NCBI RefSeq assembly: GCF_032050975.1
Contig: NZ_CP116967.1
Location: 2,663,001-2,727,000, forward strand
Origin: Candidatus Nitrospira allomarina
GTDB lineage: Bacteria > Nitrospirota > Nitrospiria > Nitrospirales > UBA8639
Length of the DNA stretch: 64,000 bases
Direction of reading: 5' to 3'
Numbering within the stretch: the stretch's first letter is position 1; each line of letters begins with the position of its first letter. The notes under the pieces are model-generated. The model saw nothing but the letters and a program-made list of their open reading frames with translations, was not told the DNA's origin and searched no databases. Both the position numbers and the translations under genes were made by a program. This document shows positions 1-64,000 of this stretch, piece after piece.

Positions 1-2
1 GC

Positions 3-1109
3 GAATTGATTCTGACGGAACAGCGGGAACGACGCAGAATTGCCGAGGAACTTCATGATTTTCTGGCCCAACTCCTTGTGGCCTGCCGTTTGCGAGTCAA
101 CAGACTGGAGCAGGCGGTAAGTGCCGAAGGACAGGTGCTTCCGGTTCTTCACGAAATTGATCGCATTCTCGACCAATCGTTGGGATATACGCGCTCGCTG
201 GTGGCCCAGCTGGTCCCATCGGTGTTGTATCAATTCGGGTTAATAAAGGCATTGCAATGGTTGGCCGAGGATATGAAACAATATGGACTCGCGGTGGAAG
301 TCAGGATGGAGCGCGACCATCTGACGCTCACTGAGAATGAGGCGGTGCTTCTGTTTCAATCCATTCGTGAACTGATGATGAATGTGGTGAAACATGCCGG
401 CGTGGACACCGTTTCTCTGGCCGTCAGCCTTTCCTCATCGAATGAGATTTGTATTGAAATTTCGGATCGGGGCGTTGGCTTCGATCCCGACCTCATCGAA
501 CAACACAGTCATACATCCAATCAATTCGGACTGTTCAGTATTCGAGAGCGCATGTCTTTATTAGGCGGCCGGATGGTTATAGACTCGAGTGCCGGGTCCG
601 GGACACGCATCCGCTTGTATGTAGCCTTATCCGAACAGGACCCATTACATGTGATCCTACCAGTTGCAGATGGTGCACCTTTAATACCCCAGAAAACCAA
701 GCAGGGTTCGAGTCCGCAAATGTCCTCGGGCTATCGAGTCCTTTTAGTCGATGATCATGCGGTGGTTCGACAGGGATTACGAAGTCTGCTGGATGCCTGG
801 TCCGATGTCGAGGTCGTCGGAGAAGCCGGGGATGGGATTGAAGCCATCCGTCTGACAGAATCTCTGCAACCGGATGTGGTGGTCATGGATATTAACATGC
901 CAAACATGAATGGTATTGAGGCCACCAGGCACATTCGACAGAACCACCCAAATATTCATGTGATCGGATTATCGGTTCGTCAGGATAAGGAAACGGAACA
1001 AGCTATGTGTGAAGCCGGTGCGGCCGGATACTTGTCCAAGGAAACTGCCGGACAGGATCTGTATCGCATGATGGCCAATGTCGTCAGATTGCATCAACAC
1101 TTCACATAA
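3..1109 (+). CDS. Hybrid HisKA_3 histidine kinase with C-terminal receiver (5' end outside window)
   Basis: The reading frame is open to the window edge, so the N-terminal sensor part is missing. Visible from the first codons is a HisKA_3 dimerisation/phosphoacceptor segment (RERRRIAEELHDFLAQLL, His near residue 17 of the visible part), then an HATPase domain (N-box ELMMNVVKHAG, G-box DRGVGFD, about residues 105-210), a linker, and a NarL-type receiver (about 243-360) with phospho-acceptor Asp295 in VVMDINMP. No helix-turn-helix follows the receiver, so output is probably phosphotransfer or protein contact rather than DNA binding. Family knowledge: HisKA_3 kinases usually pair with LuxR/NarL regulators. 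The same kinase core recurs three times in this window. Stop is 130 bases before the BON gene. Confidence 0.9.
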   Translation, partial: ELILTEQRERRRIAEELHDFLAQLLVACRLRVNRLEQAVSAEGQVLPVLHEIDRILDQSLGYTRSLVAQLVPSVLYQFGLIKALQWLAEDMKQYGLAVEVRMERDHLTLTENEAVLLFQSIRELMMNVVKHAGVDTVSLAVSLSSSNEICIEISDRGVGFDPDLIEQHSHTSNQFGLFSIRERMSLLGGRMVIDSSAGSGTRIRLYVALSEQDPLHVILPVADGAPLIPQKTKQGSSPQMSSGYRVLLVDDHAVVRQGLRSLLDAWSDVEVVGEAGDGIEAIRLTESLQPDVVVMDINMPNMNGIEATRHIRQNHPNIHVIGLSVRQDKETEQAMCEAGAAGYLSKETAGQDLYRMMANVVRLHQHFT

Positions 1110-1241
1110 GCCAACGCAGTTTCTGAATCCCGGATATTTTCTGTTCATGCCCGCCACATTTGTCAACTGACATTCCCGGTGTTTTTCCTCATTGTAACCA
1201 AGACCACTTCTGCTCATGTTTCAGTTAATGAGGGAACGCAT

Positions 1242-2744
1242 TTGCCGGTTTACACTGCCATACTTGTTTTGGTTTTCGGCCTATTGGCCGGTCCTGGACT
1301 GGCCGCTGAGGATGTGGAAAATACCGCCGAGGTGACCGGAGAAGAGGTTGAGAAGGTTCAGGATATCGGTATAGCCGTGGCCATTAAAAACCGGTTGTCC
1401 CGGGTCGATCGCAAATCTTTTTCCACAATTGAAGTGTCGGTGAAGGAGGGCATAGCCACGCTGACCGGGACAGCCGACAGTCTTTGGATTCAGCAGCGTG
1501 CTACGGAAATTTCCCAGGCTATCCGAGGCGTTCGAGGGGTCATCGATCGCATTACAGTGGGTCCGGTCGGTACAACCAACGATGCTGCCCTGAAAAAATA
1601 TCTTGAATACCTTTTACGAGAGGATCCTGTGGTGGAACGCGACGACATTCATGTGGATGTGGTCAAGGGGGTCCTCACCCTGAAGGGGCGGGTGCACTCC
1701 CGGCAAGAAAAACACACGGCGCTCAGTTTAGGAAAAATGATCAAAGGCATTCGAGAGGTTCGGGACTTTCTGACGGTGGAGAACGTTCGAGATAGGCCCG
1801 ACTCAATCCTGAAGGAGGAAATCACCCATCGCCTGGCATTTGATGTCTGGGTGGTCAACCCATCTCTCTTGCACGTCCGGATAGAACAAGGTCGTGCGAT
1901 TCTGACAGGACAGGTGGGAAGCGTGTATGAAAAAAGTCGGATTGCCGAACTGGCATGGGTCGAGGGTGTCCGGTCCGTGGATGTGAGCGGTATCGTCATT
2001 AATTGGGGGTCGCAGGATCCGATGATGCGGACTCAGCGTCCCGTGTTTACGGACAGGGAAATTTCCAATGCCATTCAAAAAGTGCTGGCGTATGATCGTC
2101 GCGTCGCTCCATTCGGGATCAGTGTGACCGTAAAAAACGGGACGGTGACCCTGAAAGGAAATGTCCCCTTTCTCTCCATTAGACGTGAGGCTGAGCAAAA
2201 CGCCAATAATACTGTCGGGGTGCAATCCGTGAACAATCTCATAACAGTCCAGTCCAAAGCGACTCCAAAAGATGCCGATATTCATGCCCGGTTATTGGCC
2301 GCGTTTTCACAAGATCCTGTCTTGGAGCCCTTCACTCTTGGGGGGGCGGTCAAAAAGGGAGCCGTCCTGCTGACGGGGACCGTCGATTCAATTTATGAAC
2401 GAAATCATGCCGAAAACGTGGCTTCCCGGATCCGAGGCGTGACAAGCCTGACCAATCACATCAGCTTTTCAAATCCCGAAATCGAAAAAACGGATTGGGA
2501 AATTCAACTGGATTTCGAAAACCAGGTGTGGTGGAGCCCATTCTTATCGAGCCAGGATATTGTGGCGACGGTGGAAGATGGGAAGGCCACCTTGTCCGGA
2601 TCAGTTCAACATATGCACCAACGGCTGATGGCGGAACAGCAGGCGTTTGAGGCGGGAGCCTCGATAGTCATCAACCGGTTGCGAGTCGGAAAATCTCTCC
2701 CTGCTTCTAAGTTGTCAGGCCAAGAACTTTATGCCCGACGTTGA
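1242..2744 (+). CDS. Exported protein with six BON domains
   Basis: After a signal peptide (PVYTAILVLVFGLLAGPGLAA) the protein is made of six successive BON repeats of about 70 residues, each showing the pattern of a short helix, a (V/I)xVxxGxxxLxGxV strand pair, and a closing helix-strand ending in a hydrophobic VxN/VxD-type segment. BON domains (OsmY type) are thought to bind phospholipid surfaces or stabilise the envelope under osmotic stress. I chose the TTG at 1242 because GAGGGA lies six bases before it and it places the signal peptide at the very N-terminus; the longer ORF from 1179 adds 21 residues without a ribosome site. Six repeats is more than the usual one to three. Substrate or partner is unknown. 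Confidence 0.8.
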   Translation: MPVYTAILVLVFGLLAGPGLAAEDVENTAEVTGEEVEKVQDIGIAVAIKNRLSRVDRKSFSTIEVSVKEGIATLTGTADSLWIQQRATEISQAIRGVRGVIDRITVGPVGTTNDAALKKYLEYLLREDPVVERDDIHVDVVKGVLTLKGRVHSRQEKHTALSLGKMIKGIREVRDFLTVENVRDRPDSILKEEITHRLAFDVWVVNPSLLHVRIEQGRAILTGQVGSVYEKSRIAELAWVEGVRSVDVSGIVINWGSQDPMMRTQRPVFTDREISNAIQKVLAYDRRVAPFGISVTVKNGTVTLKGNVPFLSIRREAEQNANNTVGVQSVNNLITVQSKATPKDADIHARLLAAFSQDPVLEPFTLGGAVKKGAVLLTGTVDSIYERNHAENVASRIRGVTSLTNHISFSNPEIEKTDWEIQLDFENQVWWSPFLSSQDIVATVEDGKATLSGSVQHMHQRLMAEQQAFEAGASIVINRLRVGKSLPASKLSGQELYARR

Positions 2745-2865
2745 AATTCCGGTCGGGCAAGTTCAGGACAAATCCAATTCACGCTGACCCACATCGTTTC
2801 AAGTGTTGGATGCCCCAAAGGAAGGGATGAGATCCGCTCCATGGTTGGATTACGTAATTAACCTC

Positions 2866-2886
2866 AAGGGTTAAGGAGAGTGGCGC
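2866..2886 (+). promoter_or_regulatory. AGGGTT-N6-AGT motif, copy 1
   Basis: AAGGGTT, six bases, AGT, then GGCGC. It lies about 80 bases upstream of the STAS start at 2965 and points toward it. It is one of eight similar sites in this window (see findings). Confidence 0.45.
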
Positions 2887-2964
2887 AAAAAACCGGGATG
2901 CGTAAAATTGAAAGAATTTTTTATACCGTTGTTATTCTCATCACCTATAGGGAGGTCGATTGTT

Positions 2965-3402
2965 ATGAAATGCACCATTAGCACCCCTGGCCAACATGTG
3001 GTTCTGACACTCACCGTGGATCTCAGTATTAATACCCCTAATTTGAGTCGAACCGATTTAATATTGGATCGTGTGGTCTCGTCACCGATTTCCATCCTCA
3101 TTTTAGATTTACGGTCCTTGTCATGTGTGAATTCCTTTGGGACCTGGACCATCCTCCAGATTGTATTTAAAGCCAGGGAGCAGGGGAAAGGTGTGTTCCT
3201 TTACAACGTACAACCTTCTATACAACCCTATTTGAAAGAAGCGGGAATACTTGAACTGTCCACCACCATTGATACCCAGGAGGAGCTTGGAAATGTGTTG
3301 GAAGGGAATTACCGGCTTCCGAGGTCATGTGCAAATGGGGGAAACGTGAAGACCTCATTTCAGGAAAGCCAAGTACCATCTGCCGGAATAGCATCGTTGT
3401 AG
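2965..3402 (+). CDS. STAS-domain protein (anti-sigma factor antagonist-like)
   Basis: A 145-residue single-domain protein of the STAS fold: alternating strands and helices with the central segment LILDLRSLSCVNSFGTW, which corresponds to the conserved DLSxVxxxDSSG region that carries the phosphorylatable serine in SpoIIAA-type antagonists; a serine (in VNSFG) is present. Such proteins act in partner-switching with an anti-sigma kinase. No RsbW-type kinase or sigma factor gene is adjacent, so its partner is not visible here. Start chosen at the ATG at 2965, preceded nine bases upstream by GGAGG; the longer ORF from 2908 has no such site. The C-terminal 25 residues look unstructured. Confidence 0.75.
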   Translation: MKCTISTPGQHVVLTLTVDLSINTPNLSRTDLILDRVVSSPISILILDLRSLSCVNSFGTWTILQIVFKAREQGKGVFLYNVQPSIQPYLKEAGILELSTTIDTQEELGNVLEGNYRLPRSCANGGNVKTSFQESQVPSAGIASL

Positions 3403-3617
3403 AAAAAGCGCCAGGCTTCAGAAAGGTATTTGTCTTGTTGCGAGGCGTAGGGACCCAGAAGGAAGACCGACGAACAGAATATGTTGATCCCGTGTAAACG
3501 ACTGGGCAGGGATACCAAGGGAGAATAAAATCGGATGATCTTCGGCGCATGCGCTTTCGTTGAAACTGTGAGGTAGGGTAAAGTTCACACGCACTTTCCA
3601 GAAAGCCGAAGCTTCCA

Positions 3618-6600
3618 GTGACTAGAAAAAAAACCCCGTCCAAGGATCGATTAGGCCCTTCGCCTTCCCTCCCACCGAAACCATCTTCAACTGTGCAAAA
3701 ACCACGGAAGTCCCTACGCCCCTCAAAGTCTCCTTCTTCTGCACCAACCCCTTCACCACCTCCCCAGGGGGGAATGACTGATGCACCGTCCAACGCTTTT
3801 CCCATCGTCGGGATCGGCGCTTCGGCCGGAGGACTCGAGGCATTGTGCCGGTTCTTTTCAACACTTCCAGACAATAGCGGAATGGGGTTTGTGGTGATCC
3901 AGCACCTGGCTCCCGATCGCGAAAGCCTTATGCCGGAATTGCTGGCGCGGAAAACCTCGCTGCCGATTCATGTCGCGGCAGATGAAACGCTAGTCGAACC
4001 CAATCATATTTATATCATTCCGCCCAATACGCAATTGAGCATCGATGGTGGGTTTCTGCGAGTGGACCGGCCTTCACAAATTCATGGCTTTCGAACGCCC
4101 GTTGATAAGTTTTTCAAATCCCTGGCCGAAGATCAAGGTCCATTTGCCATCGGGGTGATTCTGTCCGGCGCGGGGTCCGACGGAGCAGTCGGGCTTCGAT
4201 TCGTGAAGGAACATGGCGGGTTAACGATTGCCCAATCAACGGAAACGGCCCAATTTTCCGGAATGCCGACGAGTGCCATTCTGACCGGATTAATCGATTA
4301 TATCCTCCCGGTCGAAGCCATCGCGGAGGCGCTGATTCTCTATGCGAAATATTTATACGATCTCCGGGACGGAAAGGGCCTGGAAACCCTTCGTGCCGAA
4401 GCGCTGACTCACTTAGAGGTGATTTGCTCGCATCTGTACCGTCGGACCGGACACGATTTCCATGGTTACAAACGGAATACGATGGGTCGGCGGGTTCAGC
4501 GGCGCATGCAGATTCTGCACATTACCTCTCCCGCGCAATATGTCAGACGATTGCGGGAGGACCCGGAAGAAGTCGATGCGCTCTTTAAGGAGCTGTTAAT
4601 CGGTGTGACCCAATTTTTTAGAGATCCGGAAGCCTTTGCGTTTTTCTCCGACACGATCATCCCTAAGATCGTGAAATCCAAACACAACAATGAAACCATC
4701 CGGATCTGGATACCGGGTTGTTCGACGGGAGAAGAAGTCTATTCGCTCGCTATCCTTTTTTATGAATACCTCCATCGGGAACATCTTAACATTCCTCTTC
4801 AAATCTTCGGGACGGATATCGATGAGCGGGCATTGGATATTGCCCGCCGTGGGCAATATCCGGAAAGCATTCAGGAAGATGTGCTGCCCGATCGACTGTC
4901 CTTGTTCTTTGAACAGGACGGGTCCTGTTATCGGGTTGCCAAGGTGATCCGTGAGGTATGCATTTTTTCCTTTCATAATCTCGTCGGTAATCCCCCGTTT
5001 TCTCGCATGGATGTCATATCATGCCGGAACCTGTTGATCTACATGGAACCCACTCTTCAGAATCAGATGTTTGCCGTGTTTCATTATTCCCTCAACCCGG
5101 AGGGCTACCTGTTTCTCGGCGCGTCGGAACAGGCGGAAGACCAAACCCGATTCTTTCGCCCCGTGAATAAACGCTTTCGGGTATTTCAACCAAAAGAGAT
5201 CATGCGCCGCACGTTTCCCAAGTTCCCGATACAGGGACCGCGTGGCACCATGCCCACTCCGAAACCGGCTTTTTTCCCCCAGATTCAGGATCCCTTCATT
5301 CACACCTTCGATCAACTGGTCAGAGAGGAGTACGGCCCTCCCGGGGTGTTGATCGATAAAGAGTGCCAGGTGCAATACGTCTCCGGCCGGACCGGGACCT
5401 ATCTGCAGCTTCCCTCCGGTTCGGTCAACGTGAATTTGATCAATATGGTCATGCCGGATTTGCGTATGCCGTTGCGATCCGGCATTTTGAAGGCCGTGAA
5501 AACCGGCAAGGAGGTGGTCCTCCCCAATATTCAATTGACCGTGAATGATGATATGCAATCTGTGGATATCATTGTCCGTCCGCTTTTTCATGCCAAGCAA
5601 TCGTCCGATCTGCTGATGGTGGTCTTCCGTGAGAAAGGGCTGATCCGGAAACCTTCCAAAGACTCGAAGAAATACTCGAAAGGCGAGCACCGGACGATAA
5701 AGGAATTGGAGCAGGAAATTGACTCCACCAGGGAGCATTTGCAAACGGCGCTGGAAGAACTGGAGACCTCCAACCAGGAATTGAAATCTTCCAATCAGGA
5801 ATTGATGTCGGTCAATGAAGAACTGCAATCCGCGAATGAAGAATTGCAAACGTCTACCGAGGAATTGCAATCGATTAACGAAGAATTAGAAACGGTCAAT
5901 GCTCAACTGTCCGGAAAATTGGAGGAATTGGATCACGCCAATAGCGATATGGAAAATCTTTTCCGGACGACGAATATCGCCACATTATTTCTCAATGCCG
6001 ACTTATGTATTCAGAAATACACTCCGGCGGCCCAAAAAATGTTCCAGTTTTTAGATACCGATATTGGCCGACCCATTACACAATTGTCCTCATTTTCCAG
6101 AGACGAAACGTTATTGGCAGGTATTCGGGACGTGCTGCGCACCTCACGGCCCAACGAACAGACTCACCGAATTTTTCAAGACCCTCGGACATTCTTCACA
6201 CGAATGACTCCCTACCAATCCAGTGACGGTCAGACCCAGGGAGTTGTGCTGACTTTTGTGGATATTTCGAAGCTTCGCCAGGCGGAAGATCAAGTGCTCC
6301 GTTTCTCTCAACAACAGAAAGTGATGGCGGAGTTCGCACAGTTGGCGCTCCAGGAAAGAGATGTGCAGAAGGTCATGGACGAATGTGTCAGACTTCTGAG
6401 TCAGACCTTACCGATTGAAATGGCTAAAGTGCTGGAAATATTGCCGGGAGAACGGTCCCTCCTTCTTCGCGCCGGGGTAGGATGGAAAGAGGGATTGGTC
6501 GGCCAGGCCGTGGTGAGTGCCGATCAAAACTCCCAGGCAGGGTATACGCTGATAAGCCAAAAGCCGGTTATCGTCAAGGATCTATCGGCGGAAAGCCGGT

Positions 6601-7982
6601 TTTCCGGTCCTTCCCTATTGATTGATCATCAGGTGGTCAGTGGCATGAGTTGCATTATCCGGGATCAGGCAGGCAATCCGCATGGAGTCCTCGGTGTGCA
6701 TACAACATCACATAGGGAGTTCCGGGAGAAGGAGGTGGAGTTCCTCCAAGCCATGGCCAATATTCTTGCCTCGGCCATACACCGGAAAAATATCGAAACT
6801 CAACTGCAGTTCGTGACCGAATCCTTGGAACGCCGCGTGGATGAGCGGACACAGGATCTCGTTCAGCACCAACACCGACTGCGTCAAATGTCGCTAGACC
6901 TTATTCTTACCGAGCAACGGGAACGGCGGCGCATTGCCACCGAATTGCATGATTATTTAGGGCAGTTGCTGGTTGTCGGAAAGATAAAAATCAGTCAATT
7001 GCTGCAAACCGATCTTTCGAATCAGCAGGCGCCTCTTGTGCGGGAAATGGAAGAGTCTCTGGATGAGGCGTTGCAATACACTCGGGATCTCATTCCTCAA
7101 ATCAGTCCGCCCATTTTGTATGAATTCGGGTTTTTGGCGGCCGTCCGATGGTTGTCCGAAAAAATGAAACGGTATGATTTGCACGTCACGGTGGCATCCC
7201 ATGTTGATGAAGATCAATTGAATCTTTCCGAATCCGTCTCAATTATCCTGTATCAGGCCATCAGGGAATTATTGCTGAATGTGATGAAACATGCCCAGAC
7301 TCAGGAAGCTTCCATTCTGATCAATCAAGTCTCGTCAGAGGTGTTTGGAGTAGAAGTCGCGGATCGCGGATGTGGTTTTGATCTGTCCTCAACACGTGAA
7401 ACCCATTCCCCCTTTGACAAATTCGGCCTGTTGAACGTGCAAGAACGCATAGAAAGTCTTGGAGGCGAATGTGAGGTCCTTTCCAGGATCGGGGAGGGCA
7501 CTCGAGTGCTGATTAAAGTGCCTATTTCCGTGCAAGGCGCTGATGAAGAATCCCTTCAGTCCTCCTCTTCTCCCAAAGCGGTCCGGGTTTCGAATTCCCG
7601 AAAAACGGAGGAGGGTATCCGGGTTGTCCTTGCGGATGACCACCCCATATTTCGTGAAGGATTGGGCACCATGTTAAATGCCTGCCCCGATATTCAGGTG
7701 GTCGGAGAGGCCGAAAACGGCGAACAGGCTGTCGAGCTTGTTCAGACTCTTCACCCTGATGTGGTGGTGATGGATATCAATATGCCGGTGATGAACGGAA
7801 TAGAAGCCACGCGTCTCATTAAAGCCAGCCACCCGGCAGTCTATATCATCGGCTTGTCCATGCATGGGGATCAAATCGTGTCAAATAATTTTGCTGAGGC
7901 TGGAGGGGACGAATATGTGTCCAAAGGGGATTCGTTCGGTTCCTTCGCCGAGGTCATTCGATCCAGTCAAAAAAATCGATGA
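3618..7982 (+). CDS. CheB-CheR-PAS-GAF-histidine kinase-receiver hybrid
   Basis: A 1454-residue fusion. A Pro/Ser-rich leader (1-55) is followed by a CheB methylesterase domain with the Ser69 (GASAGG), His96 (VIQHLAPD) and Asp188 (SGAGSDGA) triad; a CheR methyltransferase (about 262-530, SAM loop PGCSTGEEVYS); a long coiled coil of SNQELxS/NEELQ repeats (about 690-775) typical of CheB-CheR-PAS proteins; a PAS domain (777-895); a GAF domain (905-1065); HisKA_3 with His1111 (TELHDYLGQLL); HATPase; and a NarL-type receiver with Asp1386. All catalytic residues looked for are present. No MCP, CheA or CheW is in the window, so its methylation target is unknown. GTG at 3618 is the open start; ATG at 3774 directly before the CheB domain, preceded by GGGGGGAA, is an alternative. 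Confidence 0.92.
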   Translation: MTRKKTPSKDRLGPSPSLPPKPSSTVQKPRKSLRPSKSPSSAPTPSPPPQGGMTDAPSNAFPIVGIGASAGGLEALCRFFSTLPDNSGMGFVVIQHLAPDRESLMPELLARKTSLPIHVAADETLVEPNHIYIIPPNTQLSIDGGFLRVDRPSQIHGFRTPVDKFFKSLAEDQGPFAIGVILSGAGSDGAVGLRFVKEHGGLTIAQSTETAQFSGMPTSAILTGLIDYILPVEAIAEALILYAKYLYDLRDGKGLETLRAEALTHLEVICSHLYRRTGHDFHGYKRNTMGRRVQRRMQILHITSPAQYVRRLREDPEEVDALFKELLIGVTQFFRDPEAFAFFSDTIIPKIVKSKHNNETIRIWIPGCSTGEEVYSLAILFYEYLHREHLNIPLQIFGTDIDERALDIARRGQYPESIQEDVLPDRLSLFFEQDGSCYRVAKVIREVCIFSFHNLVGNPPFSRMDVISCRNLLIYMEPTLQNQMFAVFHYSLNPEGYLFLGASEQAEDQTRFFRPVNKRFRVFQPKEIMRRTFPKFPIQGPRGTMPTPKPAFFPQIQDPFIHTFDQLVREEYGPPGVLIDKECQVQYVSGRTGTYLQLPSGSVNVNLINMVMPDLRMPLRSGILKAVKTGKEVVLPNIQLTVNDDMQSVDIIVRPLFHAKQSSDLLMVVFREKGLIRKPSKDSKKYSKGEHRTIKELEQEIDSTREHLQTALEELETSNQELKSSNQELMSVNEELQSANEELQTSTEELQSINEELETVNAQLSGKLEELDHANSDMENLFRTTNIATLFLNADLCIQKYTPAAQKMFQFLDTDIGRPITQLSSFSRDETLLAGIRDVLRTSRPNEQTHRIFQDPRTFFTRMTPYQSSDGQTQGVVLTFVDISKLRQAEDQVLRFSQQQKVMAEFAQLALQERDVQKVMDECVRLLSQTLPIEMAKVLEILPGERSLLLRAGVGWKEGLVGQAVVSADQNSQAGYTLISQKPVIVKDLSAESRFSGPSLLIDHQVVSGMSCIIRDQAGNPHGVLGVHTTSHREFREKEVEFLQAMANILASAIHRKNIETQLQFVTESLERRVDERTQDLVQHQHRLRQMSLDLILTEQRERRRIATELHDYLGQLLVVGKIKISQLLQTDLSNQQAPLVREMEESLDEALQYTRDLIPQISPPILYEFGFLAAVRWLSEKMKRYDLHVTVASHVDEDQLNLSESVSIILYQAIRELLLNVMKHAQTQEASILINQVSSEVFGVEVADRGCGFDLSSTRETHSPFDKFGLLNVQERIESLGGECEVLSRIGEGTRVLIKVPISVQGADEESLQSSSSPKAVRVSNSRKTEEGIRVVLADDHPIFREGLGTMLNACPDIQVVGEAENGEQAVELVQTLHPDVVVMDINMPVMNGIEATRLIKASHPAVYIIGLSMHGDQIVSNNFAEAGGDEYVSKGDSFGSFAEVIRSSQKNR

Positions 7983-8399
7983 TGTCTCCTGAACCCGTCA
8001 GATAAGTCATACAGCGCACGGAGTGAACCGGTAGGAATAGGAAGAAAACCTCCGCCCCCCTCCGTATGACTCTTCACGATTCCCTTTGGCGATTCCCAGC
8101 CACCATTGTCATGCTGACCTGAAGGCAAGCATTCAGCTCAGCCGTGAACCGGTCGGGCCGGGCACAGATCCTTCTCTTCTAGGGTGACCTTCTTTCTGAT
8201 AGGCTAAAGGGATCTCTTAACTTGAACCAGCGAAGATCAATTAGATTTTTGACTTGAGTCCTCACGAATTTTGTCCATGTCGGGTGAATGTGCGTTCTGT
8301 TTCACTGTGAGGCACTAGGATGGATGGTGAGTCGGCGAGCCGGTGAGTCTCTACAGAGATGTAGGCTCCCACAATTGGCAATGTATCCCCATTATTCCT
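7983..8399. other. Intergenic stretch, no gene recognised
   Basis: About 400 bases between the large hybrid kinase and the CheB gene. I see only short unsupported ORFs, no clear terminator hairpin and no motif shared with other gaps. Confidence 0.5.
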
Positions 8400-9428
8400 A
8401 TGCAAACATCACATCCCGATATTATTGTCGTAGGAGCGTCGGCAGGAGGTGTTACCACGCTCAAAAAGCTGGTGTCCTATCTTCCCCAGGATTTGCAAGC
8501 TTCGATTTTTGTCGTTCTCCATCTCGGTTCGTATTCGCCTTCCACGCTTGCTTCCATTCTATCGGATGCCGGGTCTGTGCCGGCCACACTTGCCAAACAT
8601 GGAGAGTTCATTTCCTACGGGAGAATGTATATTGCTCCTCCGGATTTTCATCTGCTGATTGATAAGGATGTGCTGGTCCTTTCCAAAGGTCCACGTGAAA
8701 ATCTTTGGCGGCCTTCTATTGACACGTTATTCCGTTCGGCGGCGGTGTCCTATGGCGTGCGGGTCGTGGGGGTTATTTTAACAGGATATCTGGATGATGG
8801 CGTCGCAGGCCTTCTGGCTATCCAGCGGTGCGGGGGGATGATTATGGTTCAGGATCCCGCAGAGGCCATGTTCCCGGATCTGCCGAATAATGTGTTGGCT
8901 CATATGCACGTCGATTTTTGTTTGCCGGTGGAGGATCTGGCCCGCCAACTGATTCAACAGGTCAAGACCCGGCTAGGCCGGGAATTTCCTCCTCCTGAAG
9001 ATCTGCTTGAGGAAAACGTATCGGTCGATGACTATAAAAGTCATCTTCCTCCTCGGCAAGTCAAGGGGGAGGTTGCCGGACTCAGTTGCCCCGAATGCGG
9101 AGGGACCCTTTGGGAACAGACCCAAGGCTCCTTAACCCGGTATCAATGTCACGTCGGACATGGTTTCAGCGAGCAGTCCTTGTTGGCGGGAAAATCGCAC
9201 ACCCTTGACCAGGCCCTGTGGACGGCCTTTCGGCTCATGGAGGAGCGTGTGGCTCTCCTGCGGAAATGTATTGCCAGAGCCCAACACACTGGTCTTCGAC
9301 ACACCCTGAGTTTATATCAAAAAGAGCTGGAACCTCTTCTGCCTCAATTGCAACAATTTCGAGAATTGTTAAGCCAAAAATCTTCATTTCCGTTTGAGCC
9401 GTCCTCGCCAGCCAATACGTCTGAATGA
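8400..9428 (+). CDS. Stand-alone CheB-type methylesterase with C-terminal zinc-ribbon-like segment
   Basis: The N-terminal 190 residues form a CheB esterase domain with the conserved Ser (VVGASAGG), His (VVLHLGSYSP) and Asp (GVILTGYLDDGVAG); it has no receiver domain. Family knowledge: CheB removes methyl esters from glutamates of chemoreceptors. The C-terminal part carries a CPECGG...CHVGHGF cluster, seen in many receiver-less CheB paralogues, followed by a helical tail. Because it lies next to a CheB-CheR-kinase hybrid, I infer both belong to one non-flagellar signalling module. The start is uncertain: ATG at 8400 gives the usual short lead into the domain but has no clear ribosome site; a GTG at 8343 would add 19 residues. 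Confidence 0.85.
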   Translation: MQTSHPDIIVVGASAGGVTTLKKLVSYLPQDLQASIFVVLHLGSYSPSTLASILSDAGSVPATLAKHGEFISYGRMYIAPPDFHLLIDKDVLVLSKGPRENLWRPSIDTLFRSAAVSYGVRVVGVILTGYLDDGVAGLLAIQRCGGMIMVQDPAEAMFPDLPNNVLAHMHVDFCLPVEDLARQLIQQVKTRLGREFPPPEDLLEENVSVDDYKSHLPPRQVKGEVAGLSCPECGGTLWEQTQGSLTRYQCHVGHGFSEQSLLAGKSHTLDQALWTAFRLMEERVALLRKCIARAQHTGLRHTLSLYQKELEPLLPQLQQFRELLSQKSSFPFEPSSPANTSE

Positions 9429-9815
9429 GTGATGCAACAACCTGACGGTTTTTCCTGATTGTTGAGGGGGATGTCCCAAACCGGCTGTTGAACGAATCAA
9501 ATGCTTTTGAGAGCTGTCGGAATTCAAAATTGGACTATCTTCCATGACCGAAGCAGGATGTTCAAAAGGCCTGTCCCGTCCTATGATTTTTTTCAGCTCA
9601 AGTGCGTAACTTTCCAGAAACTTACTATGGATTGGTTTCATGGCGAGTCGGGGGAATTTCGTTATTGTGAATTCCCTTCACGTTGATGCGCACACTGGTC
9701 CTATCTCTTTCTTCATGGGCATGATGTCATCCTACATAGCTTGAATCCCTCTTTCCCTCATTTAAAACTCCCATATTTCATTCGACATTTTTCAAGGGAT
9801 CTTCACGTCTAGACC
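9429..9815. other. Intergenic stretch, no gene recognised
   Basis: Nearly 400 bases without a convincing ORF on either strand. The only notable element is the motif copy at its downstream edge, entered separately. Confidence 0.5.
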
Positions 9816-9837
9816 CAGGGTTTTGGGTAGTAGGCGC
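9816..9837 (+). promoter_or_regulatory. AGGGTT-N6-AGT motif, copy 2
   Basis: CAGGGTT, TTGGGT, AGT, AGGCGC; about 70 bases upstream of, and pointing toward, the zinc-ribbon gene at 9905. Confidence 0.5.
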
Positions 9838-9904
9838 TTTTCGAGTAGGAAACTACAGTCAGACCATGAACATGATTTCTAACCCCAAGAACGAAGGAGG
9901 CCTT

Positions 9905-10210
9905 ATGCAAACGTTTACCCTGGCAGCGATGAGAAACGAGCACCCCGATGTGTTCCCTCAATTGGTTCAGCAAATGCAACAACCACATTGTTCACGGTGC
10001 GGAGGAACGATGGTCGAGGAGACGTATATGGATATTTTCTCCGACTATGAGGATTTTCAGTTTCAGGCCAAGCACTGTATTCAATGTGGTGACGTCATTG
10101 ACCCGTTTATTTTGCTGAACCGGTTGCGAACACATTCAGGTGAGACTCCGGATGTGAACTCCTTGTCACAGCCGCGTCATCGTGAAAATGGATTGGTCAT
10201 GACCGGGTAA
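9905..10210 (+). CDS. Small zinc-ribbon protein
   Basis: A 101-residue protein with two CxxC knuckles (HCSRCGG and HCIQCGD, about 40 residues apart), enough for one structural zinc. The remainder is helical or disordered. Function is not known. A second protein of the same design is encoded on the other strand at 30324-30629, sharing the CxRCGG, KHCIQCGxVIDP and (F)IL signatures. Start ATG 9905 is preceded by AAGGAGG with a short four-base spacer; an upstream ATG at 9866 in frame lacks a ribosome site. GC-rich pairing just after the stop (10201-10220) may weakly terminate. Confidence 0.7.
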   Translation: MQTFTLAAMRNEHPDVFPQLVQQMQQPHCSRCGGTMVEETYMDIFSDYEDFQFQAKHCIQCGDVIDPFILLNRLRTHSGETPDVNSLSQPRHRENGLVMTG

Positions 10211-10273
10211 AAACCTGGTCATTCATTCTTGGTGGATTCGACCACGAAATGGTCACATAAAAGGGCAAATATC

Positions 10274-10654
10274 ATGAATCGCAAAACAGGCAGTTTTTAC
10301 TGGATATGTAGCATTCTACTGAGTCTCGTCATGATGGGACAGGGCATCGCTGCAGATATGCCGAAGGAACCCGGTGAGACCCATCTCATCAATGAAGATG
10401 TGAATATCATTACGGGCCTGTACACCCGGGAATACTCCTTGAAGGGAGATGGAGTCGTCGATTACAAAACGGCCCGACAAATTATTTTTTATGAAAATAA
10501 CAAGTTTTGGAATACGGTCGTTGAAACCGTTGAATGGCCCTTGTTCTATTGGCTGGATGACAATCGCGATGGCGTCTTCGATCAATTTGTCGATCAGCGG
10601 GTGGAAGGCAAGAGTGCCTATATTATCCCGTATTTGCCGGTTTCGGAGAAATAG
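10274..10654 (+). CDS. Exported protein of unknown function
   Basis: A 126-residue protein with an N-terminal signal peptide (basic start, hydrophobic core SILLSLVMMGQG, cleavage near IAA-DM). The mature part ends with DDNRDGVFDQF, which resembles a calcium-binding DxNxDG loop, a pattern also common in exported repeat proteins; one loop alone does not prove calcium binding. I do not recognise the family. It ends three bases before the Lon-like protease gene, so the two are almost certainly co-transcribed and may act together in the periplasm. Start ATG 10274 follows AAAAGGG. Confidence 0.6.
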   Translation: MNRKTGSFYWICSILLSLVMMGQGIAADMPKEPGETHLINEDVNIITGLYTREYSLKGDGVVDYKTARQIIFYENNKFWNTVVETVEWPLFYWLDDNRDGVFDQFVDQRVEGKSAYIIPYLPVSEK

Positions 10655-10657
10655 GCC

Positions 10658-11389
10658 ATGCACCATTTAAGAAGAACGGCTTTCATATTTACCGTTCTGG
10701 CCTGGGCAATCCCTGGGGGATGGGCCTTCCCCTTCGCACAGCCCGCAGTGGCCGAACAAATGTATTGGCAGAAGCAATCCGTGACCTTTCTGGGAACCAC
10801 TCTCGACGTGAATGGTGAACCCATAGGAATTGTGGCTGAACTTGACATCTCGTTTAGGAAACAGGAAGGCCAGGAAGCCTTGAATGTCACATTTGCGAGC
10901 GGACCGGGAAAATTTTCCCCATTTACTCAAGTGGCTATTCAATCCGGAATCGTCTCCGCGGCTCGTATGGCCGGTCTCGATCCAAAGAGCTGGAATATAT
11001 TCCTCAAATTTCCGAAACCCGGTGTCACGATTTATGGAGATAGTTTGACCGCGATGGTCAGTGTCGTGGCTCTGGCGATGGCTAACGATAACTCAATTCT
11101 CCTGAACCGGGTGATGACCGGTAAAGTAACCCGTGACGGTCATATCGGGGCGGTGGGAGGAATCCCATTGAAAATCCAGGCCGCCTTTGCGGAACACATC
11201 CCAAGAGTCATTATTCCTGACGATCGGTTTCCCGAAGACAATGATTGGGAGACGCCTTTTCTGATGCAGATTTCTCCCGTGAATACGGTGTTGCAGGCCT
11301 ATCAGATGTTGACGGGAACGACCCTTCCGAGGGCCGGGAAGGAGAAGGCCTCGGGATTGATGGTGGTGCACAATACCAAAGAGAAATAA
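10658..11389 (+). CDS. Exported Lon-type (S16) protease domain lacking an AAA+ ATPase
   Basis: A 243-residue protein: a signal peptide (1-32, HHLRRTAF.. hydrophobic ..AVA), then a domain matching the Lon proteolytic fold. The Lon serine motif is represented by YGDSLTAMVSVVALAM (Ser129) and the lysine motif by GAVGGIPLKIQAAF (Lys172); the 43-residue spacing equals that of the Lon Ser679/Lys722 dyad in E. coli. The intervening MTGKVTRDGHIG and following VIIPDDR also match the Lon pattern. No Walker motifs or PDZ domain are visible. I infer a periplasmic, ATP-independent peptidase or a peptide-binding relative. The small exported protein three bases upstream may be substrate or partner. Confidence 0.75.
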   Translation: MHHLRRTAFIFTVLAWAIPGGWAFPFAQPAVAEQMYWQKQSVTFLGTTLDVNGEPIGIVAELDISFRKQEGQEALNVTFASGPGKFSPFTQVAIQSGIVSAARMAGLDPKSWNIFLKFPKPGVTIYGDSLTAMVSVVALAMANDNSILLNRVMTGKVTRDGHIGAVGGIPLKIQAAFAEHIPRVIIPDDRFPEDNDWETPFLMQISPVNTVLQAYQMLTGTTLPRAGKEKASGLMVVHNTKEK

Positions 11390-11398
11390 GCAGAAAGG

Positions 11399-13381
11399 CT
11401 AGGCGGGATTTTTTTGTTGACAATATTGCCTGACGATAGTGACGAGGCTTTCAGCCGGACCTCCCTTGGTGACGAATGCCGCCGCTCCTGCCTCCCGGAA
11501 CCATCGGGCCACGTCCGGCGTGTCGTAGACGGATAATCCGATCATGACCGTGTCGGGAAGGAATTCTTTGATTCTTTTGATGGCTTCCAGACCGTCCATC
11601 TTGGGCATATGAAGATCCATCACCACGACGTCGGGACGGAGTGACTCACAGAGGGCAAGGGCATGGTTCCCGTCTTCTGCCTCTCCCACGACTTCAAAAT
11701 CCACTTGAGCGTTCAAAATATGGCAAAACCCCTCGCGGACCATCTTATGATCATCCGCGAGAAGAATGCGAATTTTTTCCGAGGGAGGGCGGGAAACAGA
11801 CGCATGCTTGACGGCATTCATGGGAGTCGGTTTGGCAGCACGTAATTGGACATCCTTACTGCTGTGGTCTATTGGAATACGCAGGAGGACTTGGGTTCCC
11901 ATCTTCTGGGCTGAATTGAGAACCATTTCTCCGCCGAGGGCTTCCAATCGTTCCCGAATACTAAAGAGTCCAAAATTAGTTGGGGATTGTTCATTTCTCT
12001 CTTCAGGATTTTCACTAAACCCGCAGCCAGAATCCTTAACCTCGATCAGCAGATGGTTGTCCTGTTGCAGAGACAGATTCACTATCACCTCTTTGACGCC
12101 GGAATGTTTGAGGACGTTATATAATAGTTCCCGAACGGATTGGAACACGAGAACGGCCTGATCCTCCGGCAGGGGTGGCGTCTCATCTGCACATTTCAGT
12201 TTGACCGTTAATCCCTGTTTTCCCATTTCCGTACCTAACCAGACGAGAGCGGCATGGAGTCCGAATTCATAGAGACAGGTCGGACTGAGTTGGCTGACCA
12301 GTGTCCGTGTATAGGTCAAGGATTGGTCCAGGAGCGTATCCGCCTCCTGAATCACCTTGAGGAGGGTTTCTTTATCGGACATCGATTGACCTTGACTTAA
12401 TTTGAGTCGACAGACGACAAGGAGCTGTGCCAGATAATCATGAAGGTCCGTCGCCAACCGGCGGCGTTCGCGTTGTTCGGTGACCGTGAGATCGGAAGCC
12501 ATGGCGCGTAGCCGTTCCTGGTTGCGAGTGAGTTCCTGAGTGCGTTGGATGACGCGCTCCTCCAAGGTGCGATTCAATTCGGCTAATTTGTCACTGGTAT
12601 CTTTTTGATCGCTTTTGTCTCGGACCACCTTGGCAAATCCGATCAGGTTGTCGTCGGGATCGCGTATGGCCGTCACCGCGCCGCTGGCCCAAAACCGGGA
12701 CCCATCGGCCCGTACCAGCCAATTGTCGTCGTCTCCTTTTTCTAAGGTTTCCGCCCTCCGCAATTCTGTTGCCGGACGACCATTGCGTTGGTCTTCAGCG
12801 GTGAAGAGCATAGAAAAATGTTTATGCAATGCTGCGTCTTCCGGGTAGCCAAAAAGCCGTTCGGCTCCGGAATTCCAATGCGTAATGTTTCCAAGCAAAT
12901 CAAGCATGATAAAAGCCAGGCCGGTGGCGCCATCAACAAACAAACGGTATTTTCTTTCGCTCTCCCGGCGAATCCGCTCATTCCTTTCCCGCTCCATAGC
13001 ATAGTGCAAGATTCGGGAAAGCAACACGGCATTCATCGAAGATTTGGGGAGATAATCCTGAGCCCCTAATTTGATGGCTTCCAGGGCAAGCGGTTCATCC
13101 TCATGCACGGTTAACACAACAAGGGGAATGGCCGAATTGGCCGACCGGATTCGTTTCAACGTTTCAAGGCCATTGGTTTCCGGCAGATTTAAATCAAGAA
13201 GGATGACGTCAAACGGCGTGCTGTGAAGGATGGTCAGCGCCTCTTTCAGAGTCGATGCGCGGGTGATATGAAAGGGGGACATACCGGAGGCATCCTTCAG
13301 CCGCTCGCGCACTAATTCTGCGTCGGCAGGATTGTCCTCCACGAGCAGGATGGAATACGTCGGGGATGGGAGCTCGCTCAT
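11399..13381 (-). CDS. Hybrid kinase: receiver-PAS-HisKA_3-HATPase-receiver
   Basis: 660 residues. An N-terminal CheY-like receiver (Asp63 in VILLDLNLP), a PAS domain (about 145-270, WNSGAERLFGYPEDA), a coiled coil, a HisKA_3 segment (RERRRLATDLHDYLAQLL), HATPase (N-box ELLYNVLKHSG; DSGCGF), and a C-terminal NarL-type receiver (VVVMDLHMPKMDG) with no DNA-binding domain. It is the last gene of a three-gene minus-strand operon; its ATG overlaps the stop of the single-receiver gene by four bases (13378-13381), which implies translational coupling. Signal input probably comes from the upstream membrane kinase via the free receiver. The kinase core is clearly paralogous to those at 3-1109, 3618-7982 and 24212-25690. 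Confidence 0.92.
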   Translation of the reverse strand: MSELPSPTYSILLVEDNPADAELVRERLKDASGMSPFHITRASTLKEALTILHSTPFDVILLDLNLPETNGLETLKRIRSANSAIPLVVLTVHEDEPLALEAIKLGAQDYLPKSSMNAVLLSRILHYAMERERNERIRRESERKYRLFVDGATGLAFIMLDLLGNITHWNSGAERLFGYPEDAALHKHFSMLFTAEDQRNGRPATELRRAETLEKGDDDNWLVRADGSRFWASGAVTAIRDPDDNLIGFAKVVRDKSDQKDTSDKLAELNRTLEERVIQRTQELTRNQERLRAMASDLTVTEQRERRRLATDLHDYLAQLLVVCRLKLSQGQSMSDKETLLKVIQEADTLLDQSLTYTRTLVSQLSPTCLYEFGLHAALVWLGTEMGKQGLTVKLKCADETPPLPEDQAVLVFQSVRELLYNVLKHSGVKEVIVNLSLQQDNHLLIEVKDSGCGFSENPEERNEQSPTNFGLFSIRERLEALGGEMVLNSAQKMGTQVLLRIPIDHSSKDVQLRAAKPTPMNAVKHASVSRPPSEKIRILLADDHKMVREGFCHILNAQVDFEVVGEAEDGNHALALCESLRPDVVVMDLHMPKMDGLEAIKRIKEFLPDTVMIGLSVYDTPDVARWFREAGAAAFVTKGGPAESLVTIVRQYCQQKNPA

Positions 13382-13821
13382 GACTCTGACACTTTTGGAG
13401 GAAGTTTTACCACAGACAGCCAGAAATCTTCGAGTGATTGAATCATTTTGATAAATTGCAAAATATCAATGGGTTTGACCAAATACGCATTGGCATGAAG
13501 ATCGTAACTCCGCAAGACGTCCGCTTCGTCATCAGAGGTGGTCAGCACCACCACGGGAATGGTGCGAGTGTGCGTATCGGATTTGATTTCCTTCAGAACC
13601 TCTCTCCCGTCCTTTTTCGGAAGATTTAAATCTAACAGGATAAGGTCCGGTCGGGGAGCCTGTTGAAAAGGTGCTGTCTGCCGAATAAACGCCATGGCGT
13701 TGACCCCGTCTTGTACCACATGAATCGTATTCTGGAGGCGAGCTTGCTGAAAAGCCTCCTGGGTAAGCCGGATATCAGCGGGATTGTCCTCTATGAGTAA
13801 AATTTCAATAGGATTTGGCAT
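13378..13821 (-). CDS. Single-domain response regulator (Rcp1/CheY type)
   Basis: 147 residues forming one receiver: acidic pair EDN (11-13), phospho-acceptor Asp64 (LILLDLNLPKKDG), Thr/Ser switch (VVVLTTSDDE) and Lys (YLVKPID). The extended loop before the Asp and the EDNPAD start are typical of Rcp1-like regulators that partner phytochrome-type or PAS kinases. It sits 14 bases downstream of such a kinase (13836-15299) and overlaps the hybrid kinase downstream, so I infer it shuttles phosphate between the two. There is no output domain. Confidence 0.9.
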   Translation of the reverse strand: MPNPIEILLIEDNPADIRLTQEAFQQARLQNTIHVVQDGVNAMAFIRQTAPFQQAPRPDLILLDLNLPKKDGREVLKEIKSDTHTRTIPVVVLTTSDDEADVLRSYDLHANAYLVKPIDILQFIKMIQSLEDFWLSVVKLPPKVSES

Positions 13822-13835
13822 GAACAGTCTCCGGT

Positions 13836-15299
13836 TTATTTAGGTAAGGTAAACGAAAACTTGGATCCTTTTCCAACTTCGGAGTCAACCCAGATGCGGC
13901 CTCCACGGCGTTCCACGATTTTCTTACAGATGGCCAGGCCGATTCCGGTGCCCTGGTACTCTTCCCGTGTGTGCAGTCTTTTGAATGGAAGAAAGATCCG
14001 CTCGAAATATTCCGATCCGACGCCGATCCCGTTATCCTGTACCGAAAAGACCCACCCGTCGGATCTCTCCTGGGCAGATACATGAATGTGTGGCGGTGTC
14101 GGGCCATGAAATTTAATGGCATTGGTAATCAGATTTTGGAGAAGATGGTGGAAATGTGACCGATCGGTCTGAATGGTCGGCAGAGGGTCATGTGTGATCG
14201 AAGCCTGTTTGTCCTCAATGGCCATGCGGAGATATTCGAGGATTTCATTGAGTACCCCCTCGGCGTGGACCGGCTCAGATTTCAGTTCCTGGGCCTGAAT
14301 TCTCGAATATTTCAGGAGGTCTTGTATAAGGGTTTGCATGCGATTCGCTCCATCGGTGACGAATCCAATAAATTCCTGACCCTGCTTGTCCAATTGCCCT
14401 TTATAGCGCTCCGCCAGCAACTGCGTAAAGCCATGAATCGTCCGGAGGGGTTCCTGGAGATCATGAGAGGCTATATAGGCAAATTGTTCGAGATCCTCGT
14501 TTGATTGTTTAAGGGAAGCTGCGTGATTGGCCAATGTGAGGTTCTGGATAGCCAGGAGATTTTCCAACCTCTTTTGCTGGGAAATATCCCGTGCAATTTT
14601 TGACGCGCCTATAGCGTTCCCCCATCGGTCGATAATGGGAGAAATGGTCAGCGACACCGGTATGTCCAGGCCGTCTTTCCTCCGTCGAATCGTTTCAAAA
14701 TTTTGAATCGGTTTCCCACGCTGGAGTTGTTCCAGGATCTCCTTTTCTTCGGCAATCCGGTCAGGTGGAAATAGAAATGGCATATATTGCCCGATGCTCT
14801 CCTGTGACGAATATCCGAACATCTGTTCGGCTCCGTTGTTCCAACTGGTGACTTGTCCTCTGAGTGTTTGTCCGATAATGGCGTCGGGAGTGGATTCCAC
14901 GATGGAGGCTAACCGAAGCCGGACCTCCATCCCCTGACGATATTGATAGGTGAGGAGGGCTGTTGCCCAAATCATAAAAAGCGATAAAAGACGGTTGGTC
15001 ACGGCATTGCCGGCAATGGTGCTTCCCGAATACACCACGTTGACCCCGGGTGAATAGATCACTCCAATAATGGCAAGGACCGTGCAGACTCCCGCGACGA
15101 TGAATGGGGATTTTGCATGGGGTAAATAGGAAGTCAGCAGAATGGCACTCACATATAACATGCCAACCGCGACTCCTGTTTTGGTGTATAGGTCCACCAC
15201 AAATATTCCGCCAATGAGAACGCTGATGGCTACCAGCAGGATGATATCCAATTTTTTTGCGTGAGAACCGGATTTGACCCGATCTTGAACCGTCATCAT
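13836..15299 (-). CDS. Membrane PAS histidine kinase
   Basis: 487 residues. The first 120 residues hold about four hydrophobic segments (for example ILLVAISVLIGGIFVVDLY and SPFIVAGVCTVLAIIGVIY), a MASE-like membrane input. A PAS domain follows (about 125-245, WNNGAEQMFGYSSQES, with a PAC-like WGNAIGASKIARDI), then a classical HisKA domain (YIASHDLQEPLRTI) and HATPase (NLITNAIKFHG, GTGIGLAICKKI). This HisKA type differs from the HisKA_3 cores elsewhere in the window and is the kind normally paired with Rcp1-like receivers, which is the next gene. First gene of the operon 15299 to 11399. Two adjacent ATGs (15299, 15296) are possible starts. Confidence 0.9.
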   Translation of the reverse strand: MMTVQDRVKSGSHAKKLDIILLVAISVLIGGIFVVDLYTKTGVAVGMLYVSAILLTSYLPHAKSPFIVAGVCTVLAIIGVIYSPGVNVVYSGSTIAGNAVTNRLLSLFMIWATALLTYQYRQGMEVRLRLASIVESTPDAIIGQTLRGQVTSWNNGAEQMFGYSSQESIGQYMPFLFPPDRIAEEKEILEQLQRGKPIQNFETIRRRKDGLDIPVSLTISPIIDRWGNAIGASKIARDISQQKRLENLLAIQNLTLANHAASLKQSNEDLEQFAYIASHDLQEPLRTIHGFTQLLAERYKGQLDKQGQEFIGFVTDGANRMQTLIQDLLKYSRIQAQELKSEPVHAEGVLNEILEYLRMAIEDKQASITHDPLPTIQTDRSHFHHLLQNLITNAIKFHGPTPPHIHVSAQERSDGWVFSVQDNGIGVGSEYFERIFLPFKRLHTREEYQGTGIGLAICKKIVERRGGRIWVDSEVGKGSKFSFTLPK

Positions 15300-15562
15300 A
15301 CGGACACACGTTTCCTTCTAATACTGAAGAACAGCATAGACATTCCCGGATCTATGTAAATGAGAACGTGGACACACGACATTACCTCGAGTGATCAGAG
15401 GGAGGCTGCTCTCCCTCGGCTGCGGTTACGCAAAACGACGTTGGGGCCCTGTCGTGAAAAAACGAAATTCGGAAAAGTATAGCGGCAATGAATAAGTCTT
15501 GTCTAAGAGTGAAACCCCCATGAAGTACCCACCGGGGCACCAGGGTTGTTGTTCAATCAACC

Positions 15563-15586
15563 CAGGGTTTTTCTCAGGTCTTGCCG
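15563..15586 (+). promoter_or_regulatory. AGGGTT-N6-AGG motif, copy 3
   Basis: CCAGGGTT, TTTCTC, AGG, then TCTTGCC; about 120 bases upstream of the small gene at 15704 and in the same direction. A weaker variant of the motif. Confidence 0.35.
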
Positions 15587-15703
15587 CCCAGACGATTCTG
15601 TATAAATAAAAAATCAAGGATCAAGAGGCAATTGACATCCTTGCTTCGGCATCATGGTTTTGAACCGATCGCCACCTGGATTCAACATAAGGAGAACAAA
15701 CCC

Positions 15704-15889
15704 ATGAACACAAGTCTTGAACACGAAACGGTTCATCCAAAGGGATTGGGGCAGACAAGAATGTCCCGTTGTTTGTTTGGAGATTGGCCGCGGCGAATGG
15801 TGCTCAAGTTGACTCTGCCCGTTACAGACCTACCGCTTTCCTTGCCGTCCTGCAAGGAACGCATGAGCACTGATATAAAAGCCTGTTAA
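15704..15889 (+). CDS. Small hypothetical protein
   Basis: A 61-residue ORF beginning with ATG at 15704, eight bases after AAGGAGA. It contains no recognised motif; it is basic in the middle with two cysteines near the C-terminus. It ends 23 bases before the DUF3309 gene and may share its transcript. The ribosome site and the upstream motif favour a real gene; the composition does not prove it. Confidence 0.4.
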   Translation: MNTSLEHETVHPKGLGQTRMSRCLFGDWPRRMVLKLTLPVTDLPLSLPSCKERMSTDIKAC

Positions 15890-15912
15890 ATACAGGAGGA
15901 GGAACTAAATTT

Positions 15913-16065
15913 ATGTCTACGATCGTTTTAGTCATACTCATTCTTCTGCTGGTCGGGGCCCTGCCGGTCTGGCCGTACAGTTCGTCCTGGGGCCCATATC
16001 CCAGTGGCGGGCTCGGATTGGTGCTGGTGATTGTGCTGATTCTGGCTTTGACAGGAAGATTGTAA
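15913..16065 (+). CDS. DUF3309 small membrane protein
   Basis: A 50-residue protein, too short for most ORF callers. It starts with STIVLVILILLLVGALPVWP, then the polar YSSSWGPYPSGG turn and a second hydrophobic stretch LGLVLVIVLILALTGRL. Two membrane segments joined by a WGYxPSGG-type loop are the signature of DUF3309. The function of this family is unknown; members are often found among stress-related small genes. It is preceded by AGGAGGAGGAA about ten bases from the ATG. Located between a small hypothetical and an exported repeat protein on the same strand. Confidence 0.8.
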   Translation: MSTIVLVILILLLVGALPVWPYSSSWGPYPSGGLGLVLVIVLILALTGRL

Positions 16066-16114
16066 GCCGCGCTCCGCCCTTTTGTTCATCATGAGAAAGA
16101 GGGAGAAGCTTGTT

Positions 16115-16585
16115 ATGCCCTTTAATAAACGCACCTGGTCGGCCATCGTACTCGCTTCATTGTTCTTGGGTTCGATGGGGGGAATGCTGTTGGCTTCTAC
16201 AAACCCCGCTGACTCAAAGGGGTCAGCGCCAAATGTCAGTGAGCCTATTTCTACTTCCGCCCTTCAAATTGTGAATGAGGAGGGTAAGGTCCGTGCCACG
16301 CTGGGTCTGTGGGACGGTGACCATCCGGCACTCATCATGGGAGATGACGCCTGTGGCCGTCGAGCTTCCCTCGCCGTGTATGGGAAGGAGCGAACCGGAT
16401 TAACTCTTTATGGAGAGGACTGCAAGCGGCGGGCGGCATTGGAAGTTCAGAGCGATGACCTCCCGATGTTCGTCTTGCGGGACCATTTGGATAATCCCCG
16501 GGTTCAAGTCGTGTTAAATAAGGACGGGAGTCCCCTCGTCCGGTTGTTTGATGCGAATGGAAAATCTCTGTGGGAAAAGCCATAG
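16115..16585 (+). CDS. Exported beta-repeat protein
   Basis: 156 residues from ATG 16115 (GGGAGAAG seven bases upstream). A signal peptide (RTWSAIVLASLFLGSMGGML) precedes a region of short repeats of the form RAxLxxxxDGxPxLxxxDxxGxxR, visible as VRATLGLWDGDHPALIMGDD, RASLAVYG, RAALEVQSDDLPMFVLRD and VVLNKDGSPLVRLFDANGK. Such repeats probably build a small beta-structure in the periplasm. I recognise the repeat style but no assigned function. A longer ORF from 16082 would hide the signal peptide. Confidence 0.65.
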   Translation: MPFNKRTWSAIVLASLFLGSMGGMLLASTNPADSKGSAPNVSEPISTSALQIVNEEGKVRATLGLWDGDHPALIMGDDACGRRASLAVYGKERTGLTLYGEDCKRRAALEVQSDDLPMFVLRDHLDNPRVQVVLNKDGSPLVRLFDANGKSLWEKP

Positions 16586-16669
16586 CCTATTCAGAAATGT
16601 TTTCATACACCTGTTTCCCTGAATTGAGGACCATCAATGAACGACAGATGGCATAAAAGAAGGAGATCA

Positions 16670-18244
16670 ATGTTTACCGATCCACCAATGATGAACACGA
16701 CCCGGCGGATGAAGCGAATGTTCATCACCGGAATCCTATTATTGACCGCCAGTGGTCTATTTGGGCTGGTATTTGCTGCGGATCATGACAAGACCCAAAG
16801 CTGGAAGGCCGTGCCGGGCAAAAAGGAGTTAGTTCCGGACATTGGTCCCCCGGCCATGGTTAAGGATTGGCAACGGGCATATCCACAGTATCAACCTGTT
16901 GGAAAAGGTGACACGGAAGAGGCTCCGGACGCTAAGCCGGGGACACCCAATCCTGAGGGTATTCACACATTGGGCGGGCGGACTCCGAGTTCATTTGTTT
17001 TTGATCTGAGTCCCAAGGATCCACTTGAGAAGGTGATTGAGCGGGAAGGCCAGCAACGATCAAAGATCAAAGCACAACAGCAACAATTACTCGATGAGCG
17101 ATATGATCTGTCCCCTCAATTTGTGGAAGGGGTCACGATGACTCGGGGGAAGCCCATTCCCAAAGGGCCCACCGCCCGACTACCGAAGGGCCTCACATTT
17201 GAACAGCTCGCCAAAATGCCTCCGGATGAGATTAAGGACAAAGATCTCTTCCCCTACCTGCCGTTGCCGCATCCGCTTCATTCAACAGGCGGCATGGTGT
17301 TTCCATCGATGATGACAGATATTCATCCTGAGCGCGAACGGTTTGACGTCCTTCATGATATGCCGGATCATTTTTTGCCGGAATTTCCACCTCCTGTGTT
17401 TTTAACAAGCCGTCCGGATTTAGGAGATGTCTCACAAGGTCAGGAGATCACCAACGAAAATTTTTACGCGTTGTTCGATGGCATTCTCTCACCGGTGCAA
17501 TTTGATGGCGTTCGATTACTGGTCGAAAAAATCCCCCAACAGCAATTTAATGCGACGGACGACCGGAAAACAATTTCGCCTAGCCGGGGGGTTGCCTGTT
17601 TCGATTGCCATGTGAACGGGCATACCAATGGCGCCATTCATTTGAATCCTGATAACCGGCCTCAATTCTCCCGGTTTCGCATTGAAACACCGTCCTTACG
17701 CGGCGTCAATATCCAGAATGTCTTTGGGTCCAAGCGAGCTCTGTCGTCCGTTGAGGACTTTTCCGAATTCGAAAACCGGTCGGCCTATTTCGATCATGAT
17801 CTGGCGACTGCCGAAAAAAAAGGTCGTCGCGATATGACCCGAACCGAAGTCATGAAAATGGCTCAGTTTCAGAAGCTTGTCGATTTTCCCCCTGCGCCGA
17901 AGTTAGACCTCTTTGGCCGATTGAATTCTCAAAAAGCCAGCGAAGAAGAATTGCGAGGTGAAGCGCTCTTTTTGGGTAAAGGCAAATGTGTGGCCTGCCA
18001 CACGGCTCCGTATTTTACTGATAACCTGATGCATGACTTGCGGGTGGAACAGTTTTATCATGGCCGGGCAGAGGGGTCTATCAAAACGTTTCCTCTCAGG
18101 GGAATAAAAGATTCCCCACCCTATCTGCACGACGGTCGCCTTTTGACTCTCGAGGACACGGTTGAATTTTTTGCCTTAGTCACTGGAGTCCAGTTGTCAA
18201 AAGAGGAAAAAGCGGATCTTTCCGCTTATCTCCGAGCCTTGTAA
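16670..18244 (+). CDS. Exported di-haem c-type cytochrome, peroxidase/MauG-like
   Basis: About 524 residues with a signal peptide (RMFITGILLLTASGLFGLVFAA) and two CxxCH haem-binding motifs: CFDCH (around nucleotide 17598) and CVACH (around 17990). The C-terminal part (LRGIKDSPPYLHDGRLLTLEDTVEFF, split by length here: LRGIKDSPPYLHDG then LLTLEDTVEFF, ending LSKEEKADLSAYLRAL) is the typical closing region of bacterial di-haem cytochrome c peroxidases. The N-terminal 250 residues are proline-rich and not typical, so peroxidase activity is an inference; an electron-transfer or oxidase role is possible. Start ATG 16670 follows AAGGAGAT; ATG 16637 is an alternative. Confidence 0.8.
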   Translation: MFTDPPMMNTTRRMKRMFITGILLLTASGLFGLVFAADHDKTQSWKAVPGKKELVPDIGPPAMVKDWQRAYPQYQPVGKGDTEEAPDAKPGTPNPEGIHTLGGRTPSSFVFDLSPKDPLEKVIEREGQQRSKIKAQQQQLLDERYDLSPQFVEGVTMTRGKPIPKGPTARLPKGLTFEQLAKMPPDEIKDKDLFPYLPLPHPLHSTGGMVFPSMMTDIHPERERFDVLHDMPDHFLPEFPPPVFLTSRPDLGDVSQGQEITNENFYALFDGILSPVQFDGVRLLVEKIPQQQFNATDDRKTISPSRGVACFDCHVNGHTNGAIHLNPDNRPQFSRFRIETPSLRGVNIQNVFGSKRALSSVEDFSEFENRSAYFDHDLATAEKKGRRDMTRTEVMKMAQFQKLVDFPPAPKLDLFGRLNSQKASEEELRGEALFLGKGKCVACHTAPYFTDNLMHDLRVEQFYHGRAEGSIKTFPLRGIKDSPPYLHDGRLLTLEDTVEFFALVTGVQLSKEEKADLSAYLRAL

Positions 18245-18309
18245 AGCTAAGCTTTGTAAGTGAAGCGTTGACGAGCTCGGTGTTGGGGTCCTAGGAAAGG
18301 AGAATGCCC

Positions 18310-18720
18310 ATGAAAAACCCGGCCCATGCCGATAAGGTCTGTATCGTATCTTTGCGTTGCCTGGGATTGATATTTGCTGTGGTTTTTTCCCTAACGGAAG
18401 CGGCCTTAGGGGATAGTTTACAGGAAACATCCTCCGGTGGAATTCAATCCAACGGCCATTCAACTAATCCGTCCGGTGAAGATTCCCCCCTCATAGGGGG
18501 AGGGGTCCGGACGCCCCCCGACATCGGAGCTTCAGGTACCTCATCTTCCACTCCTCCGGTTCGAACCGAATCACCGACAGATGAACCCAAAATTCTTCCG
18601 GATGTCTCACCTCTTCCCACCGATCCCTCGACTCCGGAAAAGGCTCCGGTCAAAGAGAGTGAGCCGTTAGGACAACCCAACCAGCTACAAAAGACGCCCG
18701 AAAACATGCAACGCTTTTGA
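18310..18720 (+). CDS. Exported Pro/Ser/Thr-rich protein
   Basis: 136 residues: a hydrophobic export signal (CLGLIFAVVFSLTEAALG) followed by a low-complexity region rich in Pro, Ser, Thr and Glu (for example PPVRTESPTDEPK and PLPTDPSTPEKAPVK), with no recognisable fold. It follows the cytochrome gene by 65 bases on the same strand. ATG 18310 is chosen because AAAGGAGA is seven bases upstream; ATG 18304 is too close to that site. Such tails are often cell-envelope linkers, but no function can be claimed. Confidence 0.55.
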   Translation: MKNPAHADKVCIVSLRCLGLIFAVVFSLTEAALGDSLQETSSGGIQSNGHSTNPSGEDSPLIGGGVRTPPDIGASGTSSSTPPVRTESPTDEPKILPDVSPLPTDPSTPEKAPVKESEPLGQPNQLQKTPENMQRF

Positions 18721-18871
18721 GCGTTGTCTATGCGCCGGAGAAACAGCCGATTCGTTGTTGGAAATTATGAAGCCGGGCGCCCTCCCTGAATTCCCATAGC
18801 AAACCAATGAGATGCAATCGGCTCCGATTGAGGCCCTCGTCTAGGGAGTGGAAGCTATTGGGACTCTCAAT

Positions 18872-19483
18872 CTAATCTAATGTGGGATCGATCCATAAAT
18901 GAATGCGGACATTTTTCGCTCCGGCTTCGTAGGCGTTTGCTACCGCATCCACAATTTCTCCTCGGTTTTCGACTCTTCCAGAGAGGGTGACAATCCCGTT
19001 GCGAGCTTCAACACGAATGGGAACCGAATTCACAAATGGGCTCCAATAAAGCTCCTCTTCAACGGCTTCTTTCAATTCCTGATCGGTCATCTTTTTCCAT
19101 GGAAGGTCCTGGTTTTTGATGCGGAGTTGATTGTTGACATTCGTGGCTCCGGCATCGAAGGCGATCTCTACCACATCCACCAAGGCATCCTGATTTTCGA
19201 CAAATCCTGAGAGTATCGTTTCGCCCTGTCCCACGCGAACCGTGATCTCACCATTCTCATATGGACTAACTTTCAAACGCCGTTGAATGCGATATTGTAT
19301 CTCTTCGTCTGAAAGCTCGGAGGTATGGTCGGCGGATAACGGATCTTTTGCTCCGGGAGTAAGGGCTTCGTCAAATCCTGCGGCAGGGACAGACAGGATC
19401 TGGCCATGCGTATGTTCCACCATGGCTGTGATGAAAAACGAACATATCATACCTACGAAAAAACGTTTGTATGGGAAATTCAT
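18872..19483 (-). CDS. Exported protein with two BON domains
   Basis: 203 residues from ATG 19483, preceded by GGAGGTGCCT. A signal peptide (FFVGMICSFFITAMVEH) is followed by two BON repeats (about 65-130 and 140-200), each with the GxxxLxGxVxNxxxxxxxxxxAxxAGAxxVxxxL pattern (ILSGFVENQDALVDVVEIAF, LSGRVENRGEIVDAVANAY). The pair suggests a periplasmic envelope-stabilising role as in OsmY. It is a smaller relative of the six-BON protein at 1242-2744, and both share the unusual ending in which the second helix carries an AGA(T/K)NV motif. Confidence 0.8.
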   Translation of the reverse strand: MNFPYKRFFVGMICSFFITAMVEHTHGQILSVPAAGFDEALTPGAKDPLSADHTSELSDEEIQYRIQRRLKVSPYENGEITVRVGQGETILSGFVENQDALVDVVEIAFDAGATNVNNQLRIKNQDLPWKKMTDQELKEAVEEELYWSPFVNSVPIRVEARNGIVTLSGRVENRGEIVDAVANAYEAGAKNVRIHLWIDPTLD

Positions 19484-19624
19484 AGGCACCTCCAAAACTT
19501 TTTGGCCATTCTCAGTTTGGCCAGGAACGCTCTCTCTCCAATTTATTCTGGCAGCGGGCCATAGCCGGAGCGATGGGAGAGAACAGGCCATTATTTTTCA
19601 AAACATATCAAAATGAAGTAAAAC

Positions 19625-19645
19625 GAAACCTGGGTTAAACCCTGG
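19625..19645 (-). promoter_or_regulatory. AGGGTT-N6-AGG motif, copy 4
   Basis: On the minus strand: CCAGGGTT, TAACCC, AGG, TTTCG; about 140 bases upstream of the BON gene start at 19483, same direction. Also internally self-complementary (CCTGGGTTAAACCCTGG on the plus strand). Confidence 0.35.
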
Positions 19646-19857
19646 ATGTTCGAGCAAGGATTAGGGAGAGGGTGGAACCGAGGGATAGTGAGGAAGAGCC
19701 GGGTCCCTCTGGCGGAAAAAGACATCAACGAAAAGGTTCCCTGAAGCCCAATCGTTCGTAAATGCCGAATCTTCCATTACTTACGGTCGAGCGGTCAGAA
19801 AAGTTGTTTCCGCTGTCAGAGTGTTCAGTCCAGGCTTCAAGAATGCCAGTTATGTCT

Positions 19858-20352
19858 TCAATCAACTCCCTTTGCGGGTTTGTTGGTGGTTTCGTGGGTG
19901 GCATGAATAAGCTGAACCGCTTTTTCGGGATCATTTTCCGCTGCAAATGTTTCCGCGGCGGTAAGGAGCATCTCGGATTGTACCGATTGACTGTTTGAAC
20001 CCCGATCAGTGTGGGACTTGAGGAGTTTGAGGATATGGGTGGCTTTTAATGCCTGATCTAGCTGATTATCGTCAAGCAGTCGATGGATTTCTTGAAGAAT
20101 TTGTGTGTCAATTTCCGTAAAGGGGAGGTCCTTCTCCGGTTCAGCAACCGGCGAGGCCTTTGGCGATTGTGTAATCCAGTGAATCGCCTCAGGAGAGAGT
20201 GTGAAACAATCATGGCCTATGGTTTCAGTAAGAAACCGCAATACCTTCCACGCATGAATGGTGAGATCTTCAACTTTTTTCATCCCGAGTGTGGATTGAA
20301 GAGCCAATACTTCTTGGCTCATTTCATCGGATATGGTGAATTGGATTTTCAT
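19858..20352 (-). CDS. Hypothetical cytoplasmic protein
   Basis: 164 residues, no signal peptide or membrane segment. The N-terminus (KIQFTISDEMSQEVLALQS) resembles a strand-helix opening seen in ribbon-helix-helix-like proteins; the C-terminal half is helical and contains ILKLLKSH and AAETFAAENDPEKAVQLI. I do not recognise the family. The ribosome site is weak (AAAAAAGGTATGTG). Its promoter side is shared with the superoxide dismutase gene, and each of the two divergent genes has its own copy of the AGGGTT motif. Confidence 0.55.
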   Translation of the reverse strand: MKIQFTISDEMSQEVLALQSTLGMKKVEDLTIHAWKVLRFLTETIGHDCFTLSPEAIHWITQSPKASPVAEPEKDLPFTEIDTQILQEIHRLLDDNQLDQALKATHILKLLKSHTDRGSNSQSVQSEMLLTAAETFAAENDPEKAVQLIHATHETTNKPAKGVD

Positions 20353-20414
20353 GTTTCACATACCTTTTTTACTTCTCATAAAATCACCTTCAAGATATAG
20401 CAGGATAAAGAAAT

Positions 20415-20437
20415 AAGGCGACTGGGCAAAACCCTGG
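20415..20437 (-). promoter_or_regulatory. AGGGTT-N6-AGT motif, copy 5
   Basis: Minus strand: CCAGGGTT, TTGCCC, AGT, CGCC; about 65 bases upstream of the minus-strand gene starting at 20352. Confidence 0.5.
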
Positions 20438-20479
20438 CCGTAGCCATTTTTTTTGATTCATCCTTCCGATGGGAGGTTC

Positions 20480-20500
20480 AAGGGTTTTTTCCAGTTACGC
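20480..20500 (+). promoter_or_regulatory. AGGGTT-N6-AGT motif, copy 6
   Basis: Plus strand: AAGGGTT, TTTTCC, AGT, TACGC; about 75 bases upstream of the superoxide dismutase start at 20574. Only 43 bases from copy 5, which points the other way. Confidence 0.5.
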
Positions 20501-20573
20501 TGGTTCTTATATTTCCCTAATCTGTTTCTAGAAAAGATTGGAGCCGATTGTTGGATATGGTTTGAGGGAATTT

Positions 20574-21191
20574 ATGCGTATGAAACCCAGTAAAGATTAT
20601 CCGGTCAAAGATTTCAAGCTCAAAGGATTGGACGGTATTTCAGATAAGACGTTAGAGATGCATTTTAAGCTTTATGAAGGGTATGTGAAAGCTACCAACT
20701 CTCTGACCAAGCAAATCGGGGAGTTTTTAATTGACGGACAAGTGGATCAGGAGGAAATGCCGGCGTATTCTGAACTCACCCGGCGGCTGGGATTTGAATA
20801 TAATGGGATGGTTCTCCATGAATTGTATTTTGAGAATATGACCTCCCAAGCTTCCAAAGCTCCCCAAGGACAGGATTCCCTGCTGAAAGGGCTTGAAGGC
20901 AGTTTTGGGAGTTTTGAAAACTGGAAAACCGATTTTTCAAGCGTAGGGAAGATGCGGGGAGTCGGCTGGGCTGTATGCAATCTCAATCCGGAAAATGGCA
21001 GGCTCTCCAACCATTGGATCAGCCTTCATGAATTTGGCAATATTGCAGGTTTTCGTCCTATTTTAGTGATGGACGTGTGGGAACATGCGTATTTGTTGGA
21101 TTTTCAACCTTCGGAACGAGGCGAATATATTGAACGTTTTCTCTCCCAAGTTCATTGGGATGTGGTTGCCAAACGCTTAGAGGGTCGATGA
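20574..21191 (+). CDS. Fe/Mn-type superoxide dismutase
   Basis: 205 residues from ATG 20574, five bases after GAGGGA. Metal ligands expected for the Fe/Mn superoxide dismutase family are all present: His30 (LEMHFKLYEGYV), His82 (VLHELYF), Asp167 and His171 (MDVWEHAYLLDF); active-site Tyr37 and the GWAVCN strand also fit. The enzyme converts superoxide to oxygen and peroxide. Deviations from textbook members are the HFKLYEGYV segment in place of HHxxHHxxYV and LHELYF in place of the usual N(H)xxFW region, so this belongs to a divergent subgroup. No export signal, so it is probably cytoplasmic. Its stop overlaps the start of a small proline-rich ORF. Confidence 0.88.
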   Translation: MRMKPSKDYPVKDFKLKGLDGISDKTLEMHFKLYEGYVKATNSLTKQIGEFLIDGQVDQEEMPAYSELTRRLGFEYNGMVLHELYFENMTSQASKAPQGQDSLLKGLEGSFGSFENWKTDFSSVGKMRGVGWAVCNLNPENGRLSNHWISLHEFGNIAGFRPILVMDVWEHAYLLDFQPSERGEYIERFLSQVHWDVVAKRLEGR

Positions 21192-21412
21192 TGAAGAATC
21201 CCATAGACAATGGACTCTGTCTGCCAAGTTTTGATGTTCGATGGCATTCTCCTATACCGCAACCCGATCCTAATCCTAATCCTGACCCTTTTCCTAATCC
21301 TGGACCTCTTCCAAACCCTATTCCTGACCCACCGGGACCACCCACTCCTCTCCCAACACGGCCGCCTATACCAAAAATTCAGTCCTTTCCCCTTCTTCGT
21401 TATCATGCGTAG
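21188..21412 (+). CDS. Small proline-repeat protein coupled to the superoxide dismutase gene
   Basis: A 74-residue ORF whose ATG (21188) overlaps the dismutase TGA in an ATGA junction, with GAGGG a few bases upstream. After about 22 ordinary residues it becomes a regular Pro-x ladder (PQPDPNPNPDPFPNPGP and further), then ends PKIQSFPLLRYHA. The underlying DNA is a run of CCTAATCCTGACCC-type hexamer repeats. It could be a real translationally coupled extension protein or a repeat tract that happens to be open; another frame is also open across the same repeats. Confidence 0.4.
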   Translation: MMKNPIDNGLCLPSFDVRWHSPIPQPDPNPNPDPFPNPGPLPNPIPDPPGPPTPLPTRPPIPKIQSFPLLRYHA

Positions 21413-21610
21413 TGTCAAGGAAGCGTGGATTTGCTGATCCACAGCACAGGTGAGCAACCCTTAAGGAGCTAATCCCCTCGGTGGATCACAGGGGTTTGCC
21501 GAATTGGAACCCATCGAATTGTTTGTTGTAGACTTATTTACCTGATTCTTTCATAATGTCCTTCCTGGGGTTTCCATTTTAATAATGTCACTTTCATTCT
21601 TTTTTTTGAC

Positions 21611-22264
21611 ATGAGTAAAGCGCGGGTACTTTTAGCTGAAGATCACGTCCTGGTTAGTGAGGGACTGACCAAACTGCTGGAAACTGATTTCACGCTGGTG
21701 GGGACGGTTGTAGACGGTCATGCATTAGTGAAAGCCGTCAAGAAACATACACCGGACATTGCGATCATTGATATTTCATTGCCACTGTTGAATGGCTTGG
21801 AGGCCGCCCGACAAATAAAAAAATGTGAACCCCAAACAAAATTAATTTTTCTCACCATGCATTCCGAGGAACATTTTGTCCATGAGGCCTTCAAGGCCGG
21901 TGGGGTGGGGTACATTTTAAAACAATCTGCGACGGCAGAATTAGTATTTGCCATTAAGGAAGTGTACCAGGGACGCACCTACGTTTCTCCCTCAATTGCC
22001 CAGGGTCTTGTCAGTCAAGCACTGAATCCCTCTTCCAATTCAAAAAAACCCCCTCAGGAAGAGGGTCCCGCATTGACTCAGCGACAAATAGAAATCCTTC
22101 AATTGGTTGCTGAAGGAAAATCCAATAAAGACATTGCGGTCATATTAAATCTGGCCGTCAAAACCGTGGAATTTCACAAGACGCGGGTTATGCAAGTGTT
22201 GGGACTCAAAACGGCCTCCGAACTCACGAAATATGCTATTTCCAATGGAATAATTTCTGTTTGA
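21611..22264 (+). CDS. LuxR/NarL-family response regulator
   Basis: 217 residues: receiver domain (1-120) with acidic pocket Glu10-Asp11, phospho-acceptor Asp54 (IAIIDISLPLLNG), Thr (FLTMHSEE) and Lys (YILKQSA), and a C-terminal LuxR-type helix-turn-helix (ALTQRQIEILQLVAEGKSNK, then DIAVILNLAVKTVEFHKTRV). It is a likely DNA-binding output for one of the HisKA_3 kinases nearby, but no kinase is adjacent. No good ribosome site precedes ATG 21611. It is convergent with a second regulator of the same family at 22373-23032. Confidence 0.9.
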   Translation: MSKARVLLAEDHVLVSEGLTKLLETDFTLVGTVVDGHALVKAVKKHTPDIAIIDISLPLLNGLEAARQIKKCEPQTKLIFLTMHSEEHFVHEAFKAGGVGYILKQSATAELVFAIKEVYQGRTYVSPSIAQGLVSQALNPSSNSKKPPQEEGPALTQRQIEILQLVAEGKSNKDIAVILNLAVKTVEFHKTRVMQVLGLKTASELTKYAISNGIISV

Positions 22265-22372
22265 TAGCCGGAAGTTCTTGAGACTCATTTCTCCTTCTGA
22301 ACCGTTTTCACCTCTATTAAAAAAATCACCGCGCTCGTCAATGCCATTTAGCTTTAGTGGGCGCTCCTCATC

Positions 22373-23032
22373 CTAGTCAAGGGGAGATATCCCTAATTTA
22401 ACCGCGTATTTCGTAAGATCTGCCTTGGAATGAAGGCCAAGGGCCTGCACAATTTGCATCTTATGGAACGCGACCGTGCTTTGAGAAATGTTCAACAAGT
22501 TGGCTATGTCTTTCGCCGAGAAGCCTTGAGCCACGAGCCTTAATACCTCCTGCTGCCTGGGAGTCAATTTTCCGGAAAGTTCGGTGCCCGGCATACCATC
22601 CATTTGGGCAAAAACCGCATTCTGTACCTCCTCAGGAATTAAGGGAGAGAGGTATTTCTGTTTTTCCTGAACCTGGTTAATCGCTGATAATAACTCGTTC
22701 CCTGCCGTTTGCTTCGGGACATACCCTTCTCCGCCGCTACGAAACGCCTCCATGATAAAAGTAGGTTCTAAATGCATGGACACAAAAATTATTTTAATGG
22801 ATGGACATATCGTTTTTAACATCCGAGCAGCTTCGTACCCGTTTTGGTCAGGCATTGAGATGTCCATGAGGAGGATGTCGGGCTTGGTTTGCCGGATTTG
22901 GCTGACCAAATCGCTTGCACTATTGGCCTCCCCCACGATGTCATGATGGGGTTCAAGCAGTTTTTTGCAGCTCTCTAAAACAAGAATATGGTCGTCAACA
23001 AGGAATAATCGTGCTCGCTTGGTTGTATTCAT
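22373..23032 (-). CDS. LuxR/NarL-family response regulator
   Basis: 219 residues: receiver with Asp13-Asp14, phospho-acceptor Asp57 (ILLMDISMPDQNG), Ser switch (FVSMHLEPT) and Lys (YVPKQTAG), followed by a LuxR helix-turn-helix (LTPRQQEVLRLVAQGFSAK, DIANLLNISQSTVAFHKMQI). It is a paralogue of the convergent regulator at 21611-22264. It carries an AGGGTT motif upstream, so its own expression may be part of the proposed regulon. The kinase is not identified; the ABM-PAS kinase at 24212-25690 is the nearest upstream on the same strand. Confidence 0.9.
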   Translation of the reverse strand: MNTTKRARLFLVDDHILVLESCKKLLEPHHDIVGEANSASDLVSQIRQTKPDILLMDISMPDQNGYEAARMLKTICPSIKIIFVSMHLEPTFIMEAFRSGGEGYVPKQTAGNELLSAINQVQEKQKYLSPLIPEEVQNAVFAQMDGMPGTELSGKLTPRQQEVLRLVAQGFSAKDIANLLNISQSTVAFHKMQIVQALGLHSKADLTKYAVKLGISPLD

Positions 23033-23171
23033 GCGGTAAACAAGTCCAGTAAGTTACAAGTCTTCCCTGTGTCAAAGGAACATCCTACTTTAACATGTCC
23101 CCCTTAGTCTCTTCTCCATACTCTTCTTTCCGTTACGCGAAGTACCTTACTGTAGCCAGCGGTGGCTCAGT

Positions 23172-23193
23172 CGCCAACTAGACAAAACCCTTG
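23172..23193 (-). promoter_or_regulatory. AGGGTT-N6-AGT motif, copy 7
   Basis: Minus strand: CAAGGGTT, TTGTCT, AGT, TGGCG; about 140 bases upstream of the regulator start at 23032 and pointing to it. Confidence 0.5.
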
Positions 23194-23316
23194 TATTGAC
23201 CTGGTTTATGCGGACTATGAAGAGTGGCGGAATCTCCATTCCTTACCTCCTTAAGAACTGCTCCAGGTTCGTGTCCGATGCGGGAGACCTCTATTCATTT
23301 CATTCGCGCATTGAGG

Positions 23317-23333
23317 GAGAGAGAGAGAGAGAG
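23317..23333. repeat. (GA)8 simple repeat
   Basis: Eight GA dinucleotides in the intergenic region between the LuxR regulator and the PepSY gene. May vary in length by slippage; no gene is affected. Confidence 0.9.
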
Positions 23334-23368
23334 TCAGGGATGGCCATCTTAAACCGGGGGAATGAAAC

Positions 23369-23397
23369 AATCATGGAGGGGAATCCCCTCCATGATT
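23369..23397 (-). terminator. Perfect hairpin, probable terminator of the PepSY gene
   Basis: A 13-base arm AATCATGGAGGGG is followed after three bases by its exact complement. It lies 54 bases downstream of the PepSY stop; on the minus strand it is followed by TTGTTTCATT, moderately T-rich. Confidence 0.6.
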
Positions 23398-23450
23398 CGC
23401 TTCATGATGATGAAAGCATCGTGAGGCTTGCAGTCTCAAACGGAACAGGA

Positions 23451-23747
23451 TTACTCCTTTTCAATCTTCACGACTTCTCCTGAATGAGCATCCACATAGA
23501 CTTCTCTGGTCTTTTCATTTTCGTCAACGATTTTCACTTCGAAAACAGTCTTGCCGTGCTCTTTTTCCAATTCGGCATCCACAGCCTTACCCTTCACCGT
23601 GGTCATGGCTTTTTCCACAGCCTCGACAAGTGTGATTTGAGTGCCCTTCAATAATTCGGCTTTGTCATCACCAAACAAGGCAAAAGCCGAGCTGACGGGC
23701 AGAAGACACGTGGCGAACGTGAGACTGAGAATTAAACGATTCTTCAT
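23451..23747 (-). CDS. Exported PepSY-domain protein
   Basis: 98 residues: a signal peptide (RLILSLTFATCLLPVSSAFA) then one PepSY domain (about 35-98) with the TLVEAVEKAMTTVKGKAVDA helix, the LEKEHGKTVFEVKIV strand and the closing VYVDAHSGEVVKIEKE motif that defines the family. PepSY proteins are believed to inhibit or modulate peptidases, or to be cell-envelope sensors. Start ATG 23747 follows AAAGGAGTCCGTT. Monocistronic with a strong hairpin behind it. Confidence 0.88.
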   Translation of the reverse strand: MKNRLILSLTFATCLLPVSSAFALFGDDKAELLKGTQITLVEAVEKAMTTVKGKAVDAELEKEHGKTVFEVKIVDENEKTREVYVDAHSGEVVKIEKE

Positions 23748-23851
23748 AACGGACTCCTTTGTTGTGAATATGATGATCAGACCTAGCGCAGAACTTACGC
23801 TCGAGTATGCCCTTCCCGAATGTTTGTCGCATTAGACAAAAGAGCGGCATC

Positions 23852-23888
23852 CCACCTGATGTTGTCTTCCCAGTCAGGTGGCTTTTTT
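23852..23888 (+). terminator. Rho-independent terminator-like hairpin on the plus strand
   Basis: CCACCTGA, a 14-base loop, TCAGGTGG, then CTTTTTTAA. The shape is that of an intrinsic terminator for plus-strand transcription, yet no plus-strand gene ends upstream of it (see findings). Confidence 0.6.
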
Positions 23889-23947
23889 AATAGAACTTTT
23901 AGCCATTCTGTTGGAGAAAACATCCAGAATTTCCCAAGGAGTTATAA

Positions 23948-24211
23948 ATGGCTTCGGTGCTGGAGCACACGTGGATGAGGGGGTGGAGTAGGTCGAATAT
24001 TTGGCCTTTCCATCGTCATTTGTGGGAAATGGGTGTCAGACCAGTCGGGAAGAATTTATGGAGTGCTCAAAAAGGTTCGTTTAACACGGCTGCATCTGCA
24101 TGGACGAATGGGAGCGTACGAAGGAGGAGGGTGATCACGACCATGCCGGCCAGGACCCTCAGGCTTACTGTTCAACGCGCCCTGAATGATTTAAAGGCAG
24201 ATGAAGAATAG
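23948..24211 (+). CDS. Doubtful small ORF with a good ribosome site
   Basis: 87 codons, six bases after AAGGAG. The product is rich in Trp and Arg and resembles no family I know. It ends exactly where the convergent kinase gene ends (24212). Other frames of the same stretch are equally open in parts, so this may be a decayed gene. Listed for completeness only. Confidence 0.25.
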   Translation: MASVLEHTWMRGWSRSNIWPFHRHLWEMGVRPVGKNLWSAQKGSFNTAASAWTNGSVRRRRVITTMPARTLRLTVQRALNDLKADEE

Positions 24212-25690
24212 CTAGGTAGACAATGGTATCGAGATGGTGATGGTTGTGCCCTTCTGAGGAGAGGAAATGATATCTAAGTGTCCTTTTACGGCCTTGATGC
24301 GTTCGCGATAAAAGAAGAGGCCCAGATGCCCTTGTTCCTGTTCGAGTTGCTTGACTTCGGGATTAAACCCGACTCCGGGGTCCGACACCCTTATGAGTAG
24401 CTCTCGTTCCGAAGGACATTCCCAAGAAATCGATGCGTTTGCGACTCCTGCATGTTTCAGGACATTAAACAGTAACTCCCGAACGGTTTTGTAAACCACG
24501 ATGCTAATATTTTCTGCAACCTGCACCGAGGGGACGACCTCAGGACCCGACACGGTTAAACCAAAGCGTTGCATATCCGCAATGAGGTATTGGAGTGCGG
24601 CCATTAATCCCTGCTGGTGCAATATGGCGGGGTGTAAATCCGAGATCAGCGTTCGGGTAAAAGACAATGATTGATCGATTATACCGTCAACCTCCTGAAT
24701 GAGCCTTGAATGGGCCGGAGTGATGGTGTTTGGGTCAATTTGGACGAGCTTGAGCCTACAGGCAATGAGCATCTGGGCAAGATAATCATGTAATTCATTT
24801 GCCAAATGTTGGCGTTCACGTTGTTCGACAAGAGCCAATTCCACCAACATGGCCCGCAATTGTTCCTGATGGAACACCAGATCTTTTGTCCGTTCGGTGA
24901 CCAGCTGATTTAAATATGAATTATTTTCAGACAGCCGGTTCCCGCTTTTGACCTCCTCTCGCATCTTGACCGTCATTTCATTTTGAATCTGCATAAGTTC
25001 CACGAACGCCCGCTGGTTGAACTTTTCCGGTTCTTCCCCGATTAAAATGATCGCCCGAGAAGAGGTTTTCTGGACTAAGCAGTCGAATGTGTGGGGATTG
25101 TGAGACGAATCGATAAAATTGAGCTGGACCCGCTCGTGGGAGTTGGAAATCCCAATTTCAAGAACATCCTGAAGGCGATGTTGGTCCGTTGTGGTGAGAA
25201 AATCCCAGATGGTTTTGGTATCAAATTCTGTTTTGGATATATTGAGTTTATGTAACAGGACGTCGTTATAGACCAGAATTCGTCCATCGGGACTGATCAC
25301 ACAATACACGATAGTATCTGTTTGATTGAGAAACGCTTCAAGGAGCAAGATGGAATCACCTAGAAAATCTTGAAGCTCACCTTGTTCTTCACGGGGAGGA
25401 AGACGTTCCAGTTCAAGAATTTGAGTGATGGTAGGATCCAACTTGAGGCCCTTGGGAAGCATCTCGTGGGAAAGGCGATGTTCGGGACTTTTGTGCCAGG
25501 CGTGAAAGGTTTCACGATCGGTCCAACGCGTCACCAGGTGAAAAATACTTGGATCGGTGGGAGGGTTATACACTTCTATTCCTAAAAATCCCGGAACGGC
25601 CTCTACCAACCTGGGACGTTCTTGAAAGGCTTTGGCCACGTCCCGTTCCAACCCGTTTGCGACCTTAAATCGTGAAATAACAAGCACCAT
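24212..25690 (-). CDS. ABM-PAS-HisKA_3 sensor kinase
   Basis: 492 residues. Residues 1-95 match the antibiotic-biosynthesis-monooxygenase (ABM) ferredoxin-like fold: ISRFKVANG at the start, PGFLGIEVYNP, then TRWTDRETFHAWHKSPEH, the region that in IsdG-type haem-degrading enzymes carries the catalytic Trp and haem His. A PAS domain follows (about 115-230, VISPDGRILVYNDVLLHKL), a coiled coil, HisKA_3 (RERQHLANELHDYLAQML) and HATPase (ELLFNVLKHAG, DPGVGF). No receiver is attached. An ABM domain as the input of a kinase is unusual. It lies 13 bases after the cobalamin-binding protein gene, so the two form an operon. Whether the ABM domain binds haem or another ligand is unknown. Confidence 0.88.
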   Translation of the reverse strand: MVLVISRFKVANGLERDVAKAFQERPRLVEAVPGFLGIEVYNPPTDPSIFHLVTRWTDRETFHAWHKSPEHRLSHEMLPKGLKLDPTITQILELERLPPREEQGELQDFLGDSILLLEAFLNQTDTIVYCVISPDGRILVYNDVLLHKLNISKTEFDTKTIWDFLTTTDQHRLQDVLEIGISNSHERVQLNFIDSSHNPHTFDCLVQKTSSRAIILIGEEPEKFNQRAFVELMQIQNEMTVKMREEVKSGNRLSENNSYLNQLVTERTKDLVFHQEQLRAMLVELALVEQRERQHLANELHDYLAQMLIACRLKLVQIDPNTITPAHSRLIQEVDGIIDQSLSFTRTLISDLHPAILHQQGLMAALQYLIADMQRFGLTVSGPEVVPSVQVAENISIVVYKTVRELLFNVLKHAGVANASISWECPSERELLIRVSDPGVGFNPEVKQLEQEQGHLGLFFYRERIKAVKGHLDIISSPQKGTTITISIPLST

Positions 25691-25703
25691 TATTGTGTTC
25701 CCA

Positions 25704-26756
25704 TCATGCCAAAAGGGACGTTAAAGAGCGTAAATCGTACGCAAACCCATCCGCCCCGATTTCTCGAAAGACATCGGGCAGTGATCGAAATGCGGATCCG
25801 CCAACAAGAATGCGAGGGGTATACTCCGGGGGAAAATGGGTTCTGATATCGTTGATCAAATCTCTCACAATGGGGACCTTGAGAACCATCGTCGCGGAAA
25901 TACCCACAAGTGTGGGCCGGAATTCCTTGATCATTTGAAGGATTGCCTGGTGGGGGATATTGACACCTAAAAACCGGATATCCCAGCCCTGCGATTCGAG
26001 CAGGTCCGCCACCATGTGGGATCCGACTTGATGGAGTTCACCTTCCACACCGGTGATGATCCCTTTCCCTTGAAAAGGTTGTGCAGGTTTGACGCGGGGA
26101 TAGACGTTGGCCATTACATATTGGGTGATGGCCGTAGCCACGTGTTCTTGGGCGACCGAGATACGGTTGGATTCCCAGAGTCTGCCGATTTCATATAACG
26201 ATTCTTGAAAGAGTTCTACGTAGACATCGGAGAGAGAATCGGTCATTGAAAACGCCTCGAACGCAATCGTTCCGGCAGCATGGCGATTTCCGGCCAATAA
26301 AGCTTGAAGAAAGACCTCCTGATGCAATGCTAACGGAGAGCGTGGGTGCGGGGCCGGGGGAGCTTCCGGTCGTAGAGACTCATGAGGGCTCTCTATTAAA
26401 TGGGCCCGCACGACCTTTTTTTCGGAATCGGTAAGATGGGGCTCCAATGCATGAGAGATTTGATGCAAAAACTTCTGGAGTAAACTCTGGGAAATATTTC
26501 TTGCCTGGAGCACATTGGTTGTCCAACGTACATATTGTCTGAAAGTTTCCTCCGTTCCAAATTCAATGGCCGTTCTGAGAAAAGTCAAGTGGTAATGGGC
26601 GTCGGTGGCACAGTGTGCCTTCCCTGATTCTCCATACCCACCTGTCTCGGGATGATGTTGAAAGAACTGTGTCGTAATAACTTCAATCACATCCCCTTCA
26701 AGGAACTTCAATTTTTCTGCCAGCCGGTGTCGGTCGTTATTGTTGACATCTTTCAT
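25704..26756 (-). CDS. CarH-like cobalamin-binding sensor without DNA-binding domain
   Basis: 350 residues. The N-terminal 120 residues are an unassigned helical domain containing GGYGESGKAHCATDAHYHL. After a Pro-rich linker comes a B12-binding cap (about 145-225) with Trp194 and Glu204-His205, a W-x9-EH motif as in the light sensor CarH (Trp131, Glu141, His142). A Rossmann B12 domain follows (about 230-350) with the ExHxxG form of the lower-ligand motif (GELHQVG, His242), FLGVNIP, and GGSAF. CarH carries a MerR-type DNA-binding domain that is absent here; the downstream gene is a histidine kinase, so output may pass through it. Light sensing via adenosylcobalamin is an inference. No clear ribosome site. 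Confidence 0.82.
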   Translation of the reverse strand: MKDVNNNDRHRLAEKLKFLEGDVIEVITTQFFQHHPETGGYGESGKAHCATDAHYHLTFLRTAIEFGTEETFRQYVRWTTNVLQARNISQSLLQKFLHQISHALEPHLTDSEKKVVRAHLIESPHESLRPEAPPAPHPRSPLALHQEVFLQALLAGNRHAAGTIAFEAFSMTDSLSDVYVELFQESLYEIGRLWESNRISVAQEHVATAITQYVMANVYPRVKPAQPFQGKGIITGVEGELHQVGSHMVADLLESQGWDIRFLGVNIPHQAILQMIKEFRPTLVGISATMVLKVPIVRDLINDIRTHFPPEYTPRILVGGSAFRSLPDVFREIGADGFAYDLRSLTSLLA

Positions 26757-27506
26757 AAAAATGGGGAAAAGATCATGGAAAGCATAAATGACTCATTACT
26801 TTAGGAAAATAATGAGCATACGAGAAAGATTTACAGAGTGAGTGGTGTAGGTGTACGAATCATGCCAGAAAAAATGATGCAACTTTGCCAGTTTAGCTCT
26901 GCCAGACAGCATGTTCAACCTGGGGTGGGGTGATCATCAAAAACTAGTAATTCCTTTGAAATGAAAAGGTTGTATAGGGCTGAAATGGTAAAACTCATGG
27001 AACACCCAAGGAAAGCCTTACACGGACAGCCTGAAGGTCGGGCCCCCATTGCTCTGGACGCTCCCGGATTTCATCTCACTTAAAAACCTAGTTCTTCAGA
27101 GGATGACGTGGGTAAATGTATCAGCCAATGGTTGAGGCCATATGCATGGAGGTTCAAGTGCCCACCGATGCGGAACAGGTTCAGGGCTCGCAGGCCCCTG
27201 TTGGCGGTTCCGCCCCACACTTAACCAGGGTGATGGCAATCATTAGGTCAACCATCCGAACGTGTTGAGACTGCGGAATATAGACGGATTTGCATGAAGA
27301 ATATTTGGAAAACAGTCTTCGCTTTATACATTCCGATGCCGGTAACGATTCACTGTTCAGACTCTTTCATTGCATGGATATATGCCCGTTGTAAATGGAA
27401 AGTTTATCTAGTGAGGAAGACCGGATCTTCATTCATAATTGACCAGATTTTCATCGGCAATGGTTGGGCTATATATTCAGTTGATCAAAATTGAAAGGAG
27501 GAGCTC
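26757..27506. other. Long intergenic stretch with one stable hairpin
   Basis: 750 bases between the cobalamin-sensor operon and the small exported gene at 27507. It holds short ORFs without ribosome sites (the longest 27294-27494) and a GC-rich hairpin, entered separately. A degenerate match to the AGGGTT motif (CTAGGTTTTTAAG on the minus strand near 27085) precedes the cobalamin-sensor gene at long distance. Confidence 0.5.
27171..27212. other. GC-rich nested hairpin of unknown role
   Basis: CGGAAC pairs with GTTCCG; inside it GGGC-loop-GCCC pairs, with an intermediate CAGG/CCTG helix. No poly-T follows on either strand, and it does not match a riboswitch, SRP RNA or tRNA that I know. Confidence 0.35.
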
Positions 27507-27842
27507 ATGCGAAGACAGAAATGGAACGGTTCATTTGTGGGTGTTGCGATGATCCTGTTCGTGGTGGCACCGGGCGTGATTCCTTATCATAGTCATGCCT
27601 CTGCACCTGACCAAAAGGAAGTGGCTCCTGTTGCGTCGGGAGTAGTGGAAGGCCGGGTCATTGAAGTAGAACGGTTGACTCTCGTGATGGAAAAATCAGA
27701 CGGAGAAGTCGTTCGCGTTCCCATGCCGGGAAAAAGCGGGGAATCTTCTGCCGACTTTGAAAAAGGAGATTACATCGAGGTCGCCATATCTCCGGAGGGA
27801 ATAACTACCTCTGTCAGAAAGGTTGCAAAAACGGAAAACTGA
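27507..27842 (+). CDS. Small exported protein
   Basis: 111 residues; signal peptide (VGVAMILFVVAPGVIPYHSHA) and a C-terminal domain of about 65 residues with a likely small beta-barrel pattern: VVEGRVIEVERLTLVMEKS, VVRVPMPGK, FEKGDYIEVAISPEG, TTSVRKV. This alternation resembles OB-like or SH3-like exported proteins, but I cannot name the family. Start ATG 27507 follows AAAGGAGGAGCTC, a strong ribosome site. Confidence 0.7.
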   Translation: MRRQKWNGSFVGVAMILFVVAPGVIPYHSHASAPDQKEVAPVASGVVEGRVIEVERLTLVMEKSDGEVVRVPMPGKSGESSADFEKGDYIEVAISPEGITTSVRKVAKTEN

Positions 27843-27939
27843 CAGACATAATAAGAAAAATTTCGGGATTAGGGAACCTTGGAGAACCCACCCCTGAAAT
27901 TAACCTAGGCTCCGTTGTTTGGAAGAAAGTGAGGTTTTC

Positions 27940-28107
27940 TTGATAAGTCCCGTCTGCGCTCATCCCGCTTGTTCCTGCCAGAATTCTGAGGGTGAGGAGT
28001 ACTGTTCGGAAGAATGCGCAAATGTGATTACTGCTCCGGTAGGAAAATGCCGGTGTGGTCATGATAGTTGTGAGGGTTATTTAAAATATCGAGATGCCTC
28101 GTCGTAA
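27940..28107 (+). CDS. Metallothionein-like small protein
   Basis: 55 residues with eight cysteines and two histidines in the order CAHPACSC, YCSEECA, KCRCGHDSC. This matches the bacterial SmtA-type metallothionein pattern (CxCxxCxC ... YCSxxCA ... CxCGHxxC), proteins that bind Zn, Cd or Cu in a cysteine cluster. The TTG at 27940 is chosen because GAGG lies five bases before it; a TTG at 27919 in frame lacks a site. It follows the exported protein gene by about 100 bases on the same strand. No ArsR/SmtB-type regulator is adjacent; the only one in the window is at 40961. Confidence 0.75.
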   Translation: MISPVCAHPACSCQNSEGEEYCSEECANVITAPVGKCRCGHDSCEGYLKYRDASS

Positions 28108-28110
28108 ACA

Positions 28111-28257
28111 TCAATTAGGTGTGCTAAGGGTATGTAGGAGTTGGTAGTCGAGAATTTCATTTTGTTGACGCAAGAGATTCGCAAGTTCGGTGGGTATTTC
28201 AATGGCGAGACGTGATCGCCGGGGTAATGCTTCCATCAATAGGAAAGGATTCCTCAT
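28111..28257 (-). CDS. Possible 48-residue protein
   Basis: A short minus-strand ORF, not usually reported. The sequence RRSRLAIEIPTELANLLRQQ is amphipathic and looks coding, reminiscent of the start of antitoxin-like or ribbon-helix-helix proteins; the rest is NEILDYQLLHTLSTPN. Start may be ATG 28257 or 28236; neither has a clear ribosome site. It is convergent with the metallothionein gene, three bases apart. It could be the tail of a decayed gene. Confidence 0.3.
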   Translation of the reverse strand: MRNPFLLMEALPRRSRLAIEIPTELANLLRQQNEILDYQLLHTLSTPN

Positions 28258-28555
28258 CCTTCATATGAGCCAACGGCGATCCTAATAGACGGTTAAAATA
28301 AAATAGAAAATCACCAATACATCATTTCCAGACCATGGTATTCTGTAGCATCCCATAAATACCCCAGCCTCTTTTCCTCCTTCAATATTGTTTGCCTGGA
28401 ATCCTCTAGCCAAAGACCAATCATCCCAATAATTTTTAAAAAATTCGGATCAGGGATTAGCCCGTAACAAGTTTATGGACCAGTATTAGGGCTTTTTTGC
28501 TCATAACCGTGAGAAAGCAAAACCTTCAATGGCCACCTGTTAAAAATTCACCAGG

Positions 28556-29104
28556 TTATTCGGGAGCAGCGAAGGTGGCGGAGGACTGCGAATGCCTTGA
28601 ATTCTCGGCCAGAGGATTTGATGGGAGACTGCGTTCGACCTGAGGCGAACAGGGCATTTGGACCAATGAAAAGCGGCCCCCCGATTGAGTTGGAGAATGG
28701 TTGTCTTCTATTCGGGTATACCACCACCGGCCTTCTGCCAGTTTGCCGGAGGATGACAGGCGAAGATCAAACTCCCCTTCGCGATCGTTTTGGGTTTGGT
28801 ACCATTTGCCTTGCCACCGGCCGTTATCGAGTTTCGTCGTCAACAAACGTCCCCCTTGCCATTCATACCCGCCGTGGCCTTCCCGATTGAGGGTTAAGCA
28901 ATACGCACCGTTTTCATCACGGTATTCCCATGTCCCCGCAAGATCCGATTTCTTGATTGAAGACGGTTGCACATCTTGACCCGGTGCATGCACCTGAGGC
29001 TCGGGAGGGTTGGTGCGACAGCCAAAGAACACAAATTGAATTACGAGAAAGACTCCTACCATTTTCCATTTGCGTAAATGGACCGTTTGTAGTTTTTTAA
29101 TCAT
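28556..29104 (-). CDS. Lipoprotein of unknown function
   Basis: 182 residues. The N-terminal KMVGVFLVIQFVFFGC is a lipoprotein signal with Cys at the cleavage site. The mature part contains a probable small beta-domain: LAGTWEYRDENGAYCLTLNR, WQGGRLLTTKLDNGRWQGKW, EGRWWYTRIEDN, rich in Trp and Gly, like lipocalin-type or extracellular ligand-binding sandwiches. The C-terminal 35 residues are low complexity. No family assignment. Start ATG 29104. Confidence 0.65.
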   Translation of the reverse strand: MIKKLQTVHLRKWKMVGVFLVIQFVFFGCRTNPPEPQVHAPGQDVQPSSIKKSDLAGTWEYRDENGAYCLTLNREGHGGYEWQGGRLLTTKLDNGRWQGKWYQTQNDREGEFDLRLSSSGKLAEGRWWYTRIEDNHSPTQSGGRFSLVQMPCSPQVERSLPSNPLAENSRHSQSSATFAAPE

Positions 29105-29730
29105 GATCCGACCTTCTACGTGCTGCTCTAAAGTTGGAAGATACTACCGTTACTTAAAACATCTCTGCCGGACAGCCGGGAGTTTCCGGCCTTATACACA
29201 GGTCACTCCGGATTGTCCGGTCCGATGAGAGGACAATGGAGCAGCGGTCAGGCGCCAGACCGGGTTCCTGTGGAAGGGGAATGACGGCACGTCTTTTGGG
29301 GCCACTCCAGACCAATTACATCAAAATGGTGATACATCTGCACCTGGCAAATACCCTGGGAGGGAAGCTTCATGCGCCGATCCCATCCTCATCAGGTCAT
29401 GTATCGGATTGAGGGTAGTAAGGTTTACTGAACCGGCGTATGTCATAGCCTGTTTCAAAATCATGTCAGGCCGGCTTGAGGGTTGCCGGTAAAATAGCCC
29501 GGCTCTCAACTTTTATCCGACGAAAGATCTAGGCAGGCAGGAGACCATTGACGGTCCGACTGACGGTCCGACTTTACAGTGAAATGTCTGTATGATTCGC
29601 GGACACGGATGCATTTAGTTAAAGGAAGACTCAAGTGTATTTTCACGTTTATTCCAGGGTTCCTTGCAGTGTTCGGGTGAGCAAAAAACTATTACATTCC
29701 GATGAAGTTTTTTGATCCTGGAGATATATC
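29105..29730. other. Intergenic stretch, no gene recognised
   Basis: About 625 bases. Two tandem copies of GACGGTCCGACT (29549-29573) and a degenerate motif copy on the minus strand (CCAGGGTATTTGCCAGG, near 29348) are the only patterns seen; ORFs lack ribosome sites. Confidence 0.5.
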
Positions 29731-29750
29731 TAGGGTTTTAATGGTCAATG
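29731..29750 (+). promoter_or_regulatory. AGGGTT-N6 motif, copy 8 (partial)
   Basis: CTAGGGTTTTAATG followed by GTC instead of AGT; about 90-100 bases upstream of the DksA-type gene at 29833, same direction. Confidence 0.3.
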
Positions 29751-29832
29751 GGATGAATCGGAAAGAAGGTCCTGATGGATCGCCGGTATCATTTCAATAA
29801 CACAAGGCTCATGCAAACAAGGAGTTACTGTT

Positions 29833-30234
29833 ATGAGGGAGATGGCTCACGAGGTTATTTCTGAAGGGCGAGACGAAGGACTACGGCAGATGTTGTTAGA
29901 GAAGAAAAATGAAGTTCAAAAACAAATCGATGATCTGATTCTCCAGCGTCGTGATGAACAGGAACGGTGGCGAGGGGAACCGGGTATGGATGATCAGGAT
30001 AGGGCTTACCGTGATAGTTCAGCTGATCAACTCCTTTCATTGCTGGAAATTCGACACCGGATGAGGGTGAACCTTGATGAAGCATTGACCCGCCTCCGGG
30101 AAGGGACCTATGGGTTTTGCAATGAATGTGGAGAGCCGGTCAGTAATGCGCGGCTTAAGGCTTTACCTTTTGCGAAAACCTGTTTTGACTGTCAGAATGT
30201 GATCGAGGGACTTGAAAAAGTCGCGCGAGGTTAG
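29833..30234 (+). CDS. DksA/TraR-type zinc-finger protein
   Basis: 133 residues: a long coiled coil (about 15-95, LLEKKNEVQKQIDDLILQRR and later LSLLEIRHRMRVNLDEAL) and a C4 zinc finger FCNECGEPVSNARLKALPFA then KTCFDCQ. This is the DksA/TraR architecture, in which the coiled coil enters the RNA polymerase secondary channel. The usual DxxDxA acidic tip is not clearly present; DDQDRAYRDS (near 50-60) may correspond. Start ATG 29833 follows ACAAGGAGTTACTGTT. Likely a transcription-modulating or stress protein. Confidence 0.85.
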   Translation: MREMAHEVISEGRDEGLRQMLLEKKNEVQKQIDDLILQRRDEQERWRGEPGMDDQDRAYRDSSADQLLSLLEIRHRMRVNLDEALTRLREGTYGFCNECGEPVSNARLKALPFAKTCFDCQNVIEGLEKVARG

Positions 30235-30323
30235 GTCACCGGACCTCAACAGGAATAGTGGAGATGAGCGGTAGCTTAAGGAAACGGCAGCAGTGTTCAG
30301 GCGCATCCAAGAAGTTTGTTTAT

Positions 30324-30629
30324 TTAGCGTTTCCGTCTCTGCATGGCCACCCCATACGAGGGCCGGGGACGAGGCACCCGCTCCGCTTGATGAGAGGTGG
30401 GCAACAGTTCCTTTTGGTTTTTTAGGATCACCGGATCAATCACATTGCCGCACTGTATACAGTGTTTGGTGGTGATCCACAATTCTCCTTCGGGGTTGGC
30501 TACATCCAAACAGTATCCCTTAATGAGGAGGCCTCCACATCGATCACAAGACGATTGATTCATCATGTGGGCAATTTCATTTTCGACCTTATGGGCTGCG
30601 GTAGAGGGTTTTTTTGTTGTCGGTGGCAT
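30324..30629 (-). CDS. Small zinc-ribbon protein, paralogue of 9905-10210
   Basis: 101 residues. Two CxxC knuckles, SCDRCGG and HCIQCGNVIDPVIL, spaced as in the other copy, with a basic Thr/Lys-rich N-terminus (PPTTKKPSTAAHK). AAGAGG lies seven bases before ATG 30629. Convergent with the DksA-type gene. The function is unknown, but the pair shows the family is expanded in this genome region. Confidence 0.7.
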   Translation of the reverse strand: MPPTTKKPSTAAHKVENEIAHMMNQSSCDRCGGLLIKGYCLDVANPEGELWITTKHCIQCGNVIDPVILKNQKELLPTSHQAERVPRPRPSYGVAMQRRKR

Positions 30630-31167
30630 GGCATACCTCTTTACTCGTTAAGTACATAAGTGAAGTTGATCATCCAACATTAATGTTAAATGTCACCCTA
30701 GAGTGGAATTTCCCTCATGACAACTGCATAGATCCCTGGCTTTTGGATAATGACGAAGACCCTGGGATTCCGCCAGAATAAAGGGGAACTCCGGATTTCC
30801 TGAGCAAATAAACACCAGCTTGTAAGGAGGGACCTTTGAGCGTGCCTTCCCGGATTGGGAAATCTCATTTGAAACTTTATGTTTGAGGTCGAACGATTAT
30901 TCCCCCTCACTTTTCTACTGTATCACCCGGAGAGATTTTGGCCCCATAGGCATGTCTTCACGATTGAATGATTAACAATTTCGTAAGGGCTTTTCTGGAC
31001 TTCTTGCTCAAGGTCGGACTGGATTTGTCCGTTCACAGAAAAGTTACTTCATGATATTTATTAGGCAGATTATGCGATTCCGGTACAATCTGTTTGGTTC
31101 AAGCGGGGCAGGTTTGAGTACCCCAATTTTACAGACAAAATTTATCCACATTTACCGAGGAAACTCC
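30630..31167. other. Intergenic stretch with a degenerate motif copy
   Basis: About 540 bases. AAGGGCTTTTCTGGAC near 30985-31000 resembles the AGGGTT motif and points to the YtxH-like gene. No other gene or hairpin was supported. Confidence 0.4.
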
Positions 31168-31485
31168 ATGAAACAATACGACAGAGATGCTACACCAGGA
31201 AAAATGGTCAGTGTGTTCATCACGGGGATAATCATTGGAACCGTGACGACGTTTTTGTTATGTCCGCAATCCGGGCGGGAATCACGTGGTCAAATTCGTG
31301 ATTATGTCCGTCGAAAAGGAGAAGATTTGAACGATCTGCAGGAAAGAACCGTTGAGACGTACCAAGACATCGTGTCCGGGACTCGGAAGGGATGGGAAGA
31401 TATTCAGGAGACGATTCAAGATGCAGTACATGCGGGAATGGATGAATTTCGTAAGGAGTTGAACGACATAAAAAGCAAAGTATAG
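31168..31485 (+). CDS. YtxH-like protein
   Basis: 105 residues: a single hydrophobic helix (MVSVFITGIIIGTVTTFLLC) followed by the PQSGRESRGQIRDYV motif and a long charged coiled coil (RRKGEDLNDLQERTVETYQD and further). This arrangement, with Gly-rich membrane helix then a P(K/Q)SGxExR motif, is the YtxH/general-stress family. Function is unknown; homologues are induced by general stress. Start ATG 31168 (ACCGAGGAAACTCC upstream); the longer ORF from 31051 adds 39 improbable residues. Confidence 0.75.
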   Translation: MKQYDRDATPGKMVSVFITGIIIGTVTTFLLCPQSGRESRGQIRDYVRRKGEDLNDLQERTVETYQDIVSGTRKGWEDIQETIQDAVHAGMDEFRKELNDIKSKV

Positions 31486-32166
31486 TGGATTGGCAAGAGT
31501 GTCGCGTGCTTCAAAAACGTCGGAGAATGATCCTGTTTTGATAGTGGATATTAAATTTGTTTTTCCCCGTGGTCTTGCCACGGGGATATGCATTGTTGCT
31601 TAGTGTTAGGAAAGCAAAATCTGTGTCTTGTGTGGCAAGTGAGCTCTGCCCAGGGTGAAACGTAATGGCACATTTTATAGAAGTCCCGCTGTCCTTCCTT
31701 GTGCCCTTGTGCCCAAAAATTGCATGCGGTGCACCCCCTGATTTCATTAAATCACCCAGGCACAAAACAGGAAGTGCCAAGGTTGGTTTTGTGTTCATAC
31801 GCGCATTTGTCGATCTAACAATTTGAGCGCGGTCGATCCTGATCCATCTTAAGTATCACCAGGCCTCCACGGAAGTTCGCCACATATTCGGCATGGTCGT
31901 GTCGTCCTTTCCCTGCAACCGGAGAATGTGTCCGGTGGGGCTGATTGAAAGTCTTGCGCATGCCTGTTGGCTGGGTTTTTAGTGTGTGATTTCTGGGGTG
32001 TGGAGTAAGCGTCGATAGGGAATATTGCAGGAGGTCGCGAATCGATGTGGCATCACTTGACCAAATGCCTGATTACAAGGTTGCGACAGGACTGGATAGC
32101 GATGCCAGCCAGACCCTCATTCGGCCGGGAAGGGGGTGGGAACTATCGTCATGCTTTGCCCGAAAA
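31486..32166. other. Intergenic stretch with one hairpin
   Basis: About 680 bases. CCCCGTGG-loop-CCACGGGG at 31565-31585 may help terminate the YtxH-like gene, but the T-run is on its upstream side. The ORF at 31511-31798 (minus) lacks a ribosome site. Nothing else was recognised. Confidence 0.45.
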
Positions 32167-32694
32167 TTAGTGAGATGGTTGGATAGGCGTATATTCCGGA
32201 GGATTTTCGGCTCGCGTCGGGGACCATTGAACGGCGACCACTCTTATTATGGCCAATACCACTAATATTCCACCCAGGATCATCCATTGCTCCAGATGGG
32301 CTTCCGAAAACCATTTCGAGATAATTTCGGTCAGCATGACCACGAGAATCGTATCGACAATGAACGTGACTTTGACCCGTCCCTCGGAAAAATAAGTGAC
32401 GGTGGTTTTAAACACCTCAACAATCGCGAGAATAATCAATGTGTCCACGATGAGTTGACGAAAGACCTGTTCAAGGGGTTCCGTGAAAAGGGCTTCCAAA
32501 TTCAGAAAAATTCTCAGGACACCTCCAGCAAGCCCTACGAGGATGGTGACAATTAATAAACTCAGGACGGCTTTGATGCCTTTCATCCAGAAATGATTCA
32601 GGTCGGCCTCCAACGCCTTGGCCAGCCACGCGGATGACTGTTGAAAGGAGCTATTGAACAAGGATGGATCGGTAGAGGGAATCGTAGCTTTCAT
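32167..32694 (-). CDS. psiE: PsiE-family membrane protein
   Basis: 175 residues with four hydrophobic helices (AVLSLLIVTILVGLAGGVL, LIVDTLIILAIVEVFKTTV, VTFIVDTILVVMLTEIIS, WMILGGILVVLAIIRVVAV) and the YFSEGRVKVTFIVDT signature of the PsiE (phosphate-starvation-inducible) family. The role is unknown; in E. coli psiE is Pho-regulated. It directly follows the CBS-domain gene, whose stop is four bases from this ATG, so they form an operon. A Pho-box-like repeat lies upstream of the CBS gene, consistent with the name. ATG 32694 chosen: AAAGGA is upstream at a long spacing; a TTG at 32718 would overlap the CBS gene. Confidence 0.82.
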   Translation of the reverse strand: MKATIPSTDPSLFNSSFQQSSAWLAKALEADLNHFWMKGIKAVLSLLIVTILVGLAGGVLRIFLNLEALFTEPLEQVFRQLIVDTLIILAIVEVFKTTVTYFSEGRVKVTFIVDTILVVMLTEIISKWFSEAHLEQWMILGGILVVLAIIRVVAVQWSPTRAENPPEYTPIQPSH

Positions 32695-32698
32695 GTCT

Positions 32699-33082
32699 TT
32701 ATAATTCATCCTTTGCAACAGGAACTAATAAATCGCGAACCGAAAGCATCCCGAACACCTGGGCCTTATTGCCTACCACTAAATGTCTCGTGTGAGCCGC
32801 CTGCATGATCCCGGCAGCCTCAAAGATCGACTCCGATTCATTAATGGAAACAAGGGGGCTGCTCATGATATCTCCGACCTGGATATATTCTGCAGGGAAG
32901 TGAAAGGCCACGACCTTTCTTACGATATCGCTTTCAGTCACAATGCCCACGAGCTCTTCCCCGCGTTTCACCAACAGGCTTCCAATTTTGCGGATTCGCA
33001 TCAGGTTGGCGGCCACGGAAACCGCCTGGGTGAACTCCACGCAAGCCAGTTCTCTCGTCATTAACTGTTCAACTCGTACCAT
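32699..33082 (-). CDS. Tandem CBS-domain protein
   Basis: 127 residues forming two CBS motifs (VEQLMTRELACVEFTQAVSV.. GIVTESDIVRKVV and VGDIMSSPLVSINESESIF.. GMLSVRDLLV). Such Bateman modules bind adenine nucleotides and sense energy state. Strong start: AAAGGAGAAAACC before ATG 33082. First gene of the operon with PsiE. A CBS-PsiE pairing suggests nucleotide sensing of phosphate or energy limitation, an inference. Confidence 0.88.
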   Translation of the reverse strand: MVRVEQLMTRELACVEFTQAVSVAANLMRIRKIGSLLVKRGEELVGIVTESDIVRKVVAFHFPAEYIQVGDIMSSPLVSINESESIFEAAGIMQAAHTRHLVVGNKAQVFGMLSVRDLLVPVAKDEL

Positions 33083-33144
33083 GGTTTTCTCCTTTGTTCA
33101 TATGAAGGTTCATGATGGAATGTACCGCTTTGGTATTAAATCTG

Positions 33145-33173
33145 TGTCGCAAGTATGTGACGCATGTGTAACA
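33145..33173 (-). promoter_or_regulatory. Pho-box-like 11-base direct repeats upstream of CBS-psiE
   Basis: Reading the minus strand: TGTTACA, CGTCACA, TGCGACA, starting exactly 11 bases apart (plus-strand starts 33167, 33156, 33145). A TAATAC-like -10 follows downstream. The spacing fits PhoB binding sites. Confidence 0.55.
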
Positions 33174-33238
33174 TTTCATCTGGCCCCCTCCTTTTGCGGT
33201 GAAAGTCTAGGGTAGAATGCCTCGGAAAGGGAGGGCGG

Positions 33239-33985
33239 ATGAATATGTTTGATTGGAGGCATATCGGTATGAAACGATCGGCAAGGTTGATGGGACTGGT
33301 GGTGGTGGGGGGGATCTTTTTGGGAGGGTGTCAGACGCCCCAGTTTCAAACGTTGAAAATTTTAGATACTCCCAATCGTGTGGTGGCGCTACAGGCTATG
33401 CGGGATGCCTATGGTGGAAAAGGCTATGATCATCCCGTGTCTTTCACAAACGAGGAAATGATTCAAATTTTGCAGGGCATCCGGGCGGAAAAAGCAGGTC
33501 TATACCGTGGTTCGTCCTCCGGGAGTTCCTCGACGCATCCCGTATTCAGCCCATCAGAAATTCAATTTTTTGCTCCCTTGATTGTGAAAGGGTTGAGTCA
33601 AGCCACTCCGGAAGAAATGGTCACCTTCTTCGAAACTGCTGAAATTGAAACGGATGATCTTGAAAAGAATTTTGCCATCACCACCTCGGGCGGATTCTAT
33701 GTAGCCGGGGGGAATTTCCACGTTGTGGTGAGCAATCTTTCCGTTAAAACTCCACTCTGGCAGGATACGCAGAGATCGAGTTATGACGTAGACGCGGTTC
33801 GCACCAATTCTCTTGAGCAATTAAAACCTCAGCCGGGTCTGCTGGTTTTTGAGCCGCGGGAGTTTTTGGTGGAGTCCGCCGATGGAGAAATCGGGAGCTT
33901 TTTAAAAGGCAAGCCCTGGCAAGCCGCCATTCGGTATCGGGATTTTTTAAAGCATTCCCTCGCTTCCCCGTCACAGAAGAATTAA
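33239..33985 (+). CDS. Lipoprotein of unknown function
   Basis: 248 residues. RSARLMGLVVVGGIFLGGC is a lipoprotein signal (GGIFLGGC, Cys near residue 31). The mature protein has an alternating pattern with AMRDAYGGKGYDHP, FSPSEIQFFAPLIVKGL, FAITTSGGFYVAGGNFHVVV and PGLLVFEPREFL. I do not recognise the family. Starts at ATG 33239 or 33245 after GGGAGGGCGG. Its 5' region is divergent from the CBS-psiE promoter. Confidence 0.65.
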   Translation: MNMFDWRHIGMKRSARLMGLVVVGGIFLGGCQTPQFQTLKILDTPNRVVALQAMRDAYGGKGYDHPVSFTNEEMIQILQGIRAEKAGLYRGSSSGSSSTHPVFSPSEIQFFAPLIVKGLSQATPEEMVTFFETAEIETDDLEKNFAITTSGGFYVAGGNFHVVVSNLSVKTPLWQDTQRSSYDVDAVRTNSLEQLKPQPGLLVFEPREFLVESADGEIGSFLKGKPWQAAIRYRDFLKHSLASPSQKN

Positions 33986-34155
33986 GGGAAATGCGATAAG
34001 GTTTTTCCTCTCATGTGACGGTGGTATAGGTGAGAGGGGCTTTGGTCTGATTCTGAGGCGTAGAGAGTGCTTGGGTAAGCTGCCCGCCCCCTTCATGAAG
34101 CCTGTTGTCTAATTTGTGGACGAGAGGCTTGCAAGGAAAATCCGGTGACCATCAA

Positions 34156-34362
34156 TTAGAGTTCCTCCGCAATATCCGTCATATGATCGCCGGCACGTTC
34201 CAACCCCTTAGCGATAAATAATCGTTGTGTTCTGTCTGGAAGGTTCCTGGTTTTCTTGCTCATGATGCGGAGCAGTTGCTGAAACAAATTGTCGTATCCG
34301 GGATATTCGCAGTCTGGTCGTAGGAGATCGCGCGCGTTTCCATTTCATCGATAGAGACAATG
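34156..34362 (-). pseudogene. phoU: Remnant of phoU (3' end)
   Basis: Reading the minus strand, the last 62 codons before the TAA at 34156 encode YDNLFQQLLRIMSKKTRN, PDRTQRLFIAKG, LERAGDHMTDIAEEL, which match the C-terminal helix and LERxGDHxxxIAE signature of PhoU. Upstream in that frame is a TGA; a different frame of the preceding bases gives SIDEMETRAISYDQ, another PhoU-like stretch, so a frameshift separates the two. About two thirds of a normal PhoU (some 220 residues) is missing. It sits at the 3' end of the pst-porin operon, where phoU usually lies, so it is probably the decayed original copy. Confidence 0.72.
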
Positions 34363-34366
34363 GAAG

Positions 34367-34408
34367 AACAGGCCTCTTCCGGATATTAAAAACCGAGAGA
34401 GGCCTGTT
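34367..34408 (-). terminator. Hairpin behind the porin gene
   Basis: AACAGGCCTCT and its exact complement AGAGGCCTGTT with a 20-base loop, 41 bases downstream of the porin stop at 34450. T-rich tract on the minus strand is short (TCTTCC), so termination strength is uncertain. Confidence 0.5.
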
Positions 34409-34449
34409 TTGTGGGACGAGAGGAGGAGTGCCTTTGCGTCCCGGTAAAT

Positions 34450-35292
34450 TTAAAACGAGACGTCCCATTGCAGGCGGACCCGCTGCTCATGTTGGTTCTG
34501 ACCTGCCGGCTGGGCCAGCGTAAGCCAGGAGCCATCGAGGGTGATCTTGTTTCGATGCCCGGCAAAAAACCAATTGATGGCGGTCGTGTATTCCTGCCGC
34601 CGGTCATCGGGAGCGGAGATGTTGGGGTCGACAAATGCATAGCGGAAGGCCACTTCCAACGGTTTGGGCACCGCCGGAATGAGATAGTGGGGGAAATACC
34701 CGACCTGCGAATAACTCCCCATCATGTTGGTCTTATAGCCCGGCGCACCTTCCGGATAACTGTCGTCCTTGACCTCTTTCCAATGGTATTCATGTTGAAT
34801 GGAAAGCCCCCGCCATTTGAAGGCAAATTCCTCCACCATGCCCTGCACACGGTATTGCCCGGCTGTCGCAGCCGAATCGGACGTATAGGGCACACCGGCG
34901 GAATTGTCTTCGGGCAACGTGCCGCATCCGCTCGAGGACCATCGCGTACATTTGCCGATAGTGGTGTAGGCCCCGAAGGCCAGGCTTCCCGTCGGTTGCT
35001 CATGAAATTCCACGTCACTTTGTGACCATTTCAGATCCCGGCCTAAAAAGTTCCATTGGTACCGTCCGAAATACATCATGTTGGCGTCGTCGTTGGCTTC
35101 TCCCCGGCCGGATCCGGTAAAGACGCCGGCATAATACCGGGAGTCAAAGGCCGTACCGGGTGCCAAATGGCCATAGAGCATGGCTCCGACCTGTCGGTCG
35201 ATGGTAAAGATCTCATTGACGATTGATCGTTCCACGAACTGCTGAGTGCCGGACGAGTCTCTTCGTTCCCGGTTATAGTCGACTTTCCATTG
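34450..35292 (-). repeat. Near-identical tract, copy A (porin 3' part)
   Basis: 843 bases matching 36097-36939 without a gap (constant offset 1647); by eye about fifteen single-base differences. It starts exactly at the stop codon. Confidence 0.85.
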
Positions 35293-35823
35293 GCCGAGTT
35301 GGAGTGAGAGGAATTTGAACTTTTCTAAGCTAATCCGCCAGTCGATTAATCTGGTCGATCCAGGTGACCCGCCGGCATTGGAAGTGGATTGCAAGTCCAA
35401 CTCGAAATAGTACTTGATCCAGGGTTGATACCCATGCCCGCCGATTTTCATGCGAACCCGGCGAAGTTCCAGAGTACTTTGAGGACCCGCATTAAAATCT
35501 GCGGCAGTTATCGGATCTCCGTTAGTGGGATACGTAAAGCGACCCTGAAACCGCCATTGAATTTGAGTGGCAAATTTGCCATCCTTTGTTTTAAATTCAA
35601 ACCCCTTATTTCCCCAACCGACCTCAACGGGAAATTGATCGTCAAATGCTTTTTGTTGCTCCACAGCTTTTTTCTCTTCTGCAGCCTCAATCTTGATCCA
35701 ATCTTCTTTCGTAATCACCTCTTTTTCACGCAACACATCAATCAGGGCGTCACTTGCCTGGACATTCAGCTGAAAAAACAAGCTAAGGCACGCCATTGTC
35801 GTGAACAACCAGAAAACTTTCAT
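34450..35823 (-). CDS. OprO/OprP-type phosphate-selective porin (distal copy)
   Basis: 457 residues. Signal peptide (VFWLFTTMACLSLFFQLNVQA), a short charged coil with VITKEDWIKIEAAEEKKAVE, then a Porin_O_P-type beta-barrel with VEWG/VGWGNKGFEFKTKDGKFA, LRRVRMKIGGHGYQPWIKYY, and a terminal aromatic strand ending WDVSF. These porins form trimeric, anion-selective (phosphate or polyphosphate) pores. The gene belongs to the minus-strand series pstS-C-A-B, porin, porin, phoU remnant. Its last 843 bases are almost identical to the other porin gene, while the first 530 are only similar. A Pho-box-like site upstream suggests its own promoter. Confidence 0.88.
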   Translation of the reverse strand: MKVFWLFTTMACLSLFFQLNVQASDALIDVLREKEVITKEDWIKIEAAEEKKAVEQQKAFDDQFPVEVGWGNKGFEFKTKDGKFATQIQWRFQGRFTYPTNGDPITAADFNAGPQSTLELRRVRMKIGGHGYQPWIKYYFELDLQSTSNAGGSPGSTRLIDWRISLEKFKFLSLQLGQWKVDYNRERRDSSGTQQFVERSIVNEIFTIDRQVGAMLYGHLAPGTAFDSRYYAGVFTGSGRGEANDDANMMYFGRYQWNFLGRDLKWSQSDVEFHEQPTGSLAFGAYTTIGKCTRWSSSGCGTLPEDNSAGVPYTSDSAATAGQYRVQGMVEEFAFKWRGLSIQHEYHWKEVKDDSYPEGAPGYKTNMMGSYSQVGYFPHYLIPAVPKPLEVAFRYAFVDPNISAPDDRRQEYTTAINWFFAGHRNKITLDGSWLTLAQPAGQNQHEQRVRLQWDVSF

Positions 35824-35913
35824 GCAACCGACCTCCCCTTAAAAAGTAAGCTCCTATGGTTCGAAATTGAGTGGGAAACTTCATGCATCATGGAAGGGAG
35901 ACTACCCCGAGCT

Positions 35914-35942
35914 TGTTACGAAAGCGTTAAGTTGAGGTCAAG
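35914..35942 (-). promoter_or_regulatory. Pho-box-like 11-base direct repeats upstream of the distal porin
   Basis: Minus strand: CTTGACC, CTTAACG, CGTAACA at 11-base spacing (plus-strand starts 35936, 35925, 35914), followed after nine bases by TAGTCT as a possible -10. Confidence 0.5.
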
Positions 35943-36096
35943 GAGAGGTAAAAAGGAGGGTGTCAGTGTGCCGGTCTACTGAGGGAGTTGAATTTTGATG
36001 AGTCCGTTAAAGAAGGAGTGGGAGTAGCAAAGACGGTAAGAGGACAGAGAAAGTGTGAAAGCAGGAAAGTGGAAGGAAGAGCGATGGACGAAATAT

Positions 36097-36939
36097 TTAA
36101 AACGAGACGTCCCATTGCAGGCGGACCCGTTGCTCATGTTGGTTCTGACCTGCCGGCTGGGCCAGCGTAAGCCAGGAGCCATCGAGGGTGATCTTGTTTC
36201 GATGCCCGGCAAAAAACCAATTGATGGCGGTCGTGTATTCCTGCCGCCGGTCATCGGGAGCGGAGATGTTGGGGTCGACAAATGCATAGCGGAAGGCCAC
36301 TTCCAACGGTTTGGGCACCGCCGGAATGAGGTAGTGGGGGAAATACCCGACCTGCGAATAACTCCCCATCATGTTGGTCTTATAGCCCGGCGCACCTTCC
36401 GGATAACTGTCGTCCTTGACCTCTTTCCAATGGTATTCATGTTGAATGGAAAGCCCCCGCCATTTGAAGGCAAATTCCTCTACCATGCCTTGCACACGGT
36501 ATTGCCCGGCTGTCGCAGCCGAATCGGACGTATAGGGCACACCGGCGGAATTGTCTTCGGGCAACGTGCCGCATCCGCTCGAGGACCATCGCGTACATTT
36601 GCCGATGGTGGTGTAGGCCCCAAAGGCGAGGCTTCCTGTGGGGAGCTCATGAAATTCCACGTCACTTTGTGACCATTTCAGATCCCGGCCTAAAAAGTTC
36701 CATTGGTACCGTCCGAAATACATCATGTTGGCGTCGTCGTTGGCTTCTCCCCGGCCGGATCCGGTAAAGACGCCGGCATAATACCGGGAGTCAAAGACCG
36801 TACCGGGTGCCAAATGGCCATAGAGCATGGCTCCGACCTGTCGGTCGATGGTAAAGATCTCATTGACGATTGATCGTTCCACGAACTGCTGGTTGCCGGA
36901 CGAGTCTCTTCGTTCCCGGTTATAGTCGACTTTCCATTG
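36097..36939 (-). repeat. Near-identical tract, copy B (porin 3' part)
   Basis: Partner of 34450-35292. Encodes the C-terminal 280 residues of the proximal porin, with only a few substitutions (for example Ala to Val in APGTxFDS and Gln to Leu in FHExPTG). Confidence 0.85.
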
Positions 36940-37479
36940 CCCCACTTGCAGGGAAAGGAACGAAAATTTTTCGAGCGAGATCCGCCAATCGAGCAATTGA
37001 GGACTGACCCCGGAATTGCCGGATTCCGAAGTGGACTGCCAATTCATTTCGAAATAATATCTAATCCAGGGTTGAAAGCCATGCCCGCCGATTTTCATGC
37101 GAACCCGGCGAAGTTCAAAGGTACTCTGTGGATCTTCATTAAAGTCTGCAGCAGAGATAGGATCTGAATCCGTGGGATAGGACCAACGTCCTTGGAACCG
37201 CCATTGAATTTGGGTGGCAAATTTGCCATCCTTGGTTGCAAATTCAAATCCTCTTCTTCCCCACTCCACGGAAACGGGAAATTCTTGGTCCATACGGGTA
37301 TTGAGTTCTTGCTCTCTTTTTTCCTGCTCGGCCTGAATACGGACCCAATCTTCTTTGGTAATGATGCCTTTTTCCAGTAACACATTCTCCAGACTGTCTT
37401 CATAGAGAGGGTCCACGGCCCAGGCCTGGGTATGGGCTAACAGCCCGTAACATAGCAATGCCAAAAACAGGTGTTTCAT
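36097..37479 (-). CDS. OprO/OprP-type phosphate-selective porin (proximal copy)
   Basis: 460 residues from ATG 37479 (GGAG nine bases upstream; a TTG at 37494 would add five). Signal peptide (LFLALLCYGLLAHTQAWA), a charged coil GIITKEDWVRIQAEQEKRE, then the same Porin_O_P barrel as the distal copy: VEWGRRGFEFATKDGKFA, LRRVRMKIGGHGFQPWI, C-terminal WDVSF. It begins 86 bases after pstB, so it may be read from the pst operon. Family role: passive uptake of phosphate or polyphosphate across the outer membrane. Confidence 0.88.
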   Translation of the reverse strand: MKHLFLALLCYGLLAHTQAWAVDPLYEDSLENVLLEKGIITKEDWVRIQAEQEKREQELNTRMDQEFPVSVEWGRRGFEFATKDGKFATQIQWRFQGRWSYPTDSDPISAADFNEDPQSTFELRRVRMKIGGHGFQPWIRYYFEMNWQSTSESGNSGVSPQLLDWRISLEKFSFLSLQVGQWKVDYNRERRDSSGNQQFVERSIVNEIFTIDRQVGAMLYGHLAPGTVFDSRYYAGVFTGSGRGEANDDANMMYFGRYQWNFLGRDLKWSQSDVEFHELPTGSLAFGAYTTIGKCTRWSSSGCGTLPEDNSAGVPYTSDSAATAGQYRVQGMVEEFAFKWRGLSIQHEYHWKEVKDDSYPEGAPGYKTNMMGSYSQVGYFPHYLIPAVPKPLEVAFRYAFVDPNISAPDDRRQEYTTAINWFFAGHRNKITLDGSWLTLAQPAGQNQHEQRVRLQWDVSF

Positions 37480-37564
37480 TCCTATGTTCTCCAATGAAAT
37501 GTGACGGAAGGAGACCGAAGTTGAAGTGAGAAATTACAATATTAACAGGTGTGGCACAAGAGAT

Positions 37565-38434
37565 TTATCCTCTTGCACCGGAAATATAGGCTGCGGTGAG
37601 TTCATGTGCAGGAGTCTCAAATATGGCTTGGGCGGTGTCATATTCGATGAGTGTACCAATCCCGTCACATGACCAGAAAAACGCGATGTGGTCGGCAATG
37701 CGTCGAGCCTGGGCCAAGTTGTGAGTGACAATAATGACGGTAACATGACCCCGCAAGGCGACGATCAGATCTTCAACGATTCCGCTGGACAAGGGATCCA
37801 GTGCACTGCAGGGCTCATCAAGCAGAAGGATATCCGGCGCCAACACAAGTGCTCTTGCCAGGCAGAGTCTCTGTTGTTGTCCGCCTGATAAGGCTTGAGC
37901 GGGATGGTCGAGCCGGTCTTTGACTTCCTCCCAGAGACCAACTTGCTGGAGGACATTTTCCATGGCGGAGGCCAGGAGCGTGCGGTCATACGTTCCGTGT
38001 TCACGGAGGGGAAGTTCCAGATTTTTGCGAATCGAAAAAGGGAAGACGGTGGGTTTTTGAAAAATCATTCCCACGGTACGACGCAATTGAAGGACATCGG
38101 TCGTCGGGGCGAAAACATCCAGTTTTTGCATGTGCAGGTTCCCCGAAACCAGGCATCCTGGTATCAAATCCGTCAAGCGATTGAGGCTCGTGAGAAAACT
38201 GGTTTTCCCGCAACCTGAAGGCCCCACTAATGCCGTAATGCATCCCCGGTGAATGTCAAAAGTGACATTCTGAAGGACCTGACGACCCTGATAGGCGATA
38301 GAAAGATTTTTCGCACGAATATGGGGGATAGGGTCACAACAGGGTTTCGTGGATGGGTAGGGAAGCCACGCTCTCAATCCGGACCGTTCGTCGGGATCAG
38401 GGATTATGCGGGAAGTTGATTGAATGACATCCAT
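37565..38434 (-). CDS. pstB: Phosphate ABC transporter ATP-binding protein
   Basis: 289 residues. Walker A GPSGCGKTS, Q-loop FQKPTVFPFS, signature LSGGQQQRL, Walker B ILLLDEPCSALDP, H-loop VTHNL: a complete ATPase. PstB-type features include LTDLIPG and FQKPTVFP. The N-terminal 43 residues before the ABC domain are longer than usual and lack a good later start. It overlaps the pstA stop by 31 bases. Drives import of phosphate by the PstA/PstC membrane pair. Confidence 0.92.
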   Translation of the reverse strand: MDVIQSTSRIIPDPDERSGLRAWLPYPSTKPCCDPIPHIRAKNLSIAYQGRQVLQNVTFDIHRGCITALVGPSGCGKTSFLTSLNRLTDLIPGCLVSGNLHMQKLDVFAPTTDVLQLRRTVGMIFQKPTVFPFSIRKNLELPLREHGTYDRTLLASAMENVLQQVGLWEEVKDRLDHPAQALSGGQQQRLCLARALVLAPDILLLDEPCSALDPLSSGIVEDLIVALRGHVTVIIVTHNLAQARRIADHIAFFWSCDGIGTLIEYDTAQAIFETPAHELTAAYISGARG

Positions 38435-39258
38435 CGTGTGGCCATCCGGGAAGAAAAATAATTAATGATGAACAAAAGGCCCACTAAAATGAGAGCGGCG
38501 GCATAGGCATGGGGATTGCCCCCGGCCACATTCATGGCCAGGTCGTAGATGTGCACAGCAAGAGATCGTCCTGAGTCCATCAACGATTCCGGCATCCGGT
38601 CCACGTATCCACTGGTAAAAATCAAGGCTGCGGTTTCTGCAATAGCTCGGCCGAGTCCGAGAATGACTCCCACGAGAAGGCCTGGCATGGCCGCAGGGAG
38701 GAGAATGGTTCGAATGGTGGTCGGCTTGGAAAGGCCAAGGGCTGCTGCGGATAATCGTTGCTCATCGGAAATGGCGCGAAAACTTTCTTCCACTGTGCGA
38801 ATTAAAATAGGTAATACCATGCAGGCCAATGTCAGCCCTCCGGAAAGAATGGAAAATCCCAATCCGAGGATTTGGCAGAACAGGGCGTTGCCAAACAGTC
38901 CGAAGACAATTGACGGTACGCCTGCCAGCACATCCAGTGAGCCTCGGATCAGTCGGCCCAGGACATGATCATGACGGGTGTATTCGGCAAGAAACAGTGC
39001 GGTCCCCAATCCCAGAGGTAAGGCCACTCCCATACATACTCCGAGAATCAACAATGTGGATACGAGGATGGGGCCGATTCCGCCTTCCCGCCCCGCATTC
39101 TGTGGAGCAGAGAACACGAAGCTGAAGGACAGATGGTTCAACCCGTTCCAGAGTAAATCACCTAGTAAGCAGAAAAATGGTACGGCGACCAGGGTGGCCG
39201 CCATCCAGATAATCGCGGTCGTGCCATATTCTTGTAGGTATCTACTTCGCCGGAACAT
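38404..39258 (-). CDS. pstA: Phosphate ABC transporter permease PstA
   Basis: 284 residues from ATG 39258, overlapping the pstC stop by 17 bases. Six predicted membrane helices and the permease EAA-type loop AAALGLSKPTTIRTILLPAA, with GRAIAETAALIFTSG typical of PstA. Longer ORF from 39384 includes 42 residues inside pstC and is unlikely. Works with PstC, PstB and PstS. Confidence 0.9.
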   Translation of the reverse strand: MFRRSRYLQEYGTTAIIWMAATLVAVPFFCLLGDLLWNGLNHLSFSFVFSAPQNAGREGGIGPILVSTLLILGVCMGVALPLGLGTALFLAEYTRHDHVLGRLIRGSLDVLAGVPSIVFGLFGNALFCQILGLGFSILSGGLTLACMVLPILIRTVEESFRAISDEQRLSAAALGLSKPTTIRTILLPAAMPGLLVGVILGLGRAIAETAALIFTSGYVDRMPESLMDSGRSLAVHIYDLAMNVAGGNPHAYAAALILVGLLFIINYFSSRMATRWMSFNQLPA

Positions 39259-40129
39259 AAAAATTCCGATGTCGCAAGCCCTCTGCCACGCTGACCACCA
39301 GGACGACGAGTCCCATAAGGAAAAGACCACTGACAAACAATGCGGCCCGGTGATCGGCCAACGCATAGGACATTTCCAGGGCAATGTTTGCTGTCAGGGT
39401 TCTGATCGGATCAAACAGATGGGACGGGGCGCGAACGACGTTTCCACAGACCATCAGAACGGCCATGGTTTCTCCTAGCGCCCGCGCCAATCCCAACAGG
39501 ATACCGGTGAAGAGTCCAACTTTTGTGGTGGGAATAATTACATGCCAAATTAATGACCCTCGGCTGAGTCCCAAGGCTGAGGCACTCTGAATATAGGCGA
39601 TGGGAACGTGGGCAATGCTCGCGAGGGCCACTAACATGATGGTGGGTATGATCATGAGCGTCAGGATGAGGATGCCGGCCAGCAGACTCGTTCCTGGAGG
39701 GTGCCAGCGGCCGATGATCGGGACCAGAACCATGAGACCCCAGAAGCCGAACACGACTGAAGGAATTCCTGCCAGGAGTTCGACCATGCGTCGGTACCAT
39801 CGGCTTAGTAGAGGGGGGGCATAAAAGTGACAAAAGATGGCTGACAGAATGCCGAGAGGCGCTGCGAGGAGAACCGATCCGGCGGTCGTCAAAAGGGTAC
39901 CCCAAATCATAGCCGTCAGCCGATACGATTCATCATTCGGGGACCAATCGGGGTCGTGGAAAAAACGCGCAAAACCAATGTCCTGCAAGGCCGGCCAGGA
40001 TTCATAAAGGAGAAATGCTACGACCAGGAGCAAGAGTCCACCAGCCATCAACGCGAGAAGGCGCACACTCCACGAGAGCAGGAATTCACCTTTGGAGCGG
40101 GACGAAATATTGTTTGAGAATGAGATCAT
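39242..40129 (-). CDS. pstC: Phosphate ABC transporter permease PstC
   Basis: 295 residues from ATG 40129. Six membrane helices, FFHDPDWSPN after the first helix, PLGILSAIFCHFYAPP, GIPSVVFGFWGLMVL and the loop SALGLSRGSLIWHVIIPTT then GLARALGETMAVLMVCG, all typical of PstC. Its start lies 44 bases inside the end of pstS, an unusually long overlap that implies coupling of translation. Confidence 0.9.
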   Translation of the reverse strand: MISFSNNISSRSKGEFLLSWSVRLLALMAGGLLLLVVAFLLYESWPALQDIGFARFFHDPDWSPNDESYRLTAMIWGTLLTTAGSVLLAAPLGILSAIFCHFYAPPLLSRWYRRMVELLAGIPSVVFGFWGLMVLVPIIGRWHPPGTSLLAGILILTLMIIPTIMLVALASIAHVPIAYIQSASALGLSRGSLIWHVIIPTTKVGLFTGILLGLARALGETMAVLMVCGNVVRAPSHLFDPIRTLTANIALEMSYALADHRAALFVSGLFLMGLVVLVVSVAEGLRHRNFYVPAK

Positions 40130-40931
40130 TGGCCTGAGAGGACCGCGCGAAATCAATAAAGGTTTTAATGAGTCCTGTCGGAAGAGACTTTGTTACAAGC
40201 GTCAGGGGACGCGAGAGGGGAAACGTGCCTTCCCGGACCGTTTCAATCGTGGCCGGAATGTGGTGCAGGGGTAATAATCGGATCGGTATGCCGTGGGTAG
40301 CATCATACTGTGCTGTTCCAATGGAGACATATCCAATCGCATGAGGGTTGCCGGCCACGGTCTTTATGCCTTGTTCATTGTCTCCGATGACCACATGAGC
40401 GTGAATGTCGCGATTGGAGATTTGGAAATAGTCCAGAAATAATTCCAAGGTGGAACGCCCTTCTGCTTTGTTCACGACGGTAATGGGTGCATCAGGCCCG
40501 CCAACCTGGTTCCAATGGGTGATTCCCCCGGTGTAAATAGCCTTGATTTGGTCATCGGTTAATTCCTGAACAGGATTTGATCGATGCAGGATGATGGTGA
40601 TGCCATCATGGGCAATGACGGATCCATGCAGCTGGTGTTCTTGAGATTTAAGCGCACGAGATGCCATCCCAATGTCCGCGACTCCATTCATGACGTCAGT
40701 AATGCCGCGAGAAGAACCTCCCGTTTGGATATCGACCCTGATATCCGGATGACGTGTCTCAAATTGTTTTCCGATTTCCGCGATCAGGGGAGCCATGGTA
40801 CTGGATCCGGTGATGACAAGCTTGTGTCCTTCAGCCTGGGCAAGCGATTCACCTGACAAATCTATCGTGCAGAGGGCGATGACTCCTATGGTTGCAAAAA
40901 GGAGGGCGGCAAGAGAAATATTTTTCACCAT
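40086..40931 (-). CDS. pstS: Periplasmic phosphate-binding protein
   Basis: 281 residues from ATG 40931 (a TTG at 40943 would add four). Signal peptide (ISLAALLFATIGVIALC), then a PBP-like domain with the phosphate-site motifs VITGSSTMAPLI, GGSSRGI and EGRSTLELFLDYF. Family knowledge: binds phosphate (and, less tightly, arsenate) for PstCAB. First structural gene after arsR, 29 bases from its stop. Confidence 0.9.
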   Translation of the reverse strand: MVKNISLAALLFATIGVIALCTIDLSGESLAQAEGHKLVITGSSTMAPLIAEIGKQFETRHPDIRVDIQTGGSSRGITDVMNGVADIGMASRALKSQEHQLHGSVIAHDGITIILHRSNPVQELTDDQIKAIYTGGITHWNQVGGPDAPITVVNKAEGRSTLELFLDYFQISNRDIHAHVVIGDNEQGIKTVAGNPHAIGYVSIGTAQYDATHGIPIRLLPLHHIPATIETVREGTFPLSRPLTLVTKSLPTGLIKTFIDFARSSQANDLILKQYFVPLQR

Positions 40932-40960
40932 AGGTCTTTTCAAACAATCCAGGAGCGATC

Positions 40961-41260
40961 TTAATCAAAAGAGATTTTACAGCATCCAAGGTTGATGGCT
41001 TTTCCACTCGTTGAATCGGCGACATTGTCCGGGAGTGTGTAGATCATGGTTTTTCCCTCCCGTGTGGCTTCCACCAGGCCGTTATCCCGCAACACGCTTA
41101 AATGATGGGATAATAAACTTTGTTCCACGTCCAATTGTTCCATTAATTCCCCGACATTTTTTTGTCCGGACATAAGAGCTTCAAGGACCGCCAATCGTGT
41201 TGGATCTGACACCACCTTTAATTTGCTTGCACAGGAAGGAGAAGTGTTTTTGATTTTCAT
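40961..41260 (-). CDS. arsR: ArsR-family repressor at the head of the pst operon
   Basis: 99 residues, winged helix of the ArsR/SmtB type: VVSDPTRLAVLEALMSGQKN, recognition helix DVEQSLLSHHLSVLRDNGLV, wing TREGKTMIYTL. The classic ELCVC metal site of the plasmid ArsR is replaced (LMEQLDVEQS); instead there is Cys10 near the start and an adjacent pair Cys93-Cys94 near the end. In the Acidithiobacillus ferrooxidans ArsR a C-terminal pair (Cys95, Cys96, plus Cys102) binds As(III), so a similar site is plausible here. It lies directly upstream of pstSCAB on the same strand, hence probably controls it. Confidence 0.82.
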   Translation of the reverse strand: MKIKNTSPSCASKLKVVSDPTRLAVLEALMSGQKNVGELMEQLDVEQSLLSHHLSVLRDNGLVEATREGKTMIYTLPDNVADSTSGKAINLGCCKISFD

Positions 41261-41295
41261 TTCACGGGAAAATAATGAATGGGAAGTCTAGATAA

Positions 41296-41316
41296 ATGAA
41301 TGTATATTCATATGAA
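41296..41316. promoter_or_regulatory. Palindromic operator candidate for ArsR
   Basis: ATGAAT-GTAT-ATTCAT (41296-41311), overlapped by the palindrome TTCATATGAA (41307-41316), 36-56 bases upstream of arsR. AT-rich inverted repeats of the TGAA/TTCA type are bound by ArsR/SmtB proteins. Confidence 0.5.
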
Positions 41317-41478
41317 CAGAATTTAATAAGAACGGTCGTTATGAGTCAAGGTCAACCGGCCAGGTAGGTCTGGCAAGTCTTGTTTCCCGCCCGAATGTAT
41401 TCTGAAGAATCTGAGGGGACCGGGTCGTAAACTTCTCTCGAGGTGAACCCTATGGGTTCTAGAAAAAATTTAACTTAT

Positions 41479-41523
41479 TTGTAACATGCGTGACATTTGG
41501 CTGACATACGCGAGCGGTAAATT
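41479..41523 (+). promoter_or_regulatory. Pho-box-like promoter of the second pstS
   Basis: TTGTAAC, GTGACAT and CTGACAT start at 41479, 41490 and 41501, exactly 11 bases apart. Ten bases after the last repeat is TAAATT (41518-41523) as -10. Same arrangement as PhoB-dependent promoters, where the box replaces the -35. Confidence 0.6.
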
Positions 41524-41639
41524 TTGACCTAAAGGGATGATATGGGAAGGACGAGACGGATGGCGCTCTTCCTGATGGTAATGAAATTTGGGTGGCCCCA
41601 TGGCCATTGGACCGGTCAATTATACAACAAGGAGCGAAT

Positions 41640-42686
41640 ATGAAGTTGAATGAAAGTCAATTCCTTAAGGGTGTGATGTTGTTTGGGTTGATGTTTATAG
41701 TGCTGAGTCCTCCTGCCATGGGAGCAGACGACTTGTTTCCCAAAGTGGACGAACAGGTTCCCCGATATTCTCCACAAAGCCGTGTGTCGGGAAAGGTCGA
41801 AATCGACGGGTCCAATACCATGAAAACAATTTTGGAAACATGGAAAGATAAGCTGGAGAAAATTCATCCCGATTTGGAAATCATTCTGAAGACGGACGGA
41901 TCCAACGCGGGGGTTGAATCGTTAATGAGCGGGAAGACGAAGATCGCGGCCATGTCGCGTCCGATGACGAATCAAGAAATCGAGAAATTCACCAAACAAC
42001 TCGGGTACGCACCCACGGCGATTCCGGTTGCGGTCGATGCGTTTGCTATCTTTGTTCATAAGGATAACCCGCTTGATCACATTACATTACAACAATTGGA
42101 TGCGTTGTTCTCCTCGGACAGGCGCCGTGGGGCTCCGGAGTCCATCGACACGTGGGGACAGTTGGGCCTTTCCGGGGTATGGGAAACATCTTCCATTGTT
42201 TCTCACATTCGGGATACGAAATCAGGGACCGGACAGTTTTTCAGGGAATTCGTCATGTTGAATGGAAAAGACAAAGAGATGAGTCTTGTTCAACCTGGTG
42301 CCGCCTCGGTTGTTCATGCCGTCACGAATGATCCTTATGCCGTCGGCTATAGTGGAATCGGCTATCGCACCAATTCCGTTAAACCTTTACATGTGGCTGC
42401 CGGTGAAGGCGATTCATTCGTCGAACCGACATTCCAATCCGCAACGGATGGATCCTATCCGCTTCATCGACGGTTATACCTCTATGTAAATGAGCCTCCA
42501 AATATGGAACATGCTCCTTTCCTCTCCGAAATCATTCAATTCGCGTTGAGCCTGGAAGGCCAACAGGTGGTTGCTAAATCGGGATTTTTTCCGCTTCCTA
42601 CTAAAGACCTCGTAGCGTTGTCCGCTGCCTGGTCCAGACCGATGGCTTCGGTCGCTAATACGAAGGGACCGAAGAATCTTAAATAG
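41640..42686 (+). CDS. Second, PstS-like phosphate-binding protein
   Basis: 348 residues from ATG 41640, with AAGGAG five bases before. Signal peptide (GVMLFGLMFIVLSPPAMGA), then a PBP-like-2 fold: IDGSNTMKTILETWKDKL, DGSNAGVESLMSGKT, and TKSGTGQFFREFVMLNG. It is diverged from the operon PstS, longer, and has no permease genes next to it, so it is either an extra receptor for PstCAB or a high-affinity phosphate scavenger. The Pho-box-like promoter supports induction by phosphate limitation. Confidence 0.85.
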   Translation: MKLNESQFLKGVMLFGLMFIVLSPPAMGADDLFPKVDEQVPRYSPQSRVSGKVEIDGSNTMKTILETWKDKLEKIHPDLEIILKTDGSNAGVESLMSGKTKIAAMSRPMTNQEIEKFTKQLGYAPTAIPVAVDAFAIFVHKDNPLDHITLQQLDALFSSDRRRGAPESIDTWGQLGLSGVWETSSIVSHIRDTKSGTGQFFREFVMLNGKDKEMSLVQPGAASVVHAVTNDPYAVGYSGIGYRTNSVKPLHVAAGEGDSFVEPTFQSATDGSYPLHRRLYLYVNEPPNMEHAPFLSEIIQFALSLEGQQVVAKSGFFPLPTKDLVALSAAWSRPMASVANTKGPKNLK

Positions 42687-42972
42687 TCCGACCGTATTCG
42701 GGGAAGTTGCCGGCAGCAAGAATGCTGGATTTCCTCTCAGACTCTTGCGGCCTCACACCTGGAAGCCGGGAGTCAATTCCTGACAAGGAGCCGGGAGGCA
42801 GGCCGTATACCATTCATGACGATCTCGTTGAATAGAATGAGAAGGTCTTTCCTCAATACGGGTACGTGCCGGTGACATCCTTTTTTGTCGACAGGAAATG
42901 GGAGAGCGAACCCTGACAGCAAATGAGGCAGGGATTCACAAATAAAAAATTCTAATTGGTGCAGAATCGGGA

Positions 42973-43863
42973 TTACACCAGTGAAGGATGTGGAGTGGGG
43001 CTGACGTCCACGGATACGGCGAGCGTATGTTGTCCGCCCCCAACCATGAAGCCATTGATCGGACTGACATCCCCATAGTCTCTTCCCCAGGCCAAGGTGA
43101 TGTGTTCATCGCCGGGAATGATATTGTTGGTGGGATCAAAGTCGACCCAGCCAAGACCGGGACTCCATGCAGCTACCCACGCATGTGAGGCATCGGCGCC
43201 CACCAGTTTTTCCTGACCTTCAGGTGGATGCGTCAGAAGGTATCCACTAATATAGCGTGCGGGCAAACCCAGGCTGCGGAGTGCGGCAATTTCCAAATGA
43301 GCAAAGTCCTGGCAAACGCCCTTTCGTGAGGTGAGGACATCATGAACCGGGGTGGACACATCGGTCACACCTCCTTCGTACGTGAATTCCTCAAAAATTC
43401 GACTGGTTAATTCCATCACACCGGCCAGAAGCGGACGCCCGGACGGAAAACATTCACGAACAAAATCATACGTGGCATCGTCAATGGTGATGTATGGGGA
43501 ATCATACATAAATTGTTGGGCTTCCAGATTCGGTGAATCCACCGGATTTTGGAGTTGTTGGATGACCTGTTCCCACGGCGGACTTTGATCCAGCGGAATC
43601 GGCTCCGGTTTGAGGACCTCCACGACGGTTTTGGCTTCGACGATCAATTGAGGATGGGGGGTTTGAATGGTCAGGTGAGTAATGGGATTGCCAAAATAAT
43701 CTTCGCCTTCCGAACGGACCGTTGGCGTGGGTTCCAAGGTCACGGTCGATCGGAGGCAATGTTGTCGGGGATGGGATCTGGGAGTAAGACGTAAAACATG
43801 ATGAGAAATGGCAACCGGCTGGGTGTAGGCGAAGGCGGTCCGGTGTGTAACCTGATAGATCAT
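42973..43863 (-). CDS. Transglutaminase-like protein (TGase_N + TGase core)
   Basis: 296 residues. N-terminal bacterial transglutaminase-like domain (1-85, YQVTHRTAFAYTQPV, LRLTPRSHP), then a papain-like core with the catalytic Cys (GVCQDFAHLE), His (ADASHAWVAAW) and Asp (WVDFDPTNN). Family knowledge: such proteins cluster with ATP-grasp and alpha-E genes and may act as peptidases or amide-forming enzymes. Its ATG overlaps the stop of the ATP-grasp/alpha-E gene by four bases, so they are coupled. Confidence 0.9.
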   Translation of the reverse strand: MIYQVTHRTAFAYTQPVAISHHVLRLTPRSHPRQHCLRSTVTLEPTPTVRSEGEDYFGNPITHLTIQTPHPQLIVEAKTVVEVLKPEPIPLDQSPPWEQVIQQLQNPVDSPNLEAQQFMYDSPYITIDDATYDFVRECFPSGRPLLAGVMELTSRIFEEFTYEGGVTDVSTPVHDVLTSRKGVCQDFAHLEIAALRSLGLPARYISGYLLTHPPEGQEKLVGADASHAWVAAWSPGLGWVDFDPTNNIIPGDEHITLAWGRDYGDVSPINGFMVGGGQHTLAVSVDVSPTPHPSLV

Positions 43864-46445
43864 GGGATGCCCTCAAGCCATTGAGGCCCTGAAATCCGTT
43901 GGGCCAACGAATGACTGAAAAAGGTATGAGCCACCACATCGGAGAGTTGATGCACATGTTGGTCCAGTTGTTTAAGTAGTCGTTCAAGGTTGATTCGCAC
44001 GCCGGTTTTCGTCGTGCATTGAGCAAGTTCCATCATGTCCGCCAATCGAATATCCGTGCACCCGCGTGTGGTAATCCGCTGTGCCGGGTTAAGGGAAGCA
44101 GAGGCTTCCTCCCGGGGCAACGCGTTGATGTGTGCCTCAATCGTCAATAACTGAAAAATAATTGAGCGGGGATTGGTATCGTCGGCCAAAAGCAAATCCA
44201 AGACTGCAGCAAGTTTGGCTTCAGCCTTGTATCGGGTTCGGTAGGTAATGGAGGCGTCGGCCAATTCCAGAAGCAGATTGAGGGCGCCGGTCGTCTCCGG
44301 TGTTCCCCGTGATGCCAAATGATGCATGAGTTTGGATAAGTGTCTCACGCGTTCCAGGCGTCGTCCCATTTCCAGAAAACGCCAGGCATAGCTGCGGGTC
44401 ATATTTTCCATGACCATGCCGTTGAGTGCTGCCAGATGTTGAATCATCCGGCTCAACAGTCGAATCGCATCGTCGATGCTTTGCCCTTTTGTCTGGGCCC
44501 ATTCCTTTGGCACGCTGGTGAGTTCCATGAGAATATTCCAGGTGTCGAGGGACAACCGGTGACGAACCAGTTCTGCGGTACGTCGCACATTCTGGAGAAT
44601 GGTTGCCAAGCCGTCCGGCGTATCCGGGTCAAATAAAATCGTTCGAAGTTCCGCCTCCACCGCGCTGGCTCCGCCTTCCACGGCCCGTTTAGCGCGTCGG
44701 GGCGATAAATGCTTTTGCATCACGAGGAGTGACACCAGGCGATGCAGGGTCTCAGGATCATCACCGATTCCCGCCTCTCCGCTCATGCGTGACACCAGGC
44801 TTCGTAATAGACGGATCGCGCCTTCAGCGCGTTCGGTGTAACGCCCCAGCCAGAAGAGATTATCAGCGGTTCGGCTGGGTAGATCCCTTCCTCCCCGCCG
44901 AAGCTGAAGCGTATGATGGGGCAGCGTGACGGCTGCCGGAACATCAAGAGGACCGCTCGACTTCACCCAGGTGTCTTTACTGAAATCACCGGGTTCATGC
45001 CAGTGCCCACGAGGATCCGATCGAACCGACACGCGAGCGAGTCCACCCGGCATGACGGTATAGCCGTCCTTCGTGGCTGTCAGATAGATGCGGAGAGTCA
45101 TTGGGACCGGTTTGAGCTCATCCTGAGATGTCCAAAAGGGAGTCGTGGAGGGCGAAACGATTTCCCGTCCCACGTATTCATGCCCACGTCGCGCAATGGC
45201 TTGAGCCAGGGCTCCACGGTCTTCCTCCGTCAAGTCAGGCCCGAAGGAGGAGAGACGGTCGTGCGTGAGACCCCGCTTGGGTGTCAAGACACGACGAATT
45301 AATAATCGGCTCATATTGTCGAGGACGTAGGCGCGCTCGTTAGACTGTCCACACCACCAGGTGGCGACACTGGGAATTTTCAGTCCTTCACCAAAAAAGA
45401 ATTTGGATAATGTCGGAAGAAAGCTTAAGAGGACTTCGCTTTCGATCAATCCGCTTCCGAGCGCATTGGCTAAAGTGACGTGTCCGGCTCGAATGGCTTG
45501 GAGTAACCCTGGGATTCCCGTTGTGGATTCGGTCATCAATTCGAGAGGGTCGCAGAGGTCCGAATAAATCCGGCGTAAGACCAGGTCAACGGGCTTAAGA
45601 CCATCGACCGTTTTCAGGAACAACCGTTCATCGCGTACGGTCATGTCCGACCCTTCCACGATCGGATAGCCCAGATACCGAGCCAGATAGGCATGCTCAA
45701 AATAGGCCATATTTTCCGGGCCCGGCGAGAGCACGACCGCCAGGGGATCTTCACGTTGGGAAAACTGGAGAAAACTCTCGCTGAAGGTCTGGAAAAAAGA
45801 AGAGAGTCGTTGGACCTGAGTTCGGGCAAACAGGTTGGGTAAAGACCGTGAGACAATAATGCGATTTTCGAGAGCGAATCCGGCACCGGTTGGTGCTTCG
45901 GTGCGATCACGCAAGACCCACCATTTCCCATCTGGCGCTCTCGCCACATCGAATGCCAGAAAATGTAAATAGGTCCCTCCTGCCACCGGGACGCCATGGC
46001 AGGGCTGCAAAAACTGGGGATTCCCGAACACCACAGCAGGGGGTAAAGTTCCGTTTTTCAGCAATTGTTGCGGGCCATACAAATCACTCAAAATATGGTT
46101 GAGGAGACGGGCCCGTTGAATCAAGCCTGCTTCAAGATGTTGCCACTCCTCCTGGCTGATTAACAGTGGGAATAAGTCAAGCTGCCAGGGTCTGTCCCGT
46201 TGTCGTTCACTTTGACTGGCAAGATAGGTCATGCCGTCATCTTTCAACATTCGTGCGGCGGTTTCGTGAGCCAGGCGGCGTTGGGTAGCATCCAGGCTCT
46301 CGAATTGTTTCAACAGATTTTGCCAATGCGGACGAACAGAACCGTCAGAAGCCACGAGTTCATCAAAGGTATCCTGTTGAGGCGGGTACATCGTGGTGGG
46401 TTGGAAATGGGAGTCCGCAGGTTCGGAAGAATGAAAGGACGCCAT
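43860..46445 (-). CDS. Fused circularly permuted ATP-grasp and alpha-E protein
   Basis: 861 residues. Residues about 20-480 are a circularly permuted ATP-grasp domain (ARLLNHILSDLYGPQQLL, FGNPQFLQPCHGV, VLSPGPENMAYFEHAYLARY, LRRIYSDLCDPLELM). Residues about 510-835 are an alpha-E helical domain (RTADNLFWLGRYTERAEGAI, RLERVRHLSKLMHHL, VADASITYRTRY). The same two functions are separate genes at 50156-52609. The ATP-grasp family ligates carboxyl groups to amines; the alpha-E domain is of unknown role but co-occurs in amidoligase clusters. Middle gene of a three-gene minus-strand operon. Confidence 0.9.
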   Translation of the reverse strand: MASFHSSEPADSHFQPTTMYPPQQDTFDELVASDGSVRPHWQNLLKQFESLDATQRRLAHETAARMLKDDGMTYLASQSERQRDRPWQLDLFPLLISQEEWQHLEAGLIQRARLLNHILSDLYGPQQLLKNGTLPPAVVFGNPQFLQPCHGVPVAGGTYLHFLAFDVARAPDGKWWVLRDRTEAPTGAGFALENRIIVSRSLPNLFARTQVQRLSSFFQTFSESFLQFSQREDPLAVVLSPGPENMAYFEHAYLARYLGYPIVEGSDMTVRDERLFLKTVDGLKPVDLVLRRIYSDLCDPLELMTESTTGIPGLLQAIRAGHVTLANALGSGLIESEVLLSFLPTLSKFFFGEGLKIPSVATWWCGQSNERAYVLDNMSRLLIRRVLTPKRGLTHDRLSSFGPDLTEEDRGALAQAIARRGHEYVGREIVSPSTTPFWTSQDELKPVPMTLRIYLTATKDGYTVMPGGLARVSVRSDPRGHWHEPGDFSKDTWVKSSGPLDVPAAVTLPHHTLQLRRGGRDLPSRTADNLFWLGRYTERAEGAIRLLRSLVSRMSGEAGIGDDPETLHRLVSLLVMQKHLSPRRAKRAVEGGASAVEAELRTILFDPDTPDGLATILQNVRRTAELVRHRLSLDTWNILMELTSVPKEWAQTKGQSIDDAIRLLSRMIQHLAALNGMVMENMTRSYAWRFLEMGRRLERVRHLSKLMHHLASRGTPETTGALNLLLELADASITYRTRYKAEAKLAAVLDLLLADDTNPRSIIFQLLTIEAHINALPREEASASLNPAQRITTRGCTDIRLADMMELAQCTTKTGVRINLERLLKQLDQHVHQLSDVVAHTFFSHSLAQRISGPQWLEGIP

Positions 46446-46526
46446 GGAGTGTATCAGGATATTTCTCGTTGAGGGATGGTCAAATTTACCTTACCGTTTC
46501 CTGGATACCCTGTCCACTGCAGGTGA

Positions 46527-49500
46527 TTATCCAGGCCATCGGAGGTCCAGCGTGCAAGGAAATTCCGGGCGGGAGGTATCTCGTGGTTCGGTATAGGGTC
46601 CCGCAGTATGACCAAAGGAATGAAACCTGGCCAACCGGCGGCTTTCGGCTTCATAGGCGTTGACCGGGAAATGTTCAAAATTACGTCCGCCCGGGTGGGC
46701 CACATGGTAGGTACATCCGGCAACCGCCCGCCCGGCCCATTGATCATAAATGTCAAAAGTCAGCGGGGCGTCAATTCCGATCTTCGGATGTAAACAGTTG
46801 GGAGGCTGCCAGGCTCGATATCGCACGCCGCCGACCGCCTCTCCTTGTCGTCCCGTTGGTATCATGGGCACCCGTTTGCCATTGCAGGCAATAATATACC
46901 GGTTTTCAGTTAAGCCGGACAGCTTGATCTGTAGGCGTTCGACCGAGGAATCCACATACCGTACGGTGCCGCCAGGTGCCCCTTGCTCTCCCATGACATG
47001 CCAGGGTTCCAGAGCCTGTCGAACTTCCATCACCAGACTGCCATAGTTGATGGAACCGAAGTGAGGAAAACGGAACTCCAGGTGAGGTGCGAACCAGTCG
47101 TCTTGCAGTTCGTACCCGGCGCGATTCATTTCCTGGATAACTTCATGGAGATCCTGAGCGAGAAAGTGAGGCAGCATAAAACGATCATGAAGTTGGGTTC
47201 CCCATCGTACGAGGTTGCCCTGGTCCGGAGTTTTCCAGAAACGCGCAACGAGGGCCAGGAGCAGAACCTGTTGAGCCAGGCTCATGCGTTCGTGGGGCGG
47301 CATTTCGAAGGCACGGAATTCCACCAGTCCAAGTCGACCGGTCGGGCCATCCGGGGAATAGAGTTTGTCGATACAAATCTCCGTGCGATGCGTATTCCCC
47401 GTGACATCAATGAGCAAATTTCGAAAGATCCGATCGACCAACCATGGCGGTGGTGGCGCCCCGACGTCGGGAGCGGGGACTTGGGCAAATCCCAGTTCCA
47501 GTTCGTACAAGGAATCATGACGGGCTTCATCAATGCGGGGAGCCTGACTGGTCGGGCCGATGAAGAGACCGGAAAAGACATAGGAGAGGGAAGGATGCCG
47601 TTGCCAGTAAGCGATCATGCTGCGCAGGAGATCGGGCCGACGCAGAAAAGGACTGTCAGCAGGAGTGTTGCCTCCCATGACCACATGATTGCCTCCCCCG
47701 GTTCCCGTGTGTCGTCCATCCAACATGAACTTTTCCGTGCCTAATCGGCAGAGCCTCGCTTCTTCATAGATGGCCGTGGTAATCGCGACCATGTCCGCCC
47801 AATTTTTCGCGGGGTGGATATTCACCTCGAGCACTCCAGGATCAGGAGTAATTTTCAAAACGTTGATGCGGGGGTCATAGGGGGGCGTGTAGCCTTCCAA
47901 GTGAATTGGCTGGTTTAATTCCGCAGCGGTGTCTTTAATGACGGCAACCAGATCAAGATAATCTTCAGCCGATTCCAGAGGCGGCATGAACACGCAGAGT
48001 TGCCCATTACGAGGTTCCACCGTGAGAGATGCGCGAACCACACCTCCTGCGCCGATCCCGCTCTGCTGTCCCATGATCATTTGAGCCGGATCATGGTGCT
48101 CCCCTTCTCCCCGTAGCTTTTGAAGCCGGCGTTCCTGAAGGGAGGATTCCCGGATCGGATCCGGCAAGGGTCCACGGATGTCAAATGGGTCAGTCGGGAT
48201 GATATAGGGGTAGTCTTTGGGATCAATAACCGGTAATGACGGGAGGGGCAATCGAAAGCCGATTGGCGAGTCACCGGGGACCAAAAACAAGTGCTGACTG
48301 CGTGTGGTCCATGCGGCGGTGACCCAGCGACGAGGTCCGTCCTTGGCATTCCACCGTTGCAATGGCAGGACATACCCTGCCGGTTTGCCTAGACCGCGTT
48401 CATACACTTTCGCGAGCCGGGCACGAGCCATGGGGTCGTCGAGATTATTGGTGGCCGGTTCGAGATTTTCCGGCAGCTTTCGTTCCTGACCGATGAAATG
48501 CCAGGGATCTTCATAGACGGGTTGAATGGTTTTGGTGCCTACTTCTACCCGTTTGGCGATTCCCTGAATAAAGTGGTTGGCATCATCAGCGGAAATGTTT
48601 GAGACGTGATTTTCCTCGGCAAAGAACTGGTCCTCCTGCCAGATCGGTTTTCCATCCTGCCGCCAATAGAGGCTAAAGGCCCACCGTGGCAACGGTTCGC
48701 CGGGATACCATTTTCCTTGGCCAAAGTGCAGAAGACCTCCCGGGGCGAAACGCTCCCGTAAGCGTTTGATGAGATTCGCCGCCAATGGTCGCTTCGTATC
48801 ACCGACAGCTTCGGTATTCCATTCAGGAGCATCGGGATGATCGATGGAGATAAAGGTGGGTTCTCCTCCGATTGTGAGCCGGACATCGTTGGCTGCCAAT
48901 TCCTGATCCAGTCGTTGTCCAAATTGATCAATCGCCTGCCATTGTTCCTCTGTGTATGGCTTGGTAACCCGTGGCGTTTCAACAATACGGGTGACCGACA
49001 TTTCATGAGAGAATGTCGTCTCACAAATCTCCATCGCTCCACTAATCGGCGCAGCGGTCAGAGGATGAGGTGTGCAGGCCAGGGGGATATGCCCCTCTCC
49101 AGCCAGCAGGCCGGACGTGGCGTCCAATCCCACCCACCCGGCCCCCGGCAGATAGGCCTCCACCCAGGCGTGAAGGTCTGTAAAGTCCCGATCGGTACCA
49201 GACGGACCATCCAACGATTTCACGTCGGCGACAAGTTGAATCAAATAGCCGGAGACGAATCGACTGGCAATACCCAGGTGGCGAAGGATCTGCACGAGGA
49301 GCCAACCGGTGTCCCGGCACGATCCACGTCCCAGTTCCAGTGTTTCATCAGGGGTTTGCACGCCGGGTTCCATGCGGACGACATAGTCGATTTGAGACTT
49401 CAGTTGCTGATTGAGACCCATTAAAAAGGGAACGGTAGGATCATCGTGTGGCGCGGTGAACTGTCGCAGCCATTCTTGCAGTCGCGGGCCTGGTGATTCC

Positions 49501-49859
49501 ATGGCCAAATACGGCAGCAGGTCCTCTTTGACCAGGGGATCATAGTTGAAGGGAAGTGTCTCGGCGTCCGGCTCCAGAAAAAAATCAAAGGGGTTATAGA
49601 CGATCATGTCGGCTACAAGGTCGACTTCCACATGAAATTCCTGAACCTTTTCAGGATAAATAATTCGTGCCAGATAGTTGCCGTGGGGATCCTGTTGCCA
49701 GTTCAGGAAATAACCGTTGGGCTCAATCTTAAGTGCGTAACTCAGAATGGGCGTCCGGCTATGGGGAGCGGGCCGCAACCGGATGACGTGAGGCCCCATC
49801 TGAACCCGGCGATCGTAGTGATAATGCGTTTGGTGATTGAGTGCGACGTGAAGTGCCAT
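46527..49859 (-). CDS. Transglutaminase-DUF2126 protein
   Basis: 1110 residues. N-terminal third: transglutaminase-like domain with Cys (GRGSCRDTGWLLVQ), His (LHAWVEAYLPG) and Asp (VGLDATSGL). The remaining 780 residues are DUF2126 (GGEPTFISIDHPDAPEWN, FIGQERKLPENLEP, GTGGGNHVVMGG, LVEFRAFEMPPHERMSL). DUF2126 belongs to the large amidoligase-type fold and is found in clusters with ATP-grasp and alpha-E genes. ATG 49859 is a likely start, or TTG 49865; no ribosome site is clear. First gene of the minus-strand unit, divergent from the ATP-grasp gene at 50156. Confidence 0.9.
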   Translation of the reverse strand: MALHVALNHQTHYHYDRRVQMGPHVIRLRPAPHSRTPILSYALKIEPNGYFLNWQQDPHGNYLARIIYPEKVQEFHVEVDLVADMIVYNPFDFFLEPDAETLPFNYDPLVKEDLLPYLAMESPGPRLQEWLRQFTAPHDDPTVPFLMGLNQQLKSQIDYVVRMEPGVQTPDETLELGRGSCRDTGWLLVQILRHLGIASRFVSGYLIQLVADVKSLDGPSGTDRDFTDLHAWVEAYLPGAGWVGLDATSGLLAGEGHIPLACTPHPLTAAPISGAMEICETTFSHEMSVTRIVETPRVTKPYTEEQWQAIDQFGQRLDQELAANDVRLTIGGEPTFISIDHPDAPEWNTEAVGDTKRPLAANLIKRLRERFAPGGLLHFGQGKWYPGEPLPRWAFSLYWRQDGKPIWQEDQFFAEENHVSNISADDANHFIQGIAKRVEVGTKTIQPVYEDPWHFIGQERKLPENLEPATNNLDDPMARARLAKVYERGLGKPAGYVLPLQRWNAKDGPRRWVTAAWTTRSQHLFLVPGDSPIGFRLPLPSLPVIDPKDYPYIIPTDPFDIRGPLPDPIRESSLQERRLQKLRGEGEHHDPAQMIMGQQSGIGAGGVVRASLTVEPRNGQLCVFMPPLESAEDYLDLVAVIKDTAAELNQPIHLEGYTPPYDPRINVLKITPDPGVLEVNIHPAKNWADMVAITTAIYEEARLCRLGTEKFMLDGRHTGTGGGNHVVMGGNTPADSPFLRRPDLLRSMIAYWQRHPSLSYVFSGLFIGPTSQAPRIDEARHDSLYELELGFAQVPAPDVGAPPPPWLVDRIFRNLLIDVTGNTHRTEICIDKLYSPDGPTGRLGLVEFRAFEMPPHERMSLAQQVLLLALVARFWKTPDQGNLVRWGTQLHDRFMLPHFLAQDLHEVIQEMNRAGYELQDDWFAPHLEFRFPHFGSINYGSLVMEVRQALEPWHVMGEQGAPGGTVRYVDSSVERLQIKLSGLTENRYIIACNGKRVPMIPTGRQGEAVGGVRYRAWQPPNCLHPKIGIDAPLTFDIYDQWAGRAVAGCTYHVAHPGGRNFEHFPVNAYEAESRRLARFHSFGHTAGPYTEPRDTSRPEFPCTLDLRWPG

Positions 49860-50155
49860 GAACAATCAATAGCCCATGAAATGCCTGTCTTGGTGAAAGA
49901 AAAGCGGAAAAATGAAATGACCATCTTCACATGACGGATCAACGGATCTTAGCACTCTCCTGTATTCTTTGCACCATTCTCTTTCACCTGAACCATTTCC
50001 AAAAAGATCCAATCATCGCGTCAGGACAAGCTTTGTATGGTCCGTGTTCTCTTGTTGAAATTGCTATTGTGTCGGTCGCCTATGCTACACTCTACACCGT
50101 CATTTTCGGTGAGATCGTCTTATGGCCCAGAGGCCACTGATTAAAGGATAGGGTT

Positions 50156-51616
50156 GTGAAATCGTTATTTGACCGCTATCAAATGAAGCCGGGATTCGAT
50201 GAAATGTTCGAGTCGACCGGCGTTCCACGCCGTCATTACCGGCGTCTCGTCGAACGACTACGGAATTTCTCTTCGAAGGATCTGGAATTGAAGCGGCGTC
50301 AGGCCGATCAGGCGTTTTTGCGGCAGGGGATTACCTTTACCGTCTATGGCGATCTTCAGCAAACGGAGAAGATTTTTCCATTTGATTTGATGCCACGAAT
50401 CATCCCGGATCTCGAATGGCGGGTTCTTGAAGAGGGGATCCGCCAGCGCGTCATGGCCCTGAATATGTTTTTAGTGGACTTGTATGGCGAGCAACGGATC
50501 CTTAACGATCACGTGGTGCCTCGTGAGCTCATAGAAAGTTCCGAGCATTTCCAGAAAGATTTAGTGGGCTTTTGTCCTCCCAAAGAGGTCTTCATCCATG
50601 TCTCGGGAGTTGATTTGGTCCGGAACCATGAAGGCCAATACTATGTCCTGGAGGATAATCTCCGGACACCATCAGGCGTGTCGTACGTTCTGGAAAACCG
50701 ACTGGTCATGAAGCAACTGTTTCCCAACCTGTTTGCCGACATGCAAGTCCGGCCTGTCGATCAATATCCGACGCAACTCCTGGAGAATCTCAAGTGGCTG
50801 GCTCCCCTCAGTAAAGAAAATCCGACCGTCGTCCTCCTGACTCCGGGTGTGTTTAACTCCGCCTACTTTGAACATTGCTTTTTATCCTTACAAATGGGGA
50901 TTCAAATGGTGGAAGGCCGCGATCTGGTGGTGGAATCGGATGATAAGGTCTATATGAAGACGACCCAAGGTCTCCAACAGGTGGATGTGATTTATCGCCG
51001 GGTGGATGATACCTTCCTCGATCCTGAAGTGTTTCGCAAGGATTCCGTGTTAGGCGTTCCCGGTCTGGTCCGGGCCTATCGAGCAGGGAATGTGGGCCTG
51101 GCCAATGGCATCGGGAACGGGATCGCCGATGATAAAGCGGTCTATACCTTTGTGCCGAAAATGATCGACTACTATTTAAGCGAGAAACCCATTCTGCAAA
51201 ATGTCCCCACGTATTTGTGCGGAAACCCGGAAGATCGGAAGTATGTATTGGAACACCTGGAATCATTGGTTGTGAAAGCCGTGGCGGAATCCGGCGGATA
51301 TGGAATGTTGATGGGACCCAGCTCGACCAAGGCCGAACAGGAGGAATTTCGGAAGAAAATAGAAACGGATCCGCGAAGCTACATTGCCCAGCCGGTGGTG
51401 ACACTCTCGCATCATCCGTGTGTCGTGGATGGAGAAGAGAATATGCGATTGGTCGGGAGGCATGTCGATCTTCGGCCCTTCGTGCTCTGGGGGGAAGAGA
51501 TTTCCTTGTCGTTGGGAGGCCTGACCCGTGTCGCTTTAAAGGAAGGCTCCCTGGTCGTGAATTCTTCGCAGGGCGGGGGAAGCAAGGATACCTGGGTGCT
51601 CTATGGAGATGAATGA
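50156..51616 (+). CDS. Circularly permuted ATP-grasp protein (type 2)
   Basis: 486 residues starting with GTG 50156, seven bases after AAAGGA. Contains the circularly permuted ATP-grasp signatures: [83 protein letters not shown], and [17 protein letters not shown]. Ends three bases before the alpha-E gene, so they are co-transcribed. The predicted chemistry is ATP-dependent ligation of a carboxylate and an amine; substrate unknown. Confidence 0.92.
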
Positions 51617-51619
51617 GCC

Positions 51620-52609
51620 ATGTTAAGCCGGACGGCAGAATCGTTTTTCTGGATCGGGCGCTCGGTGGAGCGGGCCGAATACACGGCCAGGTTCGTGGAT
51701 GTGCATTTTCATTTGCTGACGGAGATTGCGACCCAGGAAGACCAGGCCAATATTTGGACTCGATATTTGGAAGACACCGGTGAACTGGAAGCCTATACCA
51801 AAATTTTTGGGGAAGTTCAGACCAGGCCGGTTATGGAATTTGTCACGCTTTGCCGGGACAATCCGAATTCGCTGACAAATCTTATTGCGGCCGCCAGAAA
51901 CAGCGCCCGCGGGATTCAGGATCAGTTGTCCAGCGAAGTCTGGCATTTTATGAATGATTTTTATCTCAGCCTCAAGGGAAAGACCGAACTTGATCTATGG
52001 TCGGATACCCACGATTTGCTCAGGTATGTGCGGAATACCTGCTACACGTTGGACGGGGTTGTCGGGAGCACGATGGTCCACGATGAAGGATGGAACTTTT
52101 ACCGGTTGGGACTGAATATCGAACGGGGTGGACGGACCGCTCGACTCATTGATATTCCTGTCCTCAGTGATCCCACGACGGAACCCAGGAGAATTTCCGA
52201 ATATCATCAGTGTTTAGCCGCGTTGAAATCGGCCAGTGCCTTCGAGGCCTATCGGAAATTTTATTCCACACAATTGGTGCCGAAACGAATCGTTGAATTT
52301 CTCCTTTTTCATGGTAAATTCCCTCGATCGGTCCGGTATACGACGGCGCAAATCAGTAAAGTCGTGGAACGGCTGGCGGGAAGCAGTCGAAGGGCTGAAA
52401 CTCGTCAGGCGATCAGATTAAGTGGGGCCTTGGCGGCGGATCTGGAATTCGGCAGTCTGCAAGAGGTCTATTCCACAGGCTTATCGCATTTTCTAACCCA
52501 GGTGCTTGAGCATTTTGACCAGCTTTCGAACCTGATCGCCCTGGCATTTTTCCGCACGAGTGGCTATTCCACCGCTTCTCAATCCCAAACTCAATCTCAA
52601 ACCGTGTAA
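51620..52609 (+). CDS. Alpha-E domain protein
   Basis: 329 residues, all-helical: starts LSRTAESFFWIGRSVERAEY, the alpha-E motif with the FWxGRxxERAE signature, then repeats of long helices (RYVRNTCYTLDGVVGSTM, YRLGLNIERGGRTARLIDIP). Co-transcribed with the ATP-grasp gene before it. Homologous to the C-terminal half of the fused protein at 43860-46445. The catalytic or structural role is not known. Ends with a Ser/Gln-rich tail. Confidence 0.9.
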   Translation: MLSRTAESFFWIGRSVERAEYTARFVDVHFHLLTEIATQEDQANIWTRYLEDTGELEAYTKIFGEVQTRPVMEFVTLCRDNPNSLTNLIAAARNSARGIQDQLSSEVWHFMNDFYLSLKGKTELDLWSDTHDLLRYVRNTCYTLDGVVGSTMVHDEGWNFYRLGLNIERGGRTARLIDIPVLSDPTTEPRRISEYHQCLAALKSASAFEAYRKFYSTQLVPKRIVEFLLFHGKFPRSVRYTTAQISKVVERLAGSSRRAETRQAIRLSGALAADLEFGSLQEVYSTGLSHFLTQVLEHFDQLSNLIALAFFRTSGYSTASQSQTQSQTV

Positions 52610-52801
52610 AAGCGGTTTCCCTTGGGGAGGGGACCTCGAATCTCCCTTGAGTTCCCGATAGCCTCTTCTGTTCTCTGTTGTAGTCCAGGTCGAACTGGGG
52701 TAAGCTTTCTCCGTTTCCTTTACAAAGCCTTGCCACTCTCATACATAGGTGAATAGCGAATCATTGGTATTCGTGTTGTTCCCCCAGAATCTCACCATAC
52801 C

Positions 52802-55006
52802 ATGTCTGATTTATCTGTCCTGTTGGTGATTCCTCCTCTGACTCAACTCAATACGCCATATCCGTCCACGGCCTATTTGACGGGGTTTTTGCGGTCACAA
52901 GGGTATCGCACGCATCAGGCTGATGTGGGCATTGAAATGGTGTTGGCCCTCTTCTCGCGTGGTGGCCTGAGCCGGGTTTTTGCCGAACTCCGGAAGGCTT
53001 CCATTGACGAACTGCCTGGTGAGGCGCGGCAAATGCTGAGTCTGGAGCGGGCGTATGTCGAGACGATTAATCCGGTGATTAGCTTTTTGCAGGGTCGAAA
53101 TCCCACCTTGGCTTCGCGCATTTGTCAGGGCACCTTCCTTCCCCAAGGTCCACGCTTTTCCTTAGGAAGTTCAGAAAATCAAGATGGGAAACATCGTGCA
53201 TACCATCAAGCCGACCAGGCCAAGCATCTGGCAACCTTGTATCTTGAAGATCTTGCCGACCTGGTTCAGGCCACCATTACCCCCCACTTTGCGTTGAGCC
53301 GCTATGCCGAATCCATTGCCATGCAGGCGAATTCCTATGACCGTCTAGAGGAAGCCTTGGCCCAACCCCTAAGTCTCACTGACGAGTGGATGGTGGACGC
53401 GCTCTGGCGGCATGTGGACCGGCATCAGCCCGGTGTCGTCGGGTTTTCGGTGCCGTTTCCAGGCAATCTGTATGGCGCCCTTCGTATGGGTCAACAATTG
53501 CGGGTTAAAAGGCCGGAAATCAAAGTCGTGCTTGGGGGAGGATATCCCAATACGGAGTTGCGACGGATGCGGGACCCTCGATTATTTGAAGTCGTTGATT
53601 TCGTGACCCTTGATGATGGGGAGCGGCCCTTTCTCTGTCTGTTGGAATACCTGGAAGGAAAACGGAGAGAGCCCGATCTGTGCCGGACCTTTCTTCGTTC
53701 AGGTCAGAATGTGGTCTGGCAGAACGGAGCCGATGAGCCGGACGTTTCACAGGTCGAAGTGGGAACCCCGACGTACGATGGATTGCCTCTCAATCAGTAT
53801 ATTTCCGTGTTGGATACGCTGAATCCCATGCATCGGCTCTGGTCTGATGGACATTGGAATAAATTAACGGTGGCGCATGGGTGTTACTGGAAGCAATGTA
53901 CGTTCTGCGATGTGGGGCTGGATTACATCGGCCGGTATGAAGTTTCACCGGGCGAAATGTTGGTGGATCGGATCGAAGCCCTGATCGCCGAAACGGGACG
54001 ATGCGGGTTTCACTTTGTGGATGAGGCCGCTCCGCCGGCGGGATTAAAGAATCTGGCGCTATCTCTGCTCGAACGGGAGGTCACCATTTCCTGGTGGGGA
54101 AACGTCCGGTTTGAACCGGCGTTTACCCCGGACCTCTGCCGTCTGCTCGCCGCCTCCGGCTGCATTGCCTTGAGCGCCGGTTTGGAAGCGGCGTGTGATC
54201 GTCTGCTGGCCTTGGTTAAAAAAGGTATCACCGTTGATCAGACGGTTCGGGTGGTTCAGGCCTGCCGGGACGCGGAGATTCTGGTGCATGCCTATCTCAT
54301 GTATGGAATTCCCAGTGAGACGATAGGGGAAACTATTGAAAGCCTCGAACGGGTTCGCCAATTATTTGCGCATGACCTCATTCAATCAGCCTTCTGGCAT
54401 CGGTTTACCACCACCGCCCATAGTCCGATCGGCTTACATCCTCAAGCCTATGGCATTCACCTCATCGGACCGGCATTCGGAGGGTTCGCGGAAAATGATC
54501 TGGTTCATGGGGATGACCTGGCATCAATACCGGAATGGATCGGGGAGGGTCTGAGAGCGGCGCTTTGGCATTACAAGGAAGGGTTGGAATTGACCCGGGA
54601 TGTCCGTGAATGGTTTCCGGAGCGGGTCCCGAAACCAAAGGTTAAACGCACCTGGGTCAAGCAGGTCCTGGAGAGCGAAGAGCGGGAGGATCATTCCAGG
54701 TTAGAGCGGAAATTCGTCTGGATCGGCGGGCAGCCGGATGTTGATCGAGGAAATGGCGAACAATACAAAATTATTTTGCCGAATCGAACAACAGATGAAG
54801 AAGTGAGGCTGAAGCGAGGCCAAGGGGAATGGTTTCTGAATCTGATCGAGCGTGCCGTGCCCGTGCACCAAGCCGGGGGACATCGGTATCCTATTTATAA
54901 AGAAGTTCGGGCGGGCTTTCCGTTTGGCGGACCAAAGGGGTTTGATAAGTGGTGGCAGTCCGCTTCTGCCCACAAAGCCAGAACCGTCGGCCTCCTATTG
55001 GTATAA
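52802..55006 (+). CDS. B12-type radical SAM protein
   Basis: 734 residues. N-terminal region (1-340) resembles the cobalamin-binding Rossmann fold of B12-type radical SAM proteins (VLLVIPPL, VVGFSVPFPGNLYGALRM, KVVLGGGYPN, FVTLDDGE). The radical SAM core starts with the cluster Cys361-x4-Cys366-x2-Cys369 (GCYWKQCTFCD), one residue longer than the standard CxxxCxxC, followed by LSAGLEAACDRLLALVKKG. C-terminal 230 residues are unassigned. Possible roles include methylation or rearrangement of a peptide or lipid. No good ribosome site precedes ATG 52802. It lies 190 bases from the ATP-grasp/alpha-E pair on the same strand, so association with it is possible but unproven. Confidence 0.82.
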   Translation: MSDLSVLLVIPPLTQLNTPYPSTAYLTGFLRSQGYRTHQADVGIEMVLALFSRGGLSRVFAELRKASIDELPGEARQMLSLERAYVETINPVISFLQGRNPTLASRICQGTFLPQGPRFSLGSSENQDGKHRAYHQADQAKHLATLYLEDLADLVQATITPHFALSRYAESIAMQANSYDRLEEALAQPLSLTDEWMVDALWRHVDRHQPGVVGFSVPFPGNLYGALRMGQQLRVKRPEIKVVLGGGYPNTELRRMRDPRLFEVVDFVTLDDGERPFLCLLEYLEGKRREPDLCRTFLRSGQNVVWQNGADEPDVSQVEVGTPTYDGLPLNQYISVLDTLNPMHRLWSDGHWNKLTVAHGCYWKQCTFCDVGLDYIGRYEVSPGEMLVDRIEALIAETGRCGFHFVDEAAPPAGLKNLALSLLEREVTISWWGNVRFEPAFTPDLCRLLAASGCIALSAGLEAACDRLLALVKKGITVDQTVRVVQACRDAEILVHAYLMYGIPSETIGETIESLERVRQLFAHDLIQSAFWHRFTTTAHSPIGLHPQAYGIHLIGPAFGGFAENDLVHGDDLASIPEWIGEGLRAALWHYKEGLELTRDVREWFPERVPKPKVKRTWVKQVLESEEREDHSRLERKFVWIGGQPDVDRGNGEQYKIILPNRTTDEEVRLKRGQGEWFLNLIERAVPVHQAGGHRYPIYKEVRAGFPFGGPKGFDKWWQSASAHKARTVGLLLV

Positions 55007-55242
55007 GCTGGAAGAAGTCTCTTTGGTCATTCCCATATCTTTTCATCGGGAATTCAGCGTGTATGTTAGCGTTTGCCAGCTCTTGTTAGACGGGATTCAT
55101 CTCAAGATGGCTTTCATGTCCAGAAGAGTAGGACCGGGGTTCATCCTGGGCAGGCATTTTCTTTCAGGCCTCCCGCGGGTTATAAATTATGATCTAAGCT
55201 ATAAAGTCTTTATAGATTCATTTACCAAAAGGAGTAGGAGCG

Positions 55243-55680
55243 ATGACCACAGCACAGTATCCACGCAGTCCAAAAGAACAAGTCGGCGGGCTTTGCCATC
55301 TCGGACGGTTTATTGACAAAGTCCGGATGCGGAATGCCGGGCAGATTCAAGATTACAATTATCTCACCGTTGGCTTCGATAAATATTTGTTAGATAAATT
55401 GGAAATCAAAGGAGAGGATTTTGAAAAGCGCGTGCTGCAAGGCGGGACGGACGCAGAGATTGCCGACTGGGTGAAATCTAACGGGAAAAGCCTGAGCGAT
55501 GCGGAAAAAGCGGAATGGAATGACATGGTGATGACATTCGGCCCGAAAGCTCCAATGGCGCAGAAAGCCTTCGACGAGTATAAAGCCGGGCTGGCGAAAA
55601 AACGTGATGTGCCGGTAGAGTCCCTTTCCCATATCACCACGTGGTTCAGTCTCATCGAACACGACGAAGGCCGGATGTAG
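55243..55680 (+). CDS. DUF5069 protein
   Basis: 145 residues starting QYPRSPKEQVGGLCHLGRFI, the hallmark PRSP...GG(L/Y)xHLxR start of DUF5069, with YLTVGFDKYLL, FEKRVLQGGTDAEIADWV and ITTWFSLIEHDEGRM at the end. No signal peptide, no membrane helix. Function unknown. AAAAGGAGTAGGAGCG precedes ATG 55243, a strong ribosome site. Confidence 0.85.
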   Translation: MTTAQYPRSPKEQVGGLCHLGRFIDKVRMRNAGQIQDYNYLTVGFDKYLLDKLEIKGEDFEKRVLQGGTDAEIADWVKSNGKSLSDAEKAEWNDMVMTFGPKAPMAQKAFDEYKAGLAKKRDVPVESLSHITTWFSLIEHDEGRM

Positions 55681-55745
55681 CCGAACAACCCCTACAGATT
55701 TTTATGCGGGCATTAGGGGCCTGATAGGTGTGGAACTCAAAAGAT

Positions 55746-56192
55746 CTATAGCGGGATTTTTGGCGGACCGGAAATATCTTCGAAGGAGAGAATATGGCGG
55801 TGACCTTTTCCGTCGTCCTGAACGATCAGTTCCAGAGGCAGCCCTTTCGAAAGATTTGACAGTTTTTCCCATTGCTCGGAATCCCGGGGTTGGACCGCCA
55901 AGGTAGCATCCCCGGGGACGAGCTTCCATCCTGATTCAAACAACGGTCTTTCATCTGATCGTTGTTCCCAATTTAACCAGAGTGTCTGCCGGTCCTGTTC
56001 GATATATCGGACGGTGCCCCGGATACCCGTGGGCTGAGAAAAATTGGTGATCCCTTTTATAAAGGTGTCCAGGGGGTGAGGTTCAGTTTCGAGCTGTGCC
56101 TGAGCGGTGACAGCCGTCAATCCCAATCCCAGGCATGCGGCAAAGCTCAAGGGAAGAAGACCAGCAAATGGTGAGAAGCGTCGTGTCGTCAT
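55746..56192 (-). CDS. Small exported protein
   Basis: 148 residues from ATG 56192 (GAGG eight bases upstream). Signal peptide (LLPLSFAACLGLGLTAVTAQA), then a domain with GIRGTVRYIEQDRQTLWLNW, GWKLVPGDATLAV, LSKGLPLELIVQDDGKG and HILSFEDI, a pattern typical of small beta-barrels. I do not recognise the family. Convergent with DUF5069. Confidence 0.65.
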   Translation of the reverse strand: MTTRRFSPFAGLLPLSFAACLGLGLTAVTAQAQLETEPHPLDTFIKGITNFSQPTGIRGTVRYIEQDRQTLWLNWEQRSDERPLFESGWKLVPGDATLAVQPRDSEQWEKLSNLSKGLPLELIVQDDGKGHRHILSFEDISGPPKIPL

Positions 56193-56668
56193 GGGTAACC
56201 TCACTGGTGAGAGGAAGAATGACATCTCCGACTATTTAATTTAATCATAAGCAGAGACGATTCACAAATACCGGAATTTTATCGTTGGCTTTTAGTTGCC
56301 ATGTGAGATGGTCGCAAGAACCAGGGCATCCTAAATCTAGCACTCATGATTGCTGGGGGGATAGAATGAAGTGGTGGTCACCATCGGTCTGAAGGATGAA
56401 GAGGTGGAGAAAGGGTAAAAATAGCTTGGGACTCAGTAAATTGAGCTGGCCTTCATGAGTTTTGTTACCAGTTAGGCAGGGTAATTCTCACTGATTTAAA
56501 GGCCAAATTTGAAATTGAGATTCCTGGATTTTTGTGGAATCAACATATTGCCGGCGATGAGCAGCGGAGATTTGAAAATTTGTTTTTAATTCAAGAAGGG
56601 GAGAGTTTATAACTAAAAGTTAATTTGTGTTGCTGGATATTAGGAATTAGTACACTAAAGAATATGAA
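56193..56668. other. AT-rich intergenic stretch
   Basis: About 475 bases, distinctly more AT-rich than its neighbours near 56500-56660. No ORF with ribosome site, no clear hairpin with T-run. Holds the 3' side of the amidohydrolase gene and the promoter side of the exported gene at 56192. Confidence 0.4.
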
Positions 56669-58120
56669 TTAGGTAGCCACCCATCCGTAGGCGTGGTGGC
56701 TGGGGAAGGGGCCTTCATCCAGATAGGCCATTTTGATGTGGCTGAGATAATCCTTCGGTACTTCCTTCCGTGTGGCTTCGACATTTATGTTAAATAGTTT
56801 GGCGGCATTCAGACCAAAGACTTTGGCTTTGAGATCCTTGGTCAGGGCCGGGTAGTGGAACTTTTCCTGGAGTTCTTCTGGAATTTGAAACCGCCGGAAG
56901 GCTTCGATCTGCCATTGGGGCGTGCCATACCAAATTGAATCCGTTCCCCAGAGAAGATGATCTTCTCCGAACGCCATAAGAATCTGTCCGAGCAGGTGGG
57001 CGCAGACGATGGGTTCGGTGATAACGAGTTGCCCGAAGGTGGAGCCCAGTTCCATATACACATTATTGAGCTTCGGTTGCTTCTGTTTTAAACGACAAAA
57101 TTCGCTGGTCCAGGGAACCTCACCTTTTTTGGCTACGTCAAGATTGATACGAGATGTGCCTAGAAATCCGGAATGGTAGATCAGGAAATTCAGTTTGGGA
57201 AAATCTTTCGCGGCCTGCAGGATGTCGCGTGGATGGTTGTAATCGGGCACCGGGCCGAGCGGCAGACCTTTGTGCGCGCAAATGTTGCTGATGTTGAGGG
57301 CCTGCGCTTTTTCCAGCATGGGGTAGGCGATCTTTTCATCGCTCAGCCACCAGCCATGCTCGAAGCCTTTCGGCGGCGAGCCGGTATAACACTTCCAGGC
57401 ATCGACCTTGAACGTCTCCGCTTGCTGGTCCATATAATCAAGGTCGACCTTGCCTAACTGGGGCATGACCAGCCCATGGGCGAGCATGCGTTGGGAAGCG
57501 GTGAGACGATTAATTTCATCACGGATATGGGTCATTTCTTTGGGCGGGACAACGGCTTCCCATGGATAGGGTCCAGGCGGGGTGCTGATGAGTCCGATAG
57601 AAGTGTCGCTGTCCAGAAAGACTTCTTTGATGTAGTTTTCCAGGCTCAGGTCTTCCATCGTTCCACGATCGCCGGAGAGCTTGGGATTCAAGCCCATCTC
57701 TTTTGCCCGCCGTCGCAGGCCCAGGAGTCCCTCTTTCCAGCCCGGCTGATTGAAGGAGGAACTGACGTAATGCGTTTGCACATCGAAGATGAACGGGATG
57801 GTCCCTTTGCGTGCCTGAACCGCTTGGGGTTCCGCCGCTTCAACGTCAAGCACATCGAAAAATTTTCCAAACACCTGATTCATGGCCAAAAAAGCCAGTG
57901 CCATTCCCCCGGTGGTTTTCAGGAAATCCCGACGGTTCATGCCGAGGCGGCTGCTCAGCCGTTTGCTGCTTTGGTGGATCAGCCACTCGACCTGGCTTTG
58001 TTTGATGGACTGTGGGGGCGGAAGAAATTCTTCGCTGGAGACGACCTGCGTGGGAAGGGGTGAGGCCGAGGTGTATCCTTGTTGAATGTTGAGGGGTTTT
58101 CGATGCCTCATAGGATCCAT
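56669..58120 (-). CDS. Tat-exported metal-dependent amidohydrolase
   Basis: About 483 residues. A twin-arginine signal MNRRDFLKTTGGMALAFLAM sits 60 residues after the chosen ATG 58120, so the true start may be later, at that Met (57940 region). The body is an amidohydrolase-2 type TIM barrel with FDVQTHYV (metal His), ICAHKGLP, LNFLIYHSGF, HLLWGTDSIWYG and LNAAKLFNIN, the last two matching the usual Asp and C-terminal motif. Family members cleave or decarboxylate organic acids. Third gene of the operon with the solute-binding protein. Confidence 0.85.
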   Translation of the reverse strand: MDPMRHRKPLNIQQGYTSASPLPTQVVSSEEFLPPPQSIKQSQVEWLIHQSSKRLSSRLGMNRRDFLKTTGGMALAFLAMNQVFGKFFDVLDVEAAEPQAVQARKGTIPFIFDVQTHYVSSSFNQPGWKEGLLGLRRRAKEMGLNPKLSGDRGTMEDLSLENYIKEVFLDSDTSIGLISTPPGPYPWEAVVPPKEMTHIRDEINRLTASQRMLAHGLVMPQLGKVDLDYMDQQAETFKVDAWKCYTGSPPKGFEHGWWLSDEKIAYPMLEKAQALNISNICAHKGLPLGPVPDYNHPRDILQAAKDFPKLNFLIYHSGFLGTSRINLDVAKKGEVPWTSEFCRLKQKQPKLNNVYMELGSTFGQLVITEPIVCAHLLGQILMAFGEDHLLWGTDSIWYGTPQWQIEAFRRFQIPEELQEKFHYPALTKDLKAKVFGLNAAKLFNINVEATRKEVPKDYLSHIKMAYLDEGPFPSHHAYGWVAT

Positions 58121-58184
58121 TCTGCCTGTTCCATGGCGCCGAAGGCAAACACTGTACAGGTGAATGGTGGCAGCGGTGCAGAAC

Positions 58185-58592
58185 TTATTTTGACCCGAAT
58201 TCAAACATCTTAATCAACGGCTTTTCTTCTCGTTCGATCATATCATAGTCGGATGATTTCCCCGGCTGGTATCGAGGGAACAGCTCAATGGTTCGTCGGG
58301 AGGGGGATGTTTTCGATTCCGCGGATTGTGGCGTTCGCCAGCCAACGGGAGGAGGGGGAGGGGGTAATCGCCAGTCCCGTTTCTCTTCTTGTGGAATCCT
58401 CCATCGGTTGGATTCGAGGAGGTTTTCCGAGAGAGGAGATCGATACGAGTCTTCATCCGGGAGCGACAGCTGGGTGCCGGATTGTTCAAGGGCAGCCGCT
58501 GCGAGCAGTGCCGGAAGGAGGAGAAGCATGCCCATCAACCCTAATGAGAAAGAGGGTTGTCCCTCAATAAAAAGCCGTTCTGCGCTCGTCAT
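58185..58592 (-). CDS. Small membrane-anchored Pro-rich protein
   Basis: 135 residues from ATG 58592, whose first bases overlap the upstream gene's TGA in an ATGA junction. One hydrophobic segment (LGLMGMLLLLPALLAAAAL) then a Pro/Arg-rich, charged region (WRLPPPPPPVGWRTP, RRTIELFPRYQPG). No known family. Between the solute-binding protein and the Tat amidohydrolase in one operon, so it may tether or couple them. Confidence 0.6.
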   Translation of the reverse strand: MTSAERLFIEGQPSFSLGLMGMLLLLPALLAAAALEQSGTQLSLPDEDSYRSPLSENLLESNRWRIPQEEKRDWRLPPPPPPVGWRTPQSAESKTSPSRRTIELFPRYQPGKSSDYDMIEREEKPLIKMFEFGSK

Positions 58593-59476
58593 GGGTTCGT
58601 GCCCACATCCTTTCTCCACTCGACTCCCTCGAACCAGTATTTGTGAGCGGAGTCCAACCAGGTATCGGCGTTATGGCTGATAATCCACGCGTTGAGAAAG
58701 TGAGTGAAGTCGGGGTCTCCTTTGTTGACCGCAAACCCCATCTTGGTCTCGAGCAACGGTTTCGATAATGGTTCATCCACGGTTTTGGGATGTTCCAGCG
58801 CCACAAAGGTCGTAATGGGCTCGTGTTCGACGTAGCCATGGACCTTTCCGCTTGTGAGGGCCTGTATGGCATCCTGACTGGAGGCAAAGGTTTTAATTGT
58901 GGCTTTGGGAAATACGCGACGGGCAAGATCTTCCGCCACGGTTCCGGTCACGGCGGTGATGATAACCTCCGGTTGATTCAGGTCCTGGGGACCACGAAAA
59001 GTTTTCGTTAACGGAATATTGGTGACCAGTCCGATCCCGGCAGAATCATAGGGGTCGCTGAAGTTGACTTTTAGTGCACGTTGCGGGGTAATGACCATGC
59101 CGGCCGTAATAATATCGATTTTCCGATCCAGGAGAGCCGGCACAATATTCTGCCATTCAAAGACATGAAACTCTGCTTGGACTCCGAGGTCTTTGGCTAA
59201 TTGACGGGCGATATCGATTTCAAAGCCCGTTAATTGGTCATTGCTGTCTTTGAGGGTCCAGGGGGGGAACAACGAGACACCCACTCGTAATTTCTTGTTC
59301 TCAATCACATGTTGGAGGGTGCCGGGTTGGCTGTCAGGAGATGGGCTTGATGAGGATTTGGGGGGGGACTCCGCCCGGGCTGTTGGCAGAATGATGAGGG
59401 ACCAGCAGAGGACGGCTGCGAAACAATTCAGTAGAGTGCGACAAGACCGTTGGTGTGTGTGCATTATGACCGCCAT
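58589..59476 (-). CDS. Periplasmic amino-acid/solute-binding protein (SBP_bac_3)
   Basis: About 295 residues. Signal peptide (LLNCFAAVLCWSLIILPTARA) preceded by a basic stretch, a short Ser/Pro linker, then an SBP_bac_3 fold: LRVGVSLFPPWTLKD, LTGFEIDIARQLAKDLG, IDIITAGMVITPQRALKVNF, IITAVTGTVAEDLARRVFP, and WLDSAHKYWFE. Binds a small amine or acid for import or sensing. No permease or ATPase genes are adjacent, so it may be an orphan receptor. First gene of the operon. Start among several Mets is uncertain (59476 or 59464). Confidence 0.85.
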   Translation of the reverse strand: MAVIMHTHQRSCRTLLNCFAAVLCWSLIILPTARAESPPKSSSSPSPDSQPGTLQHVIENKKLRVGVSLFPPWTLKDSNDQLTGFEIDIARQLAKDLGVQAEFHVFEWQNIVPALLDRKIDIITAGMVITPQRALKVNFSDPYDSAGIGLVTNIPLTKTFRGPQDLNQPEVIITAVTGTVAEDLARRVFPKATIKTFASSQDAIQALTSGKVHGYVEHEPITTFVALEHPKTVDEPLSKPLLETKMGFAVNKGDPDFTHFLNAWIISHNADTWLDSAHKYWFEGVEWRKDVGTNP

Positions 59477-59604
59477 GGTTGTGGTTCGCGTTTGTGAAAG
59501 AAGGCACTGTACCATAGGGCTTCTATCCCTGAAAGTAGGTGGATAGCAGTTTGCAGTTGAATGGTAACCAAAAGCAGAAGGGGTCATGATGGCGGGAGGG
59601 ACAT

Positions 59605-61014
59605 ATGAAATTTAAAGGCTTTACGAGCTGGATTTTTTTGTTGGTAATACTTTGTTTGGTCAATGTCGTATCAGCCGAGCCTGTGTTGCAACCGTGGAAC
59701 AAAAATCCCTGGTATTGGAGTGATCACGGAGAACCGGTGTTACTGTTGGGGGGGAGTGATGACGACAGTCTGTTTCAATGGCCGGAGAAAGATCTTCTTG
59801 TGCAGCTTGATCGGTTGGTGGCCGCTGGCGGCAATGTCATCCGGAACACGATGAGCAGCCGACAGGATCGGGGTTTTGAAGTCTTCCCGTTTAAACAGCT
59901 GAATGATGGAAAGTATGATTTAGAGCAGTGGAATGACGAGTACTGGGCGCGTTTCGACCGGATGCTGCGGGAAACGGCTAAGCGCGGTATCGTTGTGCAG
60001 ATCGAGGTTTGGGACCCTTGGGACTACATGGGCGACACCTGGCATATTCAGCCGTATAACCCACGTAATAATATCGCTTACACGATGGAAAATTCGGAAT
60101 TGGCAGAACGATACCCCGAACCCCCCTATCTTAACAAACAACCGTTTTTCTTTACGACGCCAAGGCAGCAAAACAACCGCATGGTTTTGCGGTACCAGCA
60201 ACGATTTGTCGATAAGATGTTGGATTATACCCTGCGATATGGTCATGTGCTCTATTGCATGGACAACGAAACAAATGGTGAGGAAGAATGGAGCCGTTAC
60301 TGGGCGACATACCTTAAACAACGCGCGGACAGGGAAGACAAAAGGATTTTTGTCACCGAGATGTGGGGGAATAAGGATGTGACCGCCGAAATCCACCGGC
60401 GAACGTTCGATCATCCGGAGGTTTACGATTTCGTCGACGTGTCGCAGAACAATCACCAGAGCGGACAAAACCATTGGGACCAATTTCTCCGTACGCGGCG
60501 TTACCTGGCCGAACATCCGAGACCCATTAATACGACCAAGACCTATGGTGCCACCGGTAACCGATTCGGCAACGACCAGGACGGGATCGAACGCTTCTGG
60601 CGGAATCTGTTGGCCGGTGCCGCATCCATCCGTTTCCATCGTCCCACGGCAGGACTGGGACTCAATGACAAGGCCGTGGCCAGTATTCGTGGGGCGAGAA
60701 AGCTGGAGTCGCAAATACCATTGTGGACCCTGGAACCCGCCAACGATCTGCTCATAAACACCAAGCCGAATCACGCGTATTTGGCTGCCGACCGGAGCCA
60801 TGCCTTCGCCCTCTACCTGCCCGTTGGCGGTAGAGTTGGCATCGATTTGTCCAACACAACAGAGCCGCTGGTGGTCCGTTGGATCGAAATTGCCACAGGT
60901 GAATGGGGGCCCGAACAACATATCCAAGGCGGCGGTAAGACTTATCTGACGTCTCCTGGCTTGGACAATTGGGCGGCGGCGTTTACCCCGGAACGTCCTG
61001 GAAAAACTGACTGA
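59605..61014 (+). CDS. Exported glycoside-hydrolase-like TIM-barrel protein
   Basis: 469 residues. Signal peptide (WIFLLVILCLVNVVSA), then a barrel with NPWYWSDHGEPVLLLGGSDD, a VIRNTMSS strand, WARFDRMLRETAKRGIVVQI, and a candidate acid/base NE motif (CMDNETNGEEEW) plus a possible nucleophile in FVTEMWG. These fit a clan GH-A-like enzyme, close to DUF4038 or related families. The C-terminal 100 residues form a beta-domain (LLINTKPNHAYLAADRSHA). Starts at ATG 59605 after GGGAGGGACAT. The substrate is unknown. Confidence 0.75.
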   Translation: MKFKGFTSWIFLLVILCLVNVVSAEPVLQPWNKNPWYWSDHGEPVLLLGGSDDDSLFQWPEKDLLVQLDRLVAAGGNVIRNTMSSRQDRGFEVFPFKQLNDGKYDLEQWNDEYWARFDRMLRETAKRGIVVQIEVWDPWDYMGDTWHIQPYNPRNNIAYTMENSELAERYPEPPYLNKQPFFFTTPRQQNNRMVLRYQQRFVDKMLDYTLRYGHVLYCMDNETNGEEEWSRYWATYLKQRADREDKRIFVTEMWGNKDVTAEIHRRTFDHPEVYDFVDVSQNNHQSGQNHWDQFLRTRRYLAEHPRPINTTKTYGATGNRFGNDQDGIERFWRNLLAGAASIRFHRPTAGLGLNDKAVASIRGARKLESQIPLWTLEPANDLLINTKPNHAYLAADRSHAFALYLPVGGRVGIDLSNTTEPLVVRWIEIATGEWGPEQHIQGGGKTYLTSPGLDNWAAAFTPERPGKTD

Positions 61015-61117
61015 GTAAGATGATTGGATAACGGTGTCCCGAGCGGAGGTCGTTGTTCTATACAATGCGGCACACTTGAAGGACGTGATTGCACCTGTTT
61101 TGAGGAAGCGGGCATAG

Positions 61118-62680
61118 ATGAAGCGGGCATTAGCTATATTGGGAACGGGCTCCGATGTGGGAAAAAGTCTGGTCACGGCGGGCTTGTGTCGATTATTGCA
61201 TCGGGCTGGAGTCAGAGTGGCCCCGTTTAAAGCACAAAATATGTCGCTGAATTCCTTTGTCACGACGGATGGAGGAGAGATGGGAAGGGCTCAAGTGCTT
61301 CAGGCTCAGGCCTGTGGGTTGGCTCCGCATGTGGACATGAATCCGATTTTGTTGAAGCCGGAGGCCGACGCCAAATCTCAAGTGATTGTTCAAGGACAAG
61401 TGTGGCGAAGTCAGAATGCCCGGGATTATTTCGAGCGGAAATCCCAGTTGGTTGAATTTGTGAAAGGGAGTTATGACCGGCTGTCCAAGCAGTATGACGT
61501 GATGGTGATTGAAGGGGCGGGGAGTGCCGCAGAAATGAATCTGCGGGATCGCGATATTGTGAACTGGCCGATAGTCGAGATGGCCGATGCGGCAGTGGTG
61601 TTAGTGGCGGATATCGATCGGGGGGGCGTGTTTGCGCAGGTCATCGGCACGATGGATTTATTAGCGTCGGAAGAACGGCAGCGGGTGATCGGGGTTGTCA
61701 TTAATAAATTTCGGGGGGATCTGACGTTGTTTAAAGATGGTGTCACCATTATAGAAGAACGCACGGGCGTCCCGGTGTTAGGCGTATTGCCGTATCTACG
61801 AGATCTGGAATTGGATCAAGAGGACAGCGTAGATATTGATCGATTGCGAAAGACGTCTTTTGAGGCAGATACCGTCAATATCGCAGTGGTGTTGCTGCCT
61901 CATATGAGCAACTTTACGGATTTTAATCAGGTGGCTGCGGAACCGGATGTGGCGCTTCGCTTTGTGGCGTCACCCCAGGAGCTTTTTGGGGCGGATGCCG
62001 TTATTCTGCCGGGAAGCAAAACGACGATTGCCGATTTGGAATATCTGCGGAAGGGTGGATTCGAAGAGGCGCTTATGGCGCATGTTCAACGTGGAAACGA
62101 GATGATGGGTGTCTGTGGGGGATTTCAGATGCTAGGCAAAGAGATCACGGATCCACAGCATGTGGAAACCGGCGGTTCGACGAAAGGATTGGGGTTGCTG
62201 GAAGTCGAGACTGAATTGCTTGCTCACAAAAAAACCGTGCAAGTCCGTGCCCGCTCCGTACCGGAGTCCTGGGGGCATGAATATCTGGTTGAGGGGTATG
62301 AAATTCATATGGGGAACACGAGGACTGTGCATCGCATTCCGTCCTGCTTTCGGATTCTTACGGGTCAGGTGCCACGTTCTGTTGATGAGCCAGAATCAAG
62401 AGTCGATGGAGCGATGAGTCTGGACGGGCGCGTCTGGGGGACCTACATTCATGGGGTCTTTGACCAACCGGAATTTCGTCGTCAATGGTTGAATCGGGTC
62501 CGGGTTCGCAAGGGTCTCGCGCCCCTTGGCTTGGAAATTTCAGAGGAGGTTTCACAGCGAATGTCACAGGCATTGAATCGTTGGGCTGACCATCTAGAGG
62601 CCCATCTTGATGTGAAACTCATTTTTTCAGCATTGGGGTTAGAGGGTTCTTCTCCAGACCGGCCCCATACATCGAAATGA
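61118..62680 (+). CDS. cobQ: Cobyric acid synthase
   Basis: 520 residues. N-terminal dethiobiotin-synthetase-like domain with P-loop GTGSDVGKS and VAPFKAQNMSLNS; GATase-1-like domain with nucleophile Cys in MGVCGGFQML and the EGYEIHMGNT His region. This is CobQ/CbiP, which amidates adenosyl-cobyrinic acid diamide at four positions using glutamine and ATP. ATG 61118 follows GAGGAAGCGGGCATAG. It sits 60 bases before a promoter-like -10 of the next gene. Confidence 0.95.
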   Translation: MKRALAILGTGSDVGKSLVTAGLCRLLHRAGVRVAPFKAQNMSLNSFVTTDGGEMGRAQVLQAQACGLAPHVDMNPILLKPEADAKSQVIVQGQVWRSQNARDYFERKSQLVEFVKGSYDRLSKQYDVMVIEGAGSAAEMNLRDRDIVNWPIVEMADAAVVLVADIDRGGVFAQVIGTMDLLASEERQRVIGVVINKFRGDLTLFKDGVTIIEERTGVPVLGVLPYLRDLELDQEDSVDIDRLRKTSFEADTVNIAVVLLPHMSNFTDFNQVAAEPDVALRFVASPQELFGADAVILPGSKTTIADLEYLRKGGFEEALMAHVQRGNEMMGVCGGFQMLGKEITDPQHVETGGSTKGLGLLEVETELLAHKKTVQVRARSVPESWGHEYLVEGYEIHMGNTRTVHRIPSCFRILTGQVPRSVDEPESRVDGAMSLDGRVWGTYIHGVFDQPEFRRQWLNRVRVRKGLAPLGLEISEEVSQRMSQALNRWADHLEAHLDVKLIFSALGLEGSSPDRPHTSK

Positions 62681-62740
62681 AGAGGTGTGGATATATTTTT
62701 TGGGAAGCCTGTCCTACTCAGATCCTATCGGGGTAGAGGG

Positions 62741-62746
62741 TATAAT
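62741..62746 (+). promoter_or_regulatory. -10 box TATAAT directly before the BrkB-type gene
   Basis: Perfect TATAAT, eight bases before the ATG at 62755. The expected start point would fall at or within two bases of the ATG. No good -35 is seen at the right distance. Confidence 0.45.
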
Positions 62747-62754
62747 ACAGACCG

Positions 62755-63675
62755 ATGAGGTACGATCAAAAATTTTTATGGAAACTTGATGAGCCGGGGC
62801 ATCATAAATCGGCTTGGCCCAGAAGGCCTGGGAGCTGGTGGGCATTGGCGAAAGAGGTGTGGGCCGCCTCATGCGAAGACGATGTGTTTGGACGGGCGGC
62901 ACAACTGGGATTTTATTTTTTGTTAGCGGCATTTCCCGCCATGTTGGGAGTGACGTCGCTCATTGGCATGTTACCCAGACAGGTGGTCGTCCCCAATGTC
63001 ATGCCATACGCCCGGGAAGTACTTCCCGCAGAATCCTTGGTCCTTGTTGAACGCTATGTCGAACAGATGATTCAGGGCAGTGGGGGAGGACTGTTTTCCC
63101 TGAGTCTTCTCGGTTCACTGTGGGCGGCTTCCTGGGGAATGATGGCGATTATCAATACCTTAAATGCTGTCTATGGGGTAAAAGAAACCCGACCGATTTG
63201 GAAAGCCGGGATCACTGCCGTCTTGCTGACGCTAGGGGCTGCGGTGTTTTTTATCACCTCGTTAATCCTGATTCTGGCCGGTGAAGAAGTAAGTCAATGG
63301 GTAACAGCAGTGACGGGGTTTGAGTGGTGGTCAACGCTAGGTTGGCCCCTGTTGCAGTGGCCGATCATTGTGTTTCTTATGCTGATGGCTATTAACCTGG
63401 TCTATTATTGGGCGCCGAACAGCGATCAGGAATGGCAGTGGATGAAACCGGGCTCCATGCTTGCGGTTTTTCTCTGGATTATCCTATCCCTGGGGCTAAA
63501 ATTTTATGTGGAGAATTTTATTAATTACAACGCGGTCTATGGACCCATTACGGGAGTGATTATCCTGATGATGTGGCTGTATGTCGGTGGGCTGACTCTT
63601 TTGATCGGTGGAGAGCTTAACTTCATCCTCAAACGTCCTGACACCATGGATGGATCTGTTTCGTCAGAAAACTGA
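62755..63675 (+). CDS. YihY/BrkB-family membrane protein
   Basis: 306 residues with about six membrane helices (AAQLGFYFLLAAFPAMLGVT, SLLGSLWAASWGMMAIINTL, TAVLLTLGAAVFFITSLILI, PIIVFLMLMAINLVYYWAP, LAVFLWIILSLGLKFYVENF, ILMMWLYVGGLTLLIGGEL). The family motif around GEL(N)xxL is at the C-terminus (GGELNFILKR). Function unknown; once thought to be ribonuclease BN. No ribosome site; see the -10 box before it. Confidence 0.9.
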   Translation: MRYDQKFLWKLDEPGHHKSAWPRRPGSWWALAKEVWAASCEDDVFGRAAQLGFYFLLAAFPAMLGVTSLIGMLPRQVVVPNVMPYAREVLPAESLVLVERYVEQMIQGSGGGLFSLSLLGSLWAASWGMMAIINTLNAVYGVKETRPIWKAGITAVLLTLGAAVFFITSLILILAGEEVSQWVTAVTGFEWWSTLGWPLLQWPIIVFLMLMAINLVYYWAPNSDQEWQWMKPGSMLAVFLWIILSLGLKFYVENFINYNAVYGPITGVIILMMWLYVGGLTLLIGGELNFILKRPDTMDGSVSSEN

Positions 63676-63891
63676 CCCGGAAGTCTATGCATCTTTGCAT
63701 CCACCACCGCTTGCATCATGATGCGCAGGGCGGGGCGTCGTTATTGCCGAGCTGGAATGGAATCCCCTAATCGTGAGCCGGTTAAGTCCAGGAGCTTCGT
63801 TTAAGGTGGGGGGGGATTGCAAAGGCCGGTTTGGGGGGATCGTTAAAACAGACAACCTCGCGCCGGCCGACAATCCCTGAAATGCGATTTC

Positions 63892-63921
63892 TTGACAAAG
63901 CGGCTCCGTCCCTCCTACATT
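63892..63921 (+). promoter_or_regulatory. Sigma70-type promoter for the riboswitch transcript
   Basis: TTGACA (63892-63897), 18-base spacer, TACATT (63916-63921). Start point would be near 63928, just before the riboswitch. Confidence 0.6.
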
Positions 63922-63927
63922 CTCCCA

Positions 63928-64000
63928 AAACATATGCGGAATGAATGATGGGAAGCAGGTGCAATTCCCGCGCGGTCCCGCCGCTGTAACTGAGGACGAA
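63928..64000 (+). ncRNA. Cobalamin riboswitch (5' part, cut by window end)
   Basis: Contains GATGGGAA-GCA-GGTGCAATTCC, GCGCGGTCCCGCCGCTGTAAC, the conserved paired core of the adenosylcobalamin riboswitch (GGGAAnnnGGTGnnAnTCC...CCCGCnnCTGTnA). The B12-box part and expression platform lie outside the window. It probably controls a cobalamin transport or synthesis gene beyond the edge. Confidence 0.9.

Follow-up and report, generated by a model that had tools for sequence, protein, structure and literature searches.

A recurrent promoter element in the window, by which we mean the whole stretch of 64 kb analysed here (G000:C1:2663001-2727000, on a chromosome that is a single contig of 4.55 Mb), can be read with high confidence as the operator of one activator placed next to a weak sigma70 -35. 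The motif is part of a 138-kb stress-gene island with about 32 intergenic sites, further sites being found elsewhere in the chromosome, and the genes preceded by the box are very probably one co-controlled set. For the full reading, in which a class II operator governs a stress regulon centred on the island and a 306-residue protein encoded there is the activator, we estimate a probability of just under one half (about 0.48); taken singly, the choice of this protein as the best candidate regulator has about an even chance of being correct.

The original prediction described AGGGTT-N6-AG(T/G) with a G/C-rich end upstream of eight genes. The motif is real, and seven of the eight sites were borne out within a few bases, the numbers given for the minus strand being those of the opposite end of the site, some bases lower. 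Exact matches to AGGGTT-N6-AGK, numbered by the motif's first base as read on its own strand, are found in the window at 2867+, 9817+, 15564+, 19643-, 20435-, 20481+ and 23191-, and also at 29656+ and 21319-. AGGGTT by itself is frequent in the window; with one mismatch tolerated the pattern gave 35 matches against 22.9 +/- 4.8 in shuffled sequence, and 35 was reached in 0 of 100 shuffles. The eighth site, placed at 29731, had to be moved: AGGGTT at 29732 lacks the AGT block, and the box of the DksA-type gene is the one at 29656. A matrix scan added two sites that had been overlooked, 29357- (27.3 bits) and 30737- (20.5 bits). The exact match 21319- was rejected as a true site, lying in a repetitive stretch and below the listed matrix-scan scores; a short proline-rich ORF after the superoxide dismutase gene (21210-21437, plus strand), with CCTAATCCTGA-type repeats, is the origin of this false match. 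Box and start codon are 83-177 bases apart in the window, with outliers at 253 and 349, and not 65-150 as first proposed. The sites, with the two response regulators discussed below, are as follows.

2865..2881, plus strand: box CAAGGGTTAAGGAGAGT, -10 TAAAAT at 2903-2908; before a STAS-domain gene (ATG 2965)
9815..9831, plus strand: box CCAGGGTTTTGGGTAGT, -10 TACAGT at 9854-9859; before the gene of a 101-aa protein whose cysteines look zinc-ribbon-like by eye (ATG 9905)
15562..15578, plus strand: box CCAGGGTTTTTCTCAGG, -10 TATAAA at 15601-15606; the next well-scored gene, 349 nt on, encodes a 50-aa membrane protein (alternatively, the box may belong to a small ORF in between)
19629..19645, minus strand: box CCAGGGTTTAACCCAGG, -10 TATGTT at 19602-19607; before a BON-domain gene (start 19483)
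20421..20437, minus strand: box CCAGGGTTTTGCCCAGT, -10 within 20392-20399; before the gene of a 164-aa protein without Pfam match (19858-20352)
20479..20495, plus strand: box CAAGGGTTTTTTCCAGT, -10 TAATCT at 20518-20523; before the Fe/Mn superoxide dismutase gene (ATG 20574)
21611..22264, plus strand: LuxR2, a response regulator combining receiver and GerE domains; rival candidate for the regulator
22373..23032, minus strand: LuxR1, a response regulator combining receiver and GerE domains; both a box target and a rival candidate for the regulator
23177..23193, minus strand: box CAAGGGTTTTGTCTAGT, -10 TACAGT at 23149-23154; before the NarL/LuxR-type response regulator gene at 22373-23032
29343..29359, minus strand: box CCAGGGTATTTGCCAGG, overlooked earlier, -10 TGTAAT at 29315-29320; before a 182-aa ORF (28556-29104), 253 nt on
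29654..29670, plus strand: box CCAGGGTTCCTTGCAGT, superseding 29731, -10 TACATT at 29693-29698; before a DksA/TraR-type gene (29833-30234)
30723..30739, minus strand: box CCAGGGATCTATGCAGT, overlooked earlier; before the gene of a second protein whose cysteines look zinc-ribbon-like by eye (30324-30629)

At most sites the layout is CMAGGGTTTTnnnCAG-TTGnnn-N17-TAnnnT, the box adjoining a weak -35 which is followed by a sigma70-type -10. The TAnnnT element emerges de novo at offset 37, the -10 having been unused in the seed. Among 66 seed-only sites of four genomes, orthologous sites included, TANNNT stands at offset 36, 37 or 38 in 11, 23 and 5 cases respectively, so that 39 of the 66 have a sigma70-type -10 at a fixed distance, as class II promoters do; every other offset from 18 to 59 has it in 0-4 of the 66. 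The consensus of 95 sites from four genera is C-M-A-G-G-G-T-T-T-T-T-n-n-C-A-G-T-T, and their best -10 lies at offset 35, 36, 37 or 38 in 2, 17, 65 and 11 sites, a distribution which is partly circular because only offsets 35-38 were searched. Given the 17-base spacer, offsets 14-19 are the -35, which starts with TT in most sites and is otherwise degenerate. The GGCGC end of the original prediction falls in these offsets and is not a common feature, positions 18-20 carrying 0.0 bits over the 95 sites; their bases are nonetheless kept between orthologous promoters, as is expected of a -35 region. In the same 95 sites the box shows weak palindromy in its outer bases, and the core AGGG...CAG is not an inverted repeat.

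If transcription starts about 7 bases past the -10, the box would occupy about -51 to -36, which is the position of a class II activator. In class II activation by CRP, the site is centred at -41.5 according to an excerpt of PMC5957442. Both there and here the operator adjoins or overlaps the sigma70 -35 at a fixed distance from the -10; the present operator differs in being unrelated in sequence and in showing no clear palindrome, and its regulator is a candidate only.

The clustering of the motif is local. Over the chromosome AGGGTTN6AGT has 55 matches against 83 for the reversed control, and therefore the bare pattern shows no genome-wide excess and says little outside the island; 21 of the 55 lie within 2562-2693 kb, a segment of ~130 kb or about 3% of the genome. 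The whole-genome scan proposed with the original prediction thus gives a clear local excess and none for the bare pattern over the whole chromosome. A genome-wide excess appears only with longer patterns: the strict pattern with TA at +37 has 16 matches (11 in the island) against 1 in the control, and CMAGGGTTN5YAGT has 27 against 2.

Placement was analysed in 304 kb (2503001-2807000), which contain no exact matches beyond those 21. All 21 are intergenic in a region of which 18.8% is intergenic, and the reversed pattern has 6 matches there. The claim that every copy points to its gene holds for tandem genes, 7 sites running with the genes and 0 against; 13 sites lie between divergent genes and 1 is 'convergent' by crude gene calls, which came from a simple script that missed or shortened some genes, e.g. 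LuxR1. A matrix built from the 21 exact sites plus the -10 gave 34 matches above 18 bits in the 304 kb, 32 of them intergenic, while the reversed sequence gave 0 and three shuffles gave 0, 1 and 0; these counts are partly circular, the training region being the first region scanned, which does not apply to the seed-only counts and to the scans of other genomes. The 166 kb of flanks have no matrix match above 18 bits, and one in-gene match of 17.2 bits.

The island carries genes for a large catalase, Ku, LigD, CsbD, PRC-barrel, cupin, a TPP enzyme, a GFO/IDH/MocA oxidoreductase, Fe/Mn superoxide dismutase, BON, STAS and a DksA/TraR-type protein, with others assigned by eye. Box targets include the catalase, superoxide dismutase, PRC-barrel, BON, cupin and DksA-type genes; among the listed matrix matches of the 304 kb none lies directly upstream of Ku, LigD or CsbD, so not all island genes are boxed. 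Outside the island, in a sample of 0.19 Mb mostly picked for containing pattern matches, sites above 16 bits are found upstream of hemerythrin-like, small Cys-rich and alcohol dehydrogenase-like genes and of several small envelope proteins (names by eye). Some of these sites are kept in the relative G010; others in this sample are probably due to chance.

The promoters are conserved. Between G000 and G010, 29 of 32 sites could be aligned. The box was 93% identical, AGGGTT 98% and the -10 90%; the spacer reached 78%, and the sequence outside 74-76%. These values may somewhat favour the conserved core, since the sites were picked in G000 and the 220 bases around each were compared through their best local blastn match (three of the 32 had no match, and one match did not include the box). 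In regions of G010, G031, G036 and G027 the matrix found 35, 20, 22 and 19 matches above 18 bits against 1, 1, 1 and 0 in reversed sequence; sites from related genomes are non-independent. G031, G036 and G027 belong to three other genera, and their islands carry the same promoters, before genes that by eye encode superoxide dismutase, zinc-ribbon, PRC-barrel, cupin, CBS, BON and envelope proteins.

Among the 48 genomes of family f1, 13 are motif-rich, with three or more strict matches and counts running from 3 up to 18; none of the remaining 35 has more than one. In 49 genomes of the sister families f2-f4 a shorter pattern gave 44 matches against 27 in the control, at most 4 per genome; such counts, just above control, are not regulon-like, and a regulon-like box set in these families was rejected. 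Six named relatives with the gene of the 306-residue protein are Nitrospirales MAGs, including the isolate UBA8639 and NPIRA03/06, from which we infer that family f1 is UBA8639; this is lineage IV according to an excerpt of PMC12342949. The motif-poor genome G033 has a 55% homolog of an island BON gene (G033:C57:3600-5099) and does not have the gene of the 306-residue protein.

This gene (G000:C1:2658645-2659565, minus strand) lies in the island, 3.4 kb to the left of the window. It is present in 12 of the 13 motif-rich and in 0 of the 35 motif-poor f1 genomes; in the thirteenth motif-rich genome, G004, the contig breaks off 0.55 kb beyond the BON gene next door, so that G004 was not counted as a true absence. 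Eight genomes of the same genus have the gene; its own box reads CAAGGGATTTTAACAGTAC, without a single difference, in seven of them and CAAGGGATATTAACAGTAC in the remaining one. Boxes, some of them weak, are also found upstream of the gene in four other genomes: that of G036 and G038 reads CAAGGGTAAGTGACAGTAC, that of G027 reads TCAAGGATATTAACAGTAC and is weak (14.9 bits), and the gene of a G031 protein 38% identical to the candidate has CCAGGGTTCTTTCCAGTTC.

Over the phylum, 79 of 395 genomes have a homolog of the candidate, and every one of the 79 belongs to family f1, f2 or f3 of the order. The f3 homologs, of about 40% identity, are common in that sister family, where the box is rare; the loci examined there have no box in the homolog's promoter and have a different conserved stretch instead, and these box-less homologs count against the candidate. 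In the f3 genome G089 the homolog lies beside a TPP-enzyme-like gene (by eye), and the island too has a TPP enzyme (L037:1307-3058). G000 itself has a paralog of 58% identity (G000:C1:2997714-2998613) with no box upstream, and G010 has broken remains of a candidate-type copy at C1:929.7-930.0 kb.

We regard the candidate as a previously undescribed orphan protein. It has no convincing model match in Pfam or NCBIfam, no match to Pfam Sigma70_r4 at E up to 0.1 or up to 1, four matches to PDB profiles of which none is convincing (best E 0.2), and no recognised receiver domain; comparison of its profile with sigma-4 sequences, a single comparison, was marginal (P 0.023). The full-length structural model was too poor (pLDDT 41) and was set aside. 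Residues 104-215, modelled with six homologs (pLDDT 75), gave in VIA-align top rows that are mostly sigma region 4 chains, the first being 3hug (SigL region 4 with the anti-sigma RslA; Z 6.1, 69 aligned residues, 2.6 A). Z was at most 6.1, below 8, values which by the tool's own warning may mean merely a common arrangement, and the missing of other folds from the list excludes nothing; Foldseek gave E above 1. These matches suggest, weakly, that the middle domain is sigma-region-4-like.

The C-terminus contains C220, H242, C246 and C249, invariant in 14 of 14 aligned members, in the spacing C-x21-H-x3-C-x2-C. It thus has the ligand pattern of zinc-binding anti-sigma (ZAS) factors, CHCC or HHCC with H-x3-C-x2-C, and matches no family model. 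In RsrA the zinc ligands are Cys11, His37, Cys41 and Cys44, according to an excerpt of PMC4960319. The resulting C-x25-H-x3-C-x2-C of RsrA resembles the candidate's segment, which differs from RsrA and other ZAS proteins in sharing a polypeptide with a putative sigma-4-like domain and in having no Pfam match. A sigma-like domain may serve outside a sigma factor, as in PhyR, which combines it with a receiver. The candidate may be similar to PhyR in this respect, and its structural matches include a PhyR entry, 3t0y (Z 5.3, 50 residues); the candidate has no recognised receiver domain and a different architecture.

The main rival to the candidate is the pair of LuxR-type response regulators. The same class II operator would then be bound by LuxR1 or LuxR2, driven by histidine kinases of the island, and the 306-residue protein would be merely a target, an explanation that we take seriously and still consider unlikely. 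LuxR-type activators often bind near -42, and the weakly palindromic outer bases of the box would suit them; the core, not being an inverted repeat, would not. LuxR1 has its own box, and homologs of both regulators occur in the islands of G027, G036 and G031. At an identity of at least 55%, LuxR2 was found in 11 of the 13 motif-rich genomes and in none of the 35 motif-poor ones, only 64 candidates having been scored in many genomes; since this is nearly as good as the pattern of the 306-residue protein and the island is shared, the co-occurrence of the latter is confounded. The absence of LuxR2 in G012 was discarded as evidence, the contig ending inside the neighbouring superoxide dismutase gene.

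The only genome that separates the two is G019, which keeps boxes and the 306-residue gene and in which LuxR1 and LuxR2 orthologs were not found; at 93% completeness, their loss in assembly is possible. G019 has a reduced module in which the zinc-ribbon, STAS and candidate genes are each preceded by a box; a further strong site lies on another contig, and the motif count is low (3 strict matches against 0 in the control, 3 against 1 with CMAGGGTTN5YAGT). G019 favours the 306-residue protein, though as a single incomplete genome with few sites. A CheB/CheR-type hybrid homolog lies there between the zinc-ribbon, STAS and candidate genes; the STAS, CheB/CheR-PAS-type hybrid and zinc-ribbon proteins of window 2965-10210 thus have homologs beside the candidate in G019, a possible signal input.

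A regulator encoded elsewhere in the genome, acting on the same operator with all island regulators as its targets, would account for the scattered sites outside the island. It is the less economical explanation, as motif-rich genomes co-occur tightly with an island gene that has its own box, and we judge it improbable.

The original prediction had offered two explanations, a shared activator site or an alternative-sigma promoter. The former is well supported by the fixed distance to the -10, the intergenic and directional placement, the conservation of box and -10 between species and the concentration of 21 of 55 genome matches in ~3% of the chromosome. The latter, with AGGGTT-N6-AGT as the -35, could draw on the same fixed distance and on the candidate's sigma-4-like domain. 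In alternative-sigma promoters a conserved -35 is followed, at about 16-19 bases, by a -10 that differs from that of sigma70. Here the strongest block, AGGGTT, ends 31 bases before the -10, beyond the usual -35, the -10 is the sigma70-like TAnnnT, and the candidate matches no sigma family model; this explanation is not favoured and has very little probability. A chance or repeat-derived pattern, for which the frequency of AGGGTT alone in the window, the match 21319- in a simple repeat and the missing genome-wide excess of the bare pattern might speak, is ruled out for practical purposes by placement, shuffles, reversal, conservation and the cross-genome scans.

On the preferred reading, with the 306-residue protein as activator, the operator CMAGGGTTTTnnnCAG (about -51 to -36) would adjoin a weak sigma70 -35, TTGnnn, 17 bases before the -10 TAnnnT. 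The operator-bound protein, more plausibly an activator than a repressor, would lie next to sigma region 4 and recruit the housekeeping polymerase as class II activators do, at roughly 30 promoters of the 138-kb island and at fewer elsewhere in the chromosome. It would join a sigma-region-4-like domain to a C-terminal CHCC segment as in zinc-binding anti-sigma factors, which may serve as a redox or zinc switch, and it would be autoregulated through its own box. The most specific form of this proposal, a one-protein stress regulator of lineage IV Nitrospirales in which a sigma-4-like activator at sigma70 promoters of the island regulon is held in check by a CHCC zinc segment of its own polypeptide until oxidation opens this segment, is tentative and rather doubtful.

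General stress regulons include those of EcfG/PhyR in Alphaproteobacteria, sigmaB in Bacillus and RpoS. The present set resembles all three in placing many mixed protection genes (catalase, superoxide dismutase, BON, PRC-barrel and others) under what is very probably one control. It differs in apparently using an activator with sigma70-type promoters and no alternative sigma, in having its genes largely packed in one island, and in that motif-rich genomes make up part of one family only. Among the open-licence papers listed on Nitrospira stress response, an AGGGTT regulon, promoter motifs and N. marina stress enzymes, no title or abstract describes such a motif or regulator. An excerpt of the N. 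marina genome paper names superoxide dismutases and catalases, and the term 'sigma factor' is absent from its text (PMC8115632). For a stress response of nitrite oxidisers, the proposal would supply a defined operator together with a regulator gene open to testing; its promoter code would mark island genes of no assigned function as co-regulated, and the candidate may be a case of a single transcription factor built from sigma-like and anti-sigma-like modules.

Elsewhere in the window, two adjoining porin-like genes on the minus strand (34450-37479), with an ABC-type ATPase gene alongside (by eye), are identical in their final 45 residues, which may be due to duplication or gene conversion.

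What the first reader, a model, noticed from the sequence alone, without database searches (positions are those of the whole stretch)
24212..26756. CarH-like cobalamin sensor paired with an ABM-PAS histidine kinase
The first protein keeps the CarH cap motif W-x9-EH (Trp194, Glu204-His205) and a lower-ligand ExHxxG motif (His242), but lacks the DNA-binding domain through which CarH works; the next gene, 13 bases on, is a kinase. I infer a light- or cobalamin-responsive sensor acting through phosphorylation. The residue after Trp194 is Glu, where CarH is reported to have the His that binds cobalamin after light exposure, so the photochemistry could differ.
Basis: partly seen in the sequence, partly recalled or inferred. 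Interest (0 to 1): 0.7.

Follow-up and report, generated by a model that had tools for sequence, protein, structure and literature searches.

The report
Photocobilin light sensor with partner kinase
A non-photosynthetic Nitrospirales bacterium carries a predicted light sensor that joins a vitamin B12 domain to a domain shaped like the light-harvesting pigments of cyanobacteria, encoded directly upstream of a partner kinase whose front end resembles a heme-degrading enzyme.

Summary
The sequence observation is right: a 350-aa cobalamin protein (25704-26756, minus) lies 13 bases upstream of an ABM-PAS-HisKA_3 kinase (24212-25690, minus), with Trp194, Glu204-His205, His242 and Glu195 as described. 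Residues 1-121 model as a phycobiliprotein-type globin (pLDDT 84.6; VIA Z 16.4, rmsd 2.2 A over 121/121 residues to allophycocyanin) with Cys49 and Asp52 at the bilin-site positions. The protein is therefore a photocobilin (photoglobin + B12 domain); its best PDB matches are photocobilins, not CarH. The four-part B12 light signature is complete. The ABM kinase occurs in exactly the 7 of 98 relatives with the photocobilin, and a NarL-type regulator (22373-23032) follows in all checked same-genus genomes. Remote relatives pair with a kinase (Azospirillum; Nitrospirota G212, with a heme oxygenase gene alongside) or a GGDEF protein (Ilyobacter). Light-to-kinase signalling is well supported but untested. 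The unusual part is the kinase's IsdG/HmuQ-like ABM domain, which keeps Trp and His but has Ser for the catalytic Asn; it may sense heme or bilin. New variant of a known kind.

The parts
25704..26756 (-). photocobilin-type sensor, 350 aa (photoglobin + B12 four-helix domain + B12 Rossmann domain)
   Evidence: Pfam; PDB; fold
26394..26756 (-). N-terminal photoglobin (phycobiliprotein-like globin), residues 1-121
   Evidence: AF2 pLDDT 84.6, pTM 0.78; Foldseek top 50 all phycobiliproteins or smURFP; VIA Z 16.4, rmsd 2.2 A, 121 residues
26601..26612 (-). C49-A-T-D52, aligned with the bilin-attachment CxRD motif of allophycocyanin
   Evidence: HMMER alignment; C49 and D52 invariant in 6 close orthologs; in 12 relatives Cys in 10, Asp in 11
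26091..26333 (-). B12 four-helix (cap) domain, residues 142-222
   Evidence: PF02607 1.6e-14, residues 147-216
26142..26177 (-). W194-x9-E204-H205 adenosyl-contact motif; residue after Trp is Glu195
25707..26075 (-). B12-binding Rossmann domain, residues 228-350
   Evidence: PF02310 1.3e-16, residues 231-336
26031..26033 (-). His242, predicted lower axial cobalt ligand (G239-E-L-H242)
   Evidence: invariant in 12 relatives
24212..25690 (-). partner sensor kinase ABM-PAS-HisKA_3-HATPase, 492 aa
25400..25690 (-). ABM domain, residues 1-97: HmuQ/MhuD/IsdG-like; Ser6 (catalytic Asn position), Trp65, His75
   Evidence: most conserved part of the kinase, 75% identical where the phospho-acceptor and ATPase domains are 55%
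25031..25378 (-). PAS-like region, residues 105-220
   Evidence: PF13426 E 0.0034, below gathering cut-off
24626..24817 (-). HisKA_3 phospho-acceptor domain with H301
   Evidence: PF07730 4.2e-8; H301 invariant
24218..24496 (-). HATPase_c domain, N and G boxes intact
   Evidence: PF02518 1.7e-11
22373..23032 (-). NarL-type response regulator, probable partner (receiver Asp57)
   Evidence: follows the kinase on the same strand in 6 same-genus relatives; in the genus, orthologs occur only in genomes with the kinase
21611..22264 (+). second NarL-type response regulator, opposite strand; membership uncertain
   Evidence: neighbour in all same-genus loci seen
61118..62680 (+). CobQ-type cobyric acid synthase: local cobalamin synthesis capacity (context only)
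   Evidence: CobB/CobQ-type glutamine amidotransferase and CbiA domains

Best explanation
The first gene encodes a photocobilin: an N-terminal photoglobin joined to a CarH-type adenosylcobalamin domain. In the dark it should hold adenosylcobalamin (base-off, His242 below, Trp194/Glu204/His205 around the adenosyl group) and probably a bilin in the globin, held by Asp52 and possibly attached at Cys49. Green light absorbed by B12, or red light passed on from the bilin, breaks the Co-C bond, and loss of the adenosyl group changes the shape or dimer state. Glu195 in place of CarH His132 predicts a water-ligated rather than bis-His light state. The protein then acts through contact with the co-encoded ABM-PAS-HisKA_3 kinase, changing its phosphorylation at His301 and phosphate transfer to the NarL-type regulator at 22373-23032 (Asp57). 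The ABM domain, an IsdG/HmuQ relative with an altered triad (S-W-H), is probably a dimerising heme- or bilin-binding input domain. Shown here: domains, folds, motifs, gene order, co-inheritance. Inferred: chromophores, photochemistry, protein contact, direction of the effect, target genes.
For: Globin fold of residues 1-121 and weak but correctly placed sequence matches to SasPcob (0.0033, W78 on Trp296) and allophycocyanin (0.043, C49 on the bilin Cys). B12 domains and the complete light signature GxxW, EH, GxxH, GxxxP (PMC11796333). Best PDB matches are photocobilins. Gene pair with constant 13-15 base gap in relatives; ABM kinase in exactly the 7 of 98 relatives with the photocobilin. Response regulator co-inherited (apparent exception G004 has the kinase cut off by its contig end). 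Remote homologs of the same domain order sit next to a histidine kinase (Azospirillum L057, L060, L061; G212 L064) or GGDEF protein (Ilyobacter L059); G212 also has a heme oxygenase 94 bases upstream. Genome encodes a PduO-type adenosyltransferase and CobQ. Standalone photocobilins act on a separate enzyme in vitro (PMC10979010).
Against: No biochemistry. No HO-1-type heme oxygenase in G000 or the relatives carrying the pair, so the bilin source is uncertain; a HutZ-like protein (L083 380-868) is a candidate, below its curated cut-off. The globin-B12 interface was not modelled (full-length model pLDDT 67, pTM 0.46). The kinase's PAS/coil region is not demonstrably homologous to that of the remote partner kinases (hhalign probability 0.4%). 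The regulator is 1179 bases from the kinase here (about 310 in others).
Confidence: 0.72

Rival explanations
1. The protein senses cobalamin level or redox/oxygen state rather than light: adenosylcobalamin occupancy, not photolysis, controls the kinase, and the globin is structural or has lost bilin binding, as largely in AbDPcob.
For: Nitrospirales are not phototrophs (general knowledge); no HO-1-type heme oxygenase and no phytochrome in the genome; AbDPcob binds biliverdin poorly (PMC10979010).
Against: All four light-signature elements are kept. Asp52, Cys49 and Trp78 are invariant in the close orthologs, whereas AbDPcob, which binds biliverdin weakly, has replaced the Asp. A sister system in the phylum has a heme oxygenase gene beside it.
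Confidence: 0.18
2. The kinase ABM domain makes the bilin: an IsdG/HmuQ-like domain degrades heme and hands the product to the adjacent photoglobin, replacing the missing HO-1-type heme oxygenase.
For: ABM matches HmuQ (4.8e-10), other NCBIfam heme oxygenases and MhuD/IsdG structures. It is found only in genomes with the photocobilin among 98 relatives, is the most conserved part of the kinase, and those genomes lack HO-1, whereas G212, with HO-1 in the operon, has a partner kinase without ABM.
Against: The catalytic Asn required in IsdG-family enzymes (PMC5557675) is Ser in all six orthologs. Scores are far below the NCBIfam cut-offs. IsdG and MhuD make staphylobilin or mycobilin, not biliverdin (PMC5557675). 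A HutZ-like protein offers another route.
Confidence: 0.1
3. The two genes are neighbours without functional coupling.
For: No experiment links them.
Against: Constant gap, complete co-occurrence across 98 relatives, and recurrence of the photocobilin-plus-kinase or GGDEF pairing in other phyla.
Confidence: 0.04

Closest known systems
Photocobilins (SasPcob 8J2W/8J2X, AbDPcob 8J2Y; PMC10979010)
   Same: B12 four-helix + Rossmann domain with W-EH and lower-His motifs plus a phycobiliprotein-like globin in one chain; best PDB sequence matches; standalone photocobilins can act on a separate enzyme
   Different: Globin is N-terminal here (C-terminal in SasPcob); Cys at the bilin-attachment position, said to be absent in the two characterised photocobilins; partner is an ABM-PAS-HisKA_3 kinase; Glu195 where SasPcob has Gln and AbDPcob Tyr
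Photoglobins (Schneider et al. 2022, not held; cited in PMC10151467)
   Same: Globin-B12 fusions proposed as photosensors in signal transduction; PMC10151467 reports a CXQD motif in photoglobins, so a Cys here is not new; C-x-T-D in this protein
   Different: The ABM-fused kinase is not mentioned in the papers I could read; the photoglobin paper itself was not available
CarH (TtCarH 5C8A-5C8F)
   Same: Adenosylcobalamin domain with W-x9-EH, lower His and GxxxP
   Different: No MerR DNA-binding domain; Glu instead of His after the Trp; extra globin; weaker sequence match (2.9e-6)
IsdG/HmuQ/MhuD heme-degrading ABM proteins
   Same: ABM domain with Trp65 and His75 at catalytic positions
   Different: Catalytic Asn replaced by Ser6 in all orthologs; fused to a histidine kinase

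Membership tests
photocobilin | CarH-type B12 domain with light signature GxxW, EH, GxxH, GxxxP | tested here: met
   G191-W194, E204-H205, G239-H242, G264-P268
photocobilin | bilin-type (phycobiliprotein-like) globin domain in the same chain | tested here: met
   residues 1-121:
photocobilin | Trp at the SasPcob Trp296 position of the bilin pocket | tested here: met
   W78 aligned directly with SasPcob Trp296
photocobilin | bilin-binding Asp (SasPcob Asp270) | tested here: inconclusive
   D52 is aligned with the phycobiliprotein motif Asp; its match to Asp270 itself is an ungapped extrapolation 9 residues beyond the aligned stretch
photocobilin | binds adenosylcobalamin and biliverdin; green/red photoconversion | not testable with these tools
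   needs purified protein
CarH | N-terminal MerR-type DNA-binding domain | tested here: not met
   N-terminus is a globin; no HTH found
CarH | His after the motif Trp (His132) for the bis-His light state | tested here: not met
   Glu195
IsdG-family heme oxygenase (ABM domain) | ABM domain related to IsdG/HmuQ | tested here: met
   PF03992 3.9e-17; HmuQ 4.8e-10; MhuD, IsdG
IsdG-family heme oxygenase (ABM domain) | Asn-Trp-His catalytic triad | tested here: not met
   Ser6-Trp65-His75 in all six orthologs (PMC5557675)
HisKA_3 sensor histidine kinase | phospho-acceptor His and intact ATPase boxes | tested here: met
   H301, N409, D437/G439/G441, G454-G457

The most novel reading that the evidence does not exclude
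A two-protein sensor in which three tetrapyrrole-related inputs meet: B12 and a (possibly Cys-attached) bilin in the photocobilin, and heme or its breakdown product in the kinase's IsdG-like ABM domain, which either supplies the bilin or gates the light signal by heme availability.
Probability: 0.15. Interest if true: 0.78.

Novelty: new variant of a known kind. Interest (0 to 1): 0.55.

Why it matters
How standalone photocobilins pass on their signal in the cell is unclear; here a kinase and regulator partner are indicated by gene order and strict co-inheritance, so it can be tested directly. It also places a phycobiliprotein-type globin in chemolithotrophic Nitrospirales, and it suggests a possible link between heme or bilin supply and light signalling through the ABM domain.

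Tried and rejected
Rejected: CarH membership (no HTH, no His after Trp); plain B12 sensor with a featureless N-terminus (the N-terminus is a globin); covalent-bilin Cys as a novelty (PMC10151467 already reports CXQD in photoglobins). 'No heme oxygenase at all' was softened after finding a HutZ-like protein. PF14518 'Haem_oxygenas_2' hits (4 in the genome) were not counted as heme oxygenases: from my own knowledge this is a fold superfamily with other activities. The photoglobin paper (PMC8717448) is not held. The full-length model was too weak to judge the globin-B12 interface.

Full report
OBSERVATION. On the minus strand the window encodes a 350-aa protein (25704-26756) and, 13 bases downstream, a 492-aa protein (24212-25690). 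Pfam confirms B12-binding_2 and B12-binding in the first protein, and ABM, HisKA_3 and HATPase_c in the second, with a PAS match below cut-off.

WHAT THE SENSOR IS. The best solved relatives are the photocobilins SasPcob (8J2X/8J2W, E about 4e-29) and, lower, AbPcob (8J2Y, 1.7e-14); CarH chains follow at 2.9e-6 and worse. Photocobilins join a CarH-type B12 domain to a biliverdin-binding globin and respond to green and, with bilin, red light (PMC10979010). The N-terminal 121 residues have no Pfam family over its cut-off. Modelled alone from a 7-sequence alignment they give a confident helical fold (pLDDT 84.6, pTM 0.78). All 50 top Foldseek matches are phycobiliproteins or the biliverdin protein smURFP; VIA gives Z 16.4, rmsd 2.2 A over all 121 residues to allophycocyanin, above the range noted there for unrelated helical models. 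A profile of the domain also finds SasPcob (0.0033) and allophycocyanin (0.043), placing W78 on SasPcob Trp296 and C49/D52 on the bilin-attachment CxRD motif. D52 matches SasPcob Asp270 only by ungapped extrapolation. C49 and D52 are invariant in the six close orthologs; in 12 wider relatives Cys occurs in 10 and Asp in 11. PMC10151467 reports a CXQD motif in photoglobins, so the Cys is not new, although PMC10979010 states that its photocobilins lack it.

LIGHT SIGNATURE. The signature derived for light-responsive B12 domains (GxxW, EH, GxxH, GxxxP; PMC11796333) is complete, and the residues are invariant in 12 relatives apart from the first Gly of GxxH (G239; 10 of 12). Glu195 replaces CarH His132. 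In SasPcob this residue is Gln and in AbDPcob Tyr, and the SasPcob light state is water/hydroxide-ligated (PMC11796333, PMC10979010), so a non-bis-His light state is expected rather than exotic.

THE KINASE AND REGULATOR. The kinase is intact at H301 and the ATP-binding boxes. In all relatives where the junction is visible the two genes are adjacent with a 13-15 base gap. Among 98 related genomes the photocobilin occurs in seven and the ABM kinase in exactly the same seven; the naive Fisher p of 7e-11 ignores shared ancestry. Orthologs of the NarL-type regulator at 22373-23032 occur in seven of 21 genomes of the genus, all carrying the kinase; the apparent exception G004 has the kinase running off its contig end. 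In three relatives the regulator starts about 310 bases after the kinase, because the intervening PepSY gene is not there. This makes it the likely partner.

REMOTE RELATIVES. Proteins with the same domain order occur in Azospirillum (31-35% identity) followed by a histidine kinase, Skermanella, and Ilyobacter followed by a GGDEF protein. In G212, another Nitrospirota family, the operon is heme oxygenase (PF01126, 1.2e-55), photocobilin (31% identity), histidine kinase. Coupling of this sensor type to a kinase or cyclase thus recurs, and the heme oxygenase supports a bilin in the group.

CHROMOPHORE SUPPLY. The genome encodes a PduO-type adenosyltransferase and CobQ (window 61118-62680). It has no HO-1-type heme oxygenase and no phytochrome. 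A HutZ-like protein (L083 380-868, close to HutZ and HugZ but under the curated cut-offs) is present in the genus genomes tested and was not found in G037; it could make biliverdin.

THE ABM DOMAIN. It matches HmuQ (4.8e-10) and MhuD/IsdG structures. IsdG-family enzymes need Asn-Trp-His (PMC5557675); here the residues are Ser6, Trp65 and His75, in all six orthologs. The domain is the best-conserved part of the kinase (75% identity to G037 against 55% for the phospho-acceptor and ATPase domains). An enzyme making the bilin is possible but disfavoured; a heme- or bilin-binding input domain is likelier.

VERDICT. Observation confirmed, interpretation upgraded from 'CarH-like' to photocobilin with a dedicated kinase. 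Novelty lies in the ABM-fused partner kinase and its setting, not in the sensor type. All biochemical steps remain inferred.

Noticed in passing
34450-35823 and 36097-37494: Two adjacent phosphate-selective porin O/P genes, about 89% identical at DNA level over 1300 bases and with near-identical C-terminal halves, next to a phosphate transport cluster: recent duplication or gene conversion.
   Followed up: partly
3618-7982: 1454-aa fusion CheB-CheR-PAS-GAF-HisKA_3-HATPase-receiver in one chain.
   Followed up: partly
52802-55006: Radical SAM protein with a weak B12-binding match, in the same window as the photocobilin and CobQ.
   Followed up: no
23451-23747: PepSY-domain protein lies between the kinase and its probable regulator here and in some relatives, but upstream of the sensor gene in L037.
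   Followed up: partly
20538-21191: Fe/Mn-type superoxide dismutase gene near the two response regulators, kept in the same-genus loci seen.
   Followed up: no
59605-61014: 469-aa secreted-looking protein with no Pfam match at E 1e-5.
   Followed up: no
L003 1093-1992 and L004 1129-2148 (same genome): Two proteins with an N-terminal MerR-like helix-turn-helix and a B12 domain, probable CarH-type regulators, so the genome has at least three candidate B12 photosensors.
   Followed up: partly
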